Positions 1 to 64,000 of a stretch of 64,000 nt of DNA are shown here, piece by piece; position 1 is the first letter of the stretch, and each line of letters opens with the position of its first letter. The stretch lies in assembly GCF_028715765.1 (NCBI RefSeq), contig NZ_JAQURE010000008.1, forward strand, positions 1 through 64,000. The letters are read 5' to 3'. The stretch comes from Rhodoferax sp. Lineage in GTDB: Bacteria; Pseudomonadota; Gammaproteobacteria; Burkholderiales; Burkholderiaceae_C. The notes beneath the pieces are model-generated. The model made no database searches. It saw only the letters and a list, made by a program, of their open reading frames with translations, and was not told the DNA's origin. A program made the translations under genes and the position numbers.

Positions 1-330
1 GCCACACAGATAAGGCGTGGTGGTTGGGTCAGGTGACCGGGCTTTGGGGGTGAAGGCGCGCGAAAGAGGTGCTAGCGAAATGAGGCCTCAGCCCCGCGCG
101 TGCTTAGGGCTTGTAAAGTAATAACTTGTGCATTTTGATCGCCAGATTTGGGATGCAGGGCTAGGCGCAAAGCGCGCCGTTTAGCTCTGCTAAACAAGCG
201 ATTTGCAACAACGCCATGCGCCCAAAGATGGCTGAGCAAATGCGCATGTTATTGCTTTACAAGCCCTTACCCACGAAACCGCACGCACCTGACCCAGCCG
301 CCGCGCCGTGCCAGAGCCACCAAAGCAGCC
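1..330. repeat. Dispersed palindromic repeat, copy A, split by an insertion
   Basis: The left part (1-106) and right part (267 to about 330) together match copy C at 3592-3744. Both have a GATAAGGCGTGGTGGTTGGG flank, a CCGGGCTTTGGGG arm, a central GCGCGCGAAAGAGG...CCCCGCGCGTG segment, an AACCGCACGCACCTGACCCA arm and a GCCGCGCCGTGCC flank. The arms are imperfect reverse complements, so the unit is a long palindrome. A 160-bp insertion at 107-266 separates the halves. The copy begins at the window edge, so its left neighbour cannot be seen. No gene is supported before rsmG ends at 436. Confidence 0.85.
107..266. mobile_element. MITE-like 160-bp insertion within repeat copy A
   Basis: The element starts GGGCTTGTAAAG and ends CTTTACAAGCCC. 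The terminal inverted repeats extend about 30 bp with few mismatches. It is flanked by TTA on both sides (104-106 and 267-269), consistent with a 3-bp target duplication, and the uninterrupted copy C carries a single TTA at the same place. Internal short inverted repeats (GTTTAGC/GCTAAAC near 179-195 and GGCGC/GCGCC before it) could fold. It has no coding capacity, so it would have to be moved by a transposase encoded elsewhere. Confidence 0.75.
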
Positions 331-435
331 GAACCATGCCAAAGAAATACAACACACAGCTTCAGCGCCTCATGCAAACTAAAGCAAAGCGCGTCGCGAC
401 ACCTCACGACACGTCCAAGTTCAAACAAAATTAGG

Positions 436-1095
436 TCAATCAGCCATACACAGCCAAATCAAGCACCGCTCTGCATCAAGCCCAGGCACATGCAGTTGTT
501 CCACGTGAAACACCTCAACCGCTGGCGGCAATGCAGCCAATTCATCAACGGGATGCTTCCCCTTCATGGCCATCCAAAACCCCTGCTCTGCCAGCAACTG
601 GCGAGAGCCTTGGGTGAAGTCTGCCAGGCTGGCAAAGGCACGTGAACTGATGACTTGGTACTGACCTGTGAGCTGTTCGACCCGCGCATGCACACCACGC
701 AAGTTAGGCAGTTTCAGCGCAGCGGCCACTTGCTGAATAAAAGCTGCTTTCTTACCCACCGCATCCACACAATCCACCTGAATGTCTGGGCAACAAATGG
801 AGATCACCACACCCGGCAAACCAGCACCCGAACCCACGTCCAGCAAACGTGGTGCGGTATCGGCATGTGGCGTGAATGCCTGCAGCCGCTGGCGCAACGG
901 CGCAACCACGGCCAGACTGTCCAGCAGATGGTGCGTCAGCATTTCCACAGGGTCGCGCACTGCCGTTAAGTTGTAGACCTTGGTCCATTTTTCAATCAAA
1001 GCCACATAACGCAACAAGTCTGACACCTGCTGCTCTGACAGCGACAACCCCAGGCTGGCTACACCTTGACGCAGGGGTGTTTCTAAAGTGCGCAT
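436..1095 (-). CDS. rsmG: 16S rRNA (guanine527-N7)-methyltransferase RsmG
   Basis: This 219-residue SAM-dependent methyltransferase modifies G527 of 16S rRNA and is also known as GidB. The SAM-binding motif LLDVGSGAGLPG lies near residues 85-96, preceded by the family segment LTAVRDPVEMLTHHLLDSL. Its length is normal for the family. The start codon overlaps the mnmG stop by one base (TGATG), so the two are translationally coupled, as in many bacteria. A parS site (497-512) sits in the 3' part and encodes VFHVEQ. In many genomes parA-parB follow this gene; here a repeat follows and the window ends. Confidence 0.97.
   Translation of the reverse strand: MRTLETPLRQGVASLGLSLSEQQVSDLLRYVALIEKWTKVYNLTAVRDPVEMLTHHLLDSLAVVAPLRQRLQAFTPHADTAPRLLDVGSGAGLPGVVISICCPDIQVDCVDAVGKKAAFIQQVAAALKLPNLRGVHARVEQLTGQYQVISSRAFASLADFTQGSRQLLAEQGFWMAMKGKHPVDELAALPPAVEVFHVEQLHVPGLDAERCLIWLCMAD
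497..512. other. parS: parS site 1 (inside rsmG)
   Basis: TGTTCCACGTGAAACA matches the ParB-binding consensus TGTTNCACGTGAAACA at every defined position. It is one of three such sites within 1.2 kb, all inside the coding sequences of rsmG and mnmG. Confidence 0.9.
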
Positions 1096-3179
1096 CAGTT
1101 TGCCACGCCCAAGTCGACAGCCTCAGCGGCACCCTTACCCGCTTGCGCTTGTCGCTCAAAACCCTTGAACTTGGTTTTTTTCAAATGGATGGTCAGCAAA
1201 GAAATGCTGGCGGGGGTGATGCCTGAAATGCGCGAAGCTTGCCCCAGCGTCTCAGGCTTGTGGCGGTTCAGCTTTTGCCGTGCTTCAATGCTGAGCGCCG
1301 CCACCTGCATGTAGTCCATGTCTTGCGGAAGCTTCAGGTGTTCGTAATGAGAGGCGCGCTGCACGTCGTCTATTTGTCGGTCAATGTAGCCTGCGTATTT
1401 GGCAGCAATTTCAACCTGCTCGATCACCGTGGCCACAAAAGACTCTGGCCATGCAGGGGTCAACCCCTCAGGTGATGTTTCGCGTGAAACAGCAGGCGTG
1501 AGCTCGGGCTGGACAAACTTGCCAGACTCCAGCGACATGAGGTCTGCATAGCTCACTCCCGGACGGCGTAACAGCTCGGCCAAGCTGTATTCATGTTCAA
1601 TGGCTTTGCCCAGCACACGCTCAGACTCGGCTGAACTCAGGTTTTTGGGACTGACCCACAGCGAGCGCAAGCGTTCTGTTTCACGTGAAACAGCGTCGCG
1701 TTTCTGATTGAAAGCCGTCCAACGGGCATCGTCTACCAAACCCAGCTGGCGCCCCACCTCTGTCAAACGGGCATCGGCATTGTCTTCGCGCAGCTGCAAG
1801 CGAAACTCGGCACGGCTGGTGAACATGCGGTAGGGTTCACTCACGCCTTGGGTAATCAGGTCGTCCACCAACACACCCAGGTAAGCTTGGTCACGCGCTG
1901 GCAACCAAGCCTCGGCCGCATACGAAGCTCTGCCCGCGGCACTGGCAGCCACGTCACCACCGCCCATGGCACGCACCTGCAAGGCAGCGTTGATGCCCGC
2001 AAACAAACCTTGCGCCGCCGCCTCTTCGTAACCCGTGGTGCCATTGATCTGACCCGCAAAAAACAAGCCCTGAATGACCTTGGTTTCGAACGAGCTCTTC
2101 AGCTGCGTGGGGTCAAAGTAGTCATATTCAATGGCATAACCCGGGCGCAAAATGTGCGCGTTTTCCAACCCGGGCATGGAGCGAACCAGCCCGTACTGAA
2201 TGTCAAACGGCAAGCTGGTACTGATGCCGTTGGGGTAATACTCGTTGGTGGTCAGCCCTTCGGGTTCCAGAAAAATCTGGTGGCTTTCCTTGTCGGCAAA
2301 ACGGTTGATTTTGTCTTCCACGCTGGGGCAATAGCGCGGACCCACGCCTTCAATCTTGCCGGTGAACATGGGGCTGCGGTCAAACCCGCTGCGAATGATG
2401 TCGTGCGTTTGCGCATTGGTGTGCGTGATCCAGCACGACATTTGCTGCGGGTGCTGCTCAGGGCGCCCCATGAAGCTGAAAACCGGCATCACCGGACTCA
2501 TGCCACCTGGCATGCCGTCGCCGGGCTGTTCGGTGCATTTTGAGAAGTCGATGCTGCGGCCATCAATGCGTGGCGGCGTGCCAGTTTTCAGCCGGCCCTG
2601 CGGCAACTTGAGCTCTTTCAAGCGCGAGCTCAAAGACACGGCAGGGGGGTCACCCGCACGGCCAGCGGAATAGTTGTTCAGTCCCACATGAATCTTGCCA
2701 TCTAAAAAAGTGCCCGCGGTCAGCACCACCGTGCTGGCGCTGAAGCGAATGCCCACTTGCGTGACCGCGCCCACCACCCGGTCACCCTGCACCATCAAAT
2801 CATCCACGGCTTGCTGAAACAGCCACAAGTTAGGCTGGTTTTCCAATCTGCGGCGAATCGCGGCCTTGTACAAAATGCGGTCTGCCTGGGCACGGGTGGC
2901 ACGCACAGCTGGGCCTTTGGATGAATTCAAAATCCGAAACTGCACCCCCCCCTCGTCGGTAGCAGCTGCCATGGCGCCGCCCAAGGCGTCGACCTCTTTG
3001 ACCAAATGCCCTTTGCCAATGCCACCGATGCTGGGGTTGCAACTCATCTGCCCCAGGGTTTCGATGTTGTGGCTGAGCAGCAAGGTTTTGCAACCCATGC
3101 GCGCCGCGGCCAAAGCGGCCTCAGTGCCAGCATGGCCGCCGCCGACGACGATCACGTCGAAATGTTGTGGATAAAGCAT
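1095..3179 (-). CDS. mnmG: tRNA uridine-5-carboxymethylaminomethyl modification enzyme MnmG (GidA)
   Basis: This is the FAD-dependent subunit that works with MnmE to install the (carboxymethyl)aminomethyl group on wobble U34 of tRNAs. The N-terminal FAD fold [19 protein letters not shown] is at about residues 10-28. Family signatures [11 protein letters not shown] and LKTGTPPR follow, and the tRNA-binding C-terminus ends in SLLTIHLKK plus a tail. I chose ATG 3179 (MLYPQHFD); an upstream in-frame TTG at 3188 adds only three residues. At 694 residues it is longer than the usual roughly 630. Part of the excess lies around two parS sites that encode AVSRET, one near residue 500 and one near 567. 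It is co-transcribed with rsmG. Confidence 0.97.
1476..1491. other. parS: parS site 2 (inside mnmG)
   Basis: TGTTTCGCGTGAAACA differs from the ParB consensus TGTTNCACGTGAAACA at one position (G for A in the first half). On the coding strand it spells part of AVSRET. Confidence 0.8.
1677..1692. other. parS: parS site 3 (inside mnmG)
   Basis: TGTTTCACGTGAAACA is a perfect 16-bp ParB-binding palindrome. It encodes part of AVSRETERL in MnmG. It lies about 200 bp from site 2 and 1.2 kb from site 1. Confidence 0.93.
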
Positions 3180-3325
3180 GGTGAGCAATCGGTGATGGGC
3201 GCCTCAAACACTGCGCGCCAAAGGGAGACAAACAAGTGCTTGATTTTACTGGGGCAGACAAAAACTGCAGCGATGGGGGCGGTTCAAAGTGTTGTGCTTT
3301 GGTGCTGAGGGGATCAAGGGGTCAG

Positions 3326-3744
3326 GGTTTAACCCGGCAGGGCGACTGGGTCAGGCGCATGCGGTTTTGGGGTGAAAGCACGCGCGGGGCTGGCGGCCTT
3401 GGAGCGCCAGCACCTCTTTCGCGCGCATTTCACCCCAAAGCCCGGTCGCCTGACCCAATCACCCTGCCTCACGTTGCTTGGACTCGAATATTTATATTAA
3501 AACAGCCTGTAGCCCATGTATGACAAGCGTAAGCAGCTATTATTTTTGTTGCTTTTCTGCCGTAATAACGTTCTTCAATCCCAAACCGCAGCCACGCAGA
3601 TAAGGCGTGGTGGTTGGGTCAGGTGACCGGGCTTTGGGGGTGAAGGCGCGCGAAAGAGGTGTTGGTGTACTCAAGCCTCAGCCCCGCGCGTGCTTTACCC
3701 CCAAAACCGCACGCACCTGACCCAGCCGCCGCGCCGTGCCAGAG
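3326..3744. repeat. Composite palindromic repeat B-spacer-C
   Basis: Two roughly 150-bp imperfect palindromes in opposite orientation, B at about 3326-3470 and C at about 3592-3744, flank a roughly 120-bp AT-rich spacer. Outer flanks in order are TTTAACCCGGCAGGGCGACT (flank 2), GGGTGATTGGG read on the other strand (flank 4), GATAAGGCGTGGTGG (flank 3) and GCCGCGCCGTGCC (flank 1). The reverse complement of the whole unit, spacer included, aligns with 17449-17910. It fills most of the gap between mnmG (from 3179) and pfp (3893). I see no gene in that gap. Confidence 0.85.
3500..3546 (-). repeat. AT-rich AATAGCT repeat within the B-C spacer
   Basis: On the minus strand this reads AATAATAGCTGCTTACGCTT followed by GTCATACATGGGCTACAGGC. 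It is a member of the AT-rich AATAGCT...AAGCG...TAGAG family seen at eight or more other places in the window, and the sister of the copy at 17688-17736. Confidence 0.75.
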
Positions 3745-3892
3745 AAACCACAACAGCAGATGAGGCACATAAAAAACACCATAGCACCAACCTTACAGCC
3801 CAAAACCCGCGCTGCAGCGTTTTAGCCAAAACGCGCCCCATCAAGTGCACAATGACAAGTTCCATTTCACAGCTTACACAGGACTCTTCTTC

Positions 3893-5110
3893 ATGGCCTC
3901 TGGAAAAATACTCGTTGCTCAAGGTGGTGGCCCGACTGCTGTCATCAACCAATCGCTGGTGGGCGTGGCGTTAGAAGCCCGCCGCTTTGCTCAAATTGGC
4001 CACATTTACGGCGCCCACCATGGTGTTCGCGGCATTGTGGACGAAGACTTTGTCGACCTCACCCAAGAAACCAGTCACAACCTCGAACAAGTGGCCAACA
4101 CGCCGTCCAGTGCCCTGGGCTCCACGCGCGACAAACCTGACGTGGCTTATTGCAAAGAAATATTTCGGGTGCTGCAAGCACACCAGATTGGTCACTTTTT
4201 CTACATTGGCGGCAATGACTCTTCAGACACCGTGCGCATTGTCAGCGAGCAAGCCCGCGCCGCCAGCTACAACCTGCGCTGCATCCACATTCCAAAAACC
4301 ATCGACAACGACCTGGTGGGCAATGACCATACACCCGGTTTCCCTTCTGCGGCACGCTTTGTGGCGCAAGCTTTTGCCGGTGCCAACCTCGACAACGCCG
4401 CCCTGCCCGGCGTTTATGTGGGTGTGGTCATGGGGCGCCACGCGGGTTTTTTAACCGCCGCATCGGCCTTGGGCAAAAAGTTTCCAGACGACGGCCCGCA
4501 CCTGATCTACCTGCCGGAGCGCACCTTTGTGCTGGAGAAATTTCTGGCGGATGTCAAAACCACTTACGAACGCTATGGCCGTTGTGTGATTGCGGTGTCT
4601 GAGGGCATTCACGATGCCACTGGCACACCCATCGCCGCGCTGCTGGCCAAGGAAATGGAACATGATGCACACGGCAATGTGCAGCTCTCGGGCAATGGCG
4701 CCCTAGCCGACCTGCTGTGCGAAGAGATCAAGTCAAAACTGGGCATCAAGCGCGTGCGTGGCGACACCTTTGGTTACCTGCAACGCAGCTTCATTGGATG
4801 CGTCTCTGATGTGGATCAGCGCGAAGCCCGCGAGGTGGGCGAAAAGGCCGTGCAATTTGCCATGTGGGGCGGTCGCGATGGCTCGGTGGCCATCAAACGC
4901 ACCGGCTTTTACTCGGTGGACTATGAACTGCTGCCCATCGAAGAAGTGGCCGGCAAAACCCGCGTGATGGAAGACGAATTCATCGCCCCCAGCGGCACCG
5001 ATGTCACCGACGCTTTTCGCCTGTATTTGCGCCCCCTGCTGGGCTCTGGCATGCCTGACGCTTTTCGACTCAGGCACAACCCGGTGGCCAAGGTTTTAAT
5101 GAACAAATAA
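3893..5110 (+). CDS. pfp: Pyrophosphate-dependent 6-phosphofructokinase
   Basis: Catalyses the reversible phosphorylation of fructose 6-phosphate, probably with PPi rather than ATP as donor. Seen: an N-terminal GGGPTAVINQS loop (residues 11-21), GGNDSSDT (106-113), PKTIDND (134-140), MGRHAGFL and SEGIHD. In this superfamily a lysine at the start of PKTIDND goes with PPi use. At 405 residues it fits the roughly 400-residue proteobacterial PFP group. I chose ATG 3893 because an AGGA lies about 10 nt upstream; an upstream in-frame GTG at 3845 has no such support. It appears monocistronic, and an AT-rich repeat follows its stop. Confidence 0.9.
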   Translation: MASGKILVAQGGGPTAVINQSLVGVALEARRFAQIGHIYGAHHGVRGIVDEDFVDLTQETSHNLEQVANTPSSALGSTRDKPDVAYCKEIFRVLQAHQIGHFFYIGGNDSSDTVRIVSEQARAASYNLRCIHIPKTIDNDLVGNDHTPGFPSAARFVAQAFAGANLDNAALPGVYVGVVMGRHAGFLTAASALGKKFPDDGPHLIYLPERTFVLEKFLADVKTTYERYGRCVIAVSEGIHDATGTPIAALLAKEMEHDAHGNVQLSGNGALADLLCEEIKSKLGIKRVRGDTFGYLQRSFIGCVSDVDQREAREVGEKAVQFAMWGGRDGSVAIKRTGFYSVDYELLPIEEVAGKTRVMEDEFIAPSGTDVTDAFRLYLRPLLGSGMPDAFRLRHNPVAKVLMNK

Positions 5111-5160
5111 GGCTCTAGTGCTTATATATTAAACGTGAGTAGCTATTTTTAGCATAGCGT
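5111..5160 (-). repeat. AT-rich AATAGCT repeat downstream of pfp
   Basis: On the minus strand this reads AAATAGCTACTCACG then TATATAAGCACTAGAGCC. It shares the AATAGCTACTCACG start with the copy at 51226-51272 and the AAGC(A/G)CTAGAGCC end with the copy at 25919-25970. Confidence 0.7.
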
Positions 5161-5273
5161 TTGAATACCCTTATTGGAAGCGCATTGTCGCCGTGCAAGG
5201 TACGATTTAACGCATCTGTAGCTCTCAGATTTGCAGCTTTCAGTGACTCACCCCTACCCTCAAGGAGAACCCT

Positions 5274-5882
5274 TTGAAACTTTATTATTCCCCCGGTGCA
5301 TGCTCTCTGTCGCCACACATTGTGTTGAAAGAGTCCGGCCTGGCGTTTGAAGCCATTGCCGCCCCCACCAAAACCCACAAATTGCTTGACGGCACAGACT
5401 ACTACACCATCAACCCATTGGGCTATGTGCCTTTTTTGGTGCTCGATGATGGCCGCACCTTGCACGAGGGACCAGCCATCGTGCAATACATTGCCGACCA
5501 AGTGCCAGACCAACAGCTGGCACCGGCCAACGGCAGCTGGGAGCGCTACAAACTGCAGGAATGGCTCAACACCATCAGCACCGAGTTGCACAAAGGGTTT
5601 TCGCCACTGTTCACGCCCGGCATGCCCGCCGAGGCCAAAGACATGGCCAAAACCCGCCTGCAGTCACGCCTGACTTGGGTCGATGGTGAACTCGCAGGCA
5701 AAACCTACCTGATGGGCGACACCTTCACGGTGGCAGACGCCTACTTGTTTGTGGTGGCCGGCTGGAGCAAACATGTGGCGGTTGACATCTCGGGTTTAAG
5801 TCACCTGGTGGCGTTCATGGCTCGGGTGGCTGCACGGCCTGCTGTTCAAGCCGCGATGCGCGCTGAAGGCTTGATCAAATAA
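5274..5882 (+). CDS. Beta-class-like glutathione S-transferase
   Basis: This 202-residue cytosolic GST has an N-terminal thioredoxin fold (residues 1-78) and an all-alpha C-terminal domain. The start MKLYYSPGACSLSPHIVL is characteristic of bacterial beta-class GSTs, where the cysteine at residue 10 contacts glutathione. A cis-proline context (GYVPFLVLDDG) and the ES-like segment LHEGPAIVQYI are present. The GGAG about 9 nt upstream supports the start. It is a single gene followed by a strong hairpin terminator. The substrate is unknown; it is probably involved in electrophile or peroxide detoxification. Confidence 0.9.
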   Translation: MKLYYSPGACSLSPHIVLKESGLAFEAIAAPTKTHKLLDGTDYYTINPLGYVPFLVLDDGRTLHEGPAIVQYIADQVPDQQLAPANGSWERYKLQEWLNTISTELHKGFSPLFTPGMPAEAKDMAKTRLQSRLTWVDGELAGKTYLMGDTFTVADAYLFVVAGWSKHVAVDISGLSHLVAFMARVAARPAVQAAMRAEGLIK

Positions 5883-5900
5883 ACCCCGTCGCCTCCAACG

Positions 5901-5928
5901 AAAAAAGCCGCTTTGCAGCGGCTTTTTT
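5901..5928. terminator. Bidirectional intrinsic terminator between gst and the cytochrome operon
   Basis: AAAAAAGCCGCT-TTGC-AGCGGCTTTTTT is a perfect inverted repeat with a six-base A run and a six-base T run. It should act for the GST gene on the plus strand and for the cytochrome operon converging from the right. Confidence 0.9.
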
Positions 5929-5948
5929 CATGGCGGTGAAGCTCTCAA

Positions 5949-6527
5949 TCAATAAGCCAACACCAACTTGTCAAGCTCTGCCTTGGTGATGGCGGGCACA
6001 GTGCCACGGGCTTTGAAACGGTTCAGGTTCCAGGCGCCTTCACCCAGCCAAGCCTTGAGCACTTTCAAATTGGCAGCGCACTCAGCGTCGTTGCCTTTTT
6101 CGCACAGGTATTTGTACATGTTGCCCGGTTTGCCACCAGCATATTGGCTGGTGCCGTCATCCAAGCGGCGCATGAATGCACCTGCATCTGGGTAAGCAAT
6201 CAGCTGAATGACAGTTTCATAGGTGTCGTTGCGTGGGCCCAATTTTTCTTTCTTGTAATGGTCTACGCTCAAGTCGTATTCTTTCAAGGTGGGCGCGCCA
6301 GCCTTGGCTGAATGGCAGTCGGCACAGTACTTGGCGAACATGGGCGCCACATCTTTGCGGTAAGACACCACCTCTTTAGCGGGCAGGGCGGTGTTTTTAA
6401 CAGCGGCCACTGGGGTGGCAGGCGCAGCTGGGGCAGTGGCCGCAGACGTTGCCGCACAGGCACCCAAGATCACAGGCACAGCCACAGCCACACAGACAGC
6501 GGCAACCACACGGTTCAATTTCATCAT
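5949..6527 (-). CDS. Monohaem c-type cytochrome, probable lipoprotein
   Basis: This protein of about 192 residues has an N-terminal signal ending in a lipobox-like LGAC near residue 22, then an Ala/Pro-rich tether, then a single CADCH haem-binding motif. It is therefore probably anchored to a membrane on the periplasmic side. Two adjacent ATGs (6527 and 6524) follow an AAGGAG; either could be used. It is the last gene of a three-gene cytochrome operon, and its upstream neighbour is the tetrahaem quinol dehydrogenase. I infer a role as partner or acceptor of that protein. No enzymatic domain was recognised. Confidence 0.85.
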   Translation of the reverse strand: MMKLNRVVAAVCVAVAVPVILGACAATSAATAPAAPATPVAAVKNTALPAKEVVSYRKDVAPMFAKYCADCHSAKAGAPTLKEYDLSVDHYKKEKLGPRNDTYETVIQLIAYPDAGAFMRRLDDGTSQYAGGKPGNMYKYLCEKGNDAECAANLKVLKAWLGEGAWNLNRFKARGTVPAITKAELDKLVLAY

Positions 6528-6556
6528 CTCTATCTCCTTCAGGTTAAAACTCAACA

Positions 6557-7150
6557 TCAGTTTGTCTTGGCCGCAGCCTTGCCAAACAACTCACTTGGCC
6601 CTGGGCCTTCTGGCTCATGGTGCGCAATCCCAAAATGGCACTCAATGCATGTTTTGCCATCTTCCTTGGCTTTGGCATGGCGCTTTTGAGCCTTTTCAGA
6701 CTGTAAATCCACACTCATCTTGTCGGCACGGTGGCAACTGCGGCATTGGTGCGAGTCGCTCTCGATCATGTCTTTCCAAACCCGGTGCGCCATGGTGGCA
6801 CGCTTGGCTTCAAACTTTGCAGGTGTGTCAATGGAAGGCGAGATGTAGGTGTAAAACACATCTTTAGACGCCTTGATCTTGGCCCAAACCAGTGGCCCGG
6901 GTTCGTGCGGCACGTGGCAGTTGGTGCAAATGGCACGCACACCGGTGCGGTTGGTGTCGTGAATCGTGCCTTTGTATTCAGCCAAGTTGTAGGTCATTTC
7001 ATGACAACCGGTGCAGAACTCTTCGGTGCTGGTGTAGGCCAGCACATAAGCACCCGACACACCCACGCCCACAGAAAAGATGAACAAACCAAACAGCAGG
7101 CTCACCGTCAGCTTCCACCGCCGACGCAAGATTTGAAAAATTTCTTTCAT
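6557..7150 (-). CDS. Tetrahaem NapC/NirT-family cytochrome c
   Basis: This membrane-anchored quinol dehydrogenase of 197 residues has one N-terminal transmembrane helix (about 14-36) followed by four CxxCH motifs: CTGCH, CTNCH, CRSCH and CIECH. NapC/NirT proteins oxidise quinol in the membrane and pass electrons to periplasmic reductases or soluble cytochromes. No reductase (NapA, NirS, TorA) is nearby, so the acceptor is likely one of the two flanking monohaem cytochromes. It lies 13 nt downstream of the class I cytochrome gene. Expression is probably anaerobic through the FNR box at 7609-7622. Maturation would depend on the ccm operon at 10.4-17.4 kb. Confidence 0.93.
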   Translation of the reverse strand: MKEIFQILRRRWKLTVSLLFGLFIFSVGVGVSGAYVLAYTSTEEFCTGCHEMTYNLAEYKGTIHDTNRTGVRAICTNCHVPHEPGPLVWAKIKASKDVFYTYISPSIDTPAKFEAKRATMAHRVWKDMIESDSHQCRSCHRADKMSVDLQSEKAQKRHAKAKEDGKTCIECHFGIAHHEPEGPGPSELFGKAAAKTN

Positions 7151-7163
7151 GGCAAATTACCGA

Positions 7164-7514
7164 TCAACGCGACAAGATGTACTTGACAGCGTTTTTGATT
7201 GCTGCGTCATCTTTGGCTTTCATTTTTTGATGCTGCTCTTTGGCGCCATCAATTTCAATGGTGGGCGCGGTGGTCAGGTGGGTAAACAGCTTGGCTTCGG
7301 CGTCGGCCTTGCCTTTGTATTTGGCAGCTGTCTTTTGAAATGACGGGCCATCTTTTTGCTTGTCCACCGAGTGGCACTTGCCACATTTGTTGACTTTGAT
7401 CAGGTCTTCGGCCGCAGCCACATCCACCGCTTGGGCTTGCACAGCCAAAGCACCAGCGGTCAAACCCACTGCCAACAACGCGCGCAACACATTTGAAAAT
7501 TGAACTTGTTTCAT
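7164..7514 (-). CDS. Class I cytochrome c, periplasmic
   Basis: This 116-residue precursor has a Sec signal (cleavage probable after AQA, residues 26-28) and one CGKCH haem motif near residue 47. A methionine in HQKMKAK is a candidate distal ligand. ATG 7514 is chosen over 7520 because AAAGAGG sits 6 nt before it; the earlier ATG would abut the ribosome binding site. It is the first gene of the cytochrome operon, about 95 bp from the FNR box. Small cytochromes of this type shuttle electrons in the periplasm. I infer that it accepts electrons from the NapC-like protein. Confidence 0.92.
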   Translation of the reverse strand: MKQVQFSNVLRALLAVGLTAGALAVQAQAVDVAAAEDLIKVNKCGKCHSVDKQKDGPSFQKTAAKYKGKADAEAKLFTHLTTAPTIEIDGAKEQHQKMKAKDDAAIKNAVKYILSR

Positions 7515-7583
7515 ATACATCCTCTTTGACTTAAAAAATTAACAAAAACTTAAGATTTGATGGGGTGTCATCCTACTCTCATG

Positions 7584-7622
7584 AAAATAAACCTGAAACC
7601 CCAATAAGTTGATTTAGATCAA
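7584..7622 (-). promoter_or_regulatory. FNR/ANR box with a class II-type promoter for the cytochrome operon
   Basis: TTGATTTAGATCAA at 7609-7622 matches the FNR/ANR consensus TTGATNNNNATCAA perfectly. On the minus strand a TATTTT hexamer (7589-7584) lies where a -10 element would fall if transcription began near 7576, placing the box about 40 bp upstream of the start, as in class II FNR-activated promoters. The box also lies about 240 bp upstream of the divergent rquA. The rest of the 7515-7850 gap shows no other feature. Confidence 0.8.
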
Positions 7623-7859
7623 CAGAGAAGGGATTTCAAAGCCCTTTTCACTCAAAAAACTATCGAAAACCCTTGCGTAAAAACCCTTCGGTACAAACCC
7701 TGCCATGGATTCCACCCCAACCCCATGGGGAAACAAAACTTAAGTTAGCATAGAACCAAGCTGATTGATTCTTGTCCGAATTTCAACGCACTCACACAAC
7801 TGTTGTACCAGCTGCATGGTTGACACTGCAACCACCCACTCATTAAACCTGTGCCACCA

Positions 7860-8570
7860 ATGACTCCTGCACCCATGGCCATTTCAAGCGCATCCAGCAC
7901 GGTTGCCTTGCCCGAATACCTTGAAAAAACATACTGGTGGGCCTACACCCACCCCAACGCCGTGCGCGTGTTCGAGCGGCAGTGGCTGGTCAATTTGATT
8001 TTGTGGGGCAATTTCGCCAAGTTGCGTGACCTGGCGCTGGACGAAATGGGCGACACCATCAACGGCCGTGTGCTACAAGTGGCTTGCGTCTATGGCAACT
8101 TCACTGAGCATGTGTTGCGCCGTCTGGGGCCGCAAGGGCATTTGAGCGTGATTGATGTGGCGCCAGTGCAGATCACCAACCTGCACAACAAGATCGGACC
8201 ACAAAAGCAAGTCAGCATCTTTCAGCAAGACTCCACGGCGCTGCAATTTGCCGATGCCAGCCAAGACACGGTGGTGCTGTTTTTCTTGCTGCACGAGCAA
8301 CCCCTGGAAGTGCGCCAAAAAACCGTGGCGGAAGCCATGCGTGTCACCAAACCAGGCGGAAAAATTGTGTTTGTGGACTACCACCGCCCCCGTGCCAGCA
8401 GCCCGTTTCGCTACCTCATGGTGCCGATCTTGACCACGCTGGAGCCTTTTGCCATGGACTTGTGGCGCGGCCAAATTTCAGACTGGTTGCCCGCCCACTG
8501 CCAACAGCTGCCACTTGACAAACAAACCTACTTCGGCGGTCTTTACCAAAAAGTAGTGATTCAGCGCTAA
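7860..8570 (+). CDS. rquA: Rhodoquinone biosynthesis methyltransferase-like protein RquA
   Basis: RquA converts ubiquinone to rhodoquinone, the low-potential quinone used for anaerobic fumarate reduction. The segment YWWAYTHPNAV (residues 25-35) followed by FERQWLVNLILWGN is a hallmark of this family as I recall it. The SAM-binding motif I is the atypical VLQVACVYGN (71-80) instead of a DxGxG loop, which also separates RquA from ordinary UbiE/UbiG methyltransferases. Length is 236 residues from ATG 7860; GTG 7851 is an alternative and neither has a clear ribosome binding site. It diverges from the cytochrome operon across the FNR box. Confidence 0.87.
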   Translation: MTPAPMAISSASSTVALPEYLEKTYWWAYTHPNAVRVFERQWLVNLILWGNFAKLRDLALDEMGDTINGRVLQVACVYGNFTEHVLRRLGPQGHLSVIDVAPVQITNLHNKIGPQKQVSIFQQDSTALQFADASQDTVVLFFLLHEQPLEVRQKTVAEAMRVTKPGGKIVFVDYHRPRASSPFRYLMVPILTTLEPFAMDLWRGQISDWLPAHCQQLPLDKQTYFGGLYQKVVIQR

Positions 8571-8597
8571 GGGCTTGTAAAGCCCAATAACCGTGCA

Positions 8598-8619
8598 CGC
8601 CAGCCCAGAGTGGCTGGCG
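8598..8619. terminator. Hairpin between convergent rquA and the GlxA-type regulator
   Basis: CGCCAGCC-CAGAGT-GGCTGGCG forms an 8-bp perfect stem in the 62-bp gap between two converging genes. There is no T run, so it may be a weak terminator or a transcript-end stabiliser. Confidence 0.45.
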
Positions 8620-8632
8620 ACTGGCAGGCAGA

Positions 8633-9631
8633 TCATTCCGGGTGGCTGGGTGTGCCGCGCAAACCCAACTGGTGCCAGGCGCGGCGCAGCTGCGTGTCTG
8701 AACCAAAACCTGACAGCGCCGCCGCCTGCGTGACGCTGTGCCCCGTTTTCAAAGCCGTTTGTGCCATCGCCAAGCGAATGCGGCGCAAATACTGCAGCGG
8801 AGCAATCTGGGCGTGCGCCATGAACAAGCGCGTCACATGCCGTGGTGACGTGCAGGCCACTGCCGCCATGCTGGCCAGATGCCAATCCGCCGCGGGTTGA
8901 CCGCTGACCGCATCTTGCACCCGGTGCAAGGCCGGATGCAAATGGTTGCGGTAAGCCAAAAACGGCGACAACTCGGGGTCTTGCGCGCTGCGGCGAAGCG
9001 CCAACACCATGGTTTGTGCCACCTGCGCGGCAATGGCTTCACCACAGGTTTGGGCAATGCGCGCCAAGGTCAAGTCAATCCCGGTGGTCACACCGGCACT
9101 GCTGTACACCGGCGCATCAGCCACAAACACCCGGTTTTCAACCACGTGGCAGCCCACATCAGCCGCCTGCAATTCAGCCAAATGGTGGTGGTGGGTGGTG
9201 ACATGGCGGCGGGTCAGCAAGCCCGCGTGCGCGGCCAGCACAGCGCCAGCGCAAATGGTCACCAACTCCAAACGCTGCGGCTGCAACGTCAGGCCGCGCA
9301 GCCAATGCAGCACCGCCTGTGTGGCCTCAGACGACATGGGCATGGTCGTGCCCGGCTGCCCCACCAACACCACCCACGAAGGCTCACGCAACACCGCTGG
9401 CAACGGCTCCAGGCCACAAAGCATGAGCCCTACCGAGCTGACGGTTTGGCTCAAGGGTCCGACAAACCGCAGCTCAAAACGTGCGGGTTTGCCCTGCGAC
9501 TGCAGCGCTTGGTTGGCCAAACGCAATGCCTCAGCCGCACCAGCCCAGTCCAGCGCCAGACTGTCAGGCAACAGCACAAACAGCACCTGAATGGTCACCG
9601 GGTCAGGCGCGGCGCTGGGCAATCGGCTCAT
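8633..9631 (-). CDS. GlxA-type transcriptional regulator (DJ-1/PfpI plus AraC HTH)
   Basis: This 332-residue protein has an N-terminal DJ-1/PfpI-like domain (about residues 12-180, with the elbow TICAGAVLAAHAGLL) and a C-terminal AraC-type double helix-turn-helix (about 225-325, with PLQYLRRIRLAMAQ and SVTQAAALSGFGSD). Members of this architecture sense amine or amino-acid-derived metabolites, as in GlxA and GbdR. Its start overlaps the stop of the isochorismatase-like gene upstream (ATGA), so it may control a pathway that includes that hydrolase. The ligand is unknown. Confidence 0.9.
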   Translation of the reverse strand: MSRLPSAAPDPVTIQVLFVLLPDSLALDWAGAAEALRLANQALQSQGKPARFELRFVGPLSQTVSSVGLMLCGLEPLPAVLREPSWVVLVGQPGTTMPMSSEATQAVLHWLRGLTLQPQRLELVTICAGAVLAAHAGLLTRRHVTTHHHHLAELQAADVGCHVVENRVFVADAPVYSSAGVTTGIDLTLARIAQTCGEAIAAQVAQTMVLALRRSAQDPELSPFLAYRNHLHPALHRVQDAVSGQPAADWHLASMAAVACTSPRHVTRLFMAHAQIAPLQYLRRIRLAMAQTALKTGHSVTQAAALSGFGSDTQLRRAWHQLGLRGTPSHPE

Positions 9632-10191
9632 GATGAGATCACATCATCGAGCGCTTGCGCCACCGTGCAGATGCGGGCAAAACGGTCTTTCAAGACGGCA
9701 GCGGTGCGTCCCTTGATGTCTGCGGCTGAGAGCACCGTGCCGTCCAGGTGCTGCATGTCCCAAGTCAGCGTGGCATCCAGGCAAAAGCGCACGGCCCAGC
9801 CCAGATCTGAAGCATGGCGGGCAGTAGTTTCACAGCACTGCTCGGTGCGAATGCCGCTGATGATCAGCGTTTGAATGCTGTGTTGGGTCAGCCACACCTC
9901 CAACCCTGTGCCCACCAGCGCGCTGTGGCGGTGTTTGTAAAAAGTGGCTGATGCCTCAAACGGTTGCAACTCTGCCAACGGGCGCACCAGCCCAGATGCC
10001 AGTGCAAACGGGTTGCTGGCCAGCGCAGGGCCATCCACATGCAGCACACGCACCAACGGCACGCCTTGGGTCAAGCAGGCTTGAATCAGCGTGTTTTGCG
10101 CCGCCATGAAGGCGGGCAAGTCGGTGCTTGTGAAATACGGTCTTTGGCGAAATGACTCTTGCGCATCAATCAAAACAAGACATTTTTTCAT
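9628..10191 (-). CDS. Isochorismatase-family cysteine hydrolase
   Basis: This 187-residue protein has the isochorismatase-like fold: catalytic Asp in LVLIDAQESF (residue 9), a Lys in ATFYKHRHSAL, and the nucleophile Cys in GIRTEQCCETTARHA. The family includes nicotinamidases, N-carbamoylsarcosine amidases and biuret hydrolases; the substrate cannot be read here. ATG 10191 is chosen because AAGGA lies 6 nt upstream; the frame stays open further upstream to 10266 without support. It is coupled to the downstream GlxA-type regulator by a 4-nt overlap. Confidence 0.88.
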   Translation of the reverse strand: MKKCLVLIDAQESFRQRPYFTSTDLPAFMAAQNTLIQACLTQGVPLVRVLHVDGPALASNPFALASGLVRPLAELQPFEASATFYKHRHSALVGTGLEVWLTQHSIQTLIISGIRTEQCCETTARHASDLGWAVRFCLDATLTWDMQHLDGTVLSAADIKGRTAAVLKDRFARICTVAQALDDVISS

Positions 10192-10389
10192 ATCAATCCT
10201 TGGCAGTTTAAAAGCCCTATCATGCACATTCATAGAGCGTAAAGCCATTTTATAAAAGACCAACACCCATCAAATCAGGACATGATTCAAAAGACTACCT
10301 TAAGCGCTGCAAGGGTTGCCGGCGCAGCACTCGCAGTGCCCGAACCAGTCGTAAGATAATTTGGCCTTTCATCGCAAGACTGCACTCCA

Positions 10390-11025
10390 TTGAATACCAC
10401 CCCCTCTTTGTCGTTTTCCAAGCTCGGTTGCATCAAGGGTGGACGGCAGCTTTTTAAAAATGTGGACTGCACCTTGACCGCCGGCCAGTGGCTGTACGTG
10501 GCCGGTGTCAATGGCGTGGGCAAAACCAGCTTGCTGCGCATGGTGTGTGGCCTGGCGCCCATTGAGTCGGGTGACATTCTCTGGCGCGGCCAGCCCATTC
10601 ACGCCCAGCGCGATGCCTATCGGCGTGAGCTGTGCTACTTGGGGCATCTGAATGCATTGCAAGAATCCATGACAGTGGATGAAAACCTGGCCTTCACTTC
10701 AGCGTTGAGCGGTACAGCACCAAGCGCCTTGCAGACCCAGACCACCTTGGCACACTTTGGCCTGCGCGGACGTGGCAAGCAGCTGGTGCGACATTTGTCA
10801 CAAGGCCAAAAACGCCGCGTGGCCTTGTCGCGTTTGGCGTTGAGCCCCGCCACCTTGTGGGTGCTGGATGAGCCCTACGTGGCCATGGACGAATCGGGCA
10901 TCACCATGCTGGCACAGCTGATTGAAAACCACCTGGCCCAAGGTGGCATGGCGGTGCTGACCAGCCACCAGCGCGTGGCCATTGGCCAAGTTTCCCCCTT
11001 GATGTTGGAGTTACAACCGCAATGA
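10390..11025 (+). CDS. ccmA: Haem exporter ATPase CcmA
   Basis: This is the ATP-binding subunit of the CcmABCD complex, which releases haem-loaded CcmE during cytochrome c maturation (system I). It is 211 residues long with Walker A GVNGVGKTSLL (about 39-49), signature LSQGQKRRVALSRLAL and Walker B LWVLDEPYVAMDE. The only start codon between the in-frame stop at 10357 and the conserved region is TTG 10390, so a rare TTG start is likely. It is first of nine ccm genes, and its stop overlaps the ccmB start (ATGA). Confidence 0.95.
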   Translation: MNTTPSLSFSKLGCIKGGRQLFKNVDCTLTAGQWLYVAGVNGVGKTSLLRMVCGLAPIESGDILWRGQPIHAQRDAYRRELCYLGHLNALQESMTVDENLAFTSALSGTAPSALQTQTTLAHFGLRGRGKQLVRHLSQGQKRRVALSRLALSPATLWVLDEPYVAMDESGITMLAQLIENHLAQGGMAVLTSHQRVAIGQVSPLMLELQPQ

Positions 11026-11717
11026 ACGCCGCCATCCAAACCCTGGCGCTGCCACACGTGCTGTGGGCCGTGCTGCGGCGCGAAATCTCACTCGGGCTGC
11101 GGCAAAAGGGCGAGGTGCTGACGCCGCTGGTGTTTTTTGTCGTGATTGCCAGCTTGTTCCCCTTGGGCGTGGGGCCTGAGACAGCCTTGCTGCTGCGCAT
11201 GGCACCCGGTGTGCTGTGGGTCAGCGCCCTGCTGGCGGCCATGTTGTCGCTGCAACGCATGTTTGCCACTGACTACGCCGACGGCTCGCTGGAGCAAATG
11301 GCACTGTCTGGCACCCCCTTGGCACTGCTGGTGCTGGCCAAAGCGCTGGCACATTTTGTTTTGGCAGGCTTGCCACTGGTGCTGATGGCGCCGGTGCTGG
11401 GCTTGCAATTTGGCTTGGACAGCCGTGCGTTGGTCATCTTGATGCTGTCTTTGCTGCTGGGCACGCCGACCCTGAGTTTGATTGGCAGCATTGGCGCTGC
11501 GCTGACCTTGGGCGTACGCGGCGCAGGGGTTTTGTTGTCACTGTTAATCCTGCCCTTGTATATTCCGGTTCTTATTTTTGGTGCCGGCGCGGTTGAAGCC
11601 GACGCTGCGGGGCTGGGCATTGGGGGGCACTTGTCACTGATGGCCGCACTGCTGGTGCTGTCGCTCTTTTTCTCTCCGCTGGCCACGGCTGCCGCTTTAA
11701 GGATTTCGTTGGAATGA
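11022..11717 (+). CDS. ccmB: Haem exporter membrane protein CcmB
   Basis: This 231-residue integral membrane subunit of CcmABCD has about six hydrophobic helices and the family segment MLSLQRMFATDYADGSLEQM near residues 67-86. It partners CcmA and CcmC in chaperoning haem onto CcmE. It overlaps ccmA by 4 nt and ccmC by 4 nt, so expression is tightly coupled. Confidence 0.95.
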   Translation: MNAAIQTLALPHVLWAVLRREISLGLRQKGEVLTPLVFFVVIASLFPLGVGPETALLLRMAPGVLWVSALLAAMLSLQRMFATDYADGSLEQMALSGTPLALLVLAKALAHFVLAGLPLVLMAPVLGLQFGLDSRALVILMLSLLLGTPTLSLIGSIGAALTLGVRGAGVLLSLLILPLYIPVLIFGAGAVEADAAGLGIGGHLSLMAALLVLSLFFSPLATAAALRISLE

Positions 11718-12451
11718 AAACACGTGTGATTCATTGGTTCAAGTTTGCTTCGCCGCAAAACTTTTATGGCCTGGCCGGCAAGCTGTGGCCCTGGTTTGCT
11801 GCGCTGGCCACGGTGCTCACGCTGGTGGGGTTGTGGATTTCGTTTTTTGTGGCGCCCATTGACGCCCAACAAGGCCAGGGCTACCGCATCATCTTTGTGC
11901 ATGTGCCGGCCTCGCAAATGTCCATGTTCATTTATTTGGTGATGGCTGCGTGGGCCGGCTTTGGGCTGGCTTTCAACACCCGGCTGTCGGGCATGATGGC
12001 CTCCGCCCTGGCGCCCACGGGCGCGCTGTTTGCGTTTTTGTCATTGGTCACTGGTGCGCTGTGGGGCAAGCCCATGTGGGGCGCCTGGTGGGTGTGGGAC
12101 GCGCGCTTAACCTCAGAGCTGATTTTGTTGTTTTTGTACTTGGGCTTTTTGGCCTTGCAGGCGTCCATTGACGACCCGCGCCGGGCTGACAAAGCCTGTG
12201 CCATTTTGGCCTTGGTCGGCGCGGTGAATGTGCCCATCATTTATTTCTCGGTGAAATGGTGGAACACCTTGCACCAAGGGGCTTCGGTGTCCATGAAAGG
12301 CGCCTCCATGGCCACCCCCATGTTGATGGGCATGCTGATCATGGTGCTGGCGTTCTGGATGTACACCATTGCCATCGCGCTGGTGCGGGTGCGCACCATC
12401 ATTCTTGACCGTGAACGTCATACAGATTGGGTGAAACATGCAGTGGCTTAG
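11714..12451 (+). CDS. ccmC: Haem-handling protein CcmC
   Basis: This 245-residue six-helix protein carries the tryptophan-rich haem-binding motif WGAWWVWDARLTSELIL near residues 119-135, flanked by conserved histidines in VHVPAS and TLHQGAS. It attaches haem to CcmE in the periplasm. It overlaps ccmB upstream and, by 14 nt, ccmD downstream. Confidence 0.96.
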   Translation: MKTRVIHWFKFASPQNFYGLAGKLWPWFAALATVLTLVGLWISFFVAPIDAQQGQGYRIIFVHVPASQMSMFIYLVMAAWAGFGLAFNTRLSGMMASALAPTGALFAFLSLVTGALWGKPMWGAWWVWDARLTSELILLFLYLGFLALQASIDDPRRADKACAILALVGAVNVPIIYFSVKWWNTLHQGASVSMKGASMATPMLMGMLIMVLAFWMYTIAIALVRVRTIILDRERHTDWVKHAVA

Positions 12452-12629
12452 CGTGGCAGATTTTTTCAACATGGGGGGCTATGCCTTCTATGTGTGGGGC
12501 AGTTTTGGCATCACCGTCGCGGTGGTGGCGCTTGAAATCTGGCAAGTGCGCGCGCATCGGCGTGAAATTTTGCGAAACCTTTTCAGCCAAAACGACTCAG
12601 ATACCGATTTACAGCAACACACCCCATGA
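12438..12629 (+). CDS. ccmD: Haem exporter small subunit CcmD
   Basis: This 63-residue single-helix protein (transmembrane about residues 17-36) begins in the periplasm with [14 protein letters not shown], a family signature, and has a basic cytoplasmic tail ([10 protein letters not shown]). CcmD stabilises CcmC and is needed for release of holo-CcmE. Both ends overlap neighbouring ccm genes. Confidence 0.93.
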
Positions 12630-13069
12630 AACCACGTCACAAACGCGCCGCCATCATCTTCGGTGGCCTTGCCAGCATCAGCTTGGCTGCTTATTTTGTT
12701 TTGAATGCTTTTCAAAGCAATTTGGTGTTTTTCTTCACGCCCAGCCAGGTCGATTCGGGCGAGGCACCCAAAAATCGCACCTTTCGCATTGGCGGCATGG
12801 TCAAAGAGGGCTCACTCAAGCGTGACAACCTCACCGTTTCATTTATCGTGACCGACACCGCCAAAGAAGTGCCCGTGACTTACACCGGCATCCTGCCCGA
12901 CCTGTTCAAAGAAGGCAAAGGCGTGGTGGCGCAAGGCCAATTGGGCAGCACTGGCCAGTTCACTGCGGCTGAAGTGCTGGCCAAGCATGATGAGAACTAC
13001 ATGCCACCCGAGGCGCAACACGCCATGGATCAAGCACAAATCCAAAAAGCCAGCCAAACCCTGAAATAA
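12626..13069 (+). CDS. ccmE: Cytochrome c maturation haem chaperone CcmE
   Basis: This 147-residue periplasmic haem chaperone has an N-terminal signal anchor (residues about 8-28) and an OB-like beta domain. The haem-binding site HDENY has the covalent His at 121 and Tyr at 125, the usual HxxxY spacing. It delivers haem to CcmF/CcmH. A 30-nt gap separates it from ccmF, the only real gap in the operon. Confidence 0.96.
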
Positions 13070-13099
13070 GCGCCCCGAAACCCGAACCGAGACCTTCCC

Positions 13100-15067
13100 A
13101 TGATTCCTGAACTAGGACACTTTGCGTTGATATTGGCCTTGCTGGTGGCTGCCACCATGGGCACGCTGAGCCTGGCTGGTGGCCAAAAAGGCCGTGCAGA
13201 CTGGATGGCGCTGGCCAAGCCAGGTGCCCAAGCGCTGTTTTTGCTCACCGGCTTTTCTTTTTTGTGCCTGACCTACGCCTTCTACACCAGTGACTTCTCG
13301 GTTTTGTATGTGGCGCAGCACTCCAACACGCTGCTGCCAGACATTTACCGCATCGCTGCGGTCTGGGGCGGGCACGAAGGCTCGCTGCTGCTGTGGCTGC
13401 TGATGCTGACCACCTGGATGATGGCGGTATCGCTGTTTTCTCGCCAACTGCCAGACGTGATGGTCTCAAGGGTGTTGGGTGTGCTGGGGTTGATTGCAGT
13501 CGGGTTTTTGCTGTTCATGCTGATCACCTCCAACCCCTTCATTCGCTTGAGCGACATCCCAGACAATGGCCGTGACCTCAACCCCCTGCTGCAAGACCCC
13601 GGCCTTGTGTTTCACCCGCCCATGCTCTACATGGGTTATGTGGGCATGTCGATTCCCTTTGCGTTCTCCATTGCTGCGCTCTTGAACGGCCGCTTGGATG
13701 CAGCGTGGGCACGCTGGACCCGGCCATGGGCCACCGCCGCCTGGATTTGCCTGACCATTGGCATTGCCATGGGCTCCTGGTGGGCCTATTACGAACTGGG
13801 TTGGGGCGGTTGGTGGTTTTGGGACCCGGTTGAAAACGCCTCGTTCTTGCCCTGGCTGGTGGGCACGGCGCTGATCCACTCCTTGGCCGTGACTGAAAAG
13901 CGTGGCTTGTTCCGCAGCTGGACCATCATGCTGTCGCTGATTGCGTTTTCATTGAGCTTGCTGGGCACTTTCCTGGTGCGCTCGGGGGTGTTGACCTCGG
14001 TGCACGCCTTTGCCACCGACCCCAAGCGGGGTGTCTTTATCTTGATGTTTTTGGCCGCAGTGGTGGGCGGGTCGTTGATCTTATTTGCCGCCCGCGCTGG
14101 CAAAGTGCGCTCTGGCGGCTCGTTCTCGCTGGTCTCGCGCGAAAGCTTTTTGCTGGTCAACAACGTGCTGCTCACCACGGCCGCGGCGGCCGTGCTGCTG
14201 GGCACGCTTTACCCCTTGATCATCGATGCCCTCAACCTGGGCAAACTCTCGGTTGGCCCACCCTATTTCAATGCCGTGTTTGCGCCCATCATGACGCCTG
14301 TGCTGTTGTTCATGGTGGTGGGCAGCTTTGCCCGCTGGAAGAATGACAGTGTGGCCGAGCTGGTGAAAAAACTGCGCCCCATCGCCATCGTCTCGGTGGT
14401 GCTGGGCTGCGCAGCGCCGCTGCTGGCTGGGCCGTGGTCGGCACTGGTGGCCATGGGGCTGACCCTTGCCATCTGGATTGTGCTGGCCTCTGCGGTGCAA
14501 ATGGTGCGCCAGTTCAGAGACACTGCCAACTGGAAATCCACCCCTATTTCCTACTGGGGCATGCACGTGGCGCACATTGGCATTGCGGTGTGCGTGGTGG
14601 GCATCACCATGGTCAAAGGTTATGAGACCGAAAAAGACGTGCGCATGGCCATGGGTGACACGGTTGAAGTGGGTGGCTACACCTTCCGTCTGACGGACAT
14701 CAAAGAAGTTCCTGGCCCTAACTTCAAGGCCGATCAAGGCACCGTTGACTTGATCAAAGATGGCCGTGTGCTGCGCACCTTGCACCCAGAAAAGCGCACC
14801 TATTTCTCCTCCACCATGCCCATGACCGAGGCCGCCATCGACAGTGGTTTCACGCGCGACGTGTATGTGTCTTTGGGTGAAAAACTCGAAGGCACGGGCA
14901 AGCCAGCCTGGGCCATGCGCGTGTACCACAAGCCGTTTGTCACCTGGATCTGGTTTGGCTGCCTGTTCATGGCACTTGGTGGCGCCATGGCAGCGCTGGA
15001 CAAACGCTACCGCAAAAAAGTGGCCGCCAAACTCAACCTGAACGACCTCAAAGGTGTGGCAGCATGA
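13100..15067 (+). CDS. ccmF: Cytochrome c haem lyase subunit CcmF
   Basis: This 655-residue polytopic membrane protein is the core of the haem ligation complex. It has a WWD-domain region (GSWWAYYELGWGGWWFWDP, about residues 223-241) and four conserved His contexts, including WGGHEGSLLLW and HPPMLYMGY. It reduces CcmE-bound haem and ligates it to apocytochrome CxxCH thiols presented by CcmH/CcmG. The length is typical. Its stop overlaps the ccmG start (ATGA). Confidence 0.97.
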   Translation: MIPELGHFALILALLVAATMGTLSLAGGQKGRADWMALAKPGAQALFLLTGFSFLCLTYAFYTSDFSVLYVAQHSNTLLPDIYRIAAVWGGHEGSLLLWLLMLTTWMMAVSLFSRQLPDVMVSRVLGVLGLIAVGFLLFMLITSNPFIRLSDIPDNGRDLNPLLQDPGLVFHPPMLYMGYVGMSIPFAFSIAALLNGRLDAAWARWTRPWATAAWICLTIGIAMGSWWAYYELGWGGWWFWDPVENASFLPWLVGTALIHSLAVTEKRGLFRSWTIMLSLIAFSLSLLGTFLVRSGVLTSVHAFATDPKRGVFILMFLAAVVGGSLILFAARAGKVRSGGSFSLVSRESFLLVNNVLLTTAAAAVLLGTLYPLIIDALNLGKLSVGPPYFNAVFAPIMTPVLLFMVVGSFARWKNDSVAELVKKLRPIAIVSVVLGCAAPLLAGPWSALVAMGLTLAIWIVLASAVQMVRQFRDTANWKSTPISYWGMHVAHIGIAVCVVGITMVKGYETEKDVRMAMGDTVEVGGYTFRLTDIKEVPGPNFKADQGTVDLIKDGRVLRTLHPEKRTYFSSTMPMTEAAIDSGFTRDVYVSLGEKLEGTGKPAWAMRVYHKPFVTWIWFGCLFMALGGAMAALDKRYRKKVAAKLNLNDLKGVAA

Positions 15068-15588
15068 AGAAGCGGTTGATTCCGTTAGGTTTGTTCATGG
15101 TGTTGCTGGTGTTTTTGGCCATTGGCCTGACGCGTGACCCGCATGAAATTCCCTCGCCCCTGATTGGCAAGCCGGCACCGGTGTTCACGGCCCCGGTGCT
15201 TGGCCAAGCCGGCCAAACCTTTGCCAGCAAAGACATGCTGGGCAAGGTCTGGCTGCTCAACACCTGGGCCAGTTGGTGCGTGGCGTGTCGCCAAGAGCAC
15301 CCCTTGCTGGTGGAGTTTGTCAAAACCAACCCACTCATCATCATTGGCCTGGACTACAAAGACAAAGAAGCCGATGGCCTGAAATGGCTCGCCCGCTACG
15401 GCAACCCCTACACCCAAGCGGTGGTTGATGCCGATGGCCGCATTGGCATTGATTTTGGCGTTTACGGCGTGCCAGAGAGTTTTCTCATCGACAAAGCCGG
15501 CGTCATTCGCTACAAGCAAATCGGCCCCTTCACCGAAGAAGCACTGCGTGACAAGCTCATTCCTTTGGTCAAGGAGCTCAACCTGTGA
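15064..15588 (+). CDS. ccmG: Thiol:disulfide interchange protein CcmG/DsbE
   Basis: This 174-residue membrane-anchored periplasmic thioredoxin has an N-terminal helix at residues 5-22 and the active site WCVAC at 71-75. The family's acidic groove segment and the cis-Pro region (GVPESFLID) are present. It keeps apocytochrome haem-site cysteines reduced. It overlaps ccmF and ccmH by 4 nt each. Confidence 0.95.
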   Translation: MKKRLIPLGLFMVLLVFLAIGLTRDPHEIPSPLIGKPAPVFTAPVLGQAGQTFASKDMLGKVWLLNTWASWCVACRQEHPLLVEFVKTNPLIIIGLDYKDKEADGLKWLARYGNPYTQAVVDADGRIGIDFGVYGVPESFLIDKAGVIRYKQIGPFTEEALRDKLIPLVKELNL

Positions 15589-16052
15589 AATTTTTCCTGA
15601 CCTTGTTGCTGGCACTTCACTGCGCACTGAGCGCGCAAGCCAATGAAGCCGCACCGCTGGCTGAAGACCCGGTGGTTGAACAACGTTTGATCACCATTGC
15701 TGAAGAACTGCGCTGCCTGGTGTGTCAAAACGAATCGTTGGCTGGCTCGCGTGCCGACCTGGCCAATGACTTGCGCCGCGAAGTGCGCAGCTTGATCAAA
15801 TCCGGCAAATCAGATGCTGAAATCAAAGAGTTTTTGGTCAGCCGCTACGGCGACTTTGTGCTGTACCGTCCACCCGTCAAACCCACCACCTGGCTGCTGT
15901 GGTTTGGCCCTTTGCTGCTGCTGTTGGGAGCCATCTGGCTGCTGATTCGTATCATTCGTAGCGGTCAAAAACAAGCCAACACCCCCGCCCTTGATGCTGC
16001 TCAACGAGCCAAAGCACAAGCGCTTCTTCAAGAAACTGATTCCTCCAAATGA
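15585..16052 (+). CDS. ccmH: Cytochrome c maturation thiol reductase CcmH
   Basis: This 155-residue precursor has a Sec signal (cleavage near AQA/NEA, residues 17-21), the redox motif LRCLVCQN with Cys 44 and 47, and one C-terminal transmembrane helix (about 103-125). It is the short CcmH form; the TPR part is the separate downstream ccmI. It reduces apocytochrome disulfides and presents them to CcmF. Confidence 0.95.
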   Translation: MKFFLTLLLALHCALSAQANEAAPLAEDPVVEQRLITIAEELRCLVCQNESLAGSRADLANDLRREVRSLIKSGKSDAEIKEFLVSRYGDFVLYRPPVKPTTWLLWFGPLLLLLGAIWLLIRIIRSGQKQANTPALDAAQRAKAQALLQETDSSK

Positions 16053-17392
16053 ATGTATTTATTGCAAGCGCAGCGCTTTTGACGCTGCTGGTGGTGGCTT
16101 GGCTTGCCTTTGCCTTGTTGCGCAAGTCTGCTGGCAATGGTGTGACGAGCGAAAAACTCAATGCCGCCATCCACCGCGACCAACTGCATGCCCTCGAACT
16201 CGATTTGGCACGCGGTGCCATCAGCCAGGCCGACTTTGACACCACCCGCGATGAGCTTCAGCTGCGCTTGCTTGATGACACCGAAAGCTTTGAAGCCCAC
16301 ACCCAGCAATCCACCACCCATTTTTGGACACCCAAACGTACTTCTTTGGCCGTTGCTTTGACCCTGCCCGTTTTTGCGGCGGGCATTTACCTGCAACTGG
16401 GCACCCCCGCAGCCATTGACCCCATGGCACAGAGCCGTGCCAATGAACAGCAGGTCAACGAGATGCTGGGCAAACTGGTGGCCAAGCTGCAAGCCAACCC
16501 CAACGACCCCAAAGGCTGGGTCATGCTGGCGCGCTCTTACAAAGTATTGGGGCGTTTTGACGAAGCCCGCCAGGCCTATGACAAGGCCGGTGACATGGTC
16601 AAAACCGACCCCGATCTGCTGGTGGACTACGCCGAGTTGTTGGGCATCCAGGCTGGCAACTCACTTGAAGGCAAGCCCTCAGAACTGATTCTTGAGGCCT
16701 TGCGCCTGAACCCTGAGCACAGCATGGGGCTGATGATGGCCGGTGTGGCGGCTTATCAAGCCGGTGACTTCAAAACAGCGGTAACTCGGTGGGAAAAATT
16801 GCTTGCCCAAATGCCATCTGACTCCCCCGATGCCCAGCAAATGCAGGCCAACATTGACGATGCCCGCAGCAAAGGTGGCCTGGCAGCGAGCGATAGTGCA
16901 AGCAACAAGTTGCCGCCAGTGCCCGCTGGCGCAGCAGCTGGCATGACCCCTGAAAAAATCAACGAGATGGTTGACCGCTTGGCTGCACGCCTGAAAGACA
17001 ACCCGCAAGACCTGCCAGGCTGGGCACGGCTGGCACGCGCCTACAAAGTGCAGAACCGCCTCAATGAGGCAGTGGGTGCCTATGAAAAAACCGGCAAACT
17101 GCTCGACACCGATGCCGACCTGTTGACCCAATACGCCGACACCTTGGCCGCACGCGATGGCAGCTTGAAAGGCAAACCCACTGAGCTGATCAACCATGCC
17201 CTGAAGATTGCCCCCAAGCACCCCATGGCGCTGATGATGGCAGCCCAAGCTGCTTACCAGGCAGGCCAGTACAGCCAAGCCATTGGCCATTGGGAAACCG
17301 CCTTGACGGTGTTGCCTGCCAACTCACCCGATGTGAAAGCCATTCAAGCTGAAATTGCGGATGCCAAACGGTTGGCAGGTCAAGGCAAATAG
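16049..17392 (+). CDS. ccmI: Cytochrome c maturation TPR protein CcmI with duplicated TPR module
   Basis: This 447-residue apocytochrome chaperone of the haem ligation complex has helix 1 at residues 4-24, a cytoplasmic loop, helix 2 at about 98-117 and then a periplasmic TPR domain. The TPR domain occurs twice: residues about 133-273 and 304-440 align throughout. Both start N-E-M and share P-x-D-x-x-GW-x-x-LAR-x-YKV, DLL-x-x-YA, GKP-x-EL and LMMA-x-x-AAYQAG. The two copies are joined by a Ser/Ala/Pro-rich linker. It is the last gene of the ccm operon. No terminator is obvious before the repeats at 17.45 kb. Confidence 0.92.
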   Translation: MNVFIASAALLTLLVVAWLAFALLRKSAGNGVTSEKLNAAIHRDQLHALELDLARGAISQADFDTTRDELQLRLLDDTESFEAHTQQSTTHFWTPKRTSLAVALTLPVFAAGIYLQLGTPAAIDPMAQSRANEQQVNEMLGKLVAKLQANPNDPKGWVMLARSYKVLGRFDEARQAYDKAGDMVKTDPDLLVDYAELLGIQAGNSLEGKPSELILEALRLNPEHSMGLMMAGVAAYQAGDFKTAVTRWEKLLAQMPSDSPDAQQMQANIDDARSKGGLAASDSASNKLPPVPAGAAAGMTPEKINEMVDRLAARLKDNPQDLPGWARLARAYKVQNRLNEAVGAYEKTGKLLDTDADLLTQYADTLAARDGSLKGKPTELINHALKIAPKHPMALMMAAQAAYQAGQYSQAIGHWETALTVLPANSPDVKAIQAEIADAKRLAGQGK

Positions 17393-17448
17393 GCGCTGCT
17401 TTTTTGGTTTACACAGGGGCGTAGCTGCTCGAGTGCCGCTGTGGTGAC

Positions 17449-17910
17449 TCTGGCACGGCGCGGCGGCTGGGTCAGGTGCGTGCGGTTTTGGGGGCAAAAC
17501 ACGCGCGGGGCTGAGGCCTCATTTCGCCAGTACCACTTGCGCGCGCCTTCGCCCCCAAAGCCCGGTCACCTAACCCAACCACCACACCTTATCTGTGTGG
17601 CTACAAAGCCCAATTCAAATGCAATGCTTGTTTTTCACGTTATCAGTACGTGCGGAACTAGAGTTTTTTGGCTGTAGAAAAACAATAAAAATAATAGCTG
17701 TTTATGCTTGTATTACATGGCCTACAGCCTGTTTTCTTATAAATCGTCGAGTTCAAACTACGCAAGGCAGGGTGATTGGGTTAGGTGACCGGGCTTTGGG
17801 GTGAAATGCGCGCGAAGAAAGTTTTCGCACACTGAACCGTCAGCCCCGCGCGTGCTTTCACCCCAAAACCGCACGCACCTAACCCAGTCGCCCTGCCGGG
17901 TTAAACCCTA
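17449..17910. repeat. Composite palindromic repeat D-spacer-E
   Basis: Palindromes D (about 17449-17600) and E (about 17764-17910), oppositely oriented, flank an AT-rich spacer. The outer flanks run in the order 1, 3, spacer, 4, 2, exactly the reverse of B-spacer-C. The spacer half nearest E aligns with the B-C spacer over about 90 bp; the part next to D (17601 to about 17670) does not. Each palindrome has a GCGGTTTTGGGG arm and a CCAAAGCCCGGTC arm around a GC-rich centre containing CACGCGCGGGGCTGA or its complement. No gene is supported between ccmI and minC. Confidence 0.85.
17688..17736 (+). repeat. AT-rich AATAGCT repeat within the D-E spacer
   Basis: Reads AATAATAGCTGTTTATGCTT then GTATTACATGGCCTACAGCC. 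It is nearly identical to the minus-strand sequence at 3500-3546, so the AT-rich unit is part of the composite element. Confidence 0.75.
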
Positions 17911-18012
17911 GACACCGCAGACACCCCAACCCACAACACATTCCCTCACCTCTTTTTACGATCTCATCACAACCACCCACCCCGGCTCAGGCCGGTTTTT
18001 TTTGCTTGAAGC

Positions 18013-18302
18013 ACTGGATAACCCTGTGCATAAAATAACTTGAAACGCAAAGTTATCCACAGTTTTTTTAAAAACCTCAAAGTTACCCCCGTTTAAGGTA
18101 CATCTCAAACCAGCGCTCTTCCACAACAGTCAAGGTGCTTCAACACCATGATTTAAAACAAAAAAAAAGACTTATCCACGTCTTCCTGGCGACTCTATCT
18201 ACCACTACTACTTTAAAAAAATAAATAAAGAGTAAGTCAATTGAACATCCTCCACCGTCTTTGCTGGCCCCGTTCATTTTTTTAAATTTCATCTGTGCAT
18301 AA
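18013..18302. other. DnaA-box cluster in an AT-rich intergenic region (oriC-like)
   Basis: There are three perfect matches to TTATNCACA: 18025-18033 (minus), 18053-18061 (plus, TTATCCACA) and 18294-18302 (minus). One single-mismatch box, TTATCCACG, is at 18172-18180 (plus), and a weaker TTATCCAGT is at 18013-18021 (minus). Between them lie A/T tracts at 18062-18071, 18151-18168 and 18212-18228. The region separates the repeats downstream of ccmI from minC. It could be a replication origin, a DnaA-titrating site or a DnaA-controlled promoter for minCDE. Confidence 0.7.
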
Positions 18303-18440
18303 GCCAAAAATAGCGCCGCCTTCGGGCTTTTATGATGACGTCATCAAGTAAGATTTAGCCTCTCGCAAAAAACACCGGTTTTTTTGTGCACATCTGCACC
18401 AACCTTTTCAGTTTTCAATCCTTTATCTCCAAGCGCTCAC

Positions 18441-19229
18441 GTGGCAACCACCTTTGAAATCAAAAGCGCACAGCTTCCGCTGATTGCCCTGCTGCTGAAA
18501 ACCGGAAACCTTGAGCAAGTGACTCAAGATCTGCTTTCACAATTTGGTCCTCAAAGCGACAGCCCTGATTTTTTTGACCACGACGGCCTGGTGCTTGACT
18601 TGTCTGGTGTCACCGGCAGCGTCACACTGCCCCAGTTTTCAGCCTTGCTGACCACACTGACACAGTGCCGTTTGAAACCCTTGGCTTTCAGAAGCGCTTC
18701 TGAGCCCTGGTTGCAGTTGGCCAAAGCCAGCGGGCTGATCGAAGCGCCGGCCGACATGCCACGTGGCAAAGCCAATGCCAGCAAAAAAACCGCCCATGGT
18801 GCTCAGCAAGAGCCAGTGCGTGAGGTAGTTCGCGAAGTGGTCACTGAAGTCGTCAAAGAGGTGGTGCGCGAAGTTCCTGGTCCGGCCACCTTGGTGATTG
18901 ACAAGCCCCTGCGTTCAGGTCAAAAAATTTACGCTCGCGGTGCCGACCTGGTGCTGTTGGCCATGGTCAACATGGGTGCTGAAGTGGTGGCTGACGGCAA
19001 CATCCACGTCTACGCCCCATTGCGCGGCAAGGCCATGGCAGGCGCCAGTGGCAACACCCAGGCACGCATTTTTTCGCTTTGCCTGGAGCCCGAATTGATT
19101 TCGATTGCTGGTGTCTACCGCACCAGCGAACATCCCCTTGACAGCCACATTCAGGGCAAACCTGCCCAAGTGCGCTTGAGCAGCATAGACGGCCAAGACA
19201 AATTGCTGTTTGAAGCCCTGAACGCCTGA
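18441..19229 (+). CDS. minC: Septum site-determining protein MinC
   Basis: This 262-residue inhibitor of FtsZ polymerisation is recruited to the poles by MinD. The N-terminal FtsZ-inhibiting domain spans about residues 1-105 and the C-terminal beta-helix dimerisation/MinD-binding domain about 145-262, with RSGQKIYARGADLVLL and GNIHVYAPLRGKAMAG as signatures. GTG 18441 (MATTFEIKS) fits the family start; an in-frame TTG at 18384 would add 19 residues unlike the family. The linker (126-144) repeats a Val-Val-x-Glu pattern five times and may form a rigid charged helix. It is first gene of minCDE, 27 nt before minD. Confidence 0.94.
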   Translation: MATTFEIKSAQLPLIALLLKTGNLEQVTQDLLSQFGPQSDSPDFFDHDGLVLDLSGVTGSVTLPQFSALLTTLTQCRLKPLAFRSASEPWLQLAKASGLIEAPADMPRGKANASKKTAHGAQQEPVREVVREVVTEVVKEVVREVPGPATLVIDKPLRSGQKIYARGADLVLLAMVNMGAEVVADGNIHVYAPLRGKAMAGASGNTQARIFSLCLEPELISIAGVYRTSEHPLDSHIQGKPAQVRLSSIDGQDKLLFEALNA

Positions 19230-19256
19230 ACAACCCTTTAGAAAGATACACCCAAC

Positions 19257-20072
19257 ATGACCAAAATCATTGTCGTCACCTCCGGCAAAGGTGGCGTAGG
19301 CAAAACCACCACCAGCGCCAGCTTTGCCACCGGCTTGGCGCTGCGCGGTCATAAAACTGCGGTGATTGACTTTGACGTCGGCCTGCGCAACCTGGACCTC
19401 ATCATGGGGTGTGAACGCCGCGTGGTGTATGACCTGATCAACGTCATCCACGGCGAGGCCAATCTGAACCAAGCCCTGATCAAAGACAAGCAGTGTGACA
19501 ACCTGTTTGTGCTGGCAGCCTCGCAAACCCGTGACAAAGACGCCCTGACCCAAGACGGGGTTGAAAAGGTGCTCTCTGACCTGAGCGCCATGGACTTTGA
19601 ATTCATCGTCTGCGACTCCCCCGCGGGCATCGAAACCGGTGCCCTGATGGCCATGCACTTTGCCGATGAAGCTTTGGTGGTGACCAACCCAGAGGTGTCG
19701 TCCGTGCGTGACTCTGACCGGATTTTGGGCATGTTGTCGAGCAAAACCAAACGTGGCATGCAAGGGCTTGAGCCGATCAAAGAGCATTTGCTCATCACCC
19801 GCTACAACCCGTCACGCGTCAACCAGGGACAAATGCTATCGCTGCAAGACATCCAAGACATCTTGCGCATTCCACTCATTGGTGTCATTCCTGAGAGCGA
19901 AACCGTGCTGCAAGCCTCTAACCAAGGCGTGCCCGCGGTGCACATGGAAGGCAGTGATGTGTCTGAAGCCTACAAAGACGTGATTGCCCGTTTTCTGGGT
20001 GAAGACACGCCCCTGCGGTTCACCGAGCCACCCAAGCAGGGCTTGCTCAAACGGCTGTTTCGAGGGAAATAA
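19257..20072 (+). CDS. minD: Septum site-determining ATPase MinD
   Basis: This 271-residue ParA/MinD-type ATPase binds the membrane in its ATP form and recruits MinC. The deviant Walker A SGKGGVGKTT is at residues 9-18, switch I follows, FIVCDSPAGIE is the Walker B region, and the C-terminal amphipathic helix ends GLLKRLFRGK. The length is standard. An AGAAAG about 11 nt upstream is a plausible ribosome binding site. minE follows after 3 nt. Confidence 0.97.
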   Translation: MTKIIVVTSGKGGVGKTTTSASFATGLALRGHKTAVIDFDVGLRNLDLIMGCERRVVYDLINVIHGEANLNQALIKDKQCDNLFVLAASQTRDKDALTQDGVEKVLSDLSAMDFEFIVCDSPAGIETGALMAMHFADEALVVTNPEVSSVRDSDRILGMLSSKTKRGMQGLEPIKEHLLITRYNPSRVNQGQMLSLQDIQDILRIPLIGVIPESETVLQASNQGVPAVHMEGSDVSEAYKDVIARFLGEDTPLRFTEPPKQGLLKRLFRGK

Positions 20073-20075
20073 ACC

Positions 20076-20339
20076 ATGGCTTCGTTCCTCTCTTTTCTCC
20101 TGGGCGAGAAGAAAAAGACCGCCTCTGTTGCCAAGGAACGGCTGGTCATGATGTTGGCGCACGAGCGCAGTGGCCGCAATGCCTCAGACCCCGACTACCT
20201 GCCAGCCCTGCGGCGCGAGTTGATTGATGTCATCTGCAAATACGTCAAGATCAACCCCAACGACGTCAAGCTCAACCTGGAACGTCAAGACAACCTGGAA
20301 GTGCTTGAAGTCAAGATTGAGCTGCCTGATGCACGTTGA
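20076..20339 (+). CDS. minE: Cell division topological specificity factor MinE
   Basis: This 87-residue protein stimulates MinD ATPase and drives pole-to-pole oscillation. The N-terminal anti-MinCD segment includes [13 protein letters not shown] (about residues 22-34), followed by the dimerising topological domain ending [11 protein letters not shown]. It is last gene of minCDE and converges with tctA. The 73-bp gap holds a perfect 14-bp palindrome AATAGAGCTCTATT (20386-20399) but no convincing terminator. Confidence 0.96.
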
Positions 20340-20412
20340 TGCGCTGTCTTGTGTGTCCAAGTCAAGGCCATGAATTGCTATTAAAAATAGAGCTCTATTC
20401 TATATGTAAAAA

Positions 20413-21912
20413 TCAGAGCACCTTGGTGCGCTGACTCCAACGCCGGTACAGCGGTGGCACCAGCAGCATGGTCACCACACCGATCCACAGGCCTTTGCAA
20501 ATGGCGCTCTCCAGCAAAATGCCGAGCTCGCCATTGGTGATGGACAATGCGCGGCGCAGGTTTTGCTCCATCAAGTCGCCCAGCACAAAGCCCAGAATCA
20601 GCGGCGCCATCGGAATGCCTTGCTTGCGCAGCAAATAGCCGCCAATGCCCAACCCAGCCATCAGCACCAAATCAAACGTGGTGGCATGCACCGAGTACAC
20701 CCCGACCGCGCTGATGGCCAAAATACCTGGCACCAGCAGCCAGTTGGGCACCAGCAAAATGCGTGTGAACAAGCCCACCAGCGGAATGTTAATCAACAGC
20801 AGCAGCACGTTGCCAATGAACATCGACGCAATCAAGCCCCACACCAGCGCCGGTTGCTGGGTAAACAGTGCCGGGCCGGGTGTGATGTTGTAGAGCGACA
20901 GCGCGCCCACCATCACCGCCGTGGTACCGGAGCCCGGCACACCCAGCGTCAGCATCGGGATGAACGAGCCGTTGGCCGAGGCATTGTTGGCTGCCTCTGG
21001 CGCACACACGCCGCGAATGTCGCCCTTGCCAAACGTGCCGTATTTGTCGCTCAAGCGTTTCTCAACCGTGTAGGCCATGGCGCTGGCAATGGTGGCGCCC
21101 GCACCCGGCAGCACACCCACTATAAAACCCATCACCGCCGAGCGCACCGTGCACCACCAAGTGTGTGCCATTTCTTGCAAATTGAACAGGTTGCGCCCGG
21201 TCTTGCGGATCAAGCCACTGGCGTTGGCCCGGTGCTCCAGCATCAGCAAAATCTCACTGACCGAAAACAGCCCAATCACCACCACAATGAACTGGATGCC
21301 GTCGCTCAAATGCACGTTGTCACCGGTGAAGCGGTACACGCCTGAGTTGGAGTCCAGCCCCACGGTCGAGAGCGACAAGCCAATCACCGCTGCCAGCACC
21401 GCCTTGAGCGGCTCGTTGCCCATCAGCCCGGTGATGCAGGCAAAGGCAAAACACATCAGCGCAAAATATTCTGCCGGGCCAAAGGCCAGCGCCCAGCGTG
21501 CCAGCAGCGGCGCAAACAGCACAATGCCGGTGGTGGCAAAGGTTGAACCCACAAAAGAGCTCCAGGCTGAAATGGACAACGCTACGCCGCCTTGCCCTTT
21601 GACTGCCATGGGGTGGCCGTCGATGGCCGTCATGATGGCGCCAGCATCGCCTGGCACATTGAGCAAAATCGACGAAATGCGTCCACCAAATTCACAGCCA
21701 ATGTAAACCGCAGTCAGCAAAATCAAGGCGGTCTCAGGCGGCAGTTTCAGGGCAAACGCCAGCGGCATCAACAGCGCCACGCCGTTGATCGGCCCCAGGC
21801 CGGGCAACATGCCCACAATGGTGCCAATGAACGCGCCAATGGCAGCCACCAGCAGGTTGATCGGCATCAACGCTACGCCAAAGCCTTCCAGCAGATGATT
21901 CAAGGTGTCCAT
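20413..21912 (-). CDS. tctA: Tripartite tricarboxylate transporter large membrane subunit TctA
   Basis: This polytopic membrane protein of about 499 residues has the family repeat motif [12 protein letters not shown] (about residues 30-41) and its second copy [20 protein letters not shown] (about 263-282). With TctB and the binding protein TctC it imports a carboxylate, driven by an ion gradient. ATG 21912 overlaps the tctB stop (TGATG); the frame also has a TTG one codon earlier. The substrate is not readable from sequence, but the TctDE-like regulators at 26.8-29 kb suggest citrate or another tricarboxylate. Confidence 0.94.
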
Positions 21913-22385
21913 CAACGCCCTCCAAGCAGAAATGACAGCACGCCGGTGGGCAACACCACGTCGAGCAGTTTGTCAAACATCAGGTAAAACCCCAGCCCCA
22001 TCACCACCCCACCCAGCAGCGTCTTCTTGAGCGTGCCGCCAAACGCCATGCCCACCGGCACTGCCATCAAGCTGGTGGCCAGCCAAAACCCCAGGGTTTG
22101 GAACAAAGCGGTGTAGATCAGGCAACTGGCCGCACACAGCGTCACAGCTTTCCAGTCCAGTGCTGAGGTGGCCGCCAGCACCGGCGTGCCAGATGCCACG
22201 CCATGTGCAGGTTTTTTAACCAACAGCCAGACACCGGCCAAGCCCATCAAGGTCGCCAGCAAGGTGGGAAAGGCACGCGGCCCCACCGGCTCGTAAGAAA
22301 TTTCGGCTGCATAGCCGTGTGCCGCCCAAGCCATGGCCAAAGCCACCACCAGGCAGACACCTCCCAAGATGCGATCACCCATCAT
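21912..22385 (-). CDS. tctB: Tripartite tricarboxylate transporter small membrane subunit TctB
   Basis: This 157-residue membrane protein has four predicted helices (starting MGDRILGGVCLVVALAMAW and ending near GFYLMFDKLLDVVLPTG), typical of TctB. It is coupled to tctA by a one-base overlap. A 62-bp gap containing an AT-rich repeat separates it from tctC. Confidence 0.9.
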   Translation of the reverse strand: MMGDRILGGVCLVVALAMAWAAHGYAAEISYEPVGPRAFPTLLATLMGLAGVWLLVKKPAHGVASGTPVLAATSALDWKAVTLCAASCLIYTALFQTLGFWLATSLMAVPVGMAFGGTLKKTLLGGVVMGLGFYLMFDKLLDVVLPTGVLSFLLGGR

Positions 22386-22397
22386 GAAACCTTAAAA

Positions 22398-22442
22398 AGT
22401 AGAGCTGCTCACGCTTATTCCATAAGCGCTAGAGGCCAATTT
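22398..22442 (+). repeat. AT-rich AATAGCT-type repeat between tctC and tctB
   Basis: Reads AGTAGAGCTGCTCACGCTTA then TTCCATAAGCGCTAGAGGCC, a typical family member with the inner inverted repeat CGCTTAT/ATAAGCG. Being inside an operon it will be transcribed and could fold between the two cistrons. Confidence 0.75.
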
Positions 22443-22447
22443 ACCAG

Positions 22448-23434
22448 TTAGTTCGCCACCTTCAAATTGAAGTCTTTGGCCAATTGGCGGTAGGCTGTCA
22501 TGCGCTCTTTGATGAAGCCGTCGAGCTCTTTTCCTGTCAGGGCAAATTTGAACAAGCCGCGCTCCACACGCAGCTTGTCGTAGGCGGGGGTGGCCATCAT
22601 CTTGGCAAAGGTGTCGCTCCACACTTTGTAGTCGGCATCGCTGACCTTGGGCCCCATGTAAAAGCCGCGAATGATGGGCCATTGGACGTTGTAGCCCTGC
22701 TCTTTCATGGTTGGCACACCAGCGAGCTTGCCCTCCAGGCGCTCGCCTGCCAGCACCGCCACCACGCGAATCTTGGCTCCGGCTTTCATTTGCTCTTCAG
22801 CCTCAGAGGCATCGCCCGAATACACCTGCACATGGCCCCCTTGCAGTGCCGTGATGGCCTCGCCACCGCCTTCAAAGGCGACAAACCGCATCGCTTTGGG
22901 GTCCAGCCCGGCGGCGCGTGCTGTGAGTGCGGCTTTCATCCAGTCTTGGCTGCCGACGCTGCCGCCAGCGCCAAACACCACCTTGCTCGGGTCGGCCTTG
23001 ATGGCAGTCACCAAGTCTTGCATAGTTTTGATGGGCGAGTTTTCGGCCACGATCACCGCACCAAAGTCACTGCCCACAGCGGCCAGCCAGCGGACATCGT
23101 TTTCGTTGTAGCGGCCAAACTTGCCTTGCGCCAGGTTCAGCAGTGAGCCCCCCGAAAATGCCACGATGGTGTTGTTTTCCGCCGGGCGTTGCGCCACGAT
23201 GGCGTTGTAGGCCACGGCGCCAATACCGCCGGGCATGTAGCTCACACGCATCGGGTCGGCGGTGTATTTGCCGTCTAGCAACGCGCCTTGCGCCAGCTTG
23301 CAAGTCAAATCAAAGCCACCACCTGGCTTGGCCGGTGCCACACATTCGGTTTTGTCCAGTGGGCCGGCCAATGCCGACAAACTCAACCCAGCAACGCAGG
23401 CCACAGCGGCCCATGAAACATGATGCAGACGCAT
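22448..23434 (-). CDS. tctC: Tripartite tricarboxylate transporter substrate-binding protein (TctC/Bug family)
   Basis: This periplasmic solute-binding precursor of 328 residues has a Sec signal with cleavage after ALA (residues about 22-24). Bug-family features include CVAPAKPGGGFD near the mature N-terminus, PGGIGAVAYN, and the domain-hinge region around GAGGSVGSQDW. ATG 23434 is preceded by AGGAG at 7 nt, which rules against a longer N-terminus. It is first gene of tctCBA and diverges from katG across 258 bp. The ligand is unknown. Confidence 0.93.
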   Translation of the reverse strand: MRLHHVSWAAVACVAGLSLSALAGPLDKTECVAPAKPGGGFDLTCKLAQGALLDGKYTADPMRVSYMPGGIGAVAYNAIVAQRPAENNTIVAFSGGSLLNLAQGKFGRYNENDVRWLAAVGSDFGAVIVAENSPIKTMQDLVTAIKADPSKVVFGAGGSVGSQDWMKAALTARAAGLDPKAMRFVAFEGGGEAITALQGGHVQVYSGDASEAEEQMKAGAKIRVVAVLAGERLEGKLAGVPTMKEQGYNVQWPIIRGFYMGPKVSDADYKVWSDTFAKMMATPAYDKLRVERGLFKFALTGKELDGFIKERMTAYRQLAKDFNLKVAN

Positions 23435-23623
23435 GAAAAATCTCCTGTAAGTATGTTGAACATGCCGCTTGACCGCCAGCCGGTGGTTGCGACATGGGGG
23501 TGACTGTAGAAAAAAGAGCCTGTCAATCACCTTTCAAAAACCCGGCTCAAAAATCAGTGGAAACCCTTGGTGACTTTATTCATGGTCATAGTCATAGTTC
23601 ATTGACCCTATTGAATGAATTGA

Positions 23624-25897
<2,274 letters not shown>

Positions 25898-25918
25898 AGT
25901 TTGAGGTTAAAAAACTAC

Positions 25919-25970
25919 TGAATAAATAGCTGCTTATGCTTTATACATAAGCGCTAGAGCCTTATTTGGC
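25919..25970 (+). repeat. AT-rich AATAGCT repeat downstream of katG
   Basis: Reads AAATAGCTGCTTATGC then TTTATACATAAGCGCTAGAGCC. This is one of the best-preserved copies, with both the AATAGCTGCTTATGC left half and the ATAAGCGCTAGAGCC right half. Confidence 0.8.
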
Positions 25971-26014
25971 ACTTAATATTTGCCATAAACCAGCTGCAAC
26001 TAGAGCGTGTCAAC

Positions 26015-26042
26015 TTGACGAGGTATCTGTTCTACATATACT
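26015..26042 (+). promoter_or_regulatory. Probable sigma-70 promoter of the toxin-antitoxin pair
   Basis: TTGACG (26015-26020) and TATACT (26037-26042) are spaced 16 bp. A direct repeat of ATACTTG (26038-26044 and 26051-26057) overlaps and follows the -10 element and is a candidate operator for autoregulation by the antitoxin. AAAGGAG precedes the start at 26084. Confidence 0.6.
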
Positions 26043-26083
26043 TGAAAACATACTTGTCAGATTGAATCAAAGGAGTTTGCGCC

Positions 26084-26314
26084 ATGTCTCAAATCACGCT
26101 GTACCTTGACGATGCCACACAGGCACTGGTTGACCAAGCTGCCAAGGCGCATGGGTTGTCAAAAAGCCGCTGGGTGACAGACATCATCCGCAAATATGCC
26201 TCCCATGAATGGCCGCAAGATTGCCTGGCATTGGCAGGACGGTTTCCTGACTTTCCTCTGTGCAATGACAGCTCTGGCACGCTGCCTGACGATGCGCCAC
26301 GCATCAGCTTTTGA
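26084..26314 (+). CDS. Ribbon-helix-helix antitoxin (VapB-like)
   Basis: This 76-residue protein starts with a ribbon-helix-helix module: ITLYLDD strand, then helices through LVDQAAKAHGLSKSRWVTDIIRKYA (residues 3-40). Its C-terminal tail (about 41-76) would bind the toxin. It lies 9 nt upstream of a PIN-domain toxin gene, the normal antitoxin-first order. It probably represses its own promoter through the ATACTTG repeats. Confidence 0.88.
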   Translation: MSQITLYLDDATQALVDQAAKAHGLSKSRWVTDIIRKYASHEWPQDCLALAGRFPDFPLCNDSSGTLPDDAPRISF

Positions 26315-26323
26315 TGGCCTGCC

Positions 26324-26728
26324 ATGCTGATTCTCGATAGCAACATCATCAGCTACTACTTTCGAGGCGACCTACAAGTGGTGCCGCGTCTGCAGGCTCT
26401 GCGCCCTATCGATTTGGGTGTGCCAGCCATTGTGGAATATGAGCTGCGCTATGGGCTGCAGCGTATGGCTCCCGAGGCGGCCGCACCTCGCTTGGCGGCC
26501 TTGGCTCAATGGCTGCAACCCTTGCAAATTTTGCCGTTTGACAGCGAATGCGCCAACCATGCGGCGCGTATTCGCGTCGCCTTGGAAGCCGCAGGCACAC
26601 CCATCGGCGCACACGACACGCTGATTGCCGCCACCACCCTGCGTTATCAAGCCACGCTGGTCACACGCAACGTGCGCGAATTTTCTCGTGTACCGGGCCT
26701 GCAGTGGCTGAACTGGCATCAGGCTTGA
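26324..26728 (+). CDS. PIN-domain ribonuclease toxin (VapC-like)
   Basis: This 134-residue PIN nuclease has conserved acidic residues in LILDSNI (Asp5), the glutamate of VEYELRYG (about residue 40) and GAHDTLIAATT (Asp about 97). VapC toxins cleave tRNA or rRNA and halt translation; the target cannot be predicted. The fourth acidic position, often a TxNxxDF motif, reads TRNVREF here, so an Asp is replaced by Glu. It forms an operon with the antitoxin and ends convergent with the sensor kinase gene. Confidence 0.88.
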   Translation: MLILDSNIISYYFRGDLQVVPRLQALRPIDLGVPAIVEYELRYGLQRMAPEAAAPRLAALAQWLQPLQILPFDSECANHAARIRVALEAAGTPIGAHDTLIAATTLRYQATLVTRNVREFSRVPGLQWLNWHQA

Positions 26729-26838
26729 TGAGCAAACGGTCGGCGTATCAGGATTCCGTCAGGATGTTCAGAGGGCTTTGGCGAACAGCCTTCAAAAAAC
26801 CATGATCCGACCGCCACCAACACATGTGCAAGCCCCGG

Positions 26839-28332
26839 CTACAGTGGCCAATGCAGGGTCACGGTAAGCCCTGGTGTGGGGCTTGCTGCGTCGGTGGTCC
26901 GCAAACTTAAATCTCCGCCGTGGCGTTGCACGATGGCTTTGGCTATGGCTAACCCCAGACCTGAGCCACTGCTTTGGGCGCTGCCACGGTAAAAACGCTC
27001 GCCAGCGCGCGCCAACTCTGCGCTGGTCATGCCCGGGCCGTTGTCGATCACCCGCAGCACGGCTTGTGCGGGGCTCAATGCAGGCAGGTCTGGTTGTTCA
27101 ATGCCAGCCTGCACCGTGACTTTGGAGCCCGGTGGCGTGTGGTGCAGAGCGTTGTGCAGCAAATTGGTCAGCGCCTCCTTGAGCAAACCCGCATGGGTGC
27201 TGACTTCGGCTGGCAAATTGCCCAAAGGCTCAAAGCCCAGGTCAATGTGCCGTGAGCGCGCGTCAGGCCAGGCCGCACGTGTGACCGCTTGTGCCAATGC
27301 GATCAGGTCACAGGGTTCCATGTGCCACTCCAGCGTGTCAGCGCGGGCCAATGCCAGCATTTGGTTGGTTTGTCGCACCGTGTCATCCACTTGCAATTTA
27401 ATAGCTACCAGCGCTTGTTTCATAAGCGCTGCATCGGGTTCTCTGAGGGCAAAACTGACCTGTGTCGAGAGCGTGGTCAGGGGCGTGCGCAGTTGGTGTG
27501 AGGCATCGTCAATGAAGCTTCTGCGCGCCTGCATGGCTTCTCGGTAGCGCATCACATGGTGGTTGATAGCCTCCACCAAGGGCTGCACGTCTTGGGCAAT
27601 GTGGTGCGCATCCAGCGGGGTCAGGTCTTGCGGGTCGCGCTGCAACACCTCTTGGCGCAAGCGCTGCAGCGGCCGCAGCGACCAGTTCACCGCCAGCACC
27701 AGCAGCGCCAGGCCAGCCAGCAGCAGCAGCAGGTCGCGCGCCACGGTTTCCATCACCAGCTGGCGGGTGAAGTCTTGCCGGCTCTCCAGCGTTTCACCAA
27801 TCTGAATCACCACCTGGCGCGAATTGGAGCCGCTTGACAGTGGCCGTGCCAACGCACGCGCATAAGAGCCCAGCCGAATCGGCTCACCGTAATACAGCGC
27901 GTCGCTGAACTGCGGCTGGCCATTGACCAGTGGGCGGGGTGCCCCAGGTAGGTCGGCGTTGCCAATCTCCACCAGGCCGTCGCCGCTGGCCACGCGGTAA
28001 AACACCCGGCCGTTGGCGGTTAGCTCAAAAAACTCCAGCATGCGGTAGGGCAGCTCGACCGACAGCCCACCACTGGCAGTCGAAATATTGGCATCCATGG
28101 CCTTGATGGCACCCAGCAGCGAGCGGTCGTAAGCGGCATTGGCAGCAGCCAACGCAGTGCGCCAGCTCACCACAATTTCCAGCCCCATCACCAGCAGCAT
28201 GCCGGGCAGCAACACCAGCAGCAGCGTGCGGCGCAGGCTTAAACGGCGCAGGCGGTGAAGACCGAACCCGCGCCGTGGTTCACCCGCTGGTGCAGGCTCG
28301 GTGTCGTCAGATGGCGGATCGGAGTTGGACAT
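26839..28332 (-). CDS. TctE-like sensor histidine kinase
   Basis: This 497-residue membrane sensor has helix 1 at about residues 36-58, a periplasmic sensing region (59-199), helix 2 at 200-217, then HAMP-like and HisKA regions (phospho-acceptor His279 in DDASHQLRTPL) and HATPase with N, G1 and G2 boxes (NLLHNALHHTPPG, DNGPGM, GSGLGLAIAKAIV). It resembles TctE, which controls tricarboxylate uptake. Residues 301-314 are encoded by an AT-rich repeat (27398-27431). It overlaps the response regulator gene by one base. Likely targets are the tctCBA genes 3 kb away. Confidence 0.9.
   Translation of the reverse strand: MSNSDPPSDDTEPAPAGEPRRGFGLHRLRRLSLRRTLLLVLLPGMLLVMGLEIVVSWRTALAAANAAYDRSLLGAIKAMDANISTASGGLSVELPYRMLEFFELTANGRVFYRVASGDGLVEIGNADLPGAPRPLVNGQPQFSDALYYGEPIRLGSYARALARPLSSGSNSRQVVIQIGETLESRQDFTRQLVMETVARDLLLLLAGLALLVLAVNWSLRPLQRLRQEVLQRDPQDLTPLDAHHIAQDVQPLVEAINHHVMRYREAMQARRSFIDDASHQLRTPLTTLSTQVSFALREPDAALMKQALVAIKLQVDDTVRQTNQMLALARADTLEWHMEPCDLIALAQAVTRAAWPDARSRHIDLGFEPLGNLPAEVSTHAGLLKEALTNLLHNALHHTPPGSKVTVQAGIEQPDLPALSPAQAVLRVIDNGPGMTSAELARAGERFYRGSAQSSGSGLGLAIAKAIVQRHGGDLSLRTTDAASPTPGLTVTLHWPL
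27398..27431 (+). repeat. AT-rich AATAGCT repeat in frame inside the kinase gene
   Basis: Plus strand reads TTTAATAGCTACCAGCGCTT then GTTTCATAAGCGCT. This differs from the intergenic copy at 55806-55862 (minus strand) at only a few positions over 34 bp. On the coding strand it supplies residues 301-314 (AALMKQALVAIKLQ) without breaking the frame. Confidence 0.75.
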
Positions 28333-28997
28333 CAGTCGCTCTCCAGCACGTAGCCCAGGCCACGCACGGTGGTGATGTGCACGCCAGTTTTGTCTAGGCG
28401 TTTGCGCAGTCGGTGCACCAGCACTTCCATGGCTTCTGGCTGCACGTCAACCTCGTCTGAAAACACGCGCTCCATCAAGTCGCGCTTGGACATTGGTTCG
28501 CCACTGTGTTGCACCAGCGCGCACAGTGCCGCGTGCTCACGCGGTGTCAGGCTCAGGGGCACGTGTTTCAACAGCAGTTGCTGGCTCACCGGCTCATACA
28601 CCAGTGGGCCGCAGGCAAAGCGCGGATGGTCGCTGCCGCGGGCGCGGCGAATCAATGCCAGCAAGCGCGCCTCCAGTTCAGCCAGCTCAAACGGCTTGGC
28701 CAGAAAGTCATCAGCGCCTTCGCGCAGCGTGCTCACGCGCTCCATCAGCGAGTCGCGTGCCGTCAAAATCAGCACCGGCAAACGCTGCCCCGCGTCACGC
28801 AGTTCAGCCAGCACATCATGGCCATCGCGCCCGGGCAGCCCCAGGTCAAGAATCAGCGCGTCATAGCGGCTGGCTTTCAGGCTTGACCGCACCAAGCGGC
28901 CGTCATTGACCCAGTCCACCTGAAACTGGCTTTGCTGCAACGCCTGCACCAGCCAGGTGGCCAAGGCAGGTTCATCTTCGGCCAACAGAATGCGCAT
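28332..28997 (-). CDS. TctD-like OmpR-family response regulator
   Basis: This 221-residue protein has a receiver domain (1-115; acidic pocket EDE at residues 7-9, phospho-acceptor Asp51 in LILDLGLPG, Lys in DDFLAKPFE) and an OmpR/PhoB winged helix (about 125-219, with LTPREHAALCALV and VLVHRLRKRLDKTGV). ATG 28997 gives the canonical MRILLAEDE start; an upstream ATG at 29006 adds only three residues. It is first gene of the two-gene regulator operon. Confidence 0.92.
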   Translation of the reverse strand: MRILLAEDEPALATWLVQALQQSQFQVDWVNDGRLVRSSLKASRYDALILDLGLPGRDGHDVLAELRDAGQRLPVLILTARDSLMERVSTLREGADDFLAKPFELAELEARLLALIRRARGSDHPRFACGPLVYEPVSQQLLLKHVPLSLTPREHAALCALVQHSGEPMSKRDLMERVFSDEVDVQPEAMEVLVHRLRKRLDKTGVHITTVRGLGYVLESD

Positions 28998-29189
28998 AAA
29001 GATCAATCGGGTTGAGGGAGTTGACCAAGTTTAGGGCGTACCCGCGGTTGCGGTTCAAATTGATGTGGACTTGTTCCCGCTCTCTAAGGTGTGGGTGGAT
29101 GGCCGTGTCGCTTTGGCTGGTTTGGCTGGTGTTGGGGTGTCTCTGGCATGGTGGCGGTGAGGGTTTCTCTGGCGCTCTGCTACTTGGGT

Positions 29190-29350
29190 GGCTCTGGCAC
29201 GGCGCGGCGGCTGGGTCAGGTGCATGCGGTTTTGGGGGCAAAACACGCGCGGGGCTGATGTCTCAGTGCGCCAGCACCGCTTGCGCGCGCCTTTGCCCCC
29301 AAAGCCCGGTCGCCTGACCCAGTCGCCCTGCCGGGTTAAACCCTAGACAC
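29190..29350. repeat. Dispersed palindromic repeat, solo copy F
   Basis: A single palindrome in the orientation of B and D. Its left flank is type 1 (GGCACGGCGCGGCGGCTGGG) and its right flank type 2 (CAGTCGCCCTGCCGGGTTAA). These two flanks are the outermost ends of the composite elements, and the spacer and inner flanks are absent. It lies in the 28998-29409 gap between the response regulator and the AbrB-family gene. I see no gene there. Confidence 0.85.
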
Positions 29351-29409
29351 CCTGGACACCCATACGCCCCATCACACCACTTTGCATTGCCCCCCGTGCA
29401 CGCCGCACA

Positions 29410-30462
29410 CTACCTGGCCAGCCAGGCCGTCAAGCGCGGCCCCAGACCCAGCACCATCAAAAAACGCACCAGCTGCATGGCCATCACAAAGCCCACATCC
29501 ACCGCGCTGGTGGCCGCAATCACCACCACCGAATCGGCGCCGCCTGGGCTGGTGGCCAGGTAAGCGGTCAGCGGTGCCACGCCGGCCAGCCACACCAGCA
29601 GCAGCGCCAGCACCAGCCCCAAACCCATCAGCGCGGCAATGGCCACCAGCACCATCGGCAGCGCTTGCCAGGCGTGCATCAAAATCAAGCGGGTAAAGCG
29701 CAGCCCCACGCTCCAGCCAATGGCGGCGTAAGCCAGCATCAGCAGCAGCGGCGGCAACTCAATCACCAGCCACCCTGCGGTTTGCAGCACGGTGCCCGCC
29801 ACCAGAGCCAGCACCATGCCCCCCGCTGGCAAATTCAGCCGCTGCGCCAGCACCGCCGCCACCAGCATCAGCAGCCCGGTGGCCACCACATGGCGCAGGT
29901 CGTGCACCACCAGCATGTTGGGTGCCAGCGTGGGTGTGTCTGCCACCGACATGGCCAAATGCGCCACCCAGGCCGCTACCGCGGTGACGATGACCACCCG
30001 GGTGTACTGCATGAAAGCCACCAGCCGCATGTCTGCGCCATAGCTCTCGGCCATCAGCACCATGGCTGACGCTGCCCCGGGTGCAATGCCCCACAGCGCC
30101 GTGGTGCCCGGCAACACCTTGCGCCGCACCAGCCACCAGCCAAGCAAGCCACCCGCAGTCATCACCAGCACGTTGATGCCTACAAACAGTGGCCACCGCG
30201 CCAGCACCTGGTCAAGCGCTGGCGGCTGCATGCTTTGCGCCATCAGGCAGCCCAGCACCGCTTGTGCCAGCACAAACACCGGCTTGGGCAAGCCCACCGG
30301 TCCGAGTTGCAGCGCCAGCAAGATGGCCGCCATCATGCAACCCAGCAGCACCCCAGCCGGAAACTGAGCCAACTGCAGCAGCCCGCCAAACAAGCCGCTC
30401 AATGCCAGCAACACCAGCCAGCGCAGCGCAGCATGGGTGTGCCAAGGCGTCCGGTGGCTCAT
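29410..30462 (-). CDS. AbrB-family membrane protein
   Basis: This polytopic membrane protein of 350 residues has about ten hydrophobic segments, built from two similar halves typical of the AbrB family (often misnamed ammonia monooxygenase). A family landmark is GIAPGAASAMVLMAESYGAD in the middle. The function is not established; a transport role is likely from topology. ATG 30462 (MSHRTPW) starts 26 nt after the metW stop; the open frame upstream overlaps metW and is unlikely to be translated. No clear ribosome binding site. Confidence 0.8.
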   Translation of the reverse strand: MSHRTPWHTHAALRWLVLLALSGLFGGLLQLAQFPAGVLLGCMMAAILLALQLGPVGLPKPVFVLAQAVLGCLMAQSMQPPALDQVLARWPLFVGINVLVMTAGGLLGWWLVRRKVLPGTTALWGIAPGAASAMVLMAESYGADMRLVAFMQYTRVVIVTAVAAWVAHLAMSVADTPTLAPNMLVVHDLRHVVATGLLMLVAAVLAQRLNLPAGGMVLALVAGTVLQTAGWLVIELPPLLLMLAYAAIGWSVGLRFTRLILMHAWQALPMVLVAIAALMGLGLVLALLLVWLAGVAPLTAYLATSPGGADSVVVIAATSAVDVGFVMAMQLVRFLMVLGLGPRLTAWLAR

Positions 30463-30487
30463 TGATTTGCGTGGTGGCGCAAAGCCG

Positions 30488-31069
30488 CTAGCGCGACAGC
30501 TTGTAGACCGAGGTGCCCGCCCGCCAATTGGGCAGCCAGCGCACCACCTGGCCGTCTTGCAGGCCAAAACTGTCTTGCACCCGCAGGCCATTGCGCGCCG
30601 CCAGCACACCCATGTCGGCATGCGTGCCAACCCGAATGTTGGGCGTGTCAAACCACTGGTAAGGCAGCCGTTTGGTCACCGGCATGCGCCCCTGCAGCAC
30701 GCTCAAGCGGTTGGGCCAATGGGCAAAGTTGGGAAACGCCACCACGCCCATGCGCCCTACACGCACAGTCTCGCGCAGCATCACCTCGGCGTTACGCAAG
30801 TGCTGAAAGGTGTCAATTTGCAGCACCACGTCAAAGCTGGCGTCGGCAAACATGCTCAGGCCTTCGTCCAGGTTGAGCTGCAGCACATTCACGCCGCGCT
30901 TCACACAGGCCAGCACGTTGGCATCGGCAATCTCCACGCCATAACCAGTGCAGCCGCGGCTGTTTTGCAAGTGCGCCAGCATGGCACCGTCGCCACAGCC
31001 CAGATCCAGCACGCGTGCGCCCTCGGGCACCAGGTTGGCCAGCGCCAGCATCAAATGGGGGTCACTCAT
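30488..31069 (-). CDS. metW: Methionine biosynthesis protein MetW
   Basis: This 193-residue methyltransferase-fold protein has the SAM-like motif [12 protein letters not shown] (about residues 19-30) and the family segment [18 protein letters not shown]. MetW is encoded with MetX in many proteobacteria and is needed for its homoserine acyltransferase activity. The start overlaps the metX stop by 4 nt. Confidence 0.93.
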
Positions 31070-32202
31070 GCGGTCACCTCAATACTCTCAAAATATGAGC
31101 GCACCACGCCCATGTAGCGGGCGTCATCAAGCAAAAATGCATCATGCCCGTGGGGCGCGTTGATCTCGGCATAGCTCACGTCGCGCTGGTTGTCCAGCAG
31201 TGCCTTCACCATCTCGCGGCTGCGCTTAGGGGCAAAGCGCCAGTCGGTGGTGAAGCTCACCAGTAAAAATTTGGCGGTGGCTCTGGCCAGCGCCTGGCTC
31301 AGGTTGCCTCCAAAAGCCCGCGCCGGGTCAAAGTAGTCCAGCGCGCGGGTGATCAGCAGGTAGGTGTTGGCATCAAAATACTCGGCAAACTTGTCGCCTT
31401 GGTAGCGCAAGTAGCTCTCTATTTGAAACTCGGCCTCGAGCGTGCTGTAAAAGAAGGCGCGGTCGGCCTCGCTTTGGCTGGCGGCAATCAGCTGGCGGCC
31501 AAACTTCTCGTTCATCACATCGTCACTCAGGTAAGTGATGTGGCCAATCATGCGGGCAATGCGCAGGCCGCGCTTGGGCACCGTGCCGTGCGCGTAAAAA
31601 TGGCCGCCATGAAAATCTGGGTCGGTGGTGATGGCACGCCGCGCCACCTCGTTGAAAGCAATGTTTTCAGCGGTCAAGTTGGGCGCGCTGGCAATCACCA
31701 ACGCATGTCGTACCCGGCTGGGGTATTGCAGCGTCCAGCTCAGCGCCTGCATGCCACCCAAGCTGCCACCCATCACCGCCGCCAGGGTTTGGATGCCCAA
31801 CGCATCCAGCAGTCGCGCCTGCGCGTTGACCCAGTCTTCTACCGTCACCACTGGAAAATCAGCGCCATACACCTGACCGGTGTTGGGGTTGATGTGCATC
31901 GGGCCGGTTGAGCCAAAGCACGAGCCCAGGTTGTTCACGCCAATGACAAAAAACCTGCGGGTATCAAGCGGCTTGCCCGGGCCAATCATGTTGTGCCACC
32001 AGCCTTCGCTTTTGTCTTGCCCGGCATACACCCCGGCCACATGGTGTGAGGCGTTCAGGGCGTGGCAGATCAGCACGGCATTGGAGCGGCTGGCGTTGAG
32101 CGTGCCATAGGTTTCATAACTCAACGTGTAGCCGTGCAACATGGCGCCACTTTGCAATTGCAAAGGCTCAGCAAAGGGCATGGACTGTGGGGTAACGATC
32201 AT
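31066..32202 (-). CDS. metX: Homoserine O-acyltransferase MetX
   Basis: This alpha/beta hydrolase-fold enzyme of 378 residues activates homoserine for methionine synthesis. The nucleophile Ser is in [12 protein letters not shown] and the Asp/His parts are near FTTDWRFAP and GHDAFLLDD. MetX proteins paired with MetW often use succinyl-CoA, so the acyl donor is uncertain. ATG 32202 ([13 protein letters not shown]) matches the family N-terminus; a further 33 codons are open upstream to 32301. Forms a metX-metW operon. Confidence 0.93.
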
Positions 32203-32534
32203 TTTGAGCACATCTTCAGCAGTGGGGAGAGGGGTGCGTGAAACACGGTGGGCTTGGCGGGCAGGGGTTTCGCAATCGTTCAAACCCATTAAGTAGGGCA
32301 TCTTTAGCGGAACTTGTTAAGCGCCCGCAAGCTTTGGCAAATCGGCGCTAGTTCAGTATATCAACCCTCTTCATTTCATTTTTGAAAGCTGAGTTTGTTA
32401 AAAAATCCAAAGCCTCAGGCTCAGGTTGAGGGTGCGAGTCATGTCAACTTTTCCCTCCATTGCTCATGAATGCGTGGTTATTTCACACCAAACTGTGACA
32501 AAGCAGGTTTGAAGCGCAAGCATTTGTAACGGAT

Positions 32535-32559
32535 GTCACGCCCAGCGCCAGGGCGTTAC
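32535..32559 (+). other. Hairpin in the 5' region of the small secreted protein gene
   Basis: GTCACGCCC-AGCGCCA-GGGCGTTAC has a 9-position stem with one mismatch, about 120 bp upstream of the gene at 32677. It may be a protein-binding palindrome or leader hairpin. The remaining 32203-32676 sequence shows no gene or known riboswitch that I recognise. Confidence 0.4.
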
Positions 32560-32676
32560 GTTTGACTTAAAAGGGTCAAAACAGCCCGTTAAAGTTGAGC
32601 CACATCGATGCCCGAGGGGTCTTTTTTAAACATCAGACCCGTTTGTTTCAGACCTTATTTTTTTGGAGTTTTCACC

Positions 32677-33045
32677 ATGAACACATCTTTTTCTACCCTG
32701 TTGGTTGCCCTGCTTTCTGTCGTGTCTTTCAATGCCGCATACGCCCAAAGCGCCAGCACCTCAGAAGCCCCTGCCCGTGTGATCCAAGTTGCGGTCACGC
32801 ACCCTGAAAAAGCCGTCATGTCGCATGATGTGGCCAGCATGATCAAGCTCAGCCACCAAGCTCAAGCGCAGTACCGCCGCACCGGCAGCGCGCAAGATCT
32901 GGCCCGCGTCAACGCCATGCGCCTTGCTTTGGCCGAGCGCGGCATTGGCCGCGCCACCCAGCCCGCACCAGCGCTGCAAGCCGACACCCAGTTTGCCGCC
33001 CCCGCAGTGGCTGCCAACATCACTGTGGCCAGCGCAGCGCAGTAA
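32677..33045 (+). CDS. Small exported protein of unknown function
   Basis: This 122-residue precursor has a Sec signal peptide (residues 1-23, cleavage after AYA) and an Ala/Gln-rich mature part. The segment HDVASMIKLSHQAQAQYRRTG is probably helical, as is the following LARVNAMRLALAERG. Ribosome binding site GGAG lies 8 nt before ATG. It has no cysteines, no metal motif and no domain that I recognise. It is flanked by a GC-rich hairpin downstream and an unusually long 474-bp leader region upstream. Confidence 0.8.
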   Translation: MNTSFSTLLVALLSVVSFNAAYAQSASTSEAPARVIQVAVTHPEKAVMSHDVASMIKLSHQAQAQYRRTGSAQDLARVNAMRLALAERGIGRATQPAPALQADTQFAAPAVAANITVASAAQ

Positions 33046-33062
33046 CCCCGCTGGTTGTTCCG

Positions 33063-33083
33063 CCTTCCCCCGCCGGGGGAAGG
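33063..33083 (+). terminator. GC-rich hairpin CCTTCCCCC-GCC-GGGGGAAGG
   Basis: A perfect 9-bp stem 18 bp after the small secreted protein gene, without a T run. The same design, followed by the same GGGGTGG tail, occurs at 59167-59187 after another gene, so it looks like a repeated transcript-end hairpin. Confidence 0.55.
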
Positions 33084-33149
33084 TCGGGGTGGCGGCGCAT
33101 GGGCTGGCCGGCTTAAACTGGGTGCATCACCATTCATGCACCTGGTTTC

Positions 33150-34532
33150 ATGCCCACCCCTGCTCACCCCCCAACCGACCTTGCCACCCCAACGCCCGGC
33201 GTGCCCAAACGCCTGAATGCTTGGTTTGCCCAGCACGGCGTGCAAGACATCGAATGCATTTTTCCTGACATCACGGGTTACCCGCGCGGCAAGCTCATGC
33301 CCGCAACCAGTTTTTTGGCTGGCACCGAGCTGCGCATTTGCCAGGCCATCCCGATGCAAGCGGTCACGGGCGACTATTCCTACCACCCGGTGTTTCCAGA
33401 TGCAGACCCCGATGTGCGCCTGCAACCCGATTACGCCACGGTGGCGCTGGCACCGTGGGCCAGTGTGCCGCGTGCGGTGGCGGTGCACGACTGCCTGGAG
33501 CTGGACGGCACGCCGTGCCAGTTTGCCCCGCGCAGTGTGCTTAAAAAAGTGCTGGCCAGTTACGCCGCCATGGGCTTGACCCCGGTGGTGGCGCCCGAGA
33601 TCGAGTTTTACCTGACTGCGGCTCAAGCTGACCCCAGCCAGCCGCTGCAAGCCCCCGCGCTGCGCCACGGCCGCGCCGAGGTTGGGCAAAGCGCCTTCAG
33701 CCTGAACCTGCAAAACGAGTTGGCACCGTTTTGGAATGAATTTCGCGATGCCTGCCAAACGCTGGGCATCCGCACCGACACCTGGATTCACGAGGTGGGC
33801 ACCACCCAGTTTGAAATCAACTTGCTGCACGGCGAGGCGGTGGCGGTGGCCGACCAAGCGTTTTTGTTCAAATATGCGGCCCGCGAAATCGCCCTGAAGC
33901 ATGGCCTGAATGCGGTGTTTTTGGCCAAGCCCATGGCGCAAAGCGCGGGCAGTTCCATGCACCTGCACATCAGCCTGGTGGACGCGCAGGGGCAAAACGT
34001 GTTCAGCCTGCCAGATGGGCGTGAGAGCCCGCAGTTCATGCCTTTTGTGGCGGGTTTGCAAACCTTTGGTCCCGAGCTGATGCTGATGTTTGCCCCCAAC
34101 GTCAATTCATACCGCCGCTACGTGGCGGGCAGCCAAGCCCCTACCCACATGCAGTGGGGCTATGACAACCGCACCACCGGCCTGCGTGTGCCCACCAGCG
34201 CACCGGCCGCGCGGCGGGTTGAAAACCGGGTGGCTGGGGCAGATGCCAATCCATACCTGGCCATGGCCGCGTCGCTGGCTGCGGGTCTCAAGGGCTTGCA
34301 AGCCCACTTGAGCGCCACCGAGCCGTTGTCTGGCAACGGCTATGAGCAGGCGCACAGTTTGCCGCGTTCGATGGCTGAGGCAATTCAAAAAATGGAGCAA
34401 AGTTTCTTTGTCAGACAAGCGCTAGGGGATGATTTTGTCACGGGTTATTGCGCTGTGAAAGCGCTCGAGATGGCGCATTTTGAGCGCGAGGTCAGCGCCT
34501 GGGAGCGGCGCTACCTGTTGCCGCAGGTGTAG
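33150..34532 (+). CDS. Glutamine synthetase-like gamma-glutamyl ligase
   Basis: This 460-residue protein has the glutamine synthetase fold: N-terminal beta-grasp (about 15-115), then the catalytic domain with EIEFYL (metal-binding Glu), GTTQFEINL, AQSAGSSMHLHIS and NSYRRY. Within the superfamily it looks like the PuuA/GlnT group (gamma-glutamylputrescine or related amine ligases) rather than the assimilatory GlnA: it lacks the NLYDLPPEE adenylylation motif. ATG 33150 is the first of a low-complexity Pro/Thr leader. It is monocistronic, and no other polyamine catabolic genes are nearby. Confidence 0.85.
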   Translation: MPTPAHPPTDLATPTPGVPKRLNAWFAQHGVQDIECIFPDITGYPRGKLMPATSFLAGTELRICQAIPMQAVTGDYSYHPVFPDADPDVRLQPDYATVALAPWASVPRAVAVHDCLELDGTPCQFAPRSVLKKVLASYAAMGLTPVVAPEIEFYLTAAQADPSQPLQAPALRHGRAEVGQSAFSLNLQNELAPFWNEFRDACQTLGIRTDTWIHEVGTTQFEINLLHGEAVAVADQAFLFKYAAREIALKHGLNAVFLAKPMAQSAGSSMHLHISLVDAQGQNVFSLPDGRESPQFMPFVAGLQTFGPELMLMFAPNVNSYRRYVAGSQAPTHMQWGYDNRTTGLRVPTSAPAARRVENRVAGADANPYLAMAASLAAGLKGLQAHLSATEPLSGNGYEQAHSLPRSMAEAIQKMEQSFFVRQALGDDFVTGYCAVKALEMAHFEREVSAWERRYLLPQV

Positions 34533-34643
34533 CCGCGTCGCTGGCCACCTCATCAGCGGCTGTGCATATCTCAAGGTCTACAATTTCCGCTTTGATTCGC
34601 ATCAAGCTGGCCTGCGGGCTGGCACTCATAAGCAGGAGACCTC

Positions 34644-36956
34644 ATGACTCAAGCCGCCCCAGCTACCGCTGAAGACAAACGCGCCGAGCTGCGCCGTGCC
34701 GCCCTTGAATACCACCAGTTTCCAACGCCCGGCAAAATTTCAATTGCCGCCACCAAGCAGCTGATCAACCAGCACGATCTGGCTTTGGCTTACTCCCCCG
34801 GAGTGGCCATTCCGTGCGAAGAAATCGTCAAAGACCCCAACAACGCCTACAAATACACCAGCCGCGGCAACCTGGTGGGTGTGGTGACCAACGGCACGGC
34901 GGTGCTGGGGCTGGGCGACATCGGTCCACTGGCGGGCAAGCCGGTGATGGAAGGCAAGGGCGTGCTGTTCAAAAAATTCGCTGGCATTGATGTGTTTGAC
35001 ATTGAAATCAACGAAAAACACGATCTTGACAAGCTGGTGGACATCATTGCCTCGTTGGAGCCCACCTTTGGTGGCATCAACCTGGAAGACATCAAGGCGC
35101 CTGACTGCTTTTATGTTGAGCGCAAGCTGCGTGAACGCATGAAGATTCCGGTGTTTCACGACGACCAGCACGGCACGGCCATCACCGTGGGTGCAGCCAT
35201 CATGAACGGCCTGAAGGTGGCTGGCAAAGACATCAGCAAGGTCAAGCTGGTGACCTCTGGCGCCGGTGCGGCCGCGTTGGCTTGCGTGGGGCTGTTGGTG
35301 AAACTGGGTGTGCGGCGTGAAAACGTCTGGGTCACTGACTTGGCGGGTGTGGTCTATGAAGGCCGGGTGGAGCTGATGGACCCCGACAAAGCCATTTACG
35401 CCCAACCCACCAGCGCCCGCAAACTGGGTGAAGTGATTGACAACGCCGATGTGTTTTTGGGTTTGTCCGCTGGTGGTGTGCTCAAGCAAGACATGGTCAA
35501 GTGCATGGCGCCCAACCCCATCATTTTTGCCCTGGCCAACCCCACCCCAGAAATCACCCCCGAGGAAGTCAAAGCGGTGCGAGACGATGCCATCATTGGC
35601 ACCGGCCGCAGCGACTACCCGAACCAGATCAACAATATTTTATGTTTCCCGTACATCTTCCGCGGCGCACTGGATGCGGGTGCCACCACCATCACGGTCG
35701 AGATGGAAATGGCCGCGGTGCATGCCATTGCCGAGCTGGCGCAAGCCGAGCAAAGCGAAGTGGTGGCCGCTGCTTATGCGGGCGAGCCGCTGGCGTTTGG
35801 CCGTGAGTATTTGATTCCCAAGCCGTTTGACCCGCGCCTGATGATGAAGGTGGCACCAGCCGTGGCGCAAGCCGCCGCCGACAGCGGCGTGGCGCAGCGC
35901 CCCGTGACTGACATGGACGCTTACCGCGAACGCCTGCAAAGCTTTGTTTACGCCTCTGGCACGGTCATGAAACCGATCTTTACAGCCGCCAAAAAAGCGC
36001 TCAAAAAACGCGTGGCTTTCTCAGAAGGTGAAGATGAGCGCATCTTGCGCGCCGCCCAAATTGTGGTGGACGAAGGCTTGGCCATGCCGACCCTGATTGG
36101 CCGCCCCAAGGTGATTGCCGAGCGCATTGAAAAATTTGGCCTGCGCCTGAAAGAGGGTGTGGACTACGAGGTGGTCAATGTCGAGCACGACGACCGTTAC
36201 CGCGATTTCTGGCAAACCTACCACCGCATGACCGAGCGCAAGGGCGTGACCGTACCGGTGGCCAAGATCGAGATGCGTCGGCGCTTGTCGCTGATTGGCG
36301 CCATGATGCTGCACAAGGGCTATGTCGACGGCATGATTTGTGGCACCTGGGGCACCACCTCGTTGCACCTGCAATATCTCGATCAAGTCATTGGCAAGCG
36401 CGAAGGTGTCAAAACCTATGCCGCCATGAACGGCCTGATGTTGCCCGGCCGCCAGGTGTTTTTGGTTGACACCCACATCAATTACGACCCCAGTGCTGAA
36501 CAGCTGGCCGAAATCACCGTGATGGCGGCCGAAGAAATGCTGCGTTTTGGCATTCCGCCCAAGGTGGCACTGCTCAGCCACTCCAATTTTGGTAGCAGCA
36601 GCCAGCCCAGCGCCATCAAAATGCGCGACACCCTGGCCTTGTTGCGTGCTCAAGCGCCGTGGCTTGAGGTGGATGGCGAAATGCATGGTGACGTGGCACT
36701 TGACAGCGCAGCGCGCGGCATCATCATGCCGCACAGCACGTTGCAAAGCGATGCGAATTTGCTGGTGTTACCCAATATTGACGCCGCCAACATTGCCTAC
36801 AACCTGCTCAAAACCGCAGCGGGTGGCAACATTGCTGTAGGTCCCGTGTTGCTGGGCGCCGCCAAGCCGGTGCACATTTTGACGGCCAGCACCACCGTGC
36901 GGCGCATTGTCAACATGACGGCGCTGACAGTGGCAGACGCCAACGCTGTTCGTTAA
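34644..36956 (+). CDS. maeB: NADP-dependent malic enzyme MaeB (malic-PTA fusion)
   Basis: This 770-residue enzyme has an N-terminal malic enzyme domain (about 10-430: [36 protein letters not shown] and the Rossmann segment [11 protein letters not shown]) and a C-terminal phosphotransacetylase-like domain (about 435-770: [28 protein letters not shown]). It oxidatively decarboxylates malate to pyruvate, giving NADPH; the PTA part is regulatory in characterised homologues. AGCAGGAG lies 6-7 nt upstream of the ATG. Followed by a hairpin terminator. Confidence 0.96.
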
Positions 36957-37000
36957 ACCAGCCACCGGGTTCATCGCGCCCGGGCTGTCATTGCCCTTGC

Positions 37001-37037
37001 AGCCATTGCCTATTTATTGGGCAATGGCTTGCTTTTT
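37001..37037 (+). terminator. Intrinsic terminator of maeB
   Basis: AGCCATTGCC-tatttattg-GGCAATGGCT is a perfect 10-bp stem, followed by TGCTTTTTT. Confidence 0.88.
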
Positions 37038-37105
37038 TGGGGCAGATCAACGACACTAGCGCCCTTAAAAGTTCGGGTTAACCCGTGGTTTACAGGGAAA
37101 TGTGG

Positions 37106-37492
37106 ATGTTGCAACAGATCAAGCTGAAGTGGGTGTGGGCAAGCCTGGCTGTGGTGCTGGCCTGCACTGCGGTGCTGGCCAGAGCACCGGCATCGACAGG
37201 CTTGCTCAGCACCATCAGCTTGCGTGACTTGCCTGCCCAAGGGGTTCAAACCTACACACTCATTTTTCAGGGCGGTCCATTTGCCTCTGAGAAAGATGGT
37301 GTGGTGTTTGGTAACCGTGAGCGAATTTTGCCGATGAGCAAACGTGGTTATTACCGTGAATACACGGTGCCCACACCAGGTTTGAAACATCGTGGCACTC
37401 GAAGAATTGTGTGTGGGGGGCGCCCCACCACGCCAGACATTTGCTACTACACCGCGGATCACTATGCGAGTTTTCGCAAGATTGAACCCTGA
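37106..37492 (+). CDS. Secreted guanyl-specific ribonuclease (RNase Sa/barnase-like)
   Basis: This 128-residue precursor has an N-terminal hydrophobic export signal (residues 8-26), then a microbial RNase N1/T1/Sa-type domain. By alignment with RNase Sa, the guanine-binding Glu is Glu72 (in FGNRE) and the catalytic residues are Glu85 (YYREY), Arg100 (RGTRR) and His119 (DHYASF); all are present, so it should be active. ATG 37106 has AGGGA 7 nt before it, unlike the two earlier in-frame starts. A barstar-like inhibitor gene follows 37 nt downstream. Confidence 0.9.
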   Translation: MLQQIKLKWVWASLAVVLACTAVLARAPASTGLLSTISLRDLPAQGVQTYTLIFQGGPFASEKDGVVFGNRERILPMSKRGYYREYTVPTPGLKHRGTRRIVCGGRPTTPDICYYTADHYASFRKIEP

Positions 37493-37529
37493 ATACAGTC
37501 ATTTAACGAAATCATAAAGAAAGCACATC

Positions 37530-38147
37530 ATGTCACTTGCTCAACCCCCAGTTGCTACCCCTACCAACCCCGCAGAGATGGCTTTGCGCGGCATACGCAG
37601 CAACATCGTGCAGTCTATTCGGGCATTTCGTGTGCCAGATCTGCAAGTGGCCGCTCAAGCGCTCGGACATCATTTCTTGTATGCCAACCTGGCCACTGCG
37701 CAAAGCAAGCAAGACGTGCTTGATCAGATTGGCAAGCAGTTCATGCTGAATGTGGCAGTAGGTAAAAACTTTGATTCGCTCTATGACAGCCTGACTGACC
37801 CGGTGCACAAGTCTGGCCCGCAACAAGGCTTTGTGGTGGTGTTAGAGCATATTCCAGCCCATGCCAAGTTTGACAAAGAAGCACGTGAGCAGTTGCTCGA
37901 CATTTTCCGCGACACGGTGGACTACTGGGGTGACCGCAAAGTGCCGTTCCGCTGCTTTTACTCCTTCTCGGTGGCACGCGCAGCGCATGCAGATGCAGCG
38001 CACGCCAGCGCGACCAACAGCGTGGGCAGCATTGAAGTGCTGACTGAAAACGGCGAAAAAATGCCCACCGACAAATTGCTCGACATTTCCCCCCAAGCCC
38101 TGCGCATGAGCAGCCCGTTCAATGCAGGTTACTGGACGGCCAATTAA
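37530..38147 (+). CDS. Barstar-family ribonuclease inhibitor, enlarged
   Basis: This 205-residue protein has a barstar-like core at about residues 45-145. The segment KNFDSLYDSLTD matches the inhibitory loop of barstar; Asp82 and Asp86 correspond to barstar Asp35 and Asp39, which plug the barnase active site. Barstar Glu76 aligns with Asp128 in DIFRDTVD. Classical barstars are about 90 residues; here extensions of about 45 and 60 residues flank the core. It has no signal peptide, so it would protect the cytoplasm from the RNase encoded just upstream. Confidence 0.88.
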   Translation: MSLAQPPVATPTNPAEMALRGIRSNIVQSIRAFRVPDLQVAAQALGHHFLYANLATAQSKQDVLDQIGKQFMLNVAVGKNFDSLYDSLTDPVHKSGPQQGFVVVLEHIPAHAKFDKEAREQLLDIFRDTVDYWGDRKVPFRCFYSFSVARAAHADAAHASATNSVGSIEVLTENGEKMPTDKLLDISPQALRMSSPFNAGYWTAN

Positions 38148-38954
38148 TCATTGAACTGCCAATGGCACTGGGCACGCCCCTGAGGGTGTCAGCGCCATCA
38201 CCAGTGCTTGGAATTCTTCCACTGGCACTTCTTCAGCGCGGCGTTGCACGTCAAATTGGCCGGCAAAATTTTTGTTTTGCAGCCAAGCTCCCAAAGTGTG
38301 GCGCAAAATTTTGCGACGCTGGCTGAACGCCACTTGCACCACTTCACTCAGCTGCGCCACATCAAGCGGCGCGGCATCAGGGCGCGGCAGCATCCGCACC
38401 ACGGCGCTGTCCACGCGCGGGGGCGGTGAAAAACTCTCGGGTGGCACAAACAACACGTTTTCCATGGCGTAGCGCCATTGCAGCATCACGCTCAAGCGGC
38501 CATACGCGGCTGTGCAAGGCTTGGCCACCATGCGGTCAATGACTTCTTTTTGCAGCATGAAGTGCTGGTCTTGCACCACGTTTACCGCGTTGAGCAAGTG
38601 AAACAAAATGGGTGTGGAGATGTTGTAGGGCAGGTTGCCAACAACTCTTAATTTGATAGCATCCTGCGCTTGTGCCACCTGCGTAAAGTCCACTTTCAAT
38701 ACATCAGATTCAATCACCTTGAGCTGGCCGTGACTGCGCAGGCGCTGCGCCAGGTCGCGATCGAGCTCAATCACGGTCAGCGCACCCAGGCGCTCCACCA
38801 GCGGCTGCGTGAGTGCCGCCAGACCTGGGCCAATTTCAACCATGGCATCACCCGGCTGGGGCGCAATGGCTTGCACGATGGCATCAATGATGCCGCCGTC
38901 GGTCAGAAAGTGCTGGCCAAAGCGCTTGCGGGCAATGTGGAGGCTGTGTTTCAC
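38148..38954 (-). CDS. rsmA: 16S rRNA dimethyladenosine transferase RsmA (KsgA)
   Basis: This 268-residue enzyme dimethylates A1518 and A1519 of 16S rRNA. Motifs: RFGQHFL at the N-terminus, [12 protein letters not shown] (SAM motif I), GNLPYNIS (catalytic NLPY). GTG 38954 is chosen because the conserved N-terminus begins there, 11 nt after the surA stop. A short stretch before NLPY ([11 protein letters not shown]) is encoded by part of an AT-rich repeat (38649-38673). Last gene of lptD-surA-rsmA. Confidence 0.94.
38649..38673 (+). repeat. Partial AT-rich repeat inside rsmA
   Basis: Plus strand reads TTAATTTGATAGCATCCTGC then GCTTG, resembling the left half of the AT-rich family. On the coding strand it ends in codons for AIKL, the same peptide that the repeat gives inside the sensor kinase. 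Confidence 0.5.
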
Positions 38955-38964
38955 CGCTTGGGCC

Positions 38965-40329
38965 TTAAAGCGGTGGCTCGCGCAGCTCGACATAAGCCCG
39001 GGCGCGCAGGTCTTGCGCCCAGGTGCGGTAGCTGTCTTCAATCTTTTTCTCGCGCAACAACCCCCGCACACTCTCGCGCTGTTGTGCTTGGCTCAAGCTG
39101 GCTTGGCGGCGCTCTTGCAACTGAATCAAATGCACGCCAAAGCGCGACACCAGCGGGTCACTCACCTCGCCGGGGGCAAGCCGGTTCATGACGGCTTCAA
39201 ACTCGGGCACGAACATGCCGGGGCTGGCCCAGCCCAGGTCGCCCCCACTGGCGGCACTGCCGTCTTGTGAAAATTCACGTGCCAAGGTGGCAAAGTCAGC
39301 GTGGCCGCCGACCAGTTGTTTTTTGAATTCGGCCAATTTTTGGCGTGCCTCGGTTTCGCTGATGCGCGCATTGGGCACCAGCAAAATATGCCGGGCGTGG
39401 CTTTGTGTGACCACGGCCGTAGGCAGACCGGCGTGGATTTTTTCGACCACCTTGAGCACATGAAACCCAGCCGGTGAGCGCACCAGCTCGGCCACGTCGC
39501 CCACTTTGAGTGCTTTGGTGGCGTCTACAAACAGCGCCGGGTAGCGGCTGGCCTCGCGCAGCCCCAGTTGACCGGCGTTGACCTGGTCGGCGGCATCAGA
39601 AAACTCGCGCACCAGGGCGGCAAAGTCTTCTCCTTGGCGGGCGCGCTCCCAAGCCCGCTGGGCACGTTTGTGCAAAGCTTCCAGTTGCTCAGGGTTGGCA
39701 GACTCGGGCACCGAGACCAGCACTTGCGCCAGGTTCAACTGAATAGCGCTGAGGCTTTGGTTGCTGTTTTGCTCCTGCAGGTACTGGTCAATGTCAAGCT
39801 CTGAGACTTGCACCCGGCTTTCGACCTCGCGCTCGCGCAGGCGCTGCAAGGTGATTTGGTCACGCAGCTGGGTTTTGAAATCTGCCTCTGACATGCCATC
39901 ACGTTGCACCCGGCGCAACAGCTCGGGTACATCAATCTGGTTTTGTTGCGCCACGGTTTGCATGGCCATGTCGACGGCCGAGTCTTCGACCCGCACGCCG
40001 GTGTCTTTGGCGTGGTGCAGCTGGGCTTTGAGGTTGATCAGGTTGTCAAGCACCTCGGCACCCAGCACCCGCACATCAGGCTGGGCTTGGCGTTGCTGGG
40101 CAATTTGCTGCAGCACGCGTTGCACTTCCCGGCGCACCTGGGTGTTGGTGATGGGCTCCGAGTTGACCACCGCCACAATGAAATCAGCCTGCGAGGTGGC
40201 CGCGGGCGCGGCGCCTGTGGTCAGGCTGGGGGCGGTGACAAGGTGCAAGCCTTGCGCCTGCACCCAGCCGCTGGCAGCGGTCAGTGACAAGGCCAGGGCA
40301 AGGCTCAATGAGTTCGGACGAATGTTCAT
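38965..40329 (-). CDS. surA: Periplasmic chaperone and peptidyl-prolyl isomerase SurA
   Basis: This 454-residue precursor has a Sec signal (cleavage after VQA, about residues 23-25), a SurA N-terminal chaperone domain (about 45-170), and two parvulin domains (about 195-300 and 325-425; the second contains [17 protein letters not shown]). It escorts outer membrane proteins, including LptD, to the BAM complex. It lies 6 nt downstream of lptD and just upstream of rsmA, the widely conserved order. Confidence 0.95.
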
Positions 40330-40335
40330 GGCAGG

Positions 40336-42720
40336 TCAATCGTAGTTGCTGAAGCGGCTGGGGCTGGCAGCAGGTTCACGCAAGGTTTGGTAATTGGGAA
40401 TGTTACTTTTGAGCGACTTGAGCGGGTTCACGCCCAAGCGCGAGAAACCGACAAATTCCAACTGGAACATGAGGCGCTGGGTGGCTGTGACGCTGCTGGT
40501 TTGCAGCCGCTCCAGCACGATGCGCCCAAGCCAGCAACCGGCATCGTACTCAAAGCCCAGCACCGAGTCCACCAGCTTGCGCTCGTTCATGCTGTAGTTC
40601 AGGCGGCCTACGCTGTACCAGCGCCCGGGCACTGGGTCAGTGCCGGCGGCCGGGCTGGCACCCCCCATCAGGCTGTGCAAAGGCCACTGCCAACCCAGGT
40701 CAATTTGTTCGCTAGAGTTGCGCTGAAACCGGTAGGCCATGTTGAGGGTGCGGTAGCGGCCGGGGTTGTAACGCGCCGCCAGTGTGGCGCGTACCGACTC
40801 ATCGGTGGTGGGGTTGATTTGCACCGTGCCATCCAATTTCCAGCGCGTGTCCCAGTTGAGCGAGCCGCCCAGCAAAATGTCGCTGAGGCGGTCGGTGGCC
40901 GGCAGCACGCCGGGCAGGGTCACGTTTTGGTCACGAAAGCGCAGCCGTTGTGCCAGCCCCACGCGAGCCACTTCTGCACCCGTGTCAAGGTTCAAAAAGC
41001 GCGACGTCACGCCCAGGGTGAGCAGGTTGCTGTCTGAGATGCGGTCGTTGCCAACAAACGCGTTTTCTTGGTAAATGGTGGCAAAGTTGAAGTCGTAAGC
41101 GCCCGAGTCGTAATTGGGCAGCAGGCTTTGGTCGCGGTAGGGCGTGTTGACATAAAAGGCGCGTGGCTCCAGCGTTTGCAGCAGCGCCCGGCCAAACAGC
41201 TGGGTGTCGCGCTCAAACACCACCCCAGCATCCAGACTCAGACTGGGCACAGTGCGGTTGGCTTGAGTTGAACCATCTTTGAGCGCTGCGTCAAACTGGT
41301 AGTTGGTGGCGTGCAGCTGAATCTTGGGGCGGATGTAGCCCGCCGGTGACTGAAAGGTGTGGCTGGCTTGCAGCACCGAAAACACCCGCTCGGCATTGGG
41401 CTGCAGGGTCAGGGCGCGGCTGGATTGAAAGCGGGTGTAGTCGGCTTCCAGGGTCACATCCAGGCCGCCGCCCCAAAAGTTGCGGCTGGTGCGGGTGGTG
41501 AGCTGTGGCAAGCGGTCATAAGGCGGGATGATGGGCGCGGTGACATCTTGCAACGTTTGCCATTTGAGCGTGCGCAGTGAGCTGGCCCAGGCGCCGCTGC
41601 TCCAGTTCAGGATGGCATCGTTGGCCAGCAGGCGCTGTGTCAGCGAGGCATTGGCGCGGGTGAAGTCGCGCCAATAGTTGTCGTCGCTGACGCGGTTCAG
41701 GTTCAGGGCCAGCAGCGCGGGGCCAGCCGTCCAGGGGCTTTGCAGGCGCGCTTGGTGGTTCAGGTTCAGCCCCCAGCGGTTGCTGCTGCGCAGTTTGTCT
41801 GAAGGCATCCAGTTGGCGCGTAGGGTGCCCGCATAGTCGGGCTCAAGGTAGCGGAACTCGGTGTCCAGATTCACCCCGCGCTTGGTCATGACGGTGGGCG
41901 TGACGGTGACATCGCGGTTGGGCGCAATGTTCCAGTAGTAGGGCACCGACACCTCGGAGCCATTGACGTTGTCCACGCCCAGCGTGGGCGGCAGCACGCC
42001 AGATTTGCGCTGGTCACTCAGCGGAAAACTCACATAGGGCACGGGCAGCACCGGCACCCCTTTGAAGCTGAGCACGGCGCCAGTGGCGGTGCCCACATCT
42101 TCATCGTTGTCCAGGGTGATCTGGCTGGCTCGCAAAATCCAGTCGGGCATCCAGTCTGGGCCGGGCAAGCGCTTGCAGGTGGTGAAGGTGGCGTTGTGGA
42201 TGACCGAGCGTTGCGCGTCCAGAAACTCAATCCGGTCCGCCTGGCCATGGGCGTCGTTGCGTAAAAAATGGTAGTTGGGGGTGTTGAAAAAGCCTTCAAA
42301 AGCGTCTAGTCGCAGCTCAAGCAGCGGCCCCTCGTAAACATTGCCAGCACGGTTGATACGCACATGGCCGCTGGCTTTGGCCAGGTCGGTGGGCTGGTCG
42401 TAGTCCAACTGGTCGGCACGAATGACCATGTCGCCCTTGCGCAGCTCGGCAGCACCTTGCACCAGGGTGTTCAGGTCTGGGCGGCCGCTGATGTGCGCGC
42501 CGGTCACAAAGGTGGGCAACTGGCGGCGCACGTTAGCATCGATGGCCTCTTGCAACTGCGGGCTGGCCTGCAGCTGCAGCGCGGGCTCTGCGGGTGTTTG
42601 GGCGTGCGCGTTGACCACCATCAGGGGCAGCAAGGCCTTCAGGATGTGACAAGAAGTCACACCCCAGTGAGCAGGCACGAGCACTGGCTGTGCCACCACA
42701 GGCAGCTTTACCCGGCGCAT
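40336..42720 (-). CDS. lptD: LPS-assembly outer membrane protein LptD
   Basis: This 794-residue precursor has an N-terminal export signal ending near AHA (residue about 40), a beta-jellyroll OstA-like domain (about 90-200, with ADQLDYDQPTDLAKASGHV) and a large C-terminal beta-barrel (about 215-794). With LptE it inserts lipopolysaccharide into the outer leaflet. One cysteine in TTCKRLPG and one in YDAGCWLG are candidates for the structural disulfide. It diverges from an AmgK-like kinase gene across 76 bp. Confidence 0.95.
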   Translation of the reverse strand: MRRVKLPVVAQPVLVPAHWGVTSCHILKALLPLMVVNAHAQTPAEPALQLQASPQLQEAIDANVRRQLPTFVTGAHISGRPDLNTLVQGAAELRKGDMVIRADQLDYDQPTDLAKASGHVRINRAGNVYEGPLLELRLDAFEGFFNTPNYHFLRNDAHGQADRIEFLDAQRSVIHNATFTTCKRLPGPDWMPDWILRASQITLDNDEDVGTATGAVLSFKGVPVLPVPYVSFPLSDQRKSGVLPPTLGVDNVNGSEVSVPYYWNIAPNRDVTVTPTVMTKRGVNLDTEFRYLEPDYAGTLRANWMPSDKLRSSNRWGLNLNHQARLQSPWTAGPALLALNLNRVSDDNYWRDFTRANASLTQRLLANDAILNWSSGAWASSLRTLKWQTLQDVTAPIIPPYDRLPQLTTRTSRNFWGGGLDVTLEADYTRFQSSRALTLQPNAERVFSVLQASHTFQSPAGYIRPKIQLHATNYQFDAALKDGSTQANRTVPSLSLDAGVVFERDTQLFGRALLQTLEPRAFYVNTPYRDQSLLPNYDSGAYDFNFATIYQENAFVGNDRISDSNLLTLGVTSRFLNLDTGAEVARVGLAQRLRFRDQNVTLPGVLPATDRLSDILLGGSLNWDTRWKLDGTVQINPTTDESVRATLAARYNPGRYRTLNMAYRFQRNSSEQIDLGWQWPLHSLMGGASPAAGTDPVPGRWYSVGRLNYSMNERKLVDSVLGFEYDAGCWLGRIVLERLQTSSVTATQRLMFQLEFVGFSRLGVNPLKSLKSNIPNYQTLREPAASPSRFSNYD

Positions 42721-42796
42721 GAGGCAATCACAAAGTTAACGGCAGAGACGGGCATGACGAAGCGGGGTTGGGTCGGGTTTTAGAATCTCATTATCC

Positions 42797-43939
42797 ATGA
42801 GCCAAGAACCCCTTCCCCCCACTGCCCAGGTTTCAGACATTGCCTTCCCTGATGCCGAGCGCGCGCGCCAATTTGACCGCTGGCTGCATCAAACTGCCCC
42901 CCAATTCAACCTGCAACCCAGCACCTTGCGCCTGGCCAGTGCCGATGCAAGTTTTCGCAGGTACTTCAGAATTGAGAGTGGCTCATGCAATGATGACAAG
43001 GATTTGAGACCTATTTCATACATCATCATGGATGCCCCGCCAGCGCAAGAAAACTGCCAACCCTTTGTCAAGGTGGCGGCTCTGATGCAAGCCGCAGGCG
43101 TGCACGCGCCTCAGGTGCTGGCCTGGGCACAGGCGCAAGGCTTCATGCTGCTGACCGACCTGGGTCAGCAGACGCTGATGCACATCATCCAGCCGCATGA
43201 CGCGTCAGCCAATTTGCCGCTGTACCTGCAAGCGGTCGACGCGCTGATTGCCTGGCAGCTCAGCTCCGCACCGGGGGTCTTGCCGCCCTATGACGAAGCG
43301 CTGCTGATGCGCGAGCTGGCGCTGTTTCCAGACTGGTACATCGGCCAGTACAAAGGCCTGGCGATCGACGCAGCCATGCGCTTCACGCTTGACAACAGCT
43401 TCAAGCAGATTGTGGCCAACAACCTGGCCCAGCCCAGCGTATTTGTGCACCGCGACTTCATGCCCAGAAATCTGATGGCCCCCACGCTTGCCACTGCGTG
43501 TGCAGCGCTGCCCCCCACGCCAGCAGGTCAGCTGGGGGTGCTGGACTTTCAAGATGCGGTGTATGGCCCTATCACTTACGACATTGCCAGCTTGATGCGC
43601 GACGCGTTTTTGAGCTGGGACGAAGACTTTTGCCTGGATGTGACCATTCGCTACTGGCAAAAGGCGCGCCAAGTGGGTCTGCCGGTGGGGGATGACTTTG
43701 GCGAGTTTTACCGTGCTGTCGAGTGGATGGGGCTGCAGCGCCACCTGAAAGTGGCAGGCATTTTTGCCCGCCTGACCCTGCGCGACGGCAAACCGCAGTA
43801 CCTGGCCGACACCCCGCGCTTCATTGGCTACATCCGCACCACCTGCGCCCGCTACCGTGAGCTCAAACCGCTGCTGCGCTTGGTTGACCAGGTGGAGGGC
43901 ATTGTGACCCCCGACATCTTTGGCTTTGGCCGTCAATAA
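42797..43939 (+). CDS. Aminoglycoside phosphotransferase-fold sugar kinase (AmgK-like)
   Basis: This 380-residue kinase has the APH fold: phosphate-loop region ASFRRYFRI (about 50-58), catalytic loop FVHRDFMPRNLM with HxD and N, and metal-binding LDFQDAVYGP. Position divergent from lptD-surA and sequence type match AmgK, the anomeric MurNAc/GlcNAc kinase of peptidoglycan recycling. However, the usual partner murU nucleotidyltransferase is not next to it. An AT-rich stretch near 42980-43020 encodes SGSCNDDKDLRPI just after the P-loop, lengthening that loop. Confidence 0.8.
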   Translation: MSQEPLPPTAQVSDIAFPDAERARQFDRWLHQTAPQFNLQPSTLRLASADASFRRYFRIESGSCNDDKDLRPISYIIMDAPPAQENCQPFVKVAALMQAAGVHAPQVLAWAQAQGFMLLTDLGQQTLMHIIQPHDASANLPLYLQAVDALIAWQLSSAPGVLPPYDEALLMRELALFPDWYIGQYKGLAIDAAMRFTLDNSFKQIVANNLAQPSVFVHRDFMPRNLMAPTLATACAALPPTPAGQLGVLDFQDAVYGPITYDIASLMRDAFLSWDEDFCLDVTIRYWQKARQVGLPVGDDFGEFYRAVEWMGLQRHLKVAGIFARLTLRDGKPQYLADTPRFIGYIRTTCARYRELKPLLRLVDQVEGIVTPDIFGFGRQ

Positions 43940-44156
43940 GTCCACTTTCAAAGTTGTCATCAGCCCGGCACGCTGCACCGGCTGCGGCTGCGGCTGGTGC
44001 GTGGCCGCCTGCCCACTGCACCTGCTGTCCCTGTCACCACAAGGCTTCAGAAAAACCGCGGCGGTGCACGACGAGGCGGCCTGCACGGGCTGCAAAAAAT
44101 GCGAGCGGCGGTGTTTGTTCAGTGCGGTGAGCATCCACGCCCCTGCCCCTGCCTAA
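43920..44156 (+). CDS. Small dicluster 4Fe-4S ferredoxin
   Basis: This protein of 76-78 residues has two cysteine clusters: CTGCGCGWCVAACP, in which the spacing departs from the usual CxxCxxCxxxCP by two extra residues, and CTGCKKCERRC, which is regular but lacks the final Pro. It overlaps the kinase gene by about 20 nt and must start at a TTG (43920 or 43926). The partner redox enzyme is unknown. Both clusters probably form, although the first could use an alternative cysteine set. Confidence 0.75.
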   Translation: MALAVNKSTFKVVISPARCTGCGCGWCVAACPLHLLSLSPQGFRKTAAVHDEAACTGCKKCERRCLFSAVSIHAPAPA

Positions 44157-44213
44157 GGTCTGCGTCACCCCGCCCTACACTCGCGCGTCTTCCTCTTTAC
44201 CCCAAAACCGCCC

Positions 44214-45257
44214 ATGTCTTACACCGCTGCTGCCACCCGCTACGCCGCCATGCCTTACCGCCGCTGTGGCCACAGTGGCCTGAAACTGCCCGCCATCAGC
44301 CTGGGGCTGTGGCACAACTTTGGCGATGCCACCGCGTTTGACACCCAGCGTGAGATGTTGCGCACCGCCTTTGACGCAGGCATCACCCACTTTGATTTGG
44401 CCAACAACTACGGTCCACCTTACGGCAGCGCTGAAACCCATTTTGGCGAACACTTGCGCCGCGACTTCAAGCCCTACCGGGATGAACTCATCATCTCCAC
44501 CAAAGCCGGTTACGACATGTGGCCAGGCCCCTACGGCCAAGGCGGCGGCTCGCGCAAGTATGTGCTGGCCAGCCTGGATCAAAGCCTGCAGCGCATGGGG
44601 CTGGACTATGTGGACATTTTTTACAGCCACCGCTTCGACCCCGACACCCCGCTAGAGGAAACCTGTGGCGCACTGGCCAGCGCCGTGCAGCAGGGCAAGG
44701 CCTTGTATGTAGGTCTGAGCAGCTACTCGGCAGGCAAAACCCGCGAGGTGGCCGCCCTGTTGCAAGGCATGGGCGTGCGTGCCTTGATTCACCAACCGTC
44801 TTACAGCCTGCTCAACCGCTGGGTTGAGGGCGGGCTGCTCGACGCGCTGCAAGACACTGGCATGGGCTGCATCGCGTTCAGCGCGCTGGCGCAGGGCTTG
44901 CTGACTGACAAATACCTCAGCGGCGTGCCCACTGACGCACGCATCAACCGCCCCGGTGGCGGTTCCTTCAAGCCCGAATTTTTAAGCCCACAAAACCTAG
45001 CGCATGTGCGCGCCCTGAACGAATTGGCGCAAGCACGCGGCCAAAGTCTGGCGCAAATGGCCATGGCCTGGGTGCTGCGTGACGCGCGGGTCACCAGCGC
45101 ACTGATTGGCGCCAGCTCGGCAGCGCAGATCACCGAGCTGGTGGCTGCCCTCACGCAACCCAGCTTCAGCCCCGAAGAGTTGGCGCTGATTGACCAGCAC
45201 GCGGTGGAAGGCGGCATCAACCTGTGGCAACGCCCCAGCACAGATCAGCGCCTATGA
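44214..45257 (+). CDS. Aldo/keto reductase (YghZ-like)
   Basis: This 347-residue NADPH-dependent reductase has a TIM barrel with catalytic Asp/Tyr in FDLANNYGPPYGSAE, Lys in ISTKAGYDMWPGPYG and His in IFYSHRFDPDTPLEE. The GPYGxGGSRKY segment is typical of the YghZ/Gpr group, which reduces L-glyceraldehyde 3-phosphate and methylglyoxal. The length matches. It probably has a detoxification role. The C-terminus overlaps the frame open ahead of the EamA gene. Confidence 0.88.
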   Translation: MSYTAAATRYAAMPYRRCGHSGLKLPAISLGLWHNFGDATAFDTQREMLRTAFDAGITHFDLANNYGPPYGSAETHFGEHLRRDFKPYRDELIISTKAGYDMWPGPYGQGGGSRKYVLASLDQSLQRMGLDYVDIFYSHRFDPDTPLEETCGALASAVQQGKALYVGLSSYSAGKTREVAALLQGMGVRALIHQPSYSLLNRWVEGGLLDALQDTGMGCIAFSALAQGLLTDKYLSGVPTDARINRPGGGSFKPEFLSPQNLAHVRALNELAQARGQSLAQMAMAWVLRDARVTSALIGASSAAQITELVAALTQPSFSPEELALIDQHAVEGGINLWQRPSTDQRL

Positions 45258-45309
45258 CGCTGGCACTGTCGCGCCGCCCATGGGCAAGCCCACCCCCACA
45301 AGAGGCTGC

Positions 45310-46185
45310 ATGAGCGCGCGCGAGTCTCAACCGCACCCGCATTTGTTGGCGCTGGGTGCCATTGCGCTGTGGAGCAGCTTGGCCAGCCTGGGCGTGGCTT
45401 TGAGCCACCTGCCACCGTTTTTTCTGACGGGTTTGTCGCTGGCGGTGGGGGGGCTGATTGCCTTGCCGCTGTCGGGTTTCAAACTGGCGGCCTGGCGGGT
45501 GCCGTTGCCCACGCTGGCGCTGGGCGTGTACGGTTTGTTTGGTTACCACTTTTTGTTGTTTGTGGCGCTGCGTCATGCGCCCCCGGTGGCCGCCAATTTG
45601 GTCAATTACCTGTGGCCTTTGCTGATGGTGGTGCTGGCACCCCTGGTGTTGCCGGGGGTGCGCTTGCGCTGGCAGCATGTGGCCGCTGCCGTGGTGGGGT
45701 TTGCTGGTGCAGCAGTGGTGATTTTGGGGCAAGCGCCCAGCCACAGTACCTCCACACCTCTGGCTGGTAACACTCTGTGGGGCTATTTGGCCGCAGCTGC
45801 AGCGGCATTCATGTGGGCCAGTTATTCGCTGCTGACCCGCCGGGTGGCGCATTTCCCTACCGCCGCTATTGGCACTTTTGCCTGGGTTTCAGGCGCGTTG
45901 TCATTGCTGTGCCATGTCTGGCTGGAGACCCCGGTGAGCCTGACCCTGGGTGACGGTCTGCTGATTGGTTTGATGGGGCTAGGACCCATGGGCGCGGCGT
46001 TTTTCTTGTGGGACAAGGCACTCAAAACAGGTGATGCGCGCCACATTGGCATCTTGAGCTACCTGACCCCGCTGTTGTCTACCAGCTTGCTGCTGTGGGT
46101 CACGGACAGCGGTTTTAGTGGGTCGGTGGGGCTGGCGGCCTTGCTGATTGTGGGCGCGGCCTGGGTGGGCACGCGGGTCAAATGA
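45310..46185 (+). CDS. EamA/DMT-family exporter (YddG-like)
   Basis: This 291-residue membrane protein has ten predicted helices in two EamA halves (about 8-135 and 150-288). It resembles YddG-type exporters of aromatic amino acids and metabolites. ATG 45310 has AGAGG 4 nt upstream; in-frame starts at 45280 and earlier would overlap the reductase gene and lack support. Confidence 0.85.
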   Translation: MSARESQPHPHLLALGAIALWSSLASLGVALSHLPPFFLTGLSLAVGGLIALPLSGFKLAAWRVPLPTLALGVYGLFGYHFLLFVALRHAPPVAANLVNYLWPLLMVVLAPLVLPGVRLRWQHVAAAVVGFAGAAVVILGQAPSHSTSTPLAGNTLWGYLAAAAAAFMWASYSLLTRRVAHFPTAAIGTFAWVSGALSLLCHVWLETPVSLTLGDGLLIGLMGLGPMGAAFFLWDKALKTGDARHIGILSYLTPLLSTSLLLWVTDSGFSGSVGLAALLIVGAAWVGTRVK

Positions 46186-46332
46186 AGTGCTTGCGGTTGA
46201 AATTTACGATGGCCTGAAGTGAGAATTTATCCAGGGGTTTACCCTTGGTTTCCTGGCATTTTCTTGACATGAGGCAACACGTGGCTCAAGCCCTTGGGTA
46301 AACTGAACCGATCCATTCAATAGGAGTTCCCC

Positions 46333-46752
46333 ATGAAGATTCTTCTGGCCGTTGACGGCAGCAGTTACACCAAAAAAATGCTGGCTTATCTGGCAGCGCA
46401 TGAGTTGTTTTCGCTCAAAAACGAATACGCCGCTTTCACCGCCCAAATGGTCTTGCCCACCCAAGCGCGGGCGGCGCTGGGCAAAGAGTTGGTGGCCAAA
46501 TACTACGAGGACGAAGGCCAGCGCGTGATGGCACCGGTGACCAAATTTTTGTTGCGCCATGGGGTTGAGGCCAAGTGCTCCTGGAAGACCGGCAAGCCCG
46601 GTGACTTGATCTCCAAAATGGCCGAAGAGGGCAAGTTTGACCTGGTGGTGATGGGCTCCCACGGCCACGGCACATTGATCAATCTGGTGGTGGGCTCGGT
46701 GGCTACCGAGGTGCTGGCCGGCTGCAAAGTGCCGGTGCTGATCGTGCGCTAA
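46333..46752 (+). CDS. Universal stress protein UspA family
   Basis: This single-domain 139-residue Usp starts MKILLAVDGS and has the ATP-binding signature GSHGHGTLINLVVGSVA, so it belongs to the nucleotide-binding class. AGGAG lies 6 nt before the ATG. Its stop codon overlaps the stop of the convergent argP gene, leaving no room for a separate terminator. Confidence 0.93.
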   Translation: MKILLAVDGSSYTKKMLAYLAAHELFSLKNEYAAFTAQMVLPTQARAALGKELVAKYYEDEGQRVMAPVTKFLLRHGVEAKCSWKTGKPGDLISKMAEEGKFDLVVMGSHGHGTLINLVVGSVATEVLAGCKVPVLIVR

Positions 46753-47693
46753 CTGCCACTGTTTTGTGTCAAGCCGCCGCCCATGCGCACCAGCGCAATG
46801 TCGGCGGCTTTTTTCAGGGTGTTGCTGAGTGCATCGAGCAGCGCAGACTCCAGGTTCCAGCAGTGCCAGTACAGCGCCACATGCAGTGCTTGGCCGGGCA
46901 TCACGTCCACCAAGGCGCCACTGCGCAGATGCTCACGCACCAGCAGCTCTGGCAGCACACTCACCCCCCAGCCATCCAGCACAGCGCGCACTTGTCCGGT
47001 GGAGCTGGGCACATACAGCTGGCTCAAACCCACTTGTTTGAGGCCACACTTTTGCGCCACAAACTCGCTTTGTAAATCGTCTTTTCGGTTGAAGGCGATG
47101 AAGGGCAACTGGCTGAAGTTGTGTGCCGTTAGGCCGGCCGGGCAGCGCGCCTGGGCAAAAGCCGTTTGCGCTACTGCCACATAGCGCATGGCGCCCAGCG
47201 GTGTGACTTTGCAACTGCGCAGAGCCGCCGGTAGCGTGGTCACGCAGCCCAGCACGCGGCCTTCGCGCAGCCACTCCACCGTGAAGTCTTGGTCGTCGGT
47301 GATGATCTCCAGCCCCAAACCCTGGTGCGCCAGCGGGCTCAAGGCTGGCAGTGCCCACGAGGCAATGCTGTCGGCGTTGATGGCAATGGAGATGCGCTCA
47401 TCTTCGCCCGCCATCCCGGCAGCGCCGGGTGCCATGTCTTTGAGCTCGTGCTCCAGGTCGGCACGCAGCAGGCGCATTTGCATGGCGTGTTTCAGCAGCA
47501 AGCGCCCGGCGGTGGTGGCTTTGAGCGGGCGACTGCGCACAATCAGCACCGTGCCCACCTGCACCTCCAGCGAGCGCAGCCGCTGCGACACGGCGGACTG
47601 GGTGATCGACAAGCGCACCGCTGCACGCTCAAAACCACCTTCTTCCACAATGGTGGCCAGGCATTCCAGCGCGTCAGGGTCAAAAGTGCTCAT
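46749..47693 (-). CDS. argP: LysR-family regulator ArgP
   Basis: This 314-residue LysR protein has an N-terminal HTH (about 2-60, EEGGFERAAVRLSITQSAVSQ region) and an effector domain (about 90-300) with the ArgP-type segment ISIAINADSIASWALPAL. ArgP responds to arginine and lysine and activates the exporter gene argO/lysE; no such exporter is adjacent here, so its target is elsewhere. It is the same family as IciA, once reported to bind replication-origin DNA. Confidence 0.9.
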   Translation of the reverse strand: MSTFDPDALECLATIVEEGGFERAAVRLSITQSAVSQRLRSLEVQVGTVLIVRSRPLKATTAGRLLLKHAMQMRLLRADLEHELKDMAPGAAGMAGEDERISIAINADSIASWALPALSPLAHQGLGLEIITDDQDFTVEWLREGRVLGCVTTLPAALRSCKVTPLGAMRYVAVAQTAFAQARCPAGLTAHNFSQLPFIAFNRKDDLQSEFVAQKCGLKQVGLSQLYVPSSTGQVRAVLDGWGVSVLPELLVREHLRSGALVDVMPGQALHVALYWHCWNLESALLDALSNTLKKAADIALVRMGGGLTQNSGS

Positions 47694-47921
47694 GGCGTTT
47701 GATTGAATTCATGTGGCTGATAACTTTCATGAAATTCATTCTAGAACTGATGCAAGCCCCCTGACTTGCAGACGCTCGGGTGAGGCTTGCAGTCGGCAGC
47801 GAGGCCTCAAAAATCATTGGGGTTTACCCTAAATTCCATCTTGAAAACTTGTTTTTAGGGTCTTTTTGGCCTTTAAGCCAGGGGTGGGTCTTGCAAAATG
47901 TCAGCAACCAAGGACAAGACC

Positions 47922-48308
47922 ATGACGCTGCAATACCAACTCAAAGAAGGAAACTACCATTTGTACGACCTCAGCACGCCGGTCAGCAAGGTCACGGGTG
48001 AGCACCGCCTGCGCCTCAAAACCGACACGGTGGCGATTGCATTTGAGGCCAGCACGGGCGCGCTGCGTGAACACGGCAGCCCGCAGCGCATTCATTGCTG
48101 GGCCAACAACACGCGTCGGCGCTTGCGTGCCAGTGGTGCACTTGAGCATGCCAACGACATCGTGGTGGTGTCAGGCCCGCTGCCGATCGATGAGATCAAC
48201 AAGTGTCTGAAAATTGACGGCTATTGCCGCGACATGTTCACCCGGTTGCGTGACTTGCCCCACGGCAAGCGCTTGAGCCATGCCAGCCATCAGCACACCA
48301 GCCATTGA
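47922..48308 (+). CDS. Unrecognised conserved-looking protein
   Basis: This protein of 128 residues begins MTLQYQLKEGNYHLYDL. It has beta-rich character in the first two thirds (EHRLRLKTDTVAIAFEAST, NDIVVVSGPLP) and a helical, His-rich end (KRLSHASHQHTSH). ATG 47922 has AGGA 8 nt upstream; an in-frame ATG at 47898 is less supported. No domain recognised, no signal peptide, no transmembrane segment. Codon usage is like that of its neighbours, which supports it as a real gene. Confidence 0.7.
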   Translation: MTLQYQLKEGNYHLYDLSTPVSKVTGEHRLRLKTDTVAIAFEASTGALREHGSPQRIHCWANNTRRRLRASGALEHANDIVVVSGPLPIDEINKCLKIDGYCRDMFTRLRDLPHGKRLSHASHQHTSH

Positions 48309-48355
48309 TGAGGTGCTCACCTCCATTAGGCTGACCGACACCACCAGATAAAACT

Positions 48356-49837
48356 TTATCCAGCGCTGCTTGCATACACGCGCAGGCAGCCTTTGCCGTC
48401 GGCCTTGGCGGCGTACAACATTTGGTCGGCGTGGCGCAGCAAGTCATCAGCGCTGGCCGGGTCGGCGGGGAACAGCGTGAGCCCCATGCTGATGCCCACC
48501 CGCACTGCCTGCGCGTGGGTTTCAATCGGCTCGGTCAGTTCAGACATCATTTGGTGCAGCCGGTGCGTGACCTCATCCATGCCACCCGCATCTCCCAGCA
48601 GCAGCACAAACTCGTCGCCGCCCATGCGCGCCACGGTATCGGCACCGCGCAGGGCGTGCTGCATGCGCTGCGCCACCACGCGCAGCACCTCGTCGCCTGC
48701 GGCATGCCCAAGCCGGTCGTTGATGGGCTTGAACCCATCCAAATCCAAGTAGCACACCGCCAGTGGCGTGCGGTTGCGCTTGCTGTGTTGCAGCGCCTGT
48801 GCCAGCCGGTCGGTCAGCAGGCGGCGGTTGGGCAGACCAGTCAGCACATCATGGTTGGCCGCGTTCTCTAGCGCCTGGTGGCGTGCCACCAATTGCGAAA
48901 TGGATGAAATCATGCCCACCACATGCTGCACTTGCAGCGTTTCGTCTAACACCCGTGTGAGTTTCAACCAAATGGTTTCCAGCTCGCCATCGGGCTTGCG
49001 CATGCTCAGCTCGCCAGCCCAGTGGCCCGCCTCGGTGCAGGCTTGCCAAGCGGTTTGCCCTGGCTCGGTGCCCAGCAAACTGGGCATCAGCGCCACAATG
49101 GATTGCCCCAGCAAGGTGGCGTGCGTGCGCTGCAATTCAAGGCAAAAGGCCGGGTTGACATCAATCACCAGCCCTTGGGTGTCGGTGATGAAAATGCCGT
49201 CTGTGGAGCTCTCAATGATGTTGCTTGACAAGCGTAGCTTTTCTTCGGCGCGGCGGCGCTGGCTGACCTCGCGCAGCAGCGCCAAGGTGCGCATGGACAG
49301 GTTGTCATACATGCTCAGCACTGTGGTGATCAGCACATGCGCGGCACTTTTCATTTGGGCGGTCGCCTGAGCCTTGGCCTGATCCATGCTGCAGCCACTT
49401 TGCACCGCCAGCACCAGCTTGGCCATGTGGGTGTCGTCTTCAAGAATGTGAAACGCCAGCCAGTGGGTCAAAAAAGACACCATCTCTTCGACCGTCGCGT
49501 CCGAGCTCATCTGGCTCAACTTCAGCCGTGCCTGCCCCACTTGCGCGACGAATTCACGGTGGGTTTGGTGGTGCGCCAGCACCAGGCTGTCTTGCCCCAG
49601 GTGGCGTGCCCACACACCTTCTTCAGTTTGAAAATGGTAGACGGCGTAATCAGCCAGTTCGTCAAATACCGCAGTCAAGATCAACTCATCTGAGCCAAAT
49701 GCCATGTGCCCGGCCAGTTTGTTGAGCAAATCGACCAATTTGTGATGCTGCGCGTCAATCACCTCAATGCCGGTGGCAAACGTGTCACTCCACGGAAAAA
49801 TATCAGTCTGGGCGATCAAATGTTCGGCGGTAGGCAT
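48356..49837 (-). CDS. Bacteriohaemerythrin-PAS-diguanylate cyclase
   Basis: This 493-residue cytoplasmic protein joins an N-terminal haemerythrin domain (about 14-145) to a PAS domain (about 205-315) and GGDEF (about 320-490). Di-iron ligand candidates are His31, His68, Glu72, His89, His93, His130 and Asp135, the complete bacterial set. The GGDEF motif (406-410) is intact, and an RGAD inhibitory site (397-400) lies five residues before it. It should make cyclic-di-GMP under control of oxygen or redox state, as reported for a Vibrio Bhr-DGC. Monocistronic. Confidence 0.92.
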   Translation of the reverse strand: MPTAEHLIAQTDIFPWSDTFATGIEVIDAQHHKLVDLLNKLAGHMAFGSDELILTAVFDELADYAVYHFQTEEGVWARHLGQDSLVLAHHQTHREFVAQVGQARLKLSQMSSDATVEEMVSFLTHWLAFHILEDDTHMAKLVLAVQSGCSMDQAKAQATAQMKSAAHVLITTVLSMYDNLSMRTLALLREVSQRRRAEEKLRLSSNIIESSTDGIFITDTQGLVIDVNPAFCLELQRTHATLLGQSIVALMPSLLGTEPGQTAWQACTEAGHWAGELSMRKPDGELETIWLKLTRVLDETLQVQHVVGMISSISQLVARHQALENAANHDVLTGLPNRRLLTDRLAQALQHSKRNRTPLAVCYLDLDGFKPINDRLGHAAGDEVLRVVAQRMQHALRGADTVARMGGDEFVLLLGDAGGMDEVTHRLHQMMSELTEPIETHAQAVRVGISMGLTLFPADPASADDLLRHADQMLYAAKADGKGCLRVYASSAG

Positions 49838-49926
49838 AGCAGAGTGGGCAAATTTTCATTCATTACAGGGTGGACTTTGATCATAAGGCGAGTGCACCAA
49901 TCTTGCTGAAAACACCACAGACTGCC

Positions 49927-51198
49927 TTACCCAAGGGTTGCCCAGCGCAGCCATGCCCACACCAGCGCCAGTGTCAGCAGCGTCACCGGCACGCCCACGC
50001 GGGCATGCATGCGCCAGTCTATGGTCACGCCGCTTTGGCGCGCCAGGTCCACCACAATCAAATTGGCAATCGAGCCCACCAGCAGCAGGTTACCCGCCAG
50101 GGTGCTGACCAGCGCCAGCGTCAAACCGGCCTGAAAACCCTGCAGGTGCGGCAGCAGCAGCATCACCGCGGGCACGTTGGAGACCAGGTTTGACAAGCCC
50201 AGCGTTGCCACCAACAGCATGCCGGGGTCTGCCAAATGCACACCTTGCGCTGCCAGCCAGGCCACCGCCTGCGCCGCCAGCCCGGTGGACTCAAACGCCT
50301 GGTTGACCACAAACAAGCCCATGAACAGCACCAGCAGCGGCCAGTCCACCAGCCCCATGACGTGTGATGAGTGCAGCTTGCGACTGAGCAGCAGCAGCCC
50401 CGCGCCGACCAGCGCCGCCACCTCACGCGGCCACGGGGTGAACACAAACACCACCATCAGCGCCAGCGCCACCAGCAGCCCTTTGGCGCTTTGCCACACA
50501 TCAAAAGCCGGGACTGGCAACGTGGCTGCAGCTGGCACCCAGGGGTCTGGCGCATCGATGTGAGGGGCGCCAGCCTGCCTGCCCGGCGCGGCAGGCCCCC
50601 ACACCAGCCATGCCCAAAGCAGCAGCAAACTCAAACCCACCGGCACCCAGGCGTGGCGCACATAGCCACCAAAAGGCAGTTGCATGACCGAGCCAATCAA
50701 CATGTTTTGTGGGTTGCCAATCAGCGTGGCAGCCGAGCCGATGTTGGCCGCGCACGCCAGCCCCAGCAAAAAGGGCACCGGGTCCAGCTGCCGCTGGCGG
50801 CACAGCTGCACCACCACCGGCGTCATGGCCAGGCAAATGATGTCGTTGGAGAACACCGCTGACAGCACCCCCGCCACCGCAATCAAGGCACCCAGCAGCG
50901 CGTGGCGCCCCAGTGGCCAGGCCGCCACGCGCTGCGTGACCCAGGTGTAAAACCCACCCAAACGCATTTGTGCCGACACCACCATGAATGAAAACAGCAG
51001 CAGCACGGTGGGCAAGTCCACCGCCTGGGCGGCTTGCGCCACGCTCATGTCGCCCAAGCCCACCACGCCAATGGCACCCAGCAAAGCCACGCCCGAGCGG
51101 TCGAGCTTCAAGCGCGGCAAACCACCCAAAATCATGCCGAGGTAGACCGTGCCAAAGATGGCCACAACGCCCCAGTCGGTCAGGCTATGGTTTGGCAT
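49927..51198 (-). CDS. SLC13/ArsB-type anion permease
   Basis: This 423-residue integral membrane protein has 11-12 hydrophobic segments. The segments SNDIICLAMTPVV and AANIGSAATLIGNPQNM, and the later NLVSNVPAVMLLL, are the paired substrate/ion-binding motifs of the ion transporter superfamily that includes CitM, ArsB, NhaD and SLC13 carriers. No arsenic or citrate genes adjoin it, so the substrate is undefined. An AT-rich repeat lies upstream. Confidence 0.85.
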   Translation of the reverse strand: MPNHSLTDWGVVAIFGTVYLGMILGGLPRLKLDRSGVALLGAIGVVGLGDMSVAQAAQAVDLPTVLLLFSFMVVSAQMRLGGFYTWVTQRVAAWPLGRHALLGALIAVAGVLSAVFSNDIICLAMTPVVVQLCRQRQLDPVPFLLGLACAANIGSAATLIGNPQNMLIGSVMQLPFGGYVRHAWVPVGLSLLLLWAWLVWGPAAPGRQAGAPHIDAPDPWVPAAATLPVPAFDVWQSAKGLLVALALMVVFVFTPWPREVAALVGAGLLLLSRKLHSSHVMGLVDWPLLVLFMGLFVVNQAFESTGLAAQAVAWLAAQGVHLADPGMLLVATLGLSNLVSNVPAVMLLLPHLQGFQAGLTLALVSTLAGNLLLVGSIANLIVVDLARQSGVTIDWRMHARVGVPVTLLTLALVWAWLRWATLG

Positions 51199-51225
51199 CT
51201 GGCAAGGTTGGTGTTATTAATTTTT

Positions 51226-51272
51226 TATAGCTACTCACGCTTATTTCATAAGGGCTACAGCCATAAATTATA
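51226..51272 (+). repeat. AT-rich AATAGCT-type repeat between the permease and the GGDEF-EAL gene
   Basis: Reads TTTTATAGCTACTCACGCTT then ATTTCATAAGGGCTACAGCC. The core inverted repeat is partly decayed (AAGGGCT rather than AAGCGCT). Confidence 0.75.
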
Positions 51273-51345
51273 TATAAATGCATGGTGTCATTTGCGCCAA
51301 GCAACGCGTCCATTGCAGCACACTTGCCTGTGAACGGCACCCAGG

Positions 51346-54300
51346 TCAGGCACTGATCCAGGCCGCATCTGGCCGCCACTGCTGCACCCAGCCGGGCAGT
51401 TCTGCGGCGGGCATGGGGCGGGCAATGCCATAGCCTTGACCCAGCTCGCAGCCCAAGGCCAGCAGGGCGGCGCCGTGCGCCACGGTTTCCACGCCTTCGG
51501 CAATGACCTCGCGGTGAAAGGCCTCTGCCAGCCCAATCACGCCTTTCAAAATAGCCAGGTCGTCAGGGTCTTCCAACATGTCGCGCACAAAGCTTTGGTC
51601 AATTTTGAGCTGCGCCACCGGCAGCCGCTTGAGGTAGGTGAGCGACGAGTAGCCGGTGCCAAAGTCATCCAACGCAAAGCGCAAGCCCAATTGTTGGCAC
51701 TGCTCGATCACGTGCGAGGCCGAGCCAATGTCTTCCAGCGCGCTGGTTTCCAGCACCTCAAGCTCCAGCAATGCCGGGCTGACACCGGGGTGGTCGGCCA
51801 AGATGGCTTCCAGCCGGGGCACAAAATTGTGTTGCTGCATTTGGCGTGCGCTCACGTTCACGCTCACCGGCAGGTTCAGCCCCATGGCTTGCCAGGCCTG
51901 CAGTTGGGTCAACGCAGTGTGCATCACCCATTCACCTACCTCCACCATCAACATGTGGTTTTCAATGGCGGGCAAAAATTCAATCGGTGGCACCAAGCCG
52001 CGCTCGGGGTGCTGCCAGCGAATCAAGGCCTCTGCCCCCACCACTTGCCCGCTGCGCATGTTGACTTTGGGTTGGTAATACAGCACCAGCTCGCCTTGTT
52101 CGAGGGCTTGACGAATGCGGTCTTGGCTCTCGCGCGAGCCGCGCAGGTGGCGGTCTTGCTCGGTGTCAAAGGCGTGGTAGCGGTTTTTGCCGGCCAGTTT
52201 GGCCTGGTACATGGCCTGGTCAGCCTGGCGCTGAAGCTGGTCAGCATCAATCTCTTCGGTTTGCGGGAAATACGTCACGCCCAGGCTGGCCGACACTTGC
52301 ACCTGCCCCTCGGGCAGCGCCACCGGCGTGTGCGCGGCATCCAGCAGCCGTTGCAGCAGCGGCGCACAGGCTTCGCGCTGCGGCAAGTCCACCACCACCG
52401 CCACAAATTCGTCACCCCCCAGGCGCGCCAGCGTGTCGCCTTCACGCAAGACCTGCTTCATGCGCTCGGCCAGCGTCATCAACAGCTGGTCGCCCACTTC
52501 GTGGCCATGGGTGTCGTTGATGAGCTTGAAGCCATCCAGGTCAAGGTACACCACGGCCAGTTGCAGGCCACGCCGCTGGGCGTTGTGCATGGCCTGGTGC
52601 AAGCGGTCGGCCAGCAGCACGCGGTTGGGCAGGCCAGTCAGGGCATCAAAATGCGCCATATGTTCAAGCTGCTGCTCGTGCGCCTTGAGCGCCGTGATAT
52701 CTGAAAACAAGGCCACAAAGTGCCCAATCTGCCCCTGTGCATCGCGCACCGCGCTGATGGTTTGCATTTCCACAAACAGCTCGCCGCTTTTGCGCCGGTT
52801 CCAAATTTCGCCGTACCAGTGGTCTTTTTCCAGCAAGCCTTTCCACATGGCCTCAAAGTAAGCCTGGTCGTGCCGACCCGAACTGAGCAGGTGCGGGTTG
52901 CGCCCCAGCACCTCGTCGCGGCTGTAGCCGGTGATGCGGCTGAAAGCGGTATTGACGTTGACAATGCGGCCGTCTGGCGCGGTGATCATGATGCCCTCGC
53001 GGGCGTGGGTGAACACGCTGGCGGCCAGCTGCAGGGCTTGGTCAGCCGCTTTACGGGCGCTGATGTCAGACACCGCTGAAATAAAGTAAAGCGGTTCCCC
53101 CTGCGCGTTGCGCACCAGTTGCACTGCCAGGTTGACCCAAACCCAATGGCCGTCTTGGTGCACATAGCGCTTTTCTAGCTGGTAACTGCTGGCTTGGCCC
53201 GAGAGCAGGCGCTGCACCTGAGCCAAGTCAGCCGCCAGGTCTTCGGGCAGGGTGATGCGCTGAAAGTCAAAGCCCTGCGCCATCACCTCTTTATGGCTGT
53301 AGCCAATCAGTTGGCAAAACTGTTGGTTGATTTGCAAAAACTTGCCATCAGGGGCAATTTGGGCAATGCCCACCGCTGCGTTGTCAAACACCGCGCGAAA
53401 CAAGGCCTCGCGCTCTTGCAAGGCTTGTGTTTGTGCTTGCAGGTTGGCCTGGTAGCGCTGAAACAGCGTGCGCGACCAGCGGGCAAAGGCATAAGAAGCT
53501 GCCAGCCCCAAGGCCAACGCCAGTGCCAGCGGCCATAGCAGGTGGCGCCATGAGGGTTGGCCGCTGAGGCCATAGGCTTCTAAATCATGCTGCAGCGCGG
53601 CCTGCATCTCATTGTCAGCCAGGGTGGCCACCAGCACCCAACCCCAGGGCTCAACCTGGCGCACCAAAGCCGTTTTGTGAACTTGCGTGCCAGTGCGCTG
53701 GTCTGGCCAGACGTAATTGACAAAGCCTCCGCCGGCTTGCGCCTTGGCCAGCAGCAGTGCCAGTGCTTGTTGCTGTGCTGCAGGCATGCGCTGGTAGTGC
53801 TGACCTTCTAGCCGGTTATCAGAGGGTGAGAGCAACGACACCCCTTGGCGATCCAGCAGGCCAATGTAGCCACTGCGGCCAAATTGCAGCGCGCGCAGGC
53901 GGTCAATCACTTCTTTTTGTTGCTGCTCTTCCCATTTGTAGGTGTAGTCGCCGGTGCCAATCAGCCAGTCATAGGGGGCAAAACGGCGCACATAAGCCAA
54001 TTTGTCGGCCATCACCTGGGGCTGGTCGGGCATGTACCAGCGGTAGCGTGAATAGCCGGCACCGTCGGGGCTTTGTGCGGCGGCAATCAAACCGCGCATG
54101 ATGAAATGGCCGTTGTCGTCGCGGTTGTCCAGGTTGGTGCGGCCTTCAAGCTGCGGGGCGGTGGGCAACAAAATGAACTGGCCCTTGAAATCGTCAATGA
54201 AATAGTAGCCACGCCCATCGTAAAACCGCACCCCGCGCAGTGCCTCGGTGATCAAATGCTTGACCTCACTGGGGCTTTTTTGCGGCGACTCGCGGTCATA

Positions 54301-54600
54301 AATGGCTTGCGCGACCTGCATGGCCACGTCCACTTGCTCACGCAGGCTCTTTTTCAGCACCGCCTCGGTACGGTTGCGGGTGAATTCCAAAAAATTCACC
54401 GCCGAGTCAAGCTCGGCCGTCAGGCGGCTGTGCTGCTGGGCTTGCACGGTTTGGGCAATGCGCGCCAGCGAAGCCTGGTGGTCTTGCGCGCTACGCCAAC
54501 TGTAGTAACCACCCAGCAGCAGTGTCAGCAGCACCACAATGGCCAACGTGCCAGCCAGGTGCAGCCGGGGCAGGGTGTGCGCGGTGGCTTCAATGCGCAT
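51346..54600 (-). CDS. Cache-PAS-PAS-GGDEF-EAL cyclic-di-GMP signalling protein
   Basis: This 1084-residue protein has helix 1 at about 15-33, a periplasmic double Cache region (about 60-330, with YYFIDDFKGQF and YDWLIGTGDY in the first half), helix 2 at about 353-373, PAS 1 (400-515), PAS 2 (525-640), GGDEF (650-812; intact motif 728-732, I-site REGD 719-722) and EAL (825-1075; EALIRW from 857, DDFGTGYSS, AEGVET). Both catalytic centres look intact, so it could make and degrade cyclic-di-GMP. ATG 54600 follows the corA stop by 16 nt. Confidence 0.92.
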   Translation of the reverse strand: MRIEATAHTLPRLHLAGTLAIVVLLTLLLGGYYSWRSAQDHQASLARIAQTVQAQQHSRLTAELDSAVNFLEFTRNRTEAVLKKSLREQVDVAMQVAQAIYDRESPQKSPSEVKHLITEALRGVRFYDGRGYYFIDDFKGQFILLPTAPQLEGRTNLDNRDDNGHFIMRGLIAAAQSPDGAGYSRYRWYMPDQPQVMADKLAYVRRFAPYDWLIGTGDYTYKWEEQQQKEVIDRLRALQFGRSGYIGLLDRQGVSLLSPSDNRLEGQHYQRMPAAQQQALALLLAKAQAGGGFVNYVWPDQRTGTQVHKTALVRQVEPWGWVLVATLADNEMQAALQHDLEAYGLSGQPSWRHLLWPLALALALGLAASYAFARWSRTLFQRYQANLQAQTQALQEREALFRAVFDNAAVGIAQIAPDGKFLQINQQFCQLIGYSHKEVMAQGFDFQRITLPEDLAADLAQVQRLLSGQASSYQLEKRYVHQDGHWVWVNLAVQLVRNAQGEPLYFISAVSDISARKAADQALQLAASVFTHAREGIMITAPDGRIVNVNTAFSRITGYSRDEVLGRNPHLLSSGRHDQAYFEAMWKGLLEKDHWYGEIWNRRKSGELFVEMQTISAVRDAQGQIGHFVALFSDITALKAHEQQLEHMAHFDALTGLPNRVLLADRLHQAMHNAQRRGLQLAVVYLDLDGFKLINDTHGHEVGDQLLMTLAERMKQVLREGDTLARLGGDEFVAVVVDLPQREACAPLLQRLLDAAHTPVALPEGQVQVSASLGVTYFPQTEEIDADQLQRQADQAMYQAKLAGKNRYHAFDTEQDRHLRGSRESQDRIRQALEQGELVLYYQPKVNMRSGQVVGAEALIRWQHPERGLVPPIEFLPAIENHMLMVEVGEWVMHTALTQLQAWQAMGLNLPVSVNVSARQMQQHNFVPRLEAILADHPGVSPALLELEVLETSALEDIGSASHVIEQCQQLGLRFALDDFGTGYSSLTYLKRLPVAQLKIDQSFVRDMLEDPDDLAILKGVIGLAEAFHREVIAEGVETVAHGAALLALGCELGQGYGIARPMPAAELPGWVQQWRPDAAWISA

Positions 54601-54616
54601 GGGTTTCCAATTCAGT

Positions 54617-55777
54617 TCAGCGGGCCGAGCGCTCCAGGTAGCGCTTGCGCCAGAAAAACGCCACCAGGCTGGTCGCAATCAGCACCATGGCGGTCATGGC
54701 CAGCCAGAAGCCGTTGGACTGGTGCAGCAGCGGGATGAATTCGAAGTTCATGCCAAAAATGCCGGCAATCAGGTTCAGCGGCAGAAAAATGGCGGTCAGC
54801 ACGGTCAGCGTGCGCATGATCTCGTTGGTGCGGTGGCTTTGTGCGTTGAAGTGCATTTGCACTGCAGTTTCGGCGTTTTGCTCTAACCGGCGCACGTGGT
54901 GCACCACGCGCTCAATGTGCTCCAGCACATCGCGGCTGCGCACTTGCAGCATGTCGTGCGCGTGCTGCCCCAGCAAGCTGCTGCATTCGGGCTGTGTTTT
55001 CAGTGCCTCCAGCCAGTCTTGCATGGCGCTGCGCTGGTCTTCACACAGGGCATCAAGCTGGTGCAACGCCAGCCGGGCGTCGAGCAGGGCGCTCCAGTTG
55101 CTGAAACGTGTTTTGGGGTTCAGCAGCTCGGCTTGCCAGTGGTCTAGCTGTTGGCTGAGTTCGCGGCGCAGTGCCAAAAAACCGTCCACCATGTGGTTGA
55201 CGATGCGCAGCATCAGGTCAGCCGGGTCGGCGGCAATGCCACGTGCGCCGGTGGAGCGGTTGTCTGGCGCGTTGTCTGCAAGCAGCGGCTGGGTGGCCAG
55301 GCTGGTGGTGGCCAGCAGCCGGTTGACATAGGCGTCGCGCGGGGCCACATCTTGCGGGTGCACGCTGAGCAGCAGCCGTTCAAACACCACAAAGCCAATC
55401 GGGCTGGTGTCAATGCGCCGCAAGATCGGCGGGCCACCTTTGCGCCCCAGCTTCAGGCCGGGCTCGGTGGCGGTGGCGTTGTCGGCTGGGCGGGTGCTGA
55501 GGCGGCGAAACACCAGCAGGTCGTATTGCGAAGTGAAGTCGTAGCGCGAGGGCAGTTGCACATTGAGCAGGTCAGACACATGCAGGTCGACCATTTGCAC
55601 GCCGCACAGGCGCAGCAGCGCGGCTTGCAGCTGGGTGTGAAACTGGGCCAGTTCCTCGCGCGTGCACATCAGCCACAGGTAACCTTGCTCAGACAGTGGC
55701 ACGCTTGCCAGCAGCTGGGCGGGGTCGGCCAACTGGCGCTCAGTGACTTGGTTGGCGTGGATCGAGAGGAGTCGCAT
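54617..55777 (-). CDS. CorA/ZntB-family divalent cation channel
   Basis: This 386-residue protein has a large cytoplasmic N-terminal domain (about 1-320) and two C-terminal helices; the pore signature GMN lies at about 342-344 in IFGMNFEFIP, followed by the second helix and a basic tail (WRKRYLERSAR). The loop after GMN lacks the typical MPEL, replaced by FEFIPLL, as in some ZntB-type members. It may transport Mg2+ or Zn2+. Immediately upstream of the GGDEF-EAL gene, probably co-transcribed. Confidence 0.88.
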   Translation of the reverse strand: MRLLSIHANQVTERQLADPAQLLASVPLSEQGYLWLMCTREELAQFHTQLQAALLRLCGVQMVDLHVSDLLNVQLPSRYDFTSQYDLLVFRRLSTRPADNATATEPGLKLGRKGGPPILRRIDTSPIGFVVFERLLLSVHPQDVAPRDAYVNRLLATTSLATQPLLADNAPDNRSTGARGIAADPADLMLRIVNHMVDGFLALRRELSQQLDHWQAELLNPKTRFSNWSALLDARLALHQLDALCEDQRSAMQDWLEALKTQPECSSLLGQHAHDMLQVRSRDVLEHIERVVHHVRRLEQNAETAVQMHFNAQSHRTNEIMRTLTVLTAIFLPLNLIAGIFGMNFEFIPLLHQSNGFWLAMTAMVLIATSLVAFFWRKRYLERSAR

Positions 55778-55805
55778 GCAGGTGTCAAAGTGTGTGGCTG
55801 CAGAT

Positions 55806-56912
<1,107 letters not shown>

Positions 56913-56939
56913 TCAGGTTTTTTTTCAGGTTTGGTGAAA

Positions 56940-57069
56940 ACTGCAAAAATTTTTGTTAAATTACGTCCCGAGCAGTTTACTGCTCCCCGCTTTTCCTCCC
57001 TGAGCGGGGCCTTGATGTGTGACAGCAAATAGGCTTACCACCCCAGCCCTTGTGCTGGGGTTTTTTTTT
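56940..57069 (+). ncRNA. Candidate small RNA with three hairpins and a terminator
   Basis: The gap between hemB and hemJ holds hairpin 1 GAGCAG-TTTA-CTGCTC (56970-56985), hairpin 2 CCCCGC...GCGGGG (56985-56990 with 57004-57009), then an unpaired stretch rich in TGTGTGACAGCAAATAG, and a strong terminator. An AT-rich TTGTTAAATT at 56953-56962 could hold a -10 element. No start codon with a ribosome binding site is present. The 5' end is a guess. I do not recognise the family. Confidence 0.55.
57041..57069 (+). terminator. Intrinsic terminator of the candidate small RNA
   Basis: CCCCAGC-ccttgt-GCTGGGG followed by nine T residues. It is not preceded by any plus-strand protein gene for 10 kb, so it must end a different transcript. 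Confidence 0.9.
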
Positions 57070-57214
57070 GCTCAAAATTTCCCTTGCCGGGTCTCATTCC
57101 ATTTCTATATCCATCCGACATGTTGTTGCAACGCCATGCCGTGCGCTGGCACTGTCTGCGGCTTCGCGCCTAATGTCGTATCGATCTGAAAACGGAATCA
57201 CTTAAACTTGAATC

Positions 57215-57643
57215 ATGCTCTGGATCAAATCTTTACACATTGTCTTTGTGGCCAGCTGGTTTGCTGGCTTGTTTTACCTGCCGCGTATTTATGTCAACCT
57301 GGCCATGGTGCCGGCTGACTCGGGTGCCGAGCGCGCGCGCTTGCTGCTGATGGCGCGCAAGTTGCTGCGCTTCATGACCATCATTGCCATTCCGGCCTTG
57401 GGGTTGGGCATTTGGCTGTGGGTGGGCTACGGCATCGGTTGGGGCCCGGGCAATGCCTGGATGCATGCCAAGCTGACCGCAGTGCTGGTGGTGCTGGGCT
57501 ACCACCATGCCTGCAGTGTGATGCTGAAGAAGTTTGAGCGTGGTGAGCAGCGCCACAGCCATGTCTGGTACCGCTGGTTCAATGAAGCGCCGGTGATCTT
57601 GATGCTGATCATCGTCTGCCTGGTGGTGCTCAAGCCCTTTTAG
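57215..57643 (+). CDS. hemJ: Protoporphyrinogen IX oxidase HemJ
   Basis: This 142-residue membrane protein has four predicted helices. The start LWIKSLHIVFVASWFAGLFYLPR contains the conserved His and the WFAGLFYLPR signature of HemJ, and WMHAKLTAVLVVLGYHH carries the conserved Lys and His. HemJ oxidises protoporphyrinogen IX in bacteria lacking HemG and HemY. Its position beside hemB supports the haem role. The gene downstream follows after 9 nt. Confidence 0.92.
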   Translation: MLWIKSLHIVFVASWFAGLFYLPRIYVNLAMVPADSGAERARLLLMARKLLRFMTIIAIPALGLGIWLWVGYGIGWGPGNAWMHAKLTAVLVVLGYHHACSVMLKKFERGEQRHSHVWYRWFNEAPVILMLIIVCLVVLKPF

Positions 57644-57652
57644 GGCGGCGTG

Positions 57653-58753
57653 ATGCCGACACACAAAACCTCGGCATGGCCACTGGCCTGGGTTTGTCTG
57701 GGCTTGATTCTTTACGCCAGTCTGTACCCGTTTGCCCCTTGGCGTGACCAAGGCATTGCGCCGTGGTTTTTTTTGACGGCGCCACTGCTCACCTATTGGA
57801 CGGGTTTTGATGTGGTGTCGAACGTGTTGGGCTACATGCCGTTTGGGTTTTTTCTGGCTTTGGCAGCTTTGCGCAGCGGCCGCTCGGCGGTGGCGCTGCC
57901 GATGGCGCTGCTGGCCTGTGCCGGGTTGTCGCTGAGCATGGAAACACTGCAGGTGTATTTGCCTGGCCGGGTGCCCTCTAACTTGGATTTGTTGCTCAAT
58001 ATCGGCGGCGGAGCGCTGGGTGCAGCCAGTGCCTGGAGCCTGGAGCGGCTGGGCGTGTTGCTGCGCTGGAGCCGTTTTCGGGCGCACTGGTTTGTGGCCG
58101 ATGCGCGGGGTGGCTTGGTGCTGCTGGCGCTGTGGCCCGTGGCGCTGCTGTTTCCCACGGTGGTGCCGTTTGGCCTGGGGCAAGTGCTGGAGCGGCTAGA
58201 AGCCGCCTTGGCGCAGTGGCTGGTGAACAGCCCCCTGCAGGAGTGGCTGCCGCTGCGCGAGGTTGAACTGCAGCCCATGCTGCCCGCGGTGGAGTGGTCG
58301 GCCGTGTTGCTGGGCTTGTGGATACCGTGTTTGCTGGGTTACTGCATCATTGGCGCTTGGCTCAAACGCGTGCGATTTGTGGTGCTGTTGGTGGGGGTGG
58401 GGGTGGCTAGCACGGCGCTGAGCAATGCCTTGAGTTATGGCCCCGCCTACGCCTGGCTGTGGTTGACGACCCCCGTCAAAGCCGCCATGGTGTGCGTGGC
58501 GGTGTTGGCCGCGGCGCTGCTTTGGCTGCCACGGCGTGCCAGCGCGGCACTGGCCTTGCTGGCGCTGGGGTTGGACTTGAGTTTGATCAACCAGACCCCC
58601 ATGGGCTCGTATGTAGCGCAAACACTGTTTTCTTGGGAGCAAGGGCAATTCATCCGCTTTTATGGCTTGGCGCAATGGCTAGGCTGGCTGTGGCCTTTTG
58701 CCGCCACGGTGTATGTGCTCAATGTGCTGTGGGACAGGGCACCAGAATCCTAA
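57653..58753 (+). CDS. VanZ-like family membrane protein
   Basis: This 366-residue polytopic protein (about nine hydrophobic segments) has a VanZ-like N-terminal part: SLYPFAPW, NVLGYMPFGFFLAL, SMETLQVYLPGRVPSNLDLLLN. VanZ in enterococci gives low teicoplanin resistance, but most homologues have no known role. A second half (about 200-360) is hydrophobic without a recognisable motif. It follows hemJ by 9 nt and may be co-transcribed; ATG 57653 or GTG 57650 is the start. Confidence 0.82.
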   Translation: MPTHKTSAWPLAWVCLGLILYASLYPFAPWRDQGIAPWFFLTAPLLTYWTGFDVVSNVLGYMPFGFFLALAALRSGRSAVALPMALLACAGLSLSMETLQVYLPGRVPSNLDLLLNIGGGALGAASAWSLERLGVLLRWSRFRAHWFVADARGGLVLLALWPVALLFPTVVPFGLGQVLERLEAALAQWLVNSPLQEWLPLREVELQPMLPAVEWSAVLLGLWIPCLLGYCIIGAWLKRVRFVVLLVGVGVASTALSNALSYGPAYAWLWLTTPVKAAMVCVAVLAAALLWLPRRASAALALLALGLDLSLINQTPMGSYVAQTLFSWEQGQFIRFYGLAQWLGWLWPFAATVYVLNVLWDRAPES

Positions 58754-58763
58754 AATCAGCCGC

Positions 58764-59150
58764 ATGACGCACCTTCAAACCCCATCCCCGCTCCCCTTGT
58801 CTTCAGCCCCGGCAGACTCTGCCCCCAGCTACTACCAACGGCACATCTTTTTTTGCTTGAACGAACGCCAACCCGGTGAAGACTGTTGCAGCCACCACGG
58901 CGCACAAGCTGCTTTTGACCACTGCAAAGTTCAAGTCAAGGCCGCTGGCCTGGCCGGCCCCGGCCAAGTGCGGGTCAACAAAGCCGGGTGCCTAGACCGC
59001 TGCGCCGGTGGCCCGGTGGCCGTGGTTTACCCCGAGGCGGTGTGGTACAGCTACGTGGACAACAGCGACATTGATGAAATTGTCGACTCCCACCTGAAAA
59101 ATGGCCAAATCGTCGAGCGCCTGCGGCTGCCCGCAGACGTAGGGCGCTAG
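58764..59150 (+). CDS. Thioredoxin-like 2Fe-2S ferredoxin
   Basis: This 128-residue protein has a thioredoxin-fold 2Fe-2S domain: HIFFCLNERQPGEDCCSHHG supplies two or more cysteines and NKAGCLDRCAGGPVAVVYP the other pair. The C-terminus has WYSYVDNSDIDEIVDSHL, typical of this ferredoxin type, which accompanies Comamonadaceae house-keeping clusters. It starts 10 nt after the VanZ-like gene. The electron partner is unknown. Confidence 0.87.
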   Translation: MTHLQTPSPLPLSSAPADSAPSYYQRHIFFCLNERQPGEDCCSHHGAQAAFDHCKVQVKAAGLAGPGQVRVNKAGCLDRCAGGPVAVVYPEAVWYSYVDNSDIDEIVDSHLKNGQIVERLRLPADVGR

Positions 59151-59166
59151 GCTTTTGCAGCTTTTC

Positions 59167-59187
59167 CCCTCCCCCTCTGGGGGAGGG
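59167..59187 (+). terminator. GC-rich hairpin CCCTCCCCC-TCT-GGGGGAGGG
   Basis: A perfect 9-bp stem 16 bp after the ferredoxin gene, followed by CAGGGGTGGGGGC. It is the same design as the hairpin at 33063-33083. Confidence 0.55.
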
Positions 59188-59241
59188 CAGGGGTGGGGGC
59201 TGGCATACCACAGCTGCCAATTATTTTTATAAGCTTTTTAT

Positions 59242-59282
59242 GCCTGTAGCGCTTATTCTATAAGCATGAGAAGCTATATATT
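59242..59282 (-). repeat. AT-rich AATAGCT-type repeat upstream of dacC
   Basis: Minus strand reads TATAGCTTCTCATGCTTATA then GAATAAGCGCTACAGGC, another member of the AT-rich family. It lies where the dacC promoter would be expected. Confidence 0.75.
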
Positions 59283-59326
59283 TAATATCAAATTCAATGC
59301 ACAAACTGACACACACATCCAATCCC

Positions 59327-60472
59327 ATGAAAAAATTCTTGTTTTCTTTGCTGGCCGCGTTGAGCCTGTCGGTGGCGGCGCAAACGCCGGTGCCGCCTGA
59401 AATAGCAGCGCGCTCTTACCTGCTGCTGGACGTGACAGCCAACCAAATTCTGGCCGCCAAAGACATTGATGCTGCGGTCGAGCCGGCTTCGCTGACCAAG
59501 CTGATGACGGCCTACTTGGTGTTTGATGCCCTGCGCAGCAAAAAAATCGATCTCAAGCAAACCCTGCCGGTCAGTGAGCGCGCCTGGAAGATGCCGGGTT
59601 CGCGCATGTTCATCGACCCCAAAATGCAGGTGCCAGTGGAAGACTTGATCAAGGGCATGGTGGTGCAAAGCGGCAACGATGCCACGGTGGCTTTGGCCGA
59701 AGGTGTGGGCGGGACGGTAGAGCGCTTTGTGCAACTGATGAACGACCAGGCCCAGCTGCTGGGCATGAAGGCCACCGGTTACCACAACCCCGAAGGCCTC
59801 ACGCAAGCCGGCCACACCACCACGGCGCGCGATTTGAGCGTGTTGGCCACCCGCTTGATGCAAGACTTTCCTGAATATGTGCCTTACTACGCCATCAAAA
59901 AATACCGCTACCCTGGCACCCCTGCAGCCAACGACAACAACCGCAACCTGCTGCTGTTTCGTGACCCCAGCGTGGACGGCCTGAAAACCGGCCACACCGA
60001 AGCCGCTGGCTATTGCCTGATTGCCACCGCACACCGCGACGTGCCGGGGCTGGGCAGCCGCCGCTTGCTGTCGATTGTGCTGGGCACCGCCAGCGAAAAC
60101 GCCCGCGCCAGCGAGTCGCAAAAGCTGCTGAACTGGGGCTACACCGCGTTTGAAGCCGTGAAGCTGTTTGATGCCAACCAAGCCGTGGTCAGCCCACCGG
60201 TCTGGAAAGGCAAACAAGCCACCGTCAACCTGGGCCAGCCGCACGCCATTGTGGTGGCGGTGCCCAGCGGCAGCGCTGCCAAGCTGACCACCCAGGTGGC
60301 GCGCCCCGACCCCTTGGTGGCACCGCTGAGCCAAGGCCAACAGGTCGGCATGCTGAAAATTAGCAGCGCGGGTCAAGCGGTGGCCGAGGTTCCGCTGCTG
60401 GCCTTGCAGGGCGTGGAGCAAGCCAATGTGCTGGGTCGCGCTTGGGATGCGCTGCGCCTGTGGATCAAATGA
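59327..60472 (+). CDS. dacC: D-alanyl-D-alanine carboxypeptidase (PBP5/6 type)
   Basis: This 381-residue precursor has a Sec signal (cleavage after AAQ/AQT near residue 19) and a class A low-molecular-mass PBP domain with SLTK (catalytic Ser), SGN and KTGHTEAAGYC. The C-terminal beta domain and an amphipathic membrane anchor (ending AWDALRLWIK) follow. It trims pentapeptide side chains of peptidoglycan. ATG 59327 is preferred over 59297 because the signal sequence starts there; neither has a strong ribosome binding site. Confidence 0.92.
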   Translation: MKKFLFSLLAALSLSVAAQTPVPPEIAARSYLLLDVTANQILAAKDIDAAVEPASLTKLMTAYLVFDALRSKKIDLKQTLPVSERAWKMPGSRMFIDPKMQVPVEDLIKGMVVQSGNDATVALAEGVGGTVERFVQLMNDQAQLLGMKATGYHNPEGLTQAGHTTTARDLSVLATRLMQDFPEYVPYYAIKKYRYPGTPAANDNNRNLLLFRDPSVDGLKTGHTEAAGYCLIATAHRDVPGLGSRRLLSIVLGTASENARASESQKLLNWGYTAFEAVKLFDANQAVVSPPVWKGKQATVNLGQPHAIVVAVPSGSAAKLTTQVARPDPLVAPLSQGQQVGMLKISSAGQAVAEVPLLALQGVEQANVLGRAWDALRLWIK

Positions 60473-61392
60473 TGCGCATCAGCTTTTGCTGCGCCAACAC
60501 GGCGCCTGAGCCGTGGCTGGTGCGCTTGCGCGCCGCCATGCCGCAGGCCGAGGTGAGCGTGTGGCAGCCGGGTGCAGCGGCGGCCGACATGGCGGTGGTC
60601 TGGCAGCCGCCGCAAGCTTTTTTTGATGAGCAACCCCAGCTCAAAGCCATTTTCAACATTGGTGCCGGGGTCGATGCCTTGCTGAAACTGCGCTTGCCAC
60701 CCCAGGCGGTGGTGGTGCGGCTGGAAGATGCGGGCATGGCCGTGCAAATGGCCGAATACGTGTGCCAAGCGGTGGTGCGCCACTTTCGCGACCTCAATGC
60801 CTATGCCGCCGACATGCAGGCCGGGCATTGGACCTTTTACCCGCCGCGCCAGCGCAGCGACTTTGCTGTGGGGGTGATGGGCTTGGGTGTGCTGGGCGCG
60901 CGCGTGGCGCAGGCCTTGGCGCAGTTTGAGTTTCCGGTCAACGGCTGGAGCCGCACGCCCAAAGCGCTGACCGGCTTGACCCCATTTGTGGGGGCGGCGC
61001 AGTTCAACGACTTTTTAGCCTGCAGCCGGGTGCTGGTGAACCTGCTGCCGCTCACCCCTGAGACCGTGAACCTGCTGAACCACGACATGCTTGGCCGCAT
61101 GCCGCGGGGCGGCTATGTCATTAACGTGGCGCGTGGCGCCCATGTGGTGGATGCTGACTTGCTGGCGCTGATTCAATCCGGCCACCTGGCGGGTGCCACG
61201 CTGGATGTGTTTCGCACCGAGCCGCTGCCTGCCGAGCACCCGTTTTGGCACGAGCCGCGCATTACCCTGACTCCGCACACCTCAGCGCGCACTTTGCTGG
61301 ACGACAGCATGGCGCAAATGGTGGCCAAGATGGCCGCACTGGCACGCGGCGAGCCAGTCACAGGCGTGGTGAACGTGGCCAAGGGTTACTGA
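60469..61392 (+). CDS. ghrA: Glyoxylate/hydroxypyruvate reductase A (GhrA-like)
   Basis: This 307-residue D-2-hydroxyacid dehydrogenase has NAD(P)-binding GVMGLGVLGARVAQAL (about 132-147) and the catalytic trio Arg (INVARGAHVVD), Glu (RTEPLPAEHPFW) and His (LTPHTSA). NIGAGVDALL and the short N-terminal substrate domain match GhrA. The start codon overlaps the dacC stop by 3 nt, so the two are coupled. A hairpin spans its stop codon. Confidence 0.92.
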   Translation: MMRISFCCANTAPEPWLVRLRAAMPQAEVSVWQPGAAAADMAVVWQPPQAFFDEQPQLKAIFNIGAGVDALLKLRLPPQAVVVRLEDAGMAVQMAEYVCQAVVRHFRDLNAYAADMQAGHWTFYPPRQRSDFAVGVMGLGVLGARVAQALAQFEFPVNGWSRTPKALTGLTPFVGAAQFNDFLACSRVLVNLLPLTPETVNLLNHDMLGRMPRGGYVINVARGAHVVDADLLALIQSGHLAGATLDVFRTEPLPAEHPFWHEPRITLTPHTSARTLLDDSMAQMVAKMAALARGEPVTGVVNVAKGY

Positions 61393-61402
61393 ACCCTTGG
61401 CC
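61377..61402. terminator. Bidirectional hairpin between convergent ghrA and gyrB
   Basis: GGCCAAGGGTT-ACTG-AACCCTTGGCC is a perfect 11-bp stem overlapping the ghrA stop codon and lying 14 bp beyond the gyrB stop. There is no T run on either side. Confidence 0.65.
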
Positions 61403-61415
61403 ATATTGCCCCCGG

Positions 61416-64000
<2,585 letters not shown>

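Follow-up and report, generated by a model that had tools for sequence, protein, structure and literature searches.

Six long palindromes, A to F, lie in the first 64,000 nucleotides of contig NZ_JAQURE010000008.1 of a Rhodoferax sp. (this whole stretch is called the window). What kind of element do they belong to, and how did they reach their present places? As set out below, they are very probably the interior of non-autonomous DDE transposons (MITEs), predicted to be moved in trans by a transposase of the ISKra4 family (prokaryotic Mutator-like).

Palindromes of the window and their copies

The six palindromes, described in an earlier note, are real. They occur as head-out pairs around a spacer (B-C and D-E), as a single copy (F) or, in the case of A, as one palindrome split by a foreign insert (Table 1). 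Their positions were as given in the earlier note, but their size is about 135 bp, not the claimed 150 bp or so; they are imperfect hairpins of about 135 nt, hereafter P. As had been noted, D-E is B-C in reverse complement, and this extends to the spacer (78% identity, minus strand). The proposed flank scheme also held when the composites of the own genome were read by eye: one outer flank was GGGTTTAACCC-like and that of the other palindrome GTGCCAGAG-like. The composite C88 has lost one end. In F the two outer flanks belong to one and the same palindrome, and because the junction lies within the shared TGGGTCAGG arm, F looks like the deletion product of a composite.

Table 1. Palindromes, terminal inverted repeats (TIRs) and related features of the window
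Feature	Position	Strand	Remarks
Palindrome A, right half of a composite at the contig start	about 12-302	F strand +	R1 partial match 11-143
MITE-like insert of ~159 bp within A, unrelated	107-265		ends GGGCTTGTAAAG / CTTTACAAGCCC
B-C element, left target duplication	3266-3274		TGCAGCGAT
B-C, whole MITE	3275-3812		left end set by TIR, right end by duplication alone
B-C, left TIR	3275-3296	+	19/22 to consensus
Palindrome B (hairpin module P)	3336-3471	- (structured F strand)	
B-C spacer	3472-3600		AGCTGCTT..GGGCTA repeat at 3510-3538, minus strand
Palindrome C (P)	3601-3735	+ (F strand)	
B-C element, right target duplication	3813-3821		TGCAGCGTT, 8/9
Palindrome D (P)	17457-17591	-	
D-E spacer	17592-17762		
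Palindrome E (P)	17763-17897	+	
Element F, left target duplication	29037-29045		CGTACCCGC
Element F, whole MITE	29046-29394		349 bp, TIRs 19/22 and 18/22
Element F, left TIR	29046-29067	+	
Palindrome F	29201-29335	-	single P with both outer flank types
Element F, right TIR	29373-29394	-	
Element F, right target duplication	29395-29403		CGTGCACGC, 7/9

The oppositely facing pair is indeed a conserved composite present in many copies, and the copies are, as stated earlier, without a transposase gene; in the elements of the window no gene was called by a crude codon-usage gene finder. With B-C as query, blastn gave 74 matches in the own genome, and matches were obtained in 19 of the 60 genomes of the relatives set (own included), all belonging to the genus Rhodoferax. 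A covariance model (R1) built from 70 hairpins matched the own genome 77 times, reverse-strand echoes included, and 37 own-genome hairpins scored above 127 bits with the covariance model. Grouping yielded 15 composites and 8 singles in this genome, plus A and a partial copy on contig C9. R1 matches were found in 33 of the 89 genus genomes (own included) and in 4 of 299 genomes of the family, representing 2 of 141 genera (Rhodoferax and one other); over 399 genomes of the order the own genome was the sole match under strict filters. Filters were stricter in all searches spanning more than 40 genomes, and many of the genomes are fragmented MAGs. A scan of named genomes for the hairpin pattern returned at least 102 stretches; eight of these records, from distant or unplaced taxa, gave no match with R1 (L070, L079, L081, L091, L104, L116, L132, L142).

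Single palindromes are common in other species, and in G060 and G069 no two distinct matches were less than 400 bp apart. The second genus (g135) contains longer relatives of P (161-178 nt), and three outward pairs there flank about 0.9-1.3 kb with different putative genes. Two of the proteins encoded between these pairs had no Pfam match when scanned, and the third had a weak one. A phage or plasmid origin was considered and rejected, no palindrome match having been found in phages, plasmids or viral contigs.

Strand asymmetry of the hairpin

Folding of palindrome C, a check suggested by the earlier note, gave a structure far beyond chance (z = -9.7 versus dinucleotide shuffles). The fold is strong on both strands and better on the one designated F (z -9.7 vs -7.4). 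The hairpin alignment comprises 39 pairs, 21 of which show changes on both sides; 96.6% of the cells pair, a value reached by none of 500 shuffles. The F strand, which was picked for its visible G.T pairs with the asymmetry counted afterwards, had 344 G.T cells versus 19 A.C cells. U.G occurs at two pairs, in 61 and 56 of the 70 sequences, respectively, and G.U at one pair in all 70. When the two U.G pairs were left out, 18 pairs were G.T-only and two A.C-only. The A1 hairpin set consists only of hairpins holding TGCGGTTTTGG.

A cruciform has no preference for one strand. The structural constraint therefore appears to concern a single strand, in the form of RNA or single-stranded DNA. Strand-biased mutation could also favour G.T, but it leaves the fixed wobble pairs unexplained. 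Membership of a known Rfam RNA family was rejected, since P had no relevant match at the gathering threshold: in the window the only match was anti-hemB, at a place other than the palindromes, and one composite and one P of the cys locus gave only microRNA models, far below threshold.

In the composites both F strands point outward from the spacer. Among 37 plotted loci with at least two hairpins, 35 had an outward pair, its two hairpins being 80-242 bp apart in 31 loci and 913-1276 bp apart in four; the hairpins for this plot, like those of the cys and liv loci discussed below, were hand-picked from match lists. The exceptions were L064 (inward) and L066 (same direction), and L074 has three hairpins. 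In the 1,122-bp pair of L118 a TIR lies beside each hairpin, and this pair is probably made of two single-P elements around a host gene.

Terminal repeats, target duplications and a candidate mobiliser

The earlier note recognised no known IS. This did not stand: many P units are located within elements bounded by TIRs of about 22 bp (GGGTGCGATTCAAAGTGATGTG) and by target duplications of 9 bp, and the genome also contains an IS of the ISKra4 family whose TIRs are the same. The surroundings of P units were scanned for TIRs (at least 15/22 within 250 bp of P), and units with less than 150 nt of flank, identical duplicates and the triple L074 were left out of the counts. Among the composites of other genomes 31 of 54 ends had a TIR, against none in the wrong orientation and one in shuffled flanks, and among own composites 13 of 30 ends (1 and 0); for singles the values were 34 of 136 ends in other genomes and 4 of 16 in the own genome, with no match in wrong orientation or in shuffled flanks. 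Flanks of related copies are not independent in these counts. In most own composites no more than one TIR is recognisable: both were detected in 2 of 15 at 15/22 and in none at 16/22. The arms connecting P to the TIRs are A/C-rich when read outward, unlike generic leaders.

Target duplications were assessed in 46 distinct two-TIR elements shorter than 900 bp, a non-random sample because many loci were chosen for holding a TIR. The duplication was 9/9 in nine elements, at least 7/9 in 21 and below 7/9 in 25, the last class including most of the elements read in G103. P-bearing elements with a 9/9 duplication were L092 (two P), L295 and L329 (one P each). In the window, element F has both TIRs and a 7/9 duplication, and in B-C the left TIR and an 8/9 duplication are present, the right TIR not being recognisable. 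No recognisable TIR (best 13/22) and no target duplication was found for D-E.

These results bear on the claim that the composite is the sole conserved unit, which had to be abandoned: L295 and L329 each contain a single P, bounded by TIRs of their own and by exact duplications, and TIR elements lacking P are common. The composite of about 420-460 bp does exist, but it is not the whole mobile unit, since P elements with two TIRs measure 239-762 bp, and those holding two P 563-762 bp. We propose that the mobile unit would consist of a TIR, an A/C-rich arm, the P module or modules, a second arm and a second TIR, the whole being bordered by the 9-bp target duplication. It would carry one or two P of about 135 nt and, if two, their F strands would face outward around a spacer with the AGCTGCTT repeat. 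The TIR-bearing copies are ISKra4-type MITEs, in kind and in working. D-E and other copies without TIRs are putative members of the same group, judged from their sequence, and would represent decayed elements.

Sites lacking P were found in relatives. The mnmG-pfk intergenic region, which holds B-C, is 655 bp long in the window. Both anchors were found in nine other genomes, and in eight of these (G002, G003, G004, G005, G009, G010, G020, G021) the region is 69-130 bp, too short for P. In G008 it contains a different TIR element with the inverted ends GGGTGCGATTCAAACTGAGGTGG / CACATCACTTTGAATCGCACCC and a 9/9 duplication, and the same ends also flank many P units. The site of element F had no P in any of the four other genomes in which both anchors were present (G002, G003, G010, G013).

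Duplications of 9 bp together with GGG ends are features which we take, after the ISfinder table, to point to the ISKra4 group. The prediction was tested once, with the NF033572 (ISKra4) profile on 18 TIR-bearing genomes. Matches were obtained in three of them, above the cut-off only in the own genome (G000), where the match is at C1:119244 (212 bits, cut-off 205). The IS measures 1,421 bp; each of its two TIRs agrees with the consensus at 20/22, and its duplication is 8/9. Its gene is split over two overlapping frames, the second of which alone scores 183 bits, below the cut-off; this may reflect a programmed shift or decay. A copy of the IS in G069, matched as three blocks of 97.7-98.9% identity, shares its left TIR, and G103 has an uninterrupted ISKra4 gene with other ends that scores below the cut-off. 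Uninterrupted transposases with precisely these TIRs were not encountered, and G105, the genome richest in TIRs, had no NF033572 match. The own contigs C20 and C69 both break off 127 bp into identical sequences that begin with a TIR and encode a similar protein start, and these ends are likely due to an unassembled multi-copy IS. Twenty contigs among the smallest of the own genome, all 2.5-4 kb, were searched for an autonomous copy and gave no IS match. Two transposase families, ISKra4 and Y1, were searched for; beside ten unpaired TIRs (G103, G080, G064, G031) the only ORF recognised by eye as a transposase gene was one in L331, presumably IS6-like. On this evidence an ISKra4 transposase would have moved the copies described here.

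According to passages of PMC3942029, the Mutator-like ISKra4 group makes 8-9 bp duplications and several of its members insert upstream of sigma-A promoters. Hexamers resembling the -10 box (5/6) peaked 38-40 nt outside the TIR ends (17 of 146 ends); in 300 circular shifts the average was 6.4, and no 3-nt window exceeded 10. The peak is consensus-based, some of the ends are related, and two of the 17 have near-identical flanks, both in L332. A second rise was seen at 29 nt (9 ends), and the own ISKra4 element is among the cases with a hexamer at 39 nt. As judged with the crude gene finder, eight own composites lie between divergent genes, seven between tandem genes, none of the 15 between convergent genes and none within a gene; the 26 composites of other genomes comprised nine divergent, 13 tandem and three convergent locations, plus one inward pair between convergent genes. 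A preference for sites just upstream of sigma-70 promoters fits these locations, in particular the 0/15 convergent, and insertion would be favoured at such sites.

The inverted doublets, the singles and the one-strand structure are also reminiscent of REP sequences. P would then be a large REP and the composite a REPIN with a RAYT (Y1 transposase) as its mobiliser, and a Y1_Tnp protein is encoded in 79 of the 89 genus genomes, with one match in G000. The search for a RAYT that the earlier note had advised nevertheless pointed the other way: Y1_Tnp occurs with and without P, genomes G035 and G062 being P-less, and the own RAYT contig C23 is devoid of P. What lies 3' of the RAYT gene is a AGCTGCTT-type repeat, clear in about 5 of 10 loci read and degenerate in the others. 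Moreover, P is about 135 nt long, not 20-40 nt, and TIRs with 9-bp duplications are not, to our knowledge, a feature of Y1 elements. We consider this explanation very improbable.

Searches of the literature by title and abstract, to which subscription papers were mostly inaccessible, found nothing about ISKra4 MITEs among papers on ISKra4 and MITEs, and nothing on miniature inverted-repeat elements of Rhodoferax. Passages of the R. ferrireducens genome paper (PMC2755013) concern CRISPR.

Role of P and comparison with known systems

At one mismatch or less, 241 TIR matches were detected in G105 and 101 in G103, both of which are without an R1 match. Of 44 TIR-element interiors, 33 folded better than shuffles (z < -3, 30 shuffles each), and several such interiors hold palindromes apparently unrelated to P. 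In one G080/G076 subfamily P is retained by three copies and wholly or partly missing from three others, whose break points differ, as seen in one MAFFT alignment of six elements; the P-less L328 has kept a 9/9 duplication. Long palindromes are often lost by deletion. The P-less TIR elements and these break points indicate that an element can be of the TIR type without P, and that P disappears by deletion.

Could P be an independent mobile palindrome that has its own route and is merely often found inside ISKra4-type MITEs? Copies of P lacking recognisable TIRs at cysD-cysN, at livK-livH and in the second genus would agree with this, as would the other palindromes inside MITEs sharing the same TIR. 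However, the exact 9-bp duplications abut the TIRs rather than P, and the three P-less G080/G076 copies resemble different deletions in or around P, not empty sites. An independent route is thus unlikely, and we keep to P as the interior of a MITE, carried either passively or, conceivably, for a host function.

Old fixed copies, retained across species, are relevant to the latter possibility. An orthologous single P was found between cysD and cysN in eight loci, own genome included (CysD and CysN were identified in L188), and its F strand was antisense in all seven loci with a cysD call. Likewise, the gap between livK-like and livH-like genes has an orthologous single P in eight loci, one of them with two P (domains identified in L182); here the F strand was antisense in five loci and sense in two, with one of each in L072. 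The TIR scan gave no match at either the cysD-cysN or the livK-livH loci (L028, L057, L072, L147, L182-L191, L194, L195). The mixed or antisense orientation at liv argues against a simple sense-strand mRNA role there.

That P is primarily a cis-acting RNA element (mRNA stabiliser, leader or insulator), its spread being secondary, would account for the compensatory changes in 21 of 39 pairs, for the excess of G.T over A.C on one strand and for the fixed intercistronic copies. The orientation of F is nevertheless near random in 60 other-genome singles (29 co-directional with the downstream gene, 31 opposite), it is antisense throughout at cysD-cysN and of both kinds at livK-livH, and the B-C intergenic region has no U-tract terminator (scan of 3189-3860). 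We regard such a primary role as rather doubtful. The idea of a 3'-UTR or terminator was rejected, being unsupported by gene context or by the same terminator scan.

Within the MITE explanation, a further reading can be offered tentatively. P may be a portable module that functions as a single strand (RNA or ssDNA), is delivered to promoters by the MITE and is kept by the host at cysD-cysN and livK-livH, where it might act as a mobile leader or insulator with selection on the outward strand. If P is functional, new regulation would arise in an unusual manner, by a promoter-seeking mini-transposon spreading structured RNA. Apart from function, a likely mobiliser can now be named for a repeat family that looked like an orphan, one MITE shell is seen with several unrelated palindromic interiors, and the copies form a natural set of promoter-site transposon insertions open to study.

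Among known systems, the beta-proteobacterial repeat element BRE is, like P, a GC-rich intergenic repeat, and is reported from Rhodoferax and other betaproteobacteria; as described in the accessible part of PMC3110155, it differs in being about 75-91 bp long, often tandem and also present in Bordetella. REP/REPIN sequences with their RAYTs, to the extent covered by the excerpts of PMC3116915 and PMC3733652, share with P the intergenic palindromes, inverted doublets and singles, but have units of 20-40 nt versus about 135 nt; P elements have TIRs and 9-bp duplications, and no link to a RAYT was found in the genomes compared here. Also close are the IS of the ISKra4 group (p-MULT 4 in the sections of PMC3942029 consulted), with 8-9 bp duplications, inverted repeats of 18-39 bp and insertion upstream of promoters, and an NF033572 protein with matching TIRs is present in the own genome; P elements differ from these IS in having no transposase gene and an interior of one or two hairpins. 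Finally, P elements resemble bacterial MITEs, as characterised in portions of PMC10969869, in being short, TIR-bounded, non-coding, intergenic and multi-copy, with target duplications. They are set apart from them by the conserved one-strand structure of about 135 nt and by a single TIR shell that encloses several unrelated palindromes.

Longer hairpin variants and TIR elements in relatives

In the second genus of the family, longer variants of the hairpin module P were found as outward pairs enclosing about 0.9-1.3 kb (loci L172, L173 and L179). The putative genes between the paired variants differ among the three loci, and such pairs may be related to the composite but carry genes. The genomes G105 and G103 contain 241 and 101 matches, respectively, to the terminal inverted repeat (TIR); several of the elements read there have palindromic interiors that look unrelated, and P was not found in either genome when both were searched for it.

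Insert in palindrome A and livK-livH hairpin

The insert in palindrome A is bordered by TTA at either side. A motif resembling the ends of the insert adjoins the ISKra4 copy in G069 (L339). The livK-livH intercistronic hairpin is one and the same, and across different species it is found in both orientations (L182-L187, L057, L072).

Features of the window
Feature	Position	Remarks
Palindromic insert, ~159 bp	107-265	ends GGGCTTGTAAAG / CTTTACAAGCCC; interrupts palindrome A
Inverted pair of TGTTTCACGTGAAACA sites	1476-1506, 1662-1692	within mnmG; rsmG adjacent
AGCTGCTT..AAGCGCTA repeat	3510, 22403, 25928, 51229, 55824, 59247	
Anti-hemB match	56984-57069	Rfam RF02837

Possible links to known systems

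When up to three mismatches were allowed, the AGCTGCTT..AAGCGCTA repeat matched the window six times against 0 expected. Since in several genomes it follows a RAYT (REP-associated transposase) gene near gltB, it may be the repeat belonging to that RAYT. The sites inside mnmG are parS-like.
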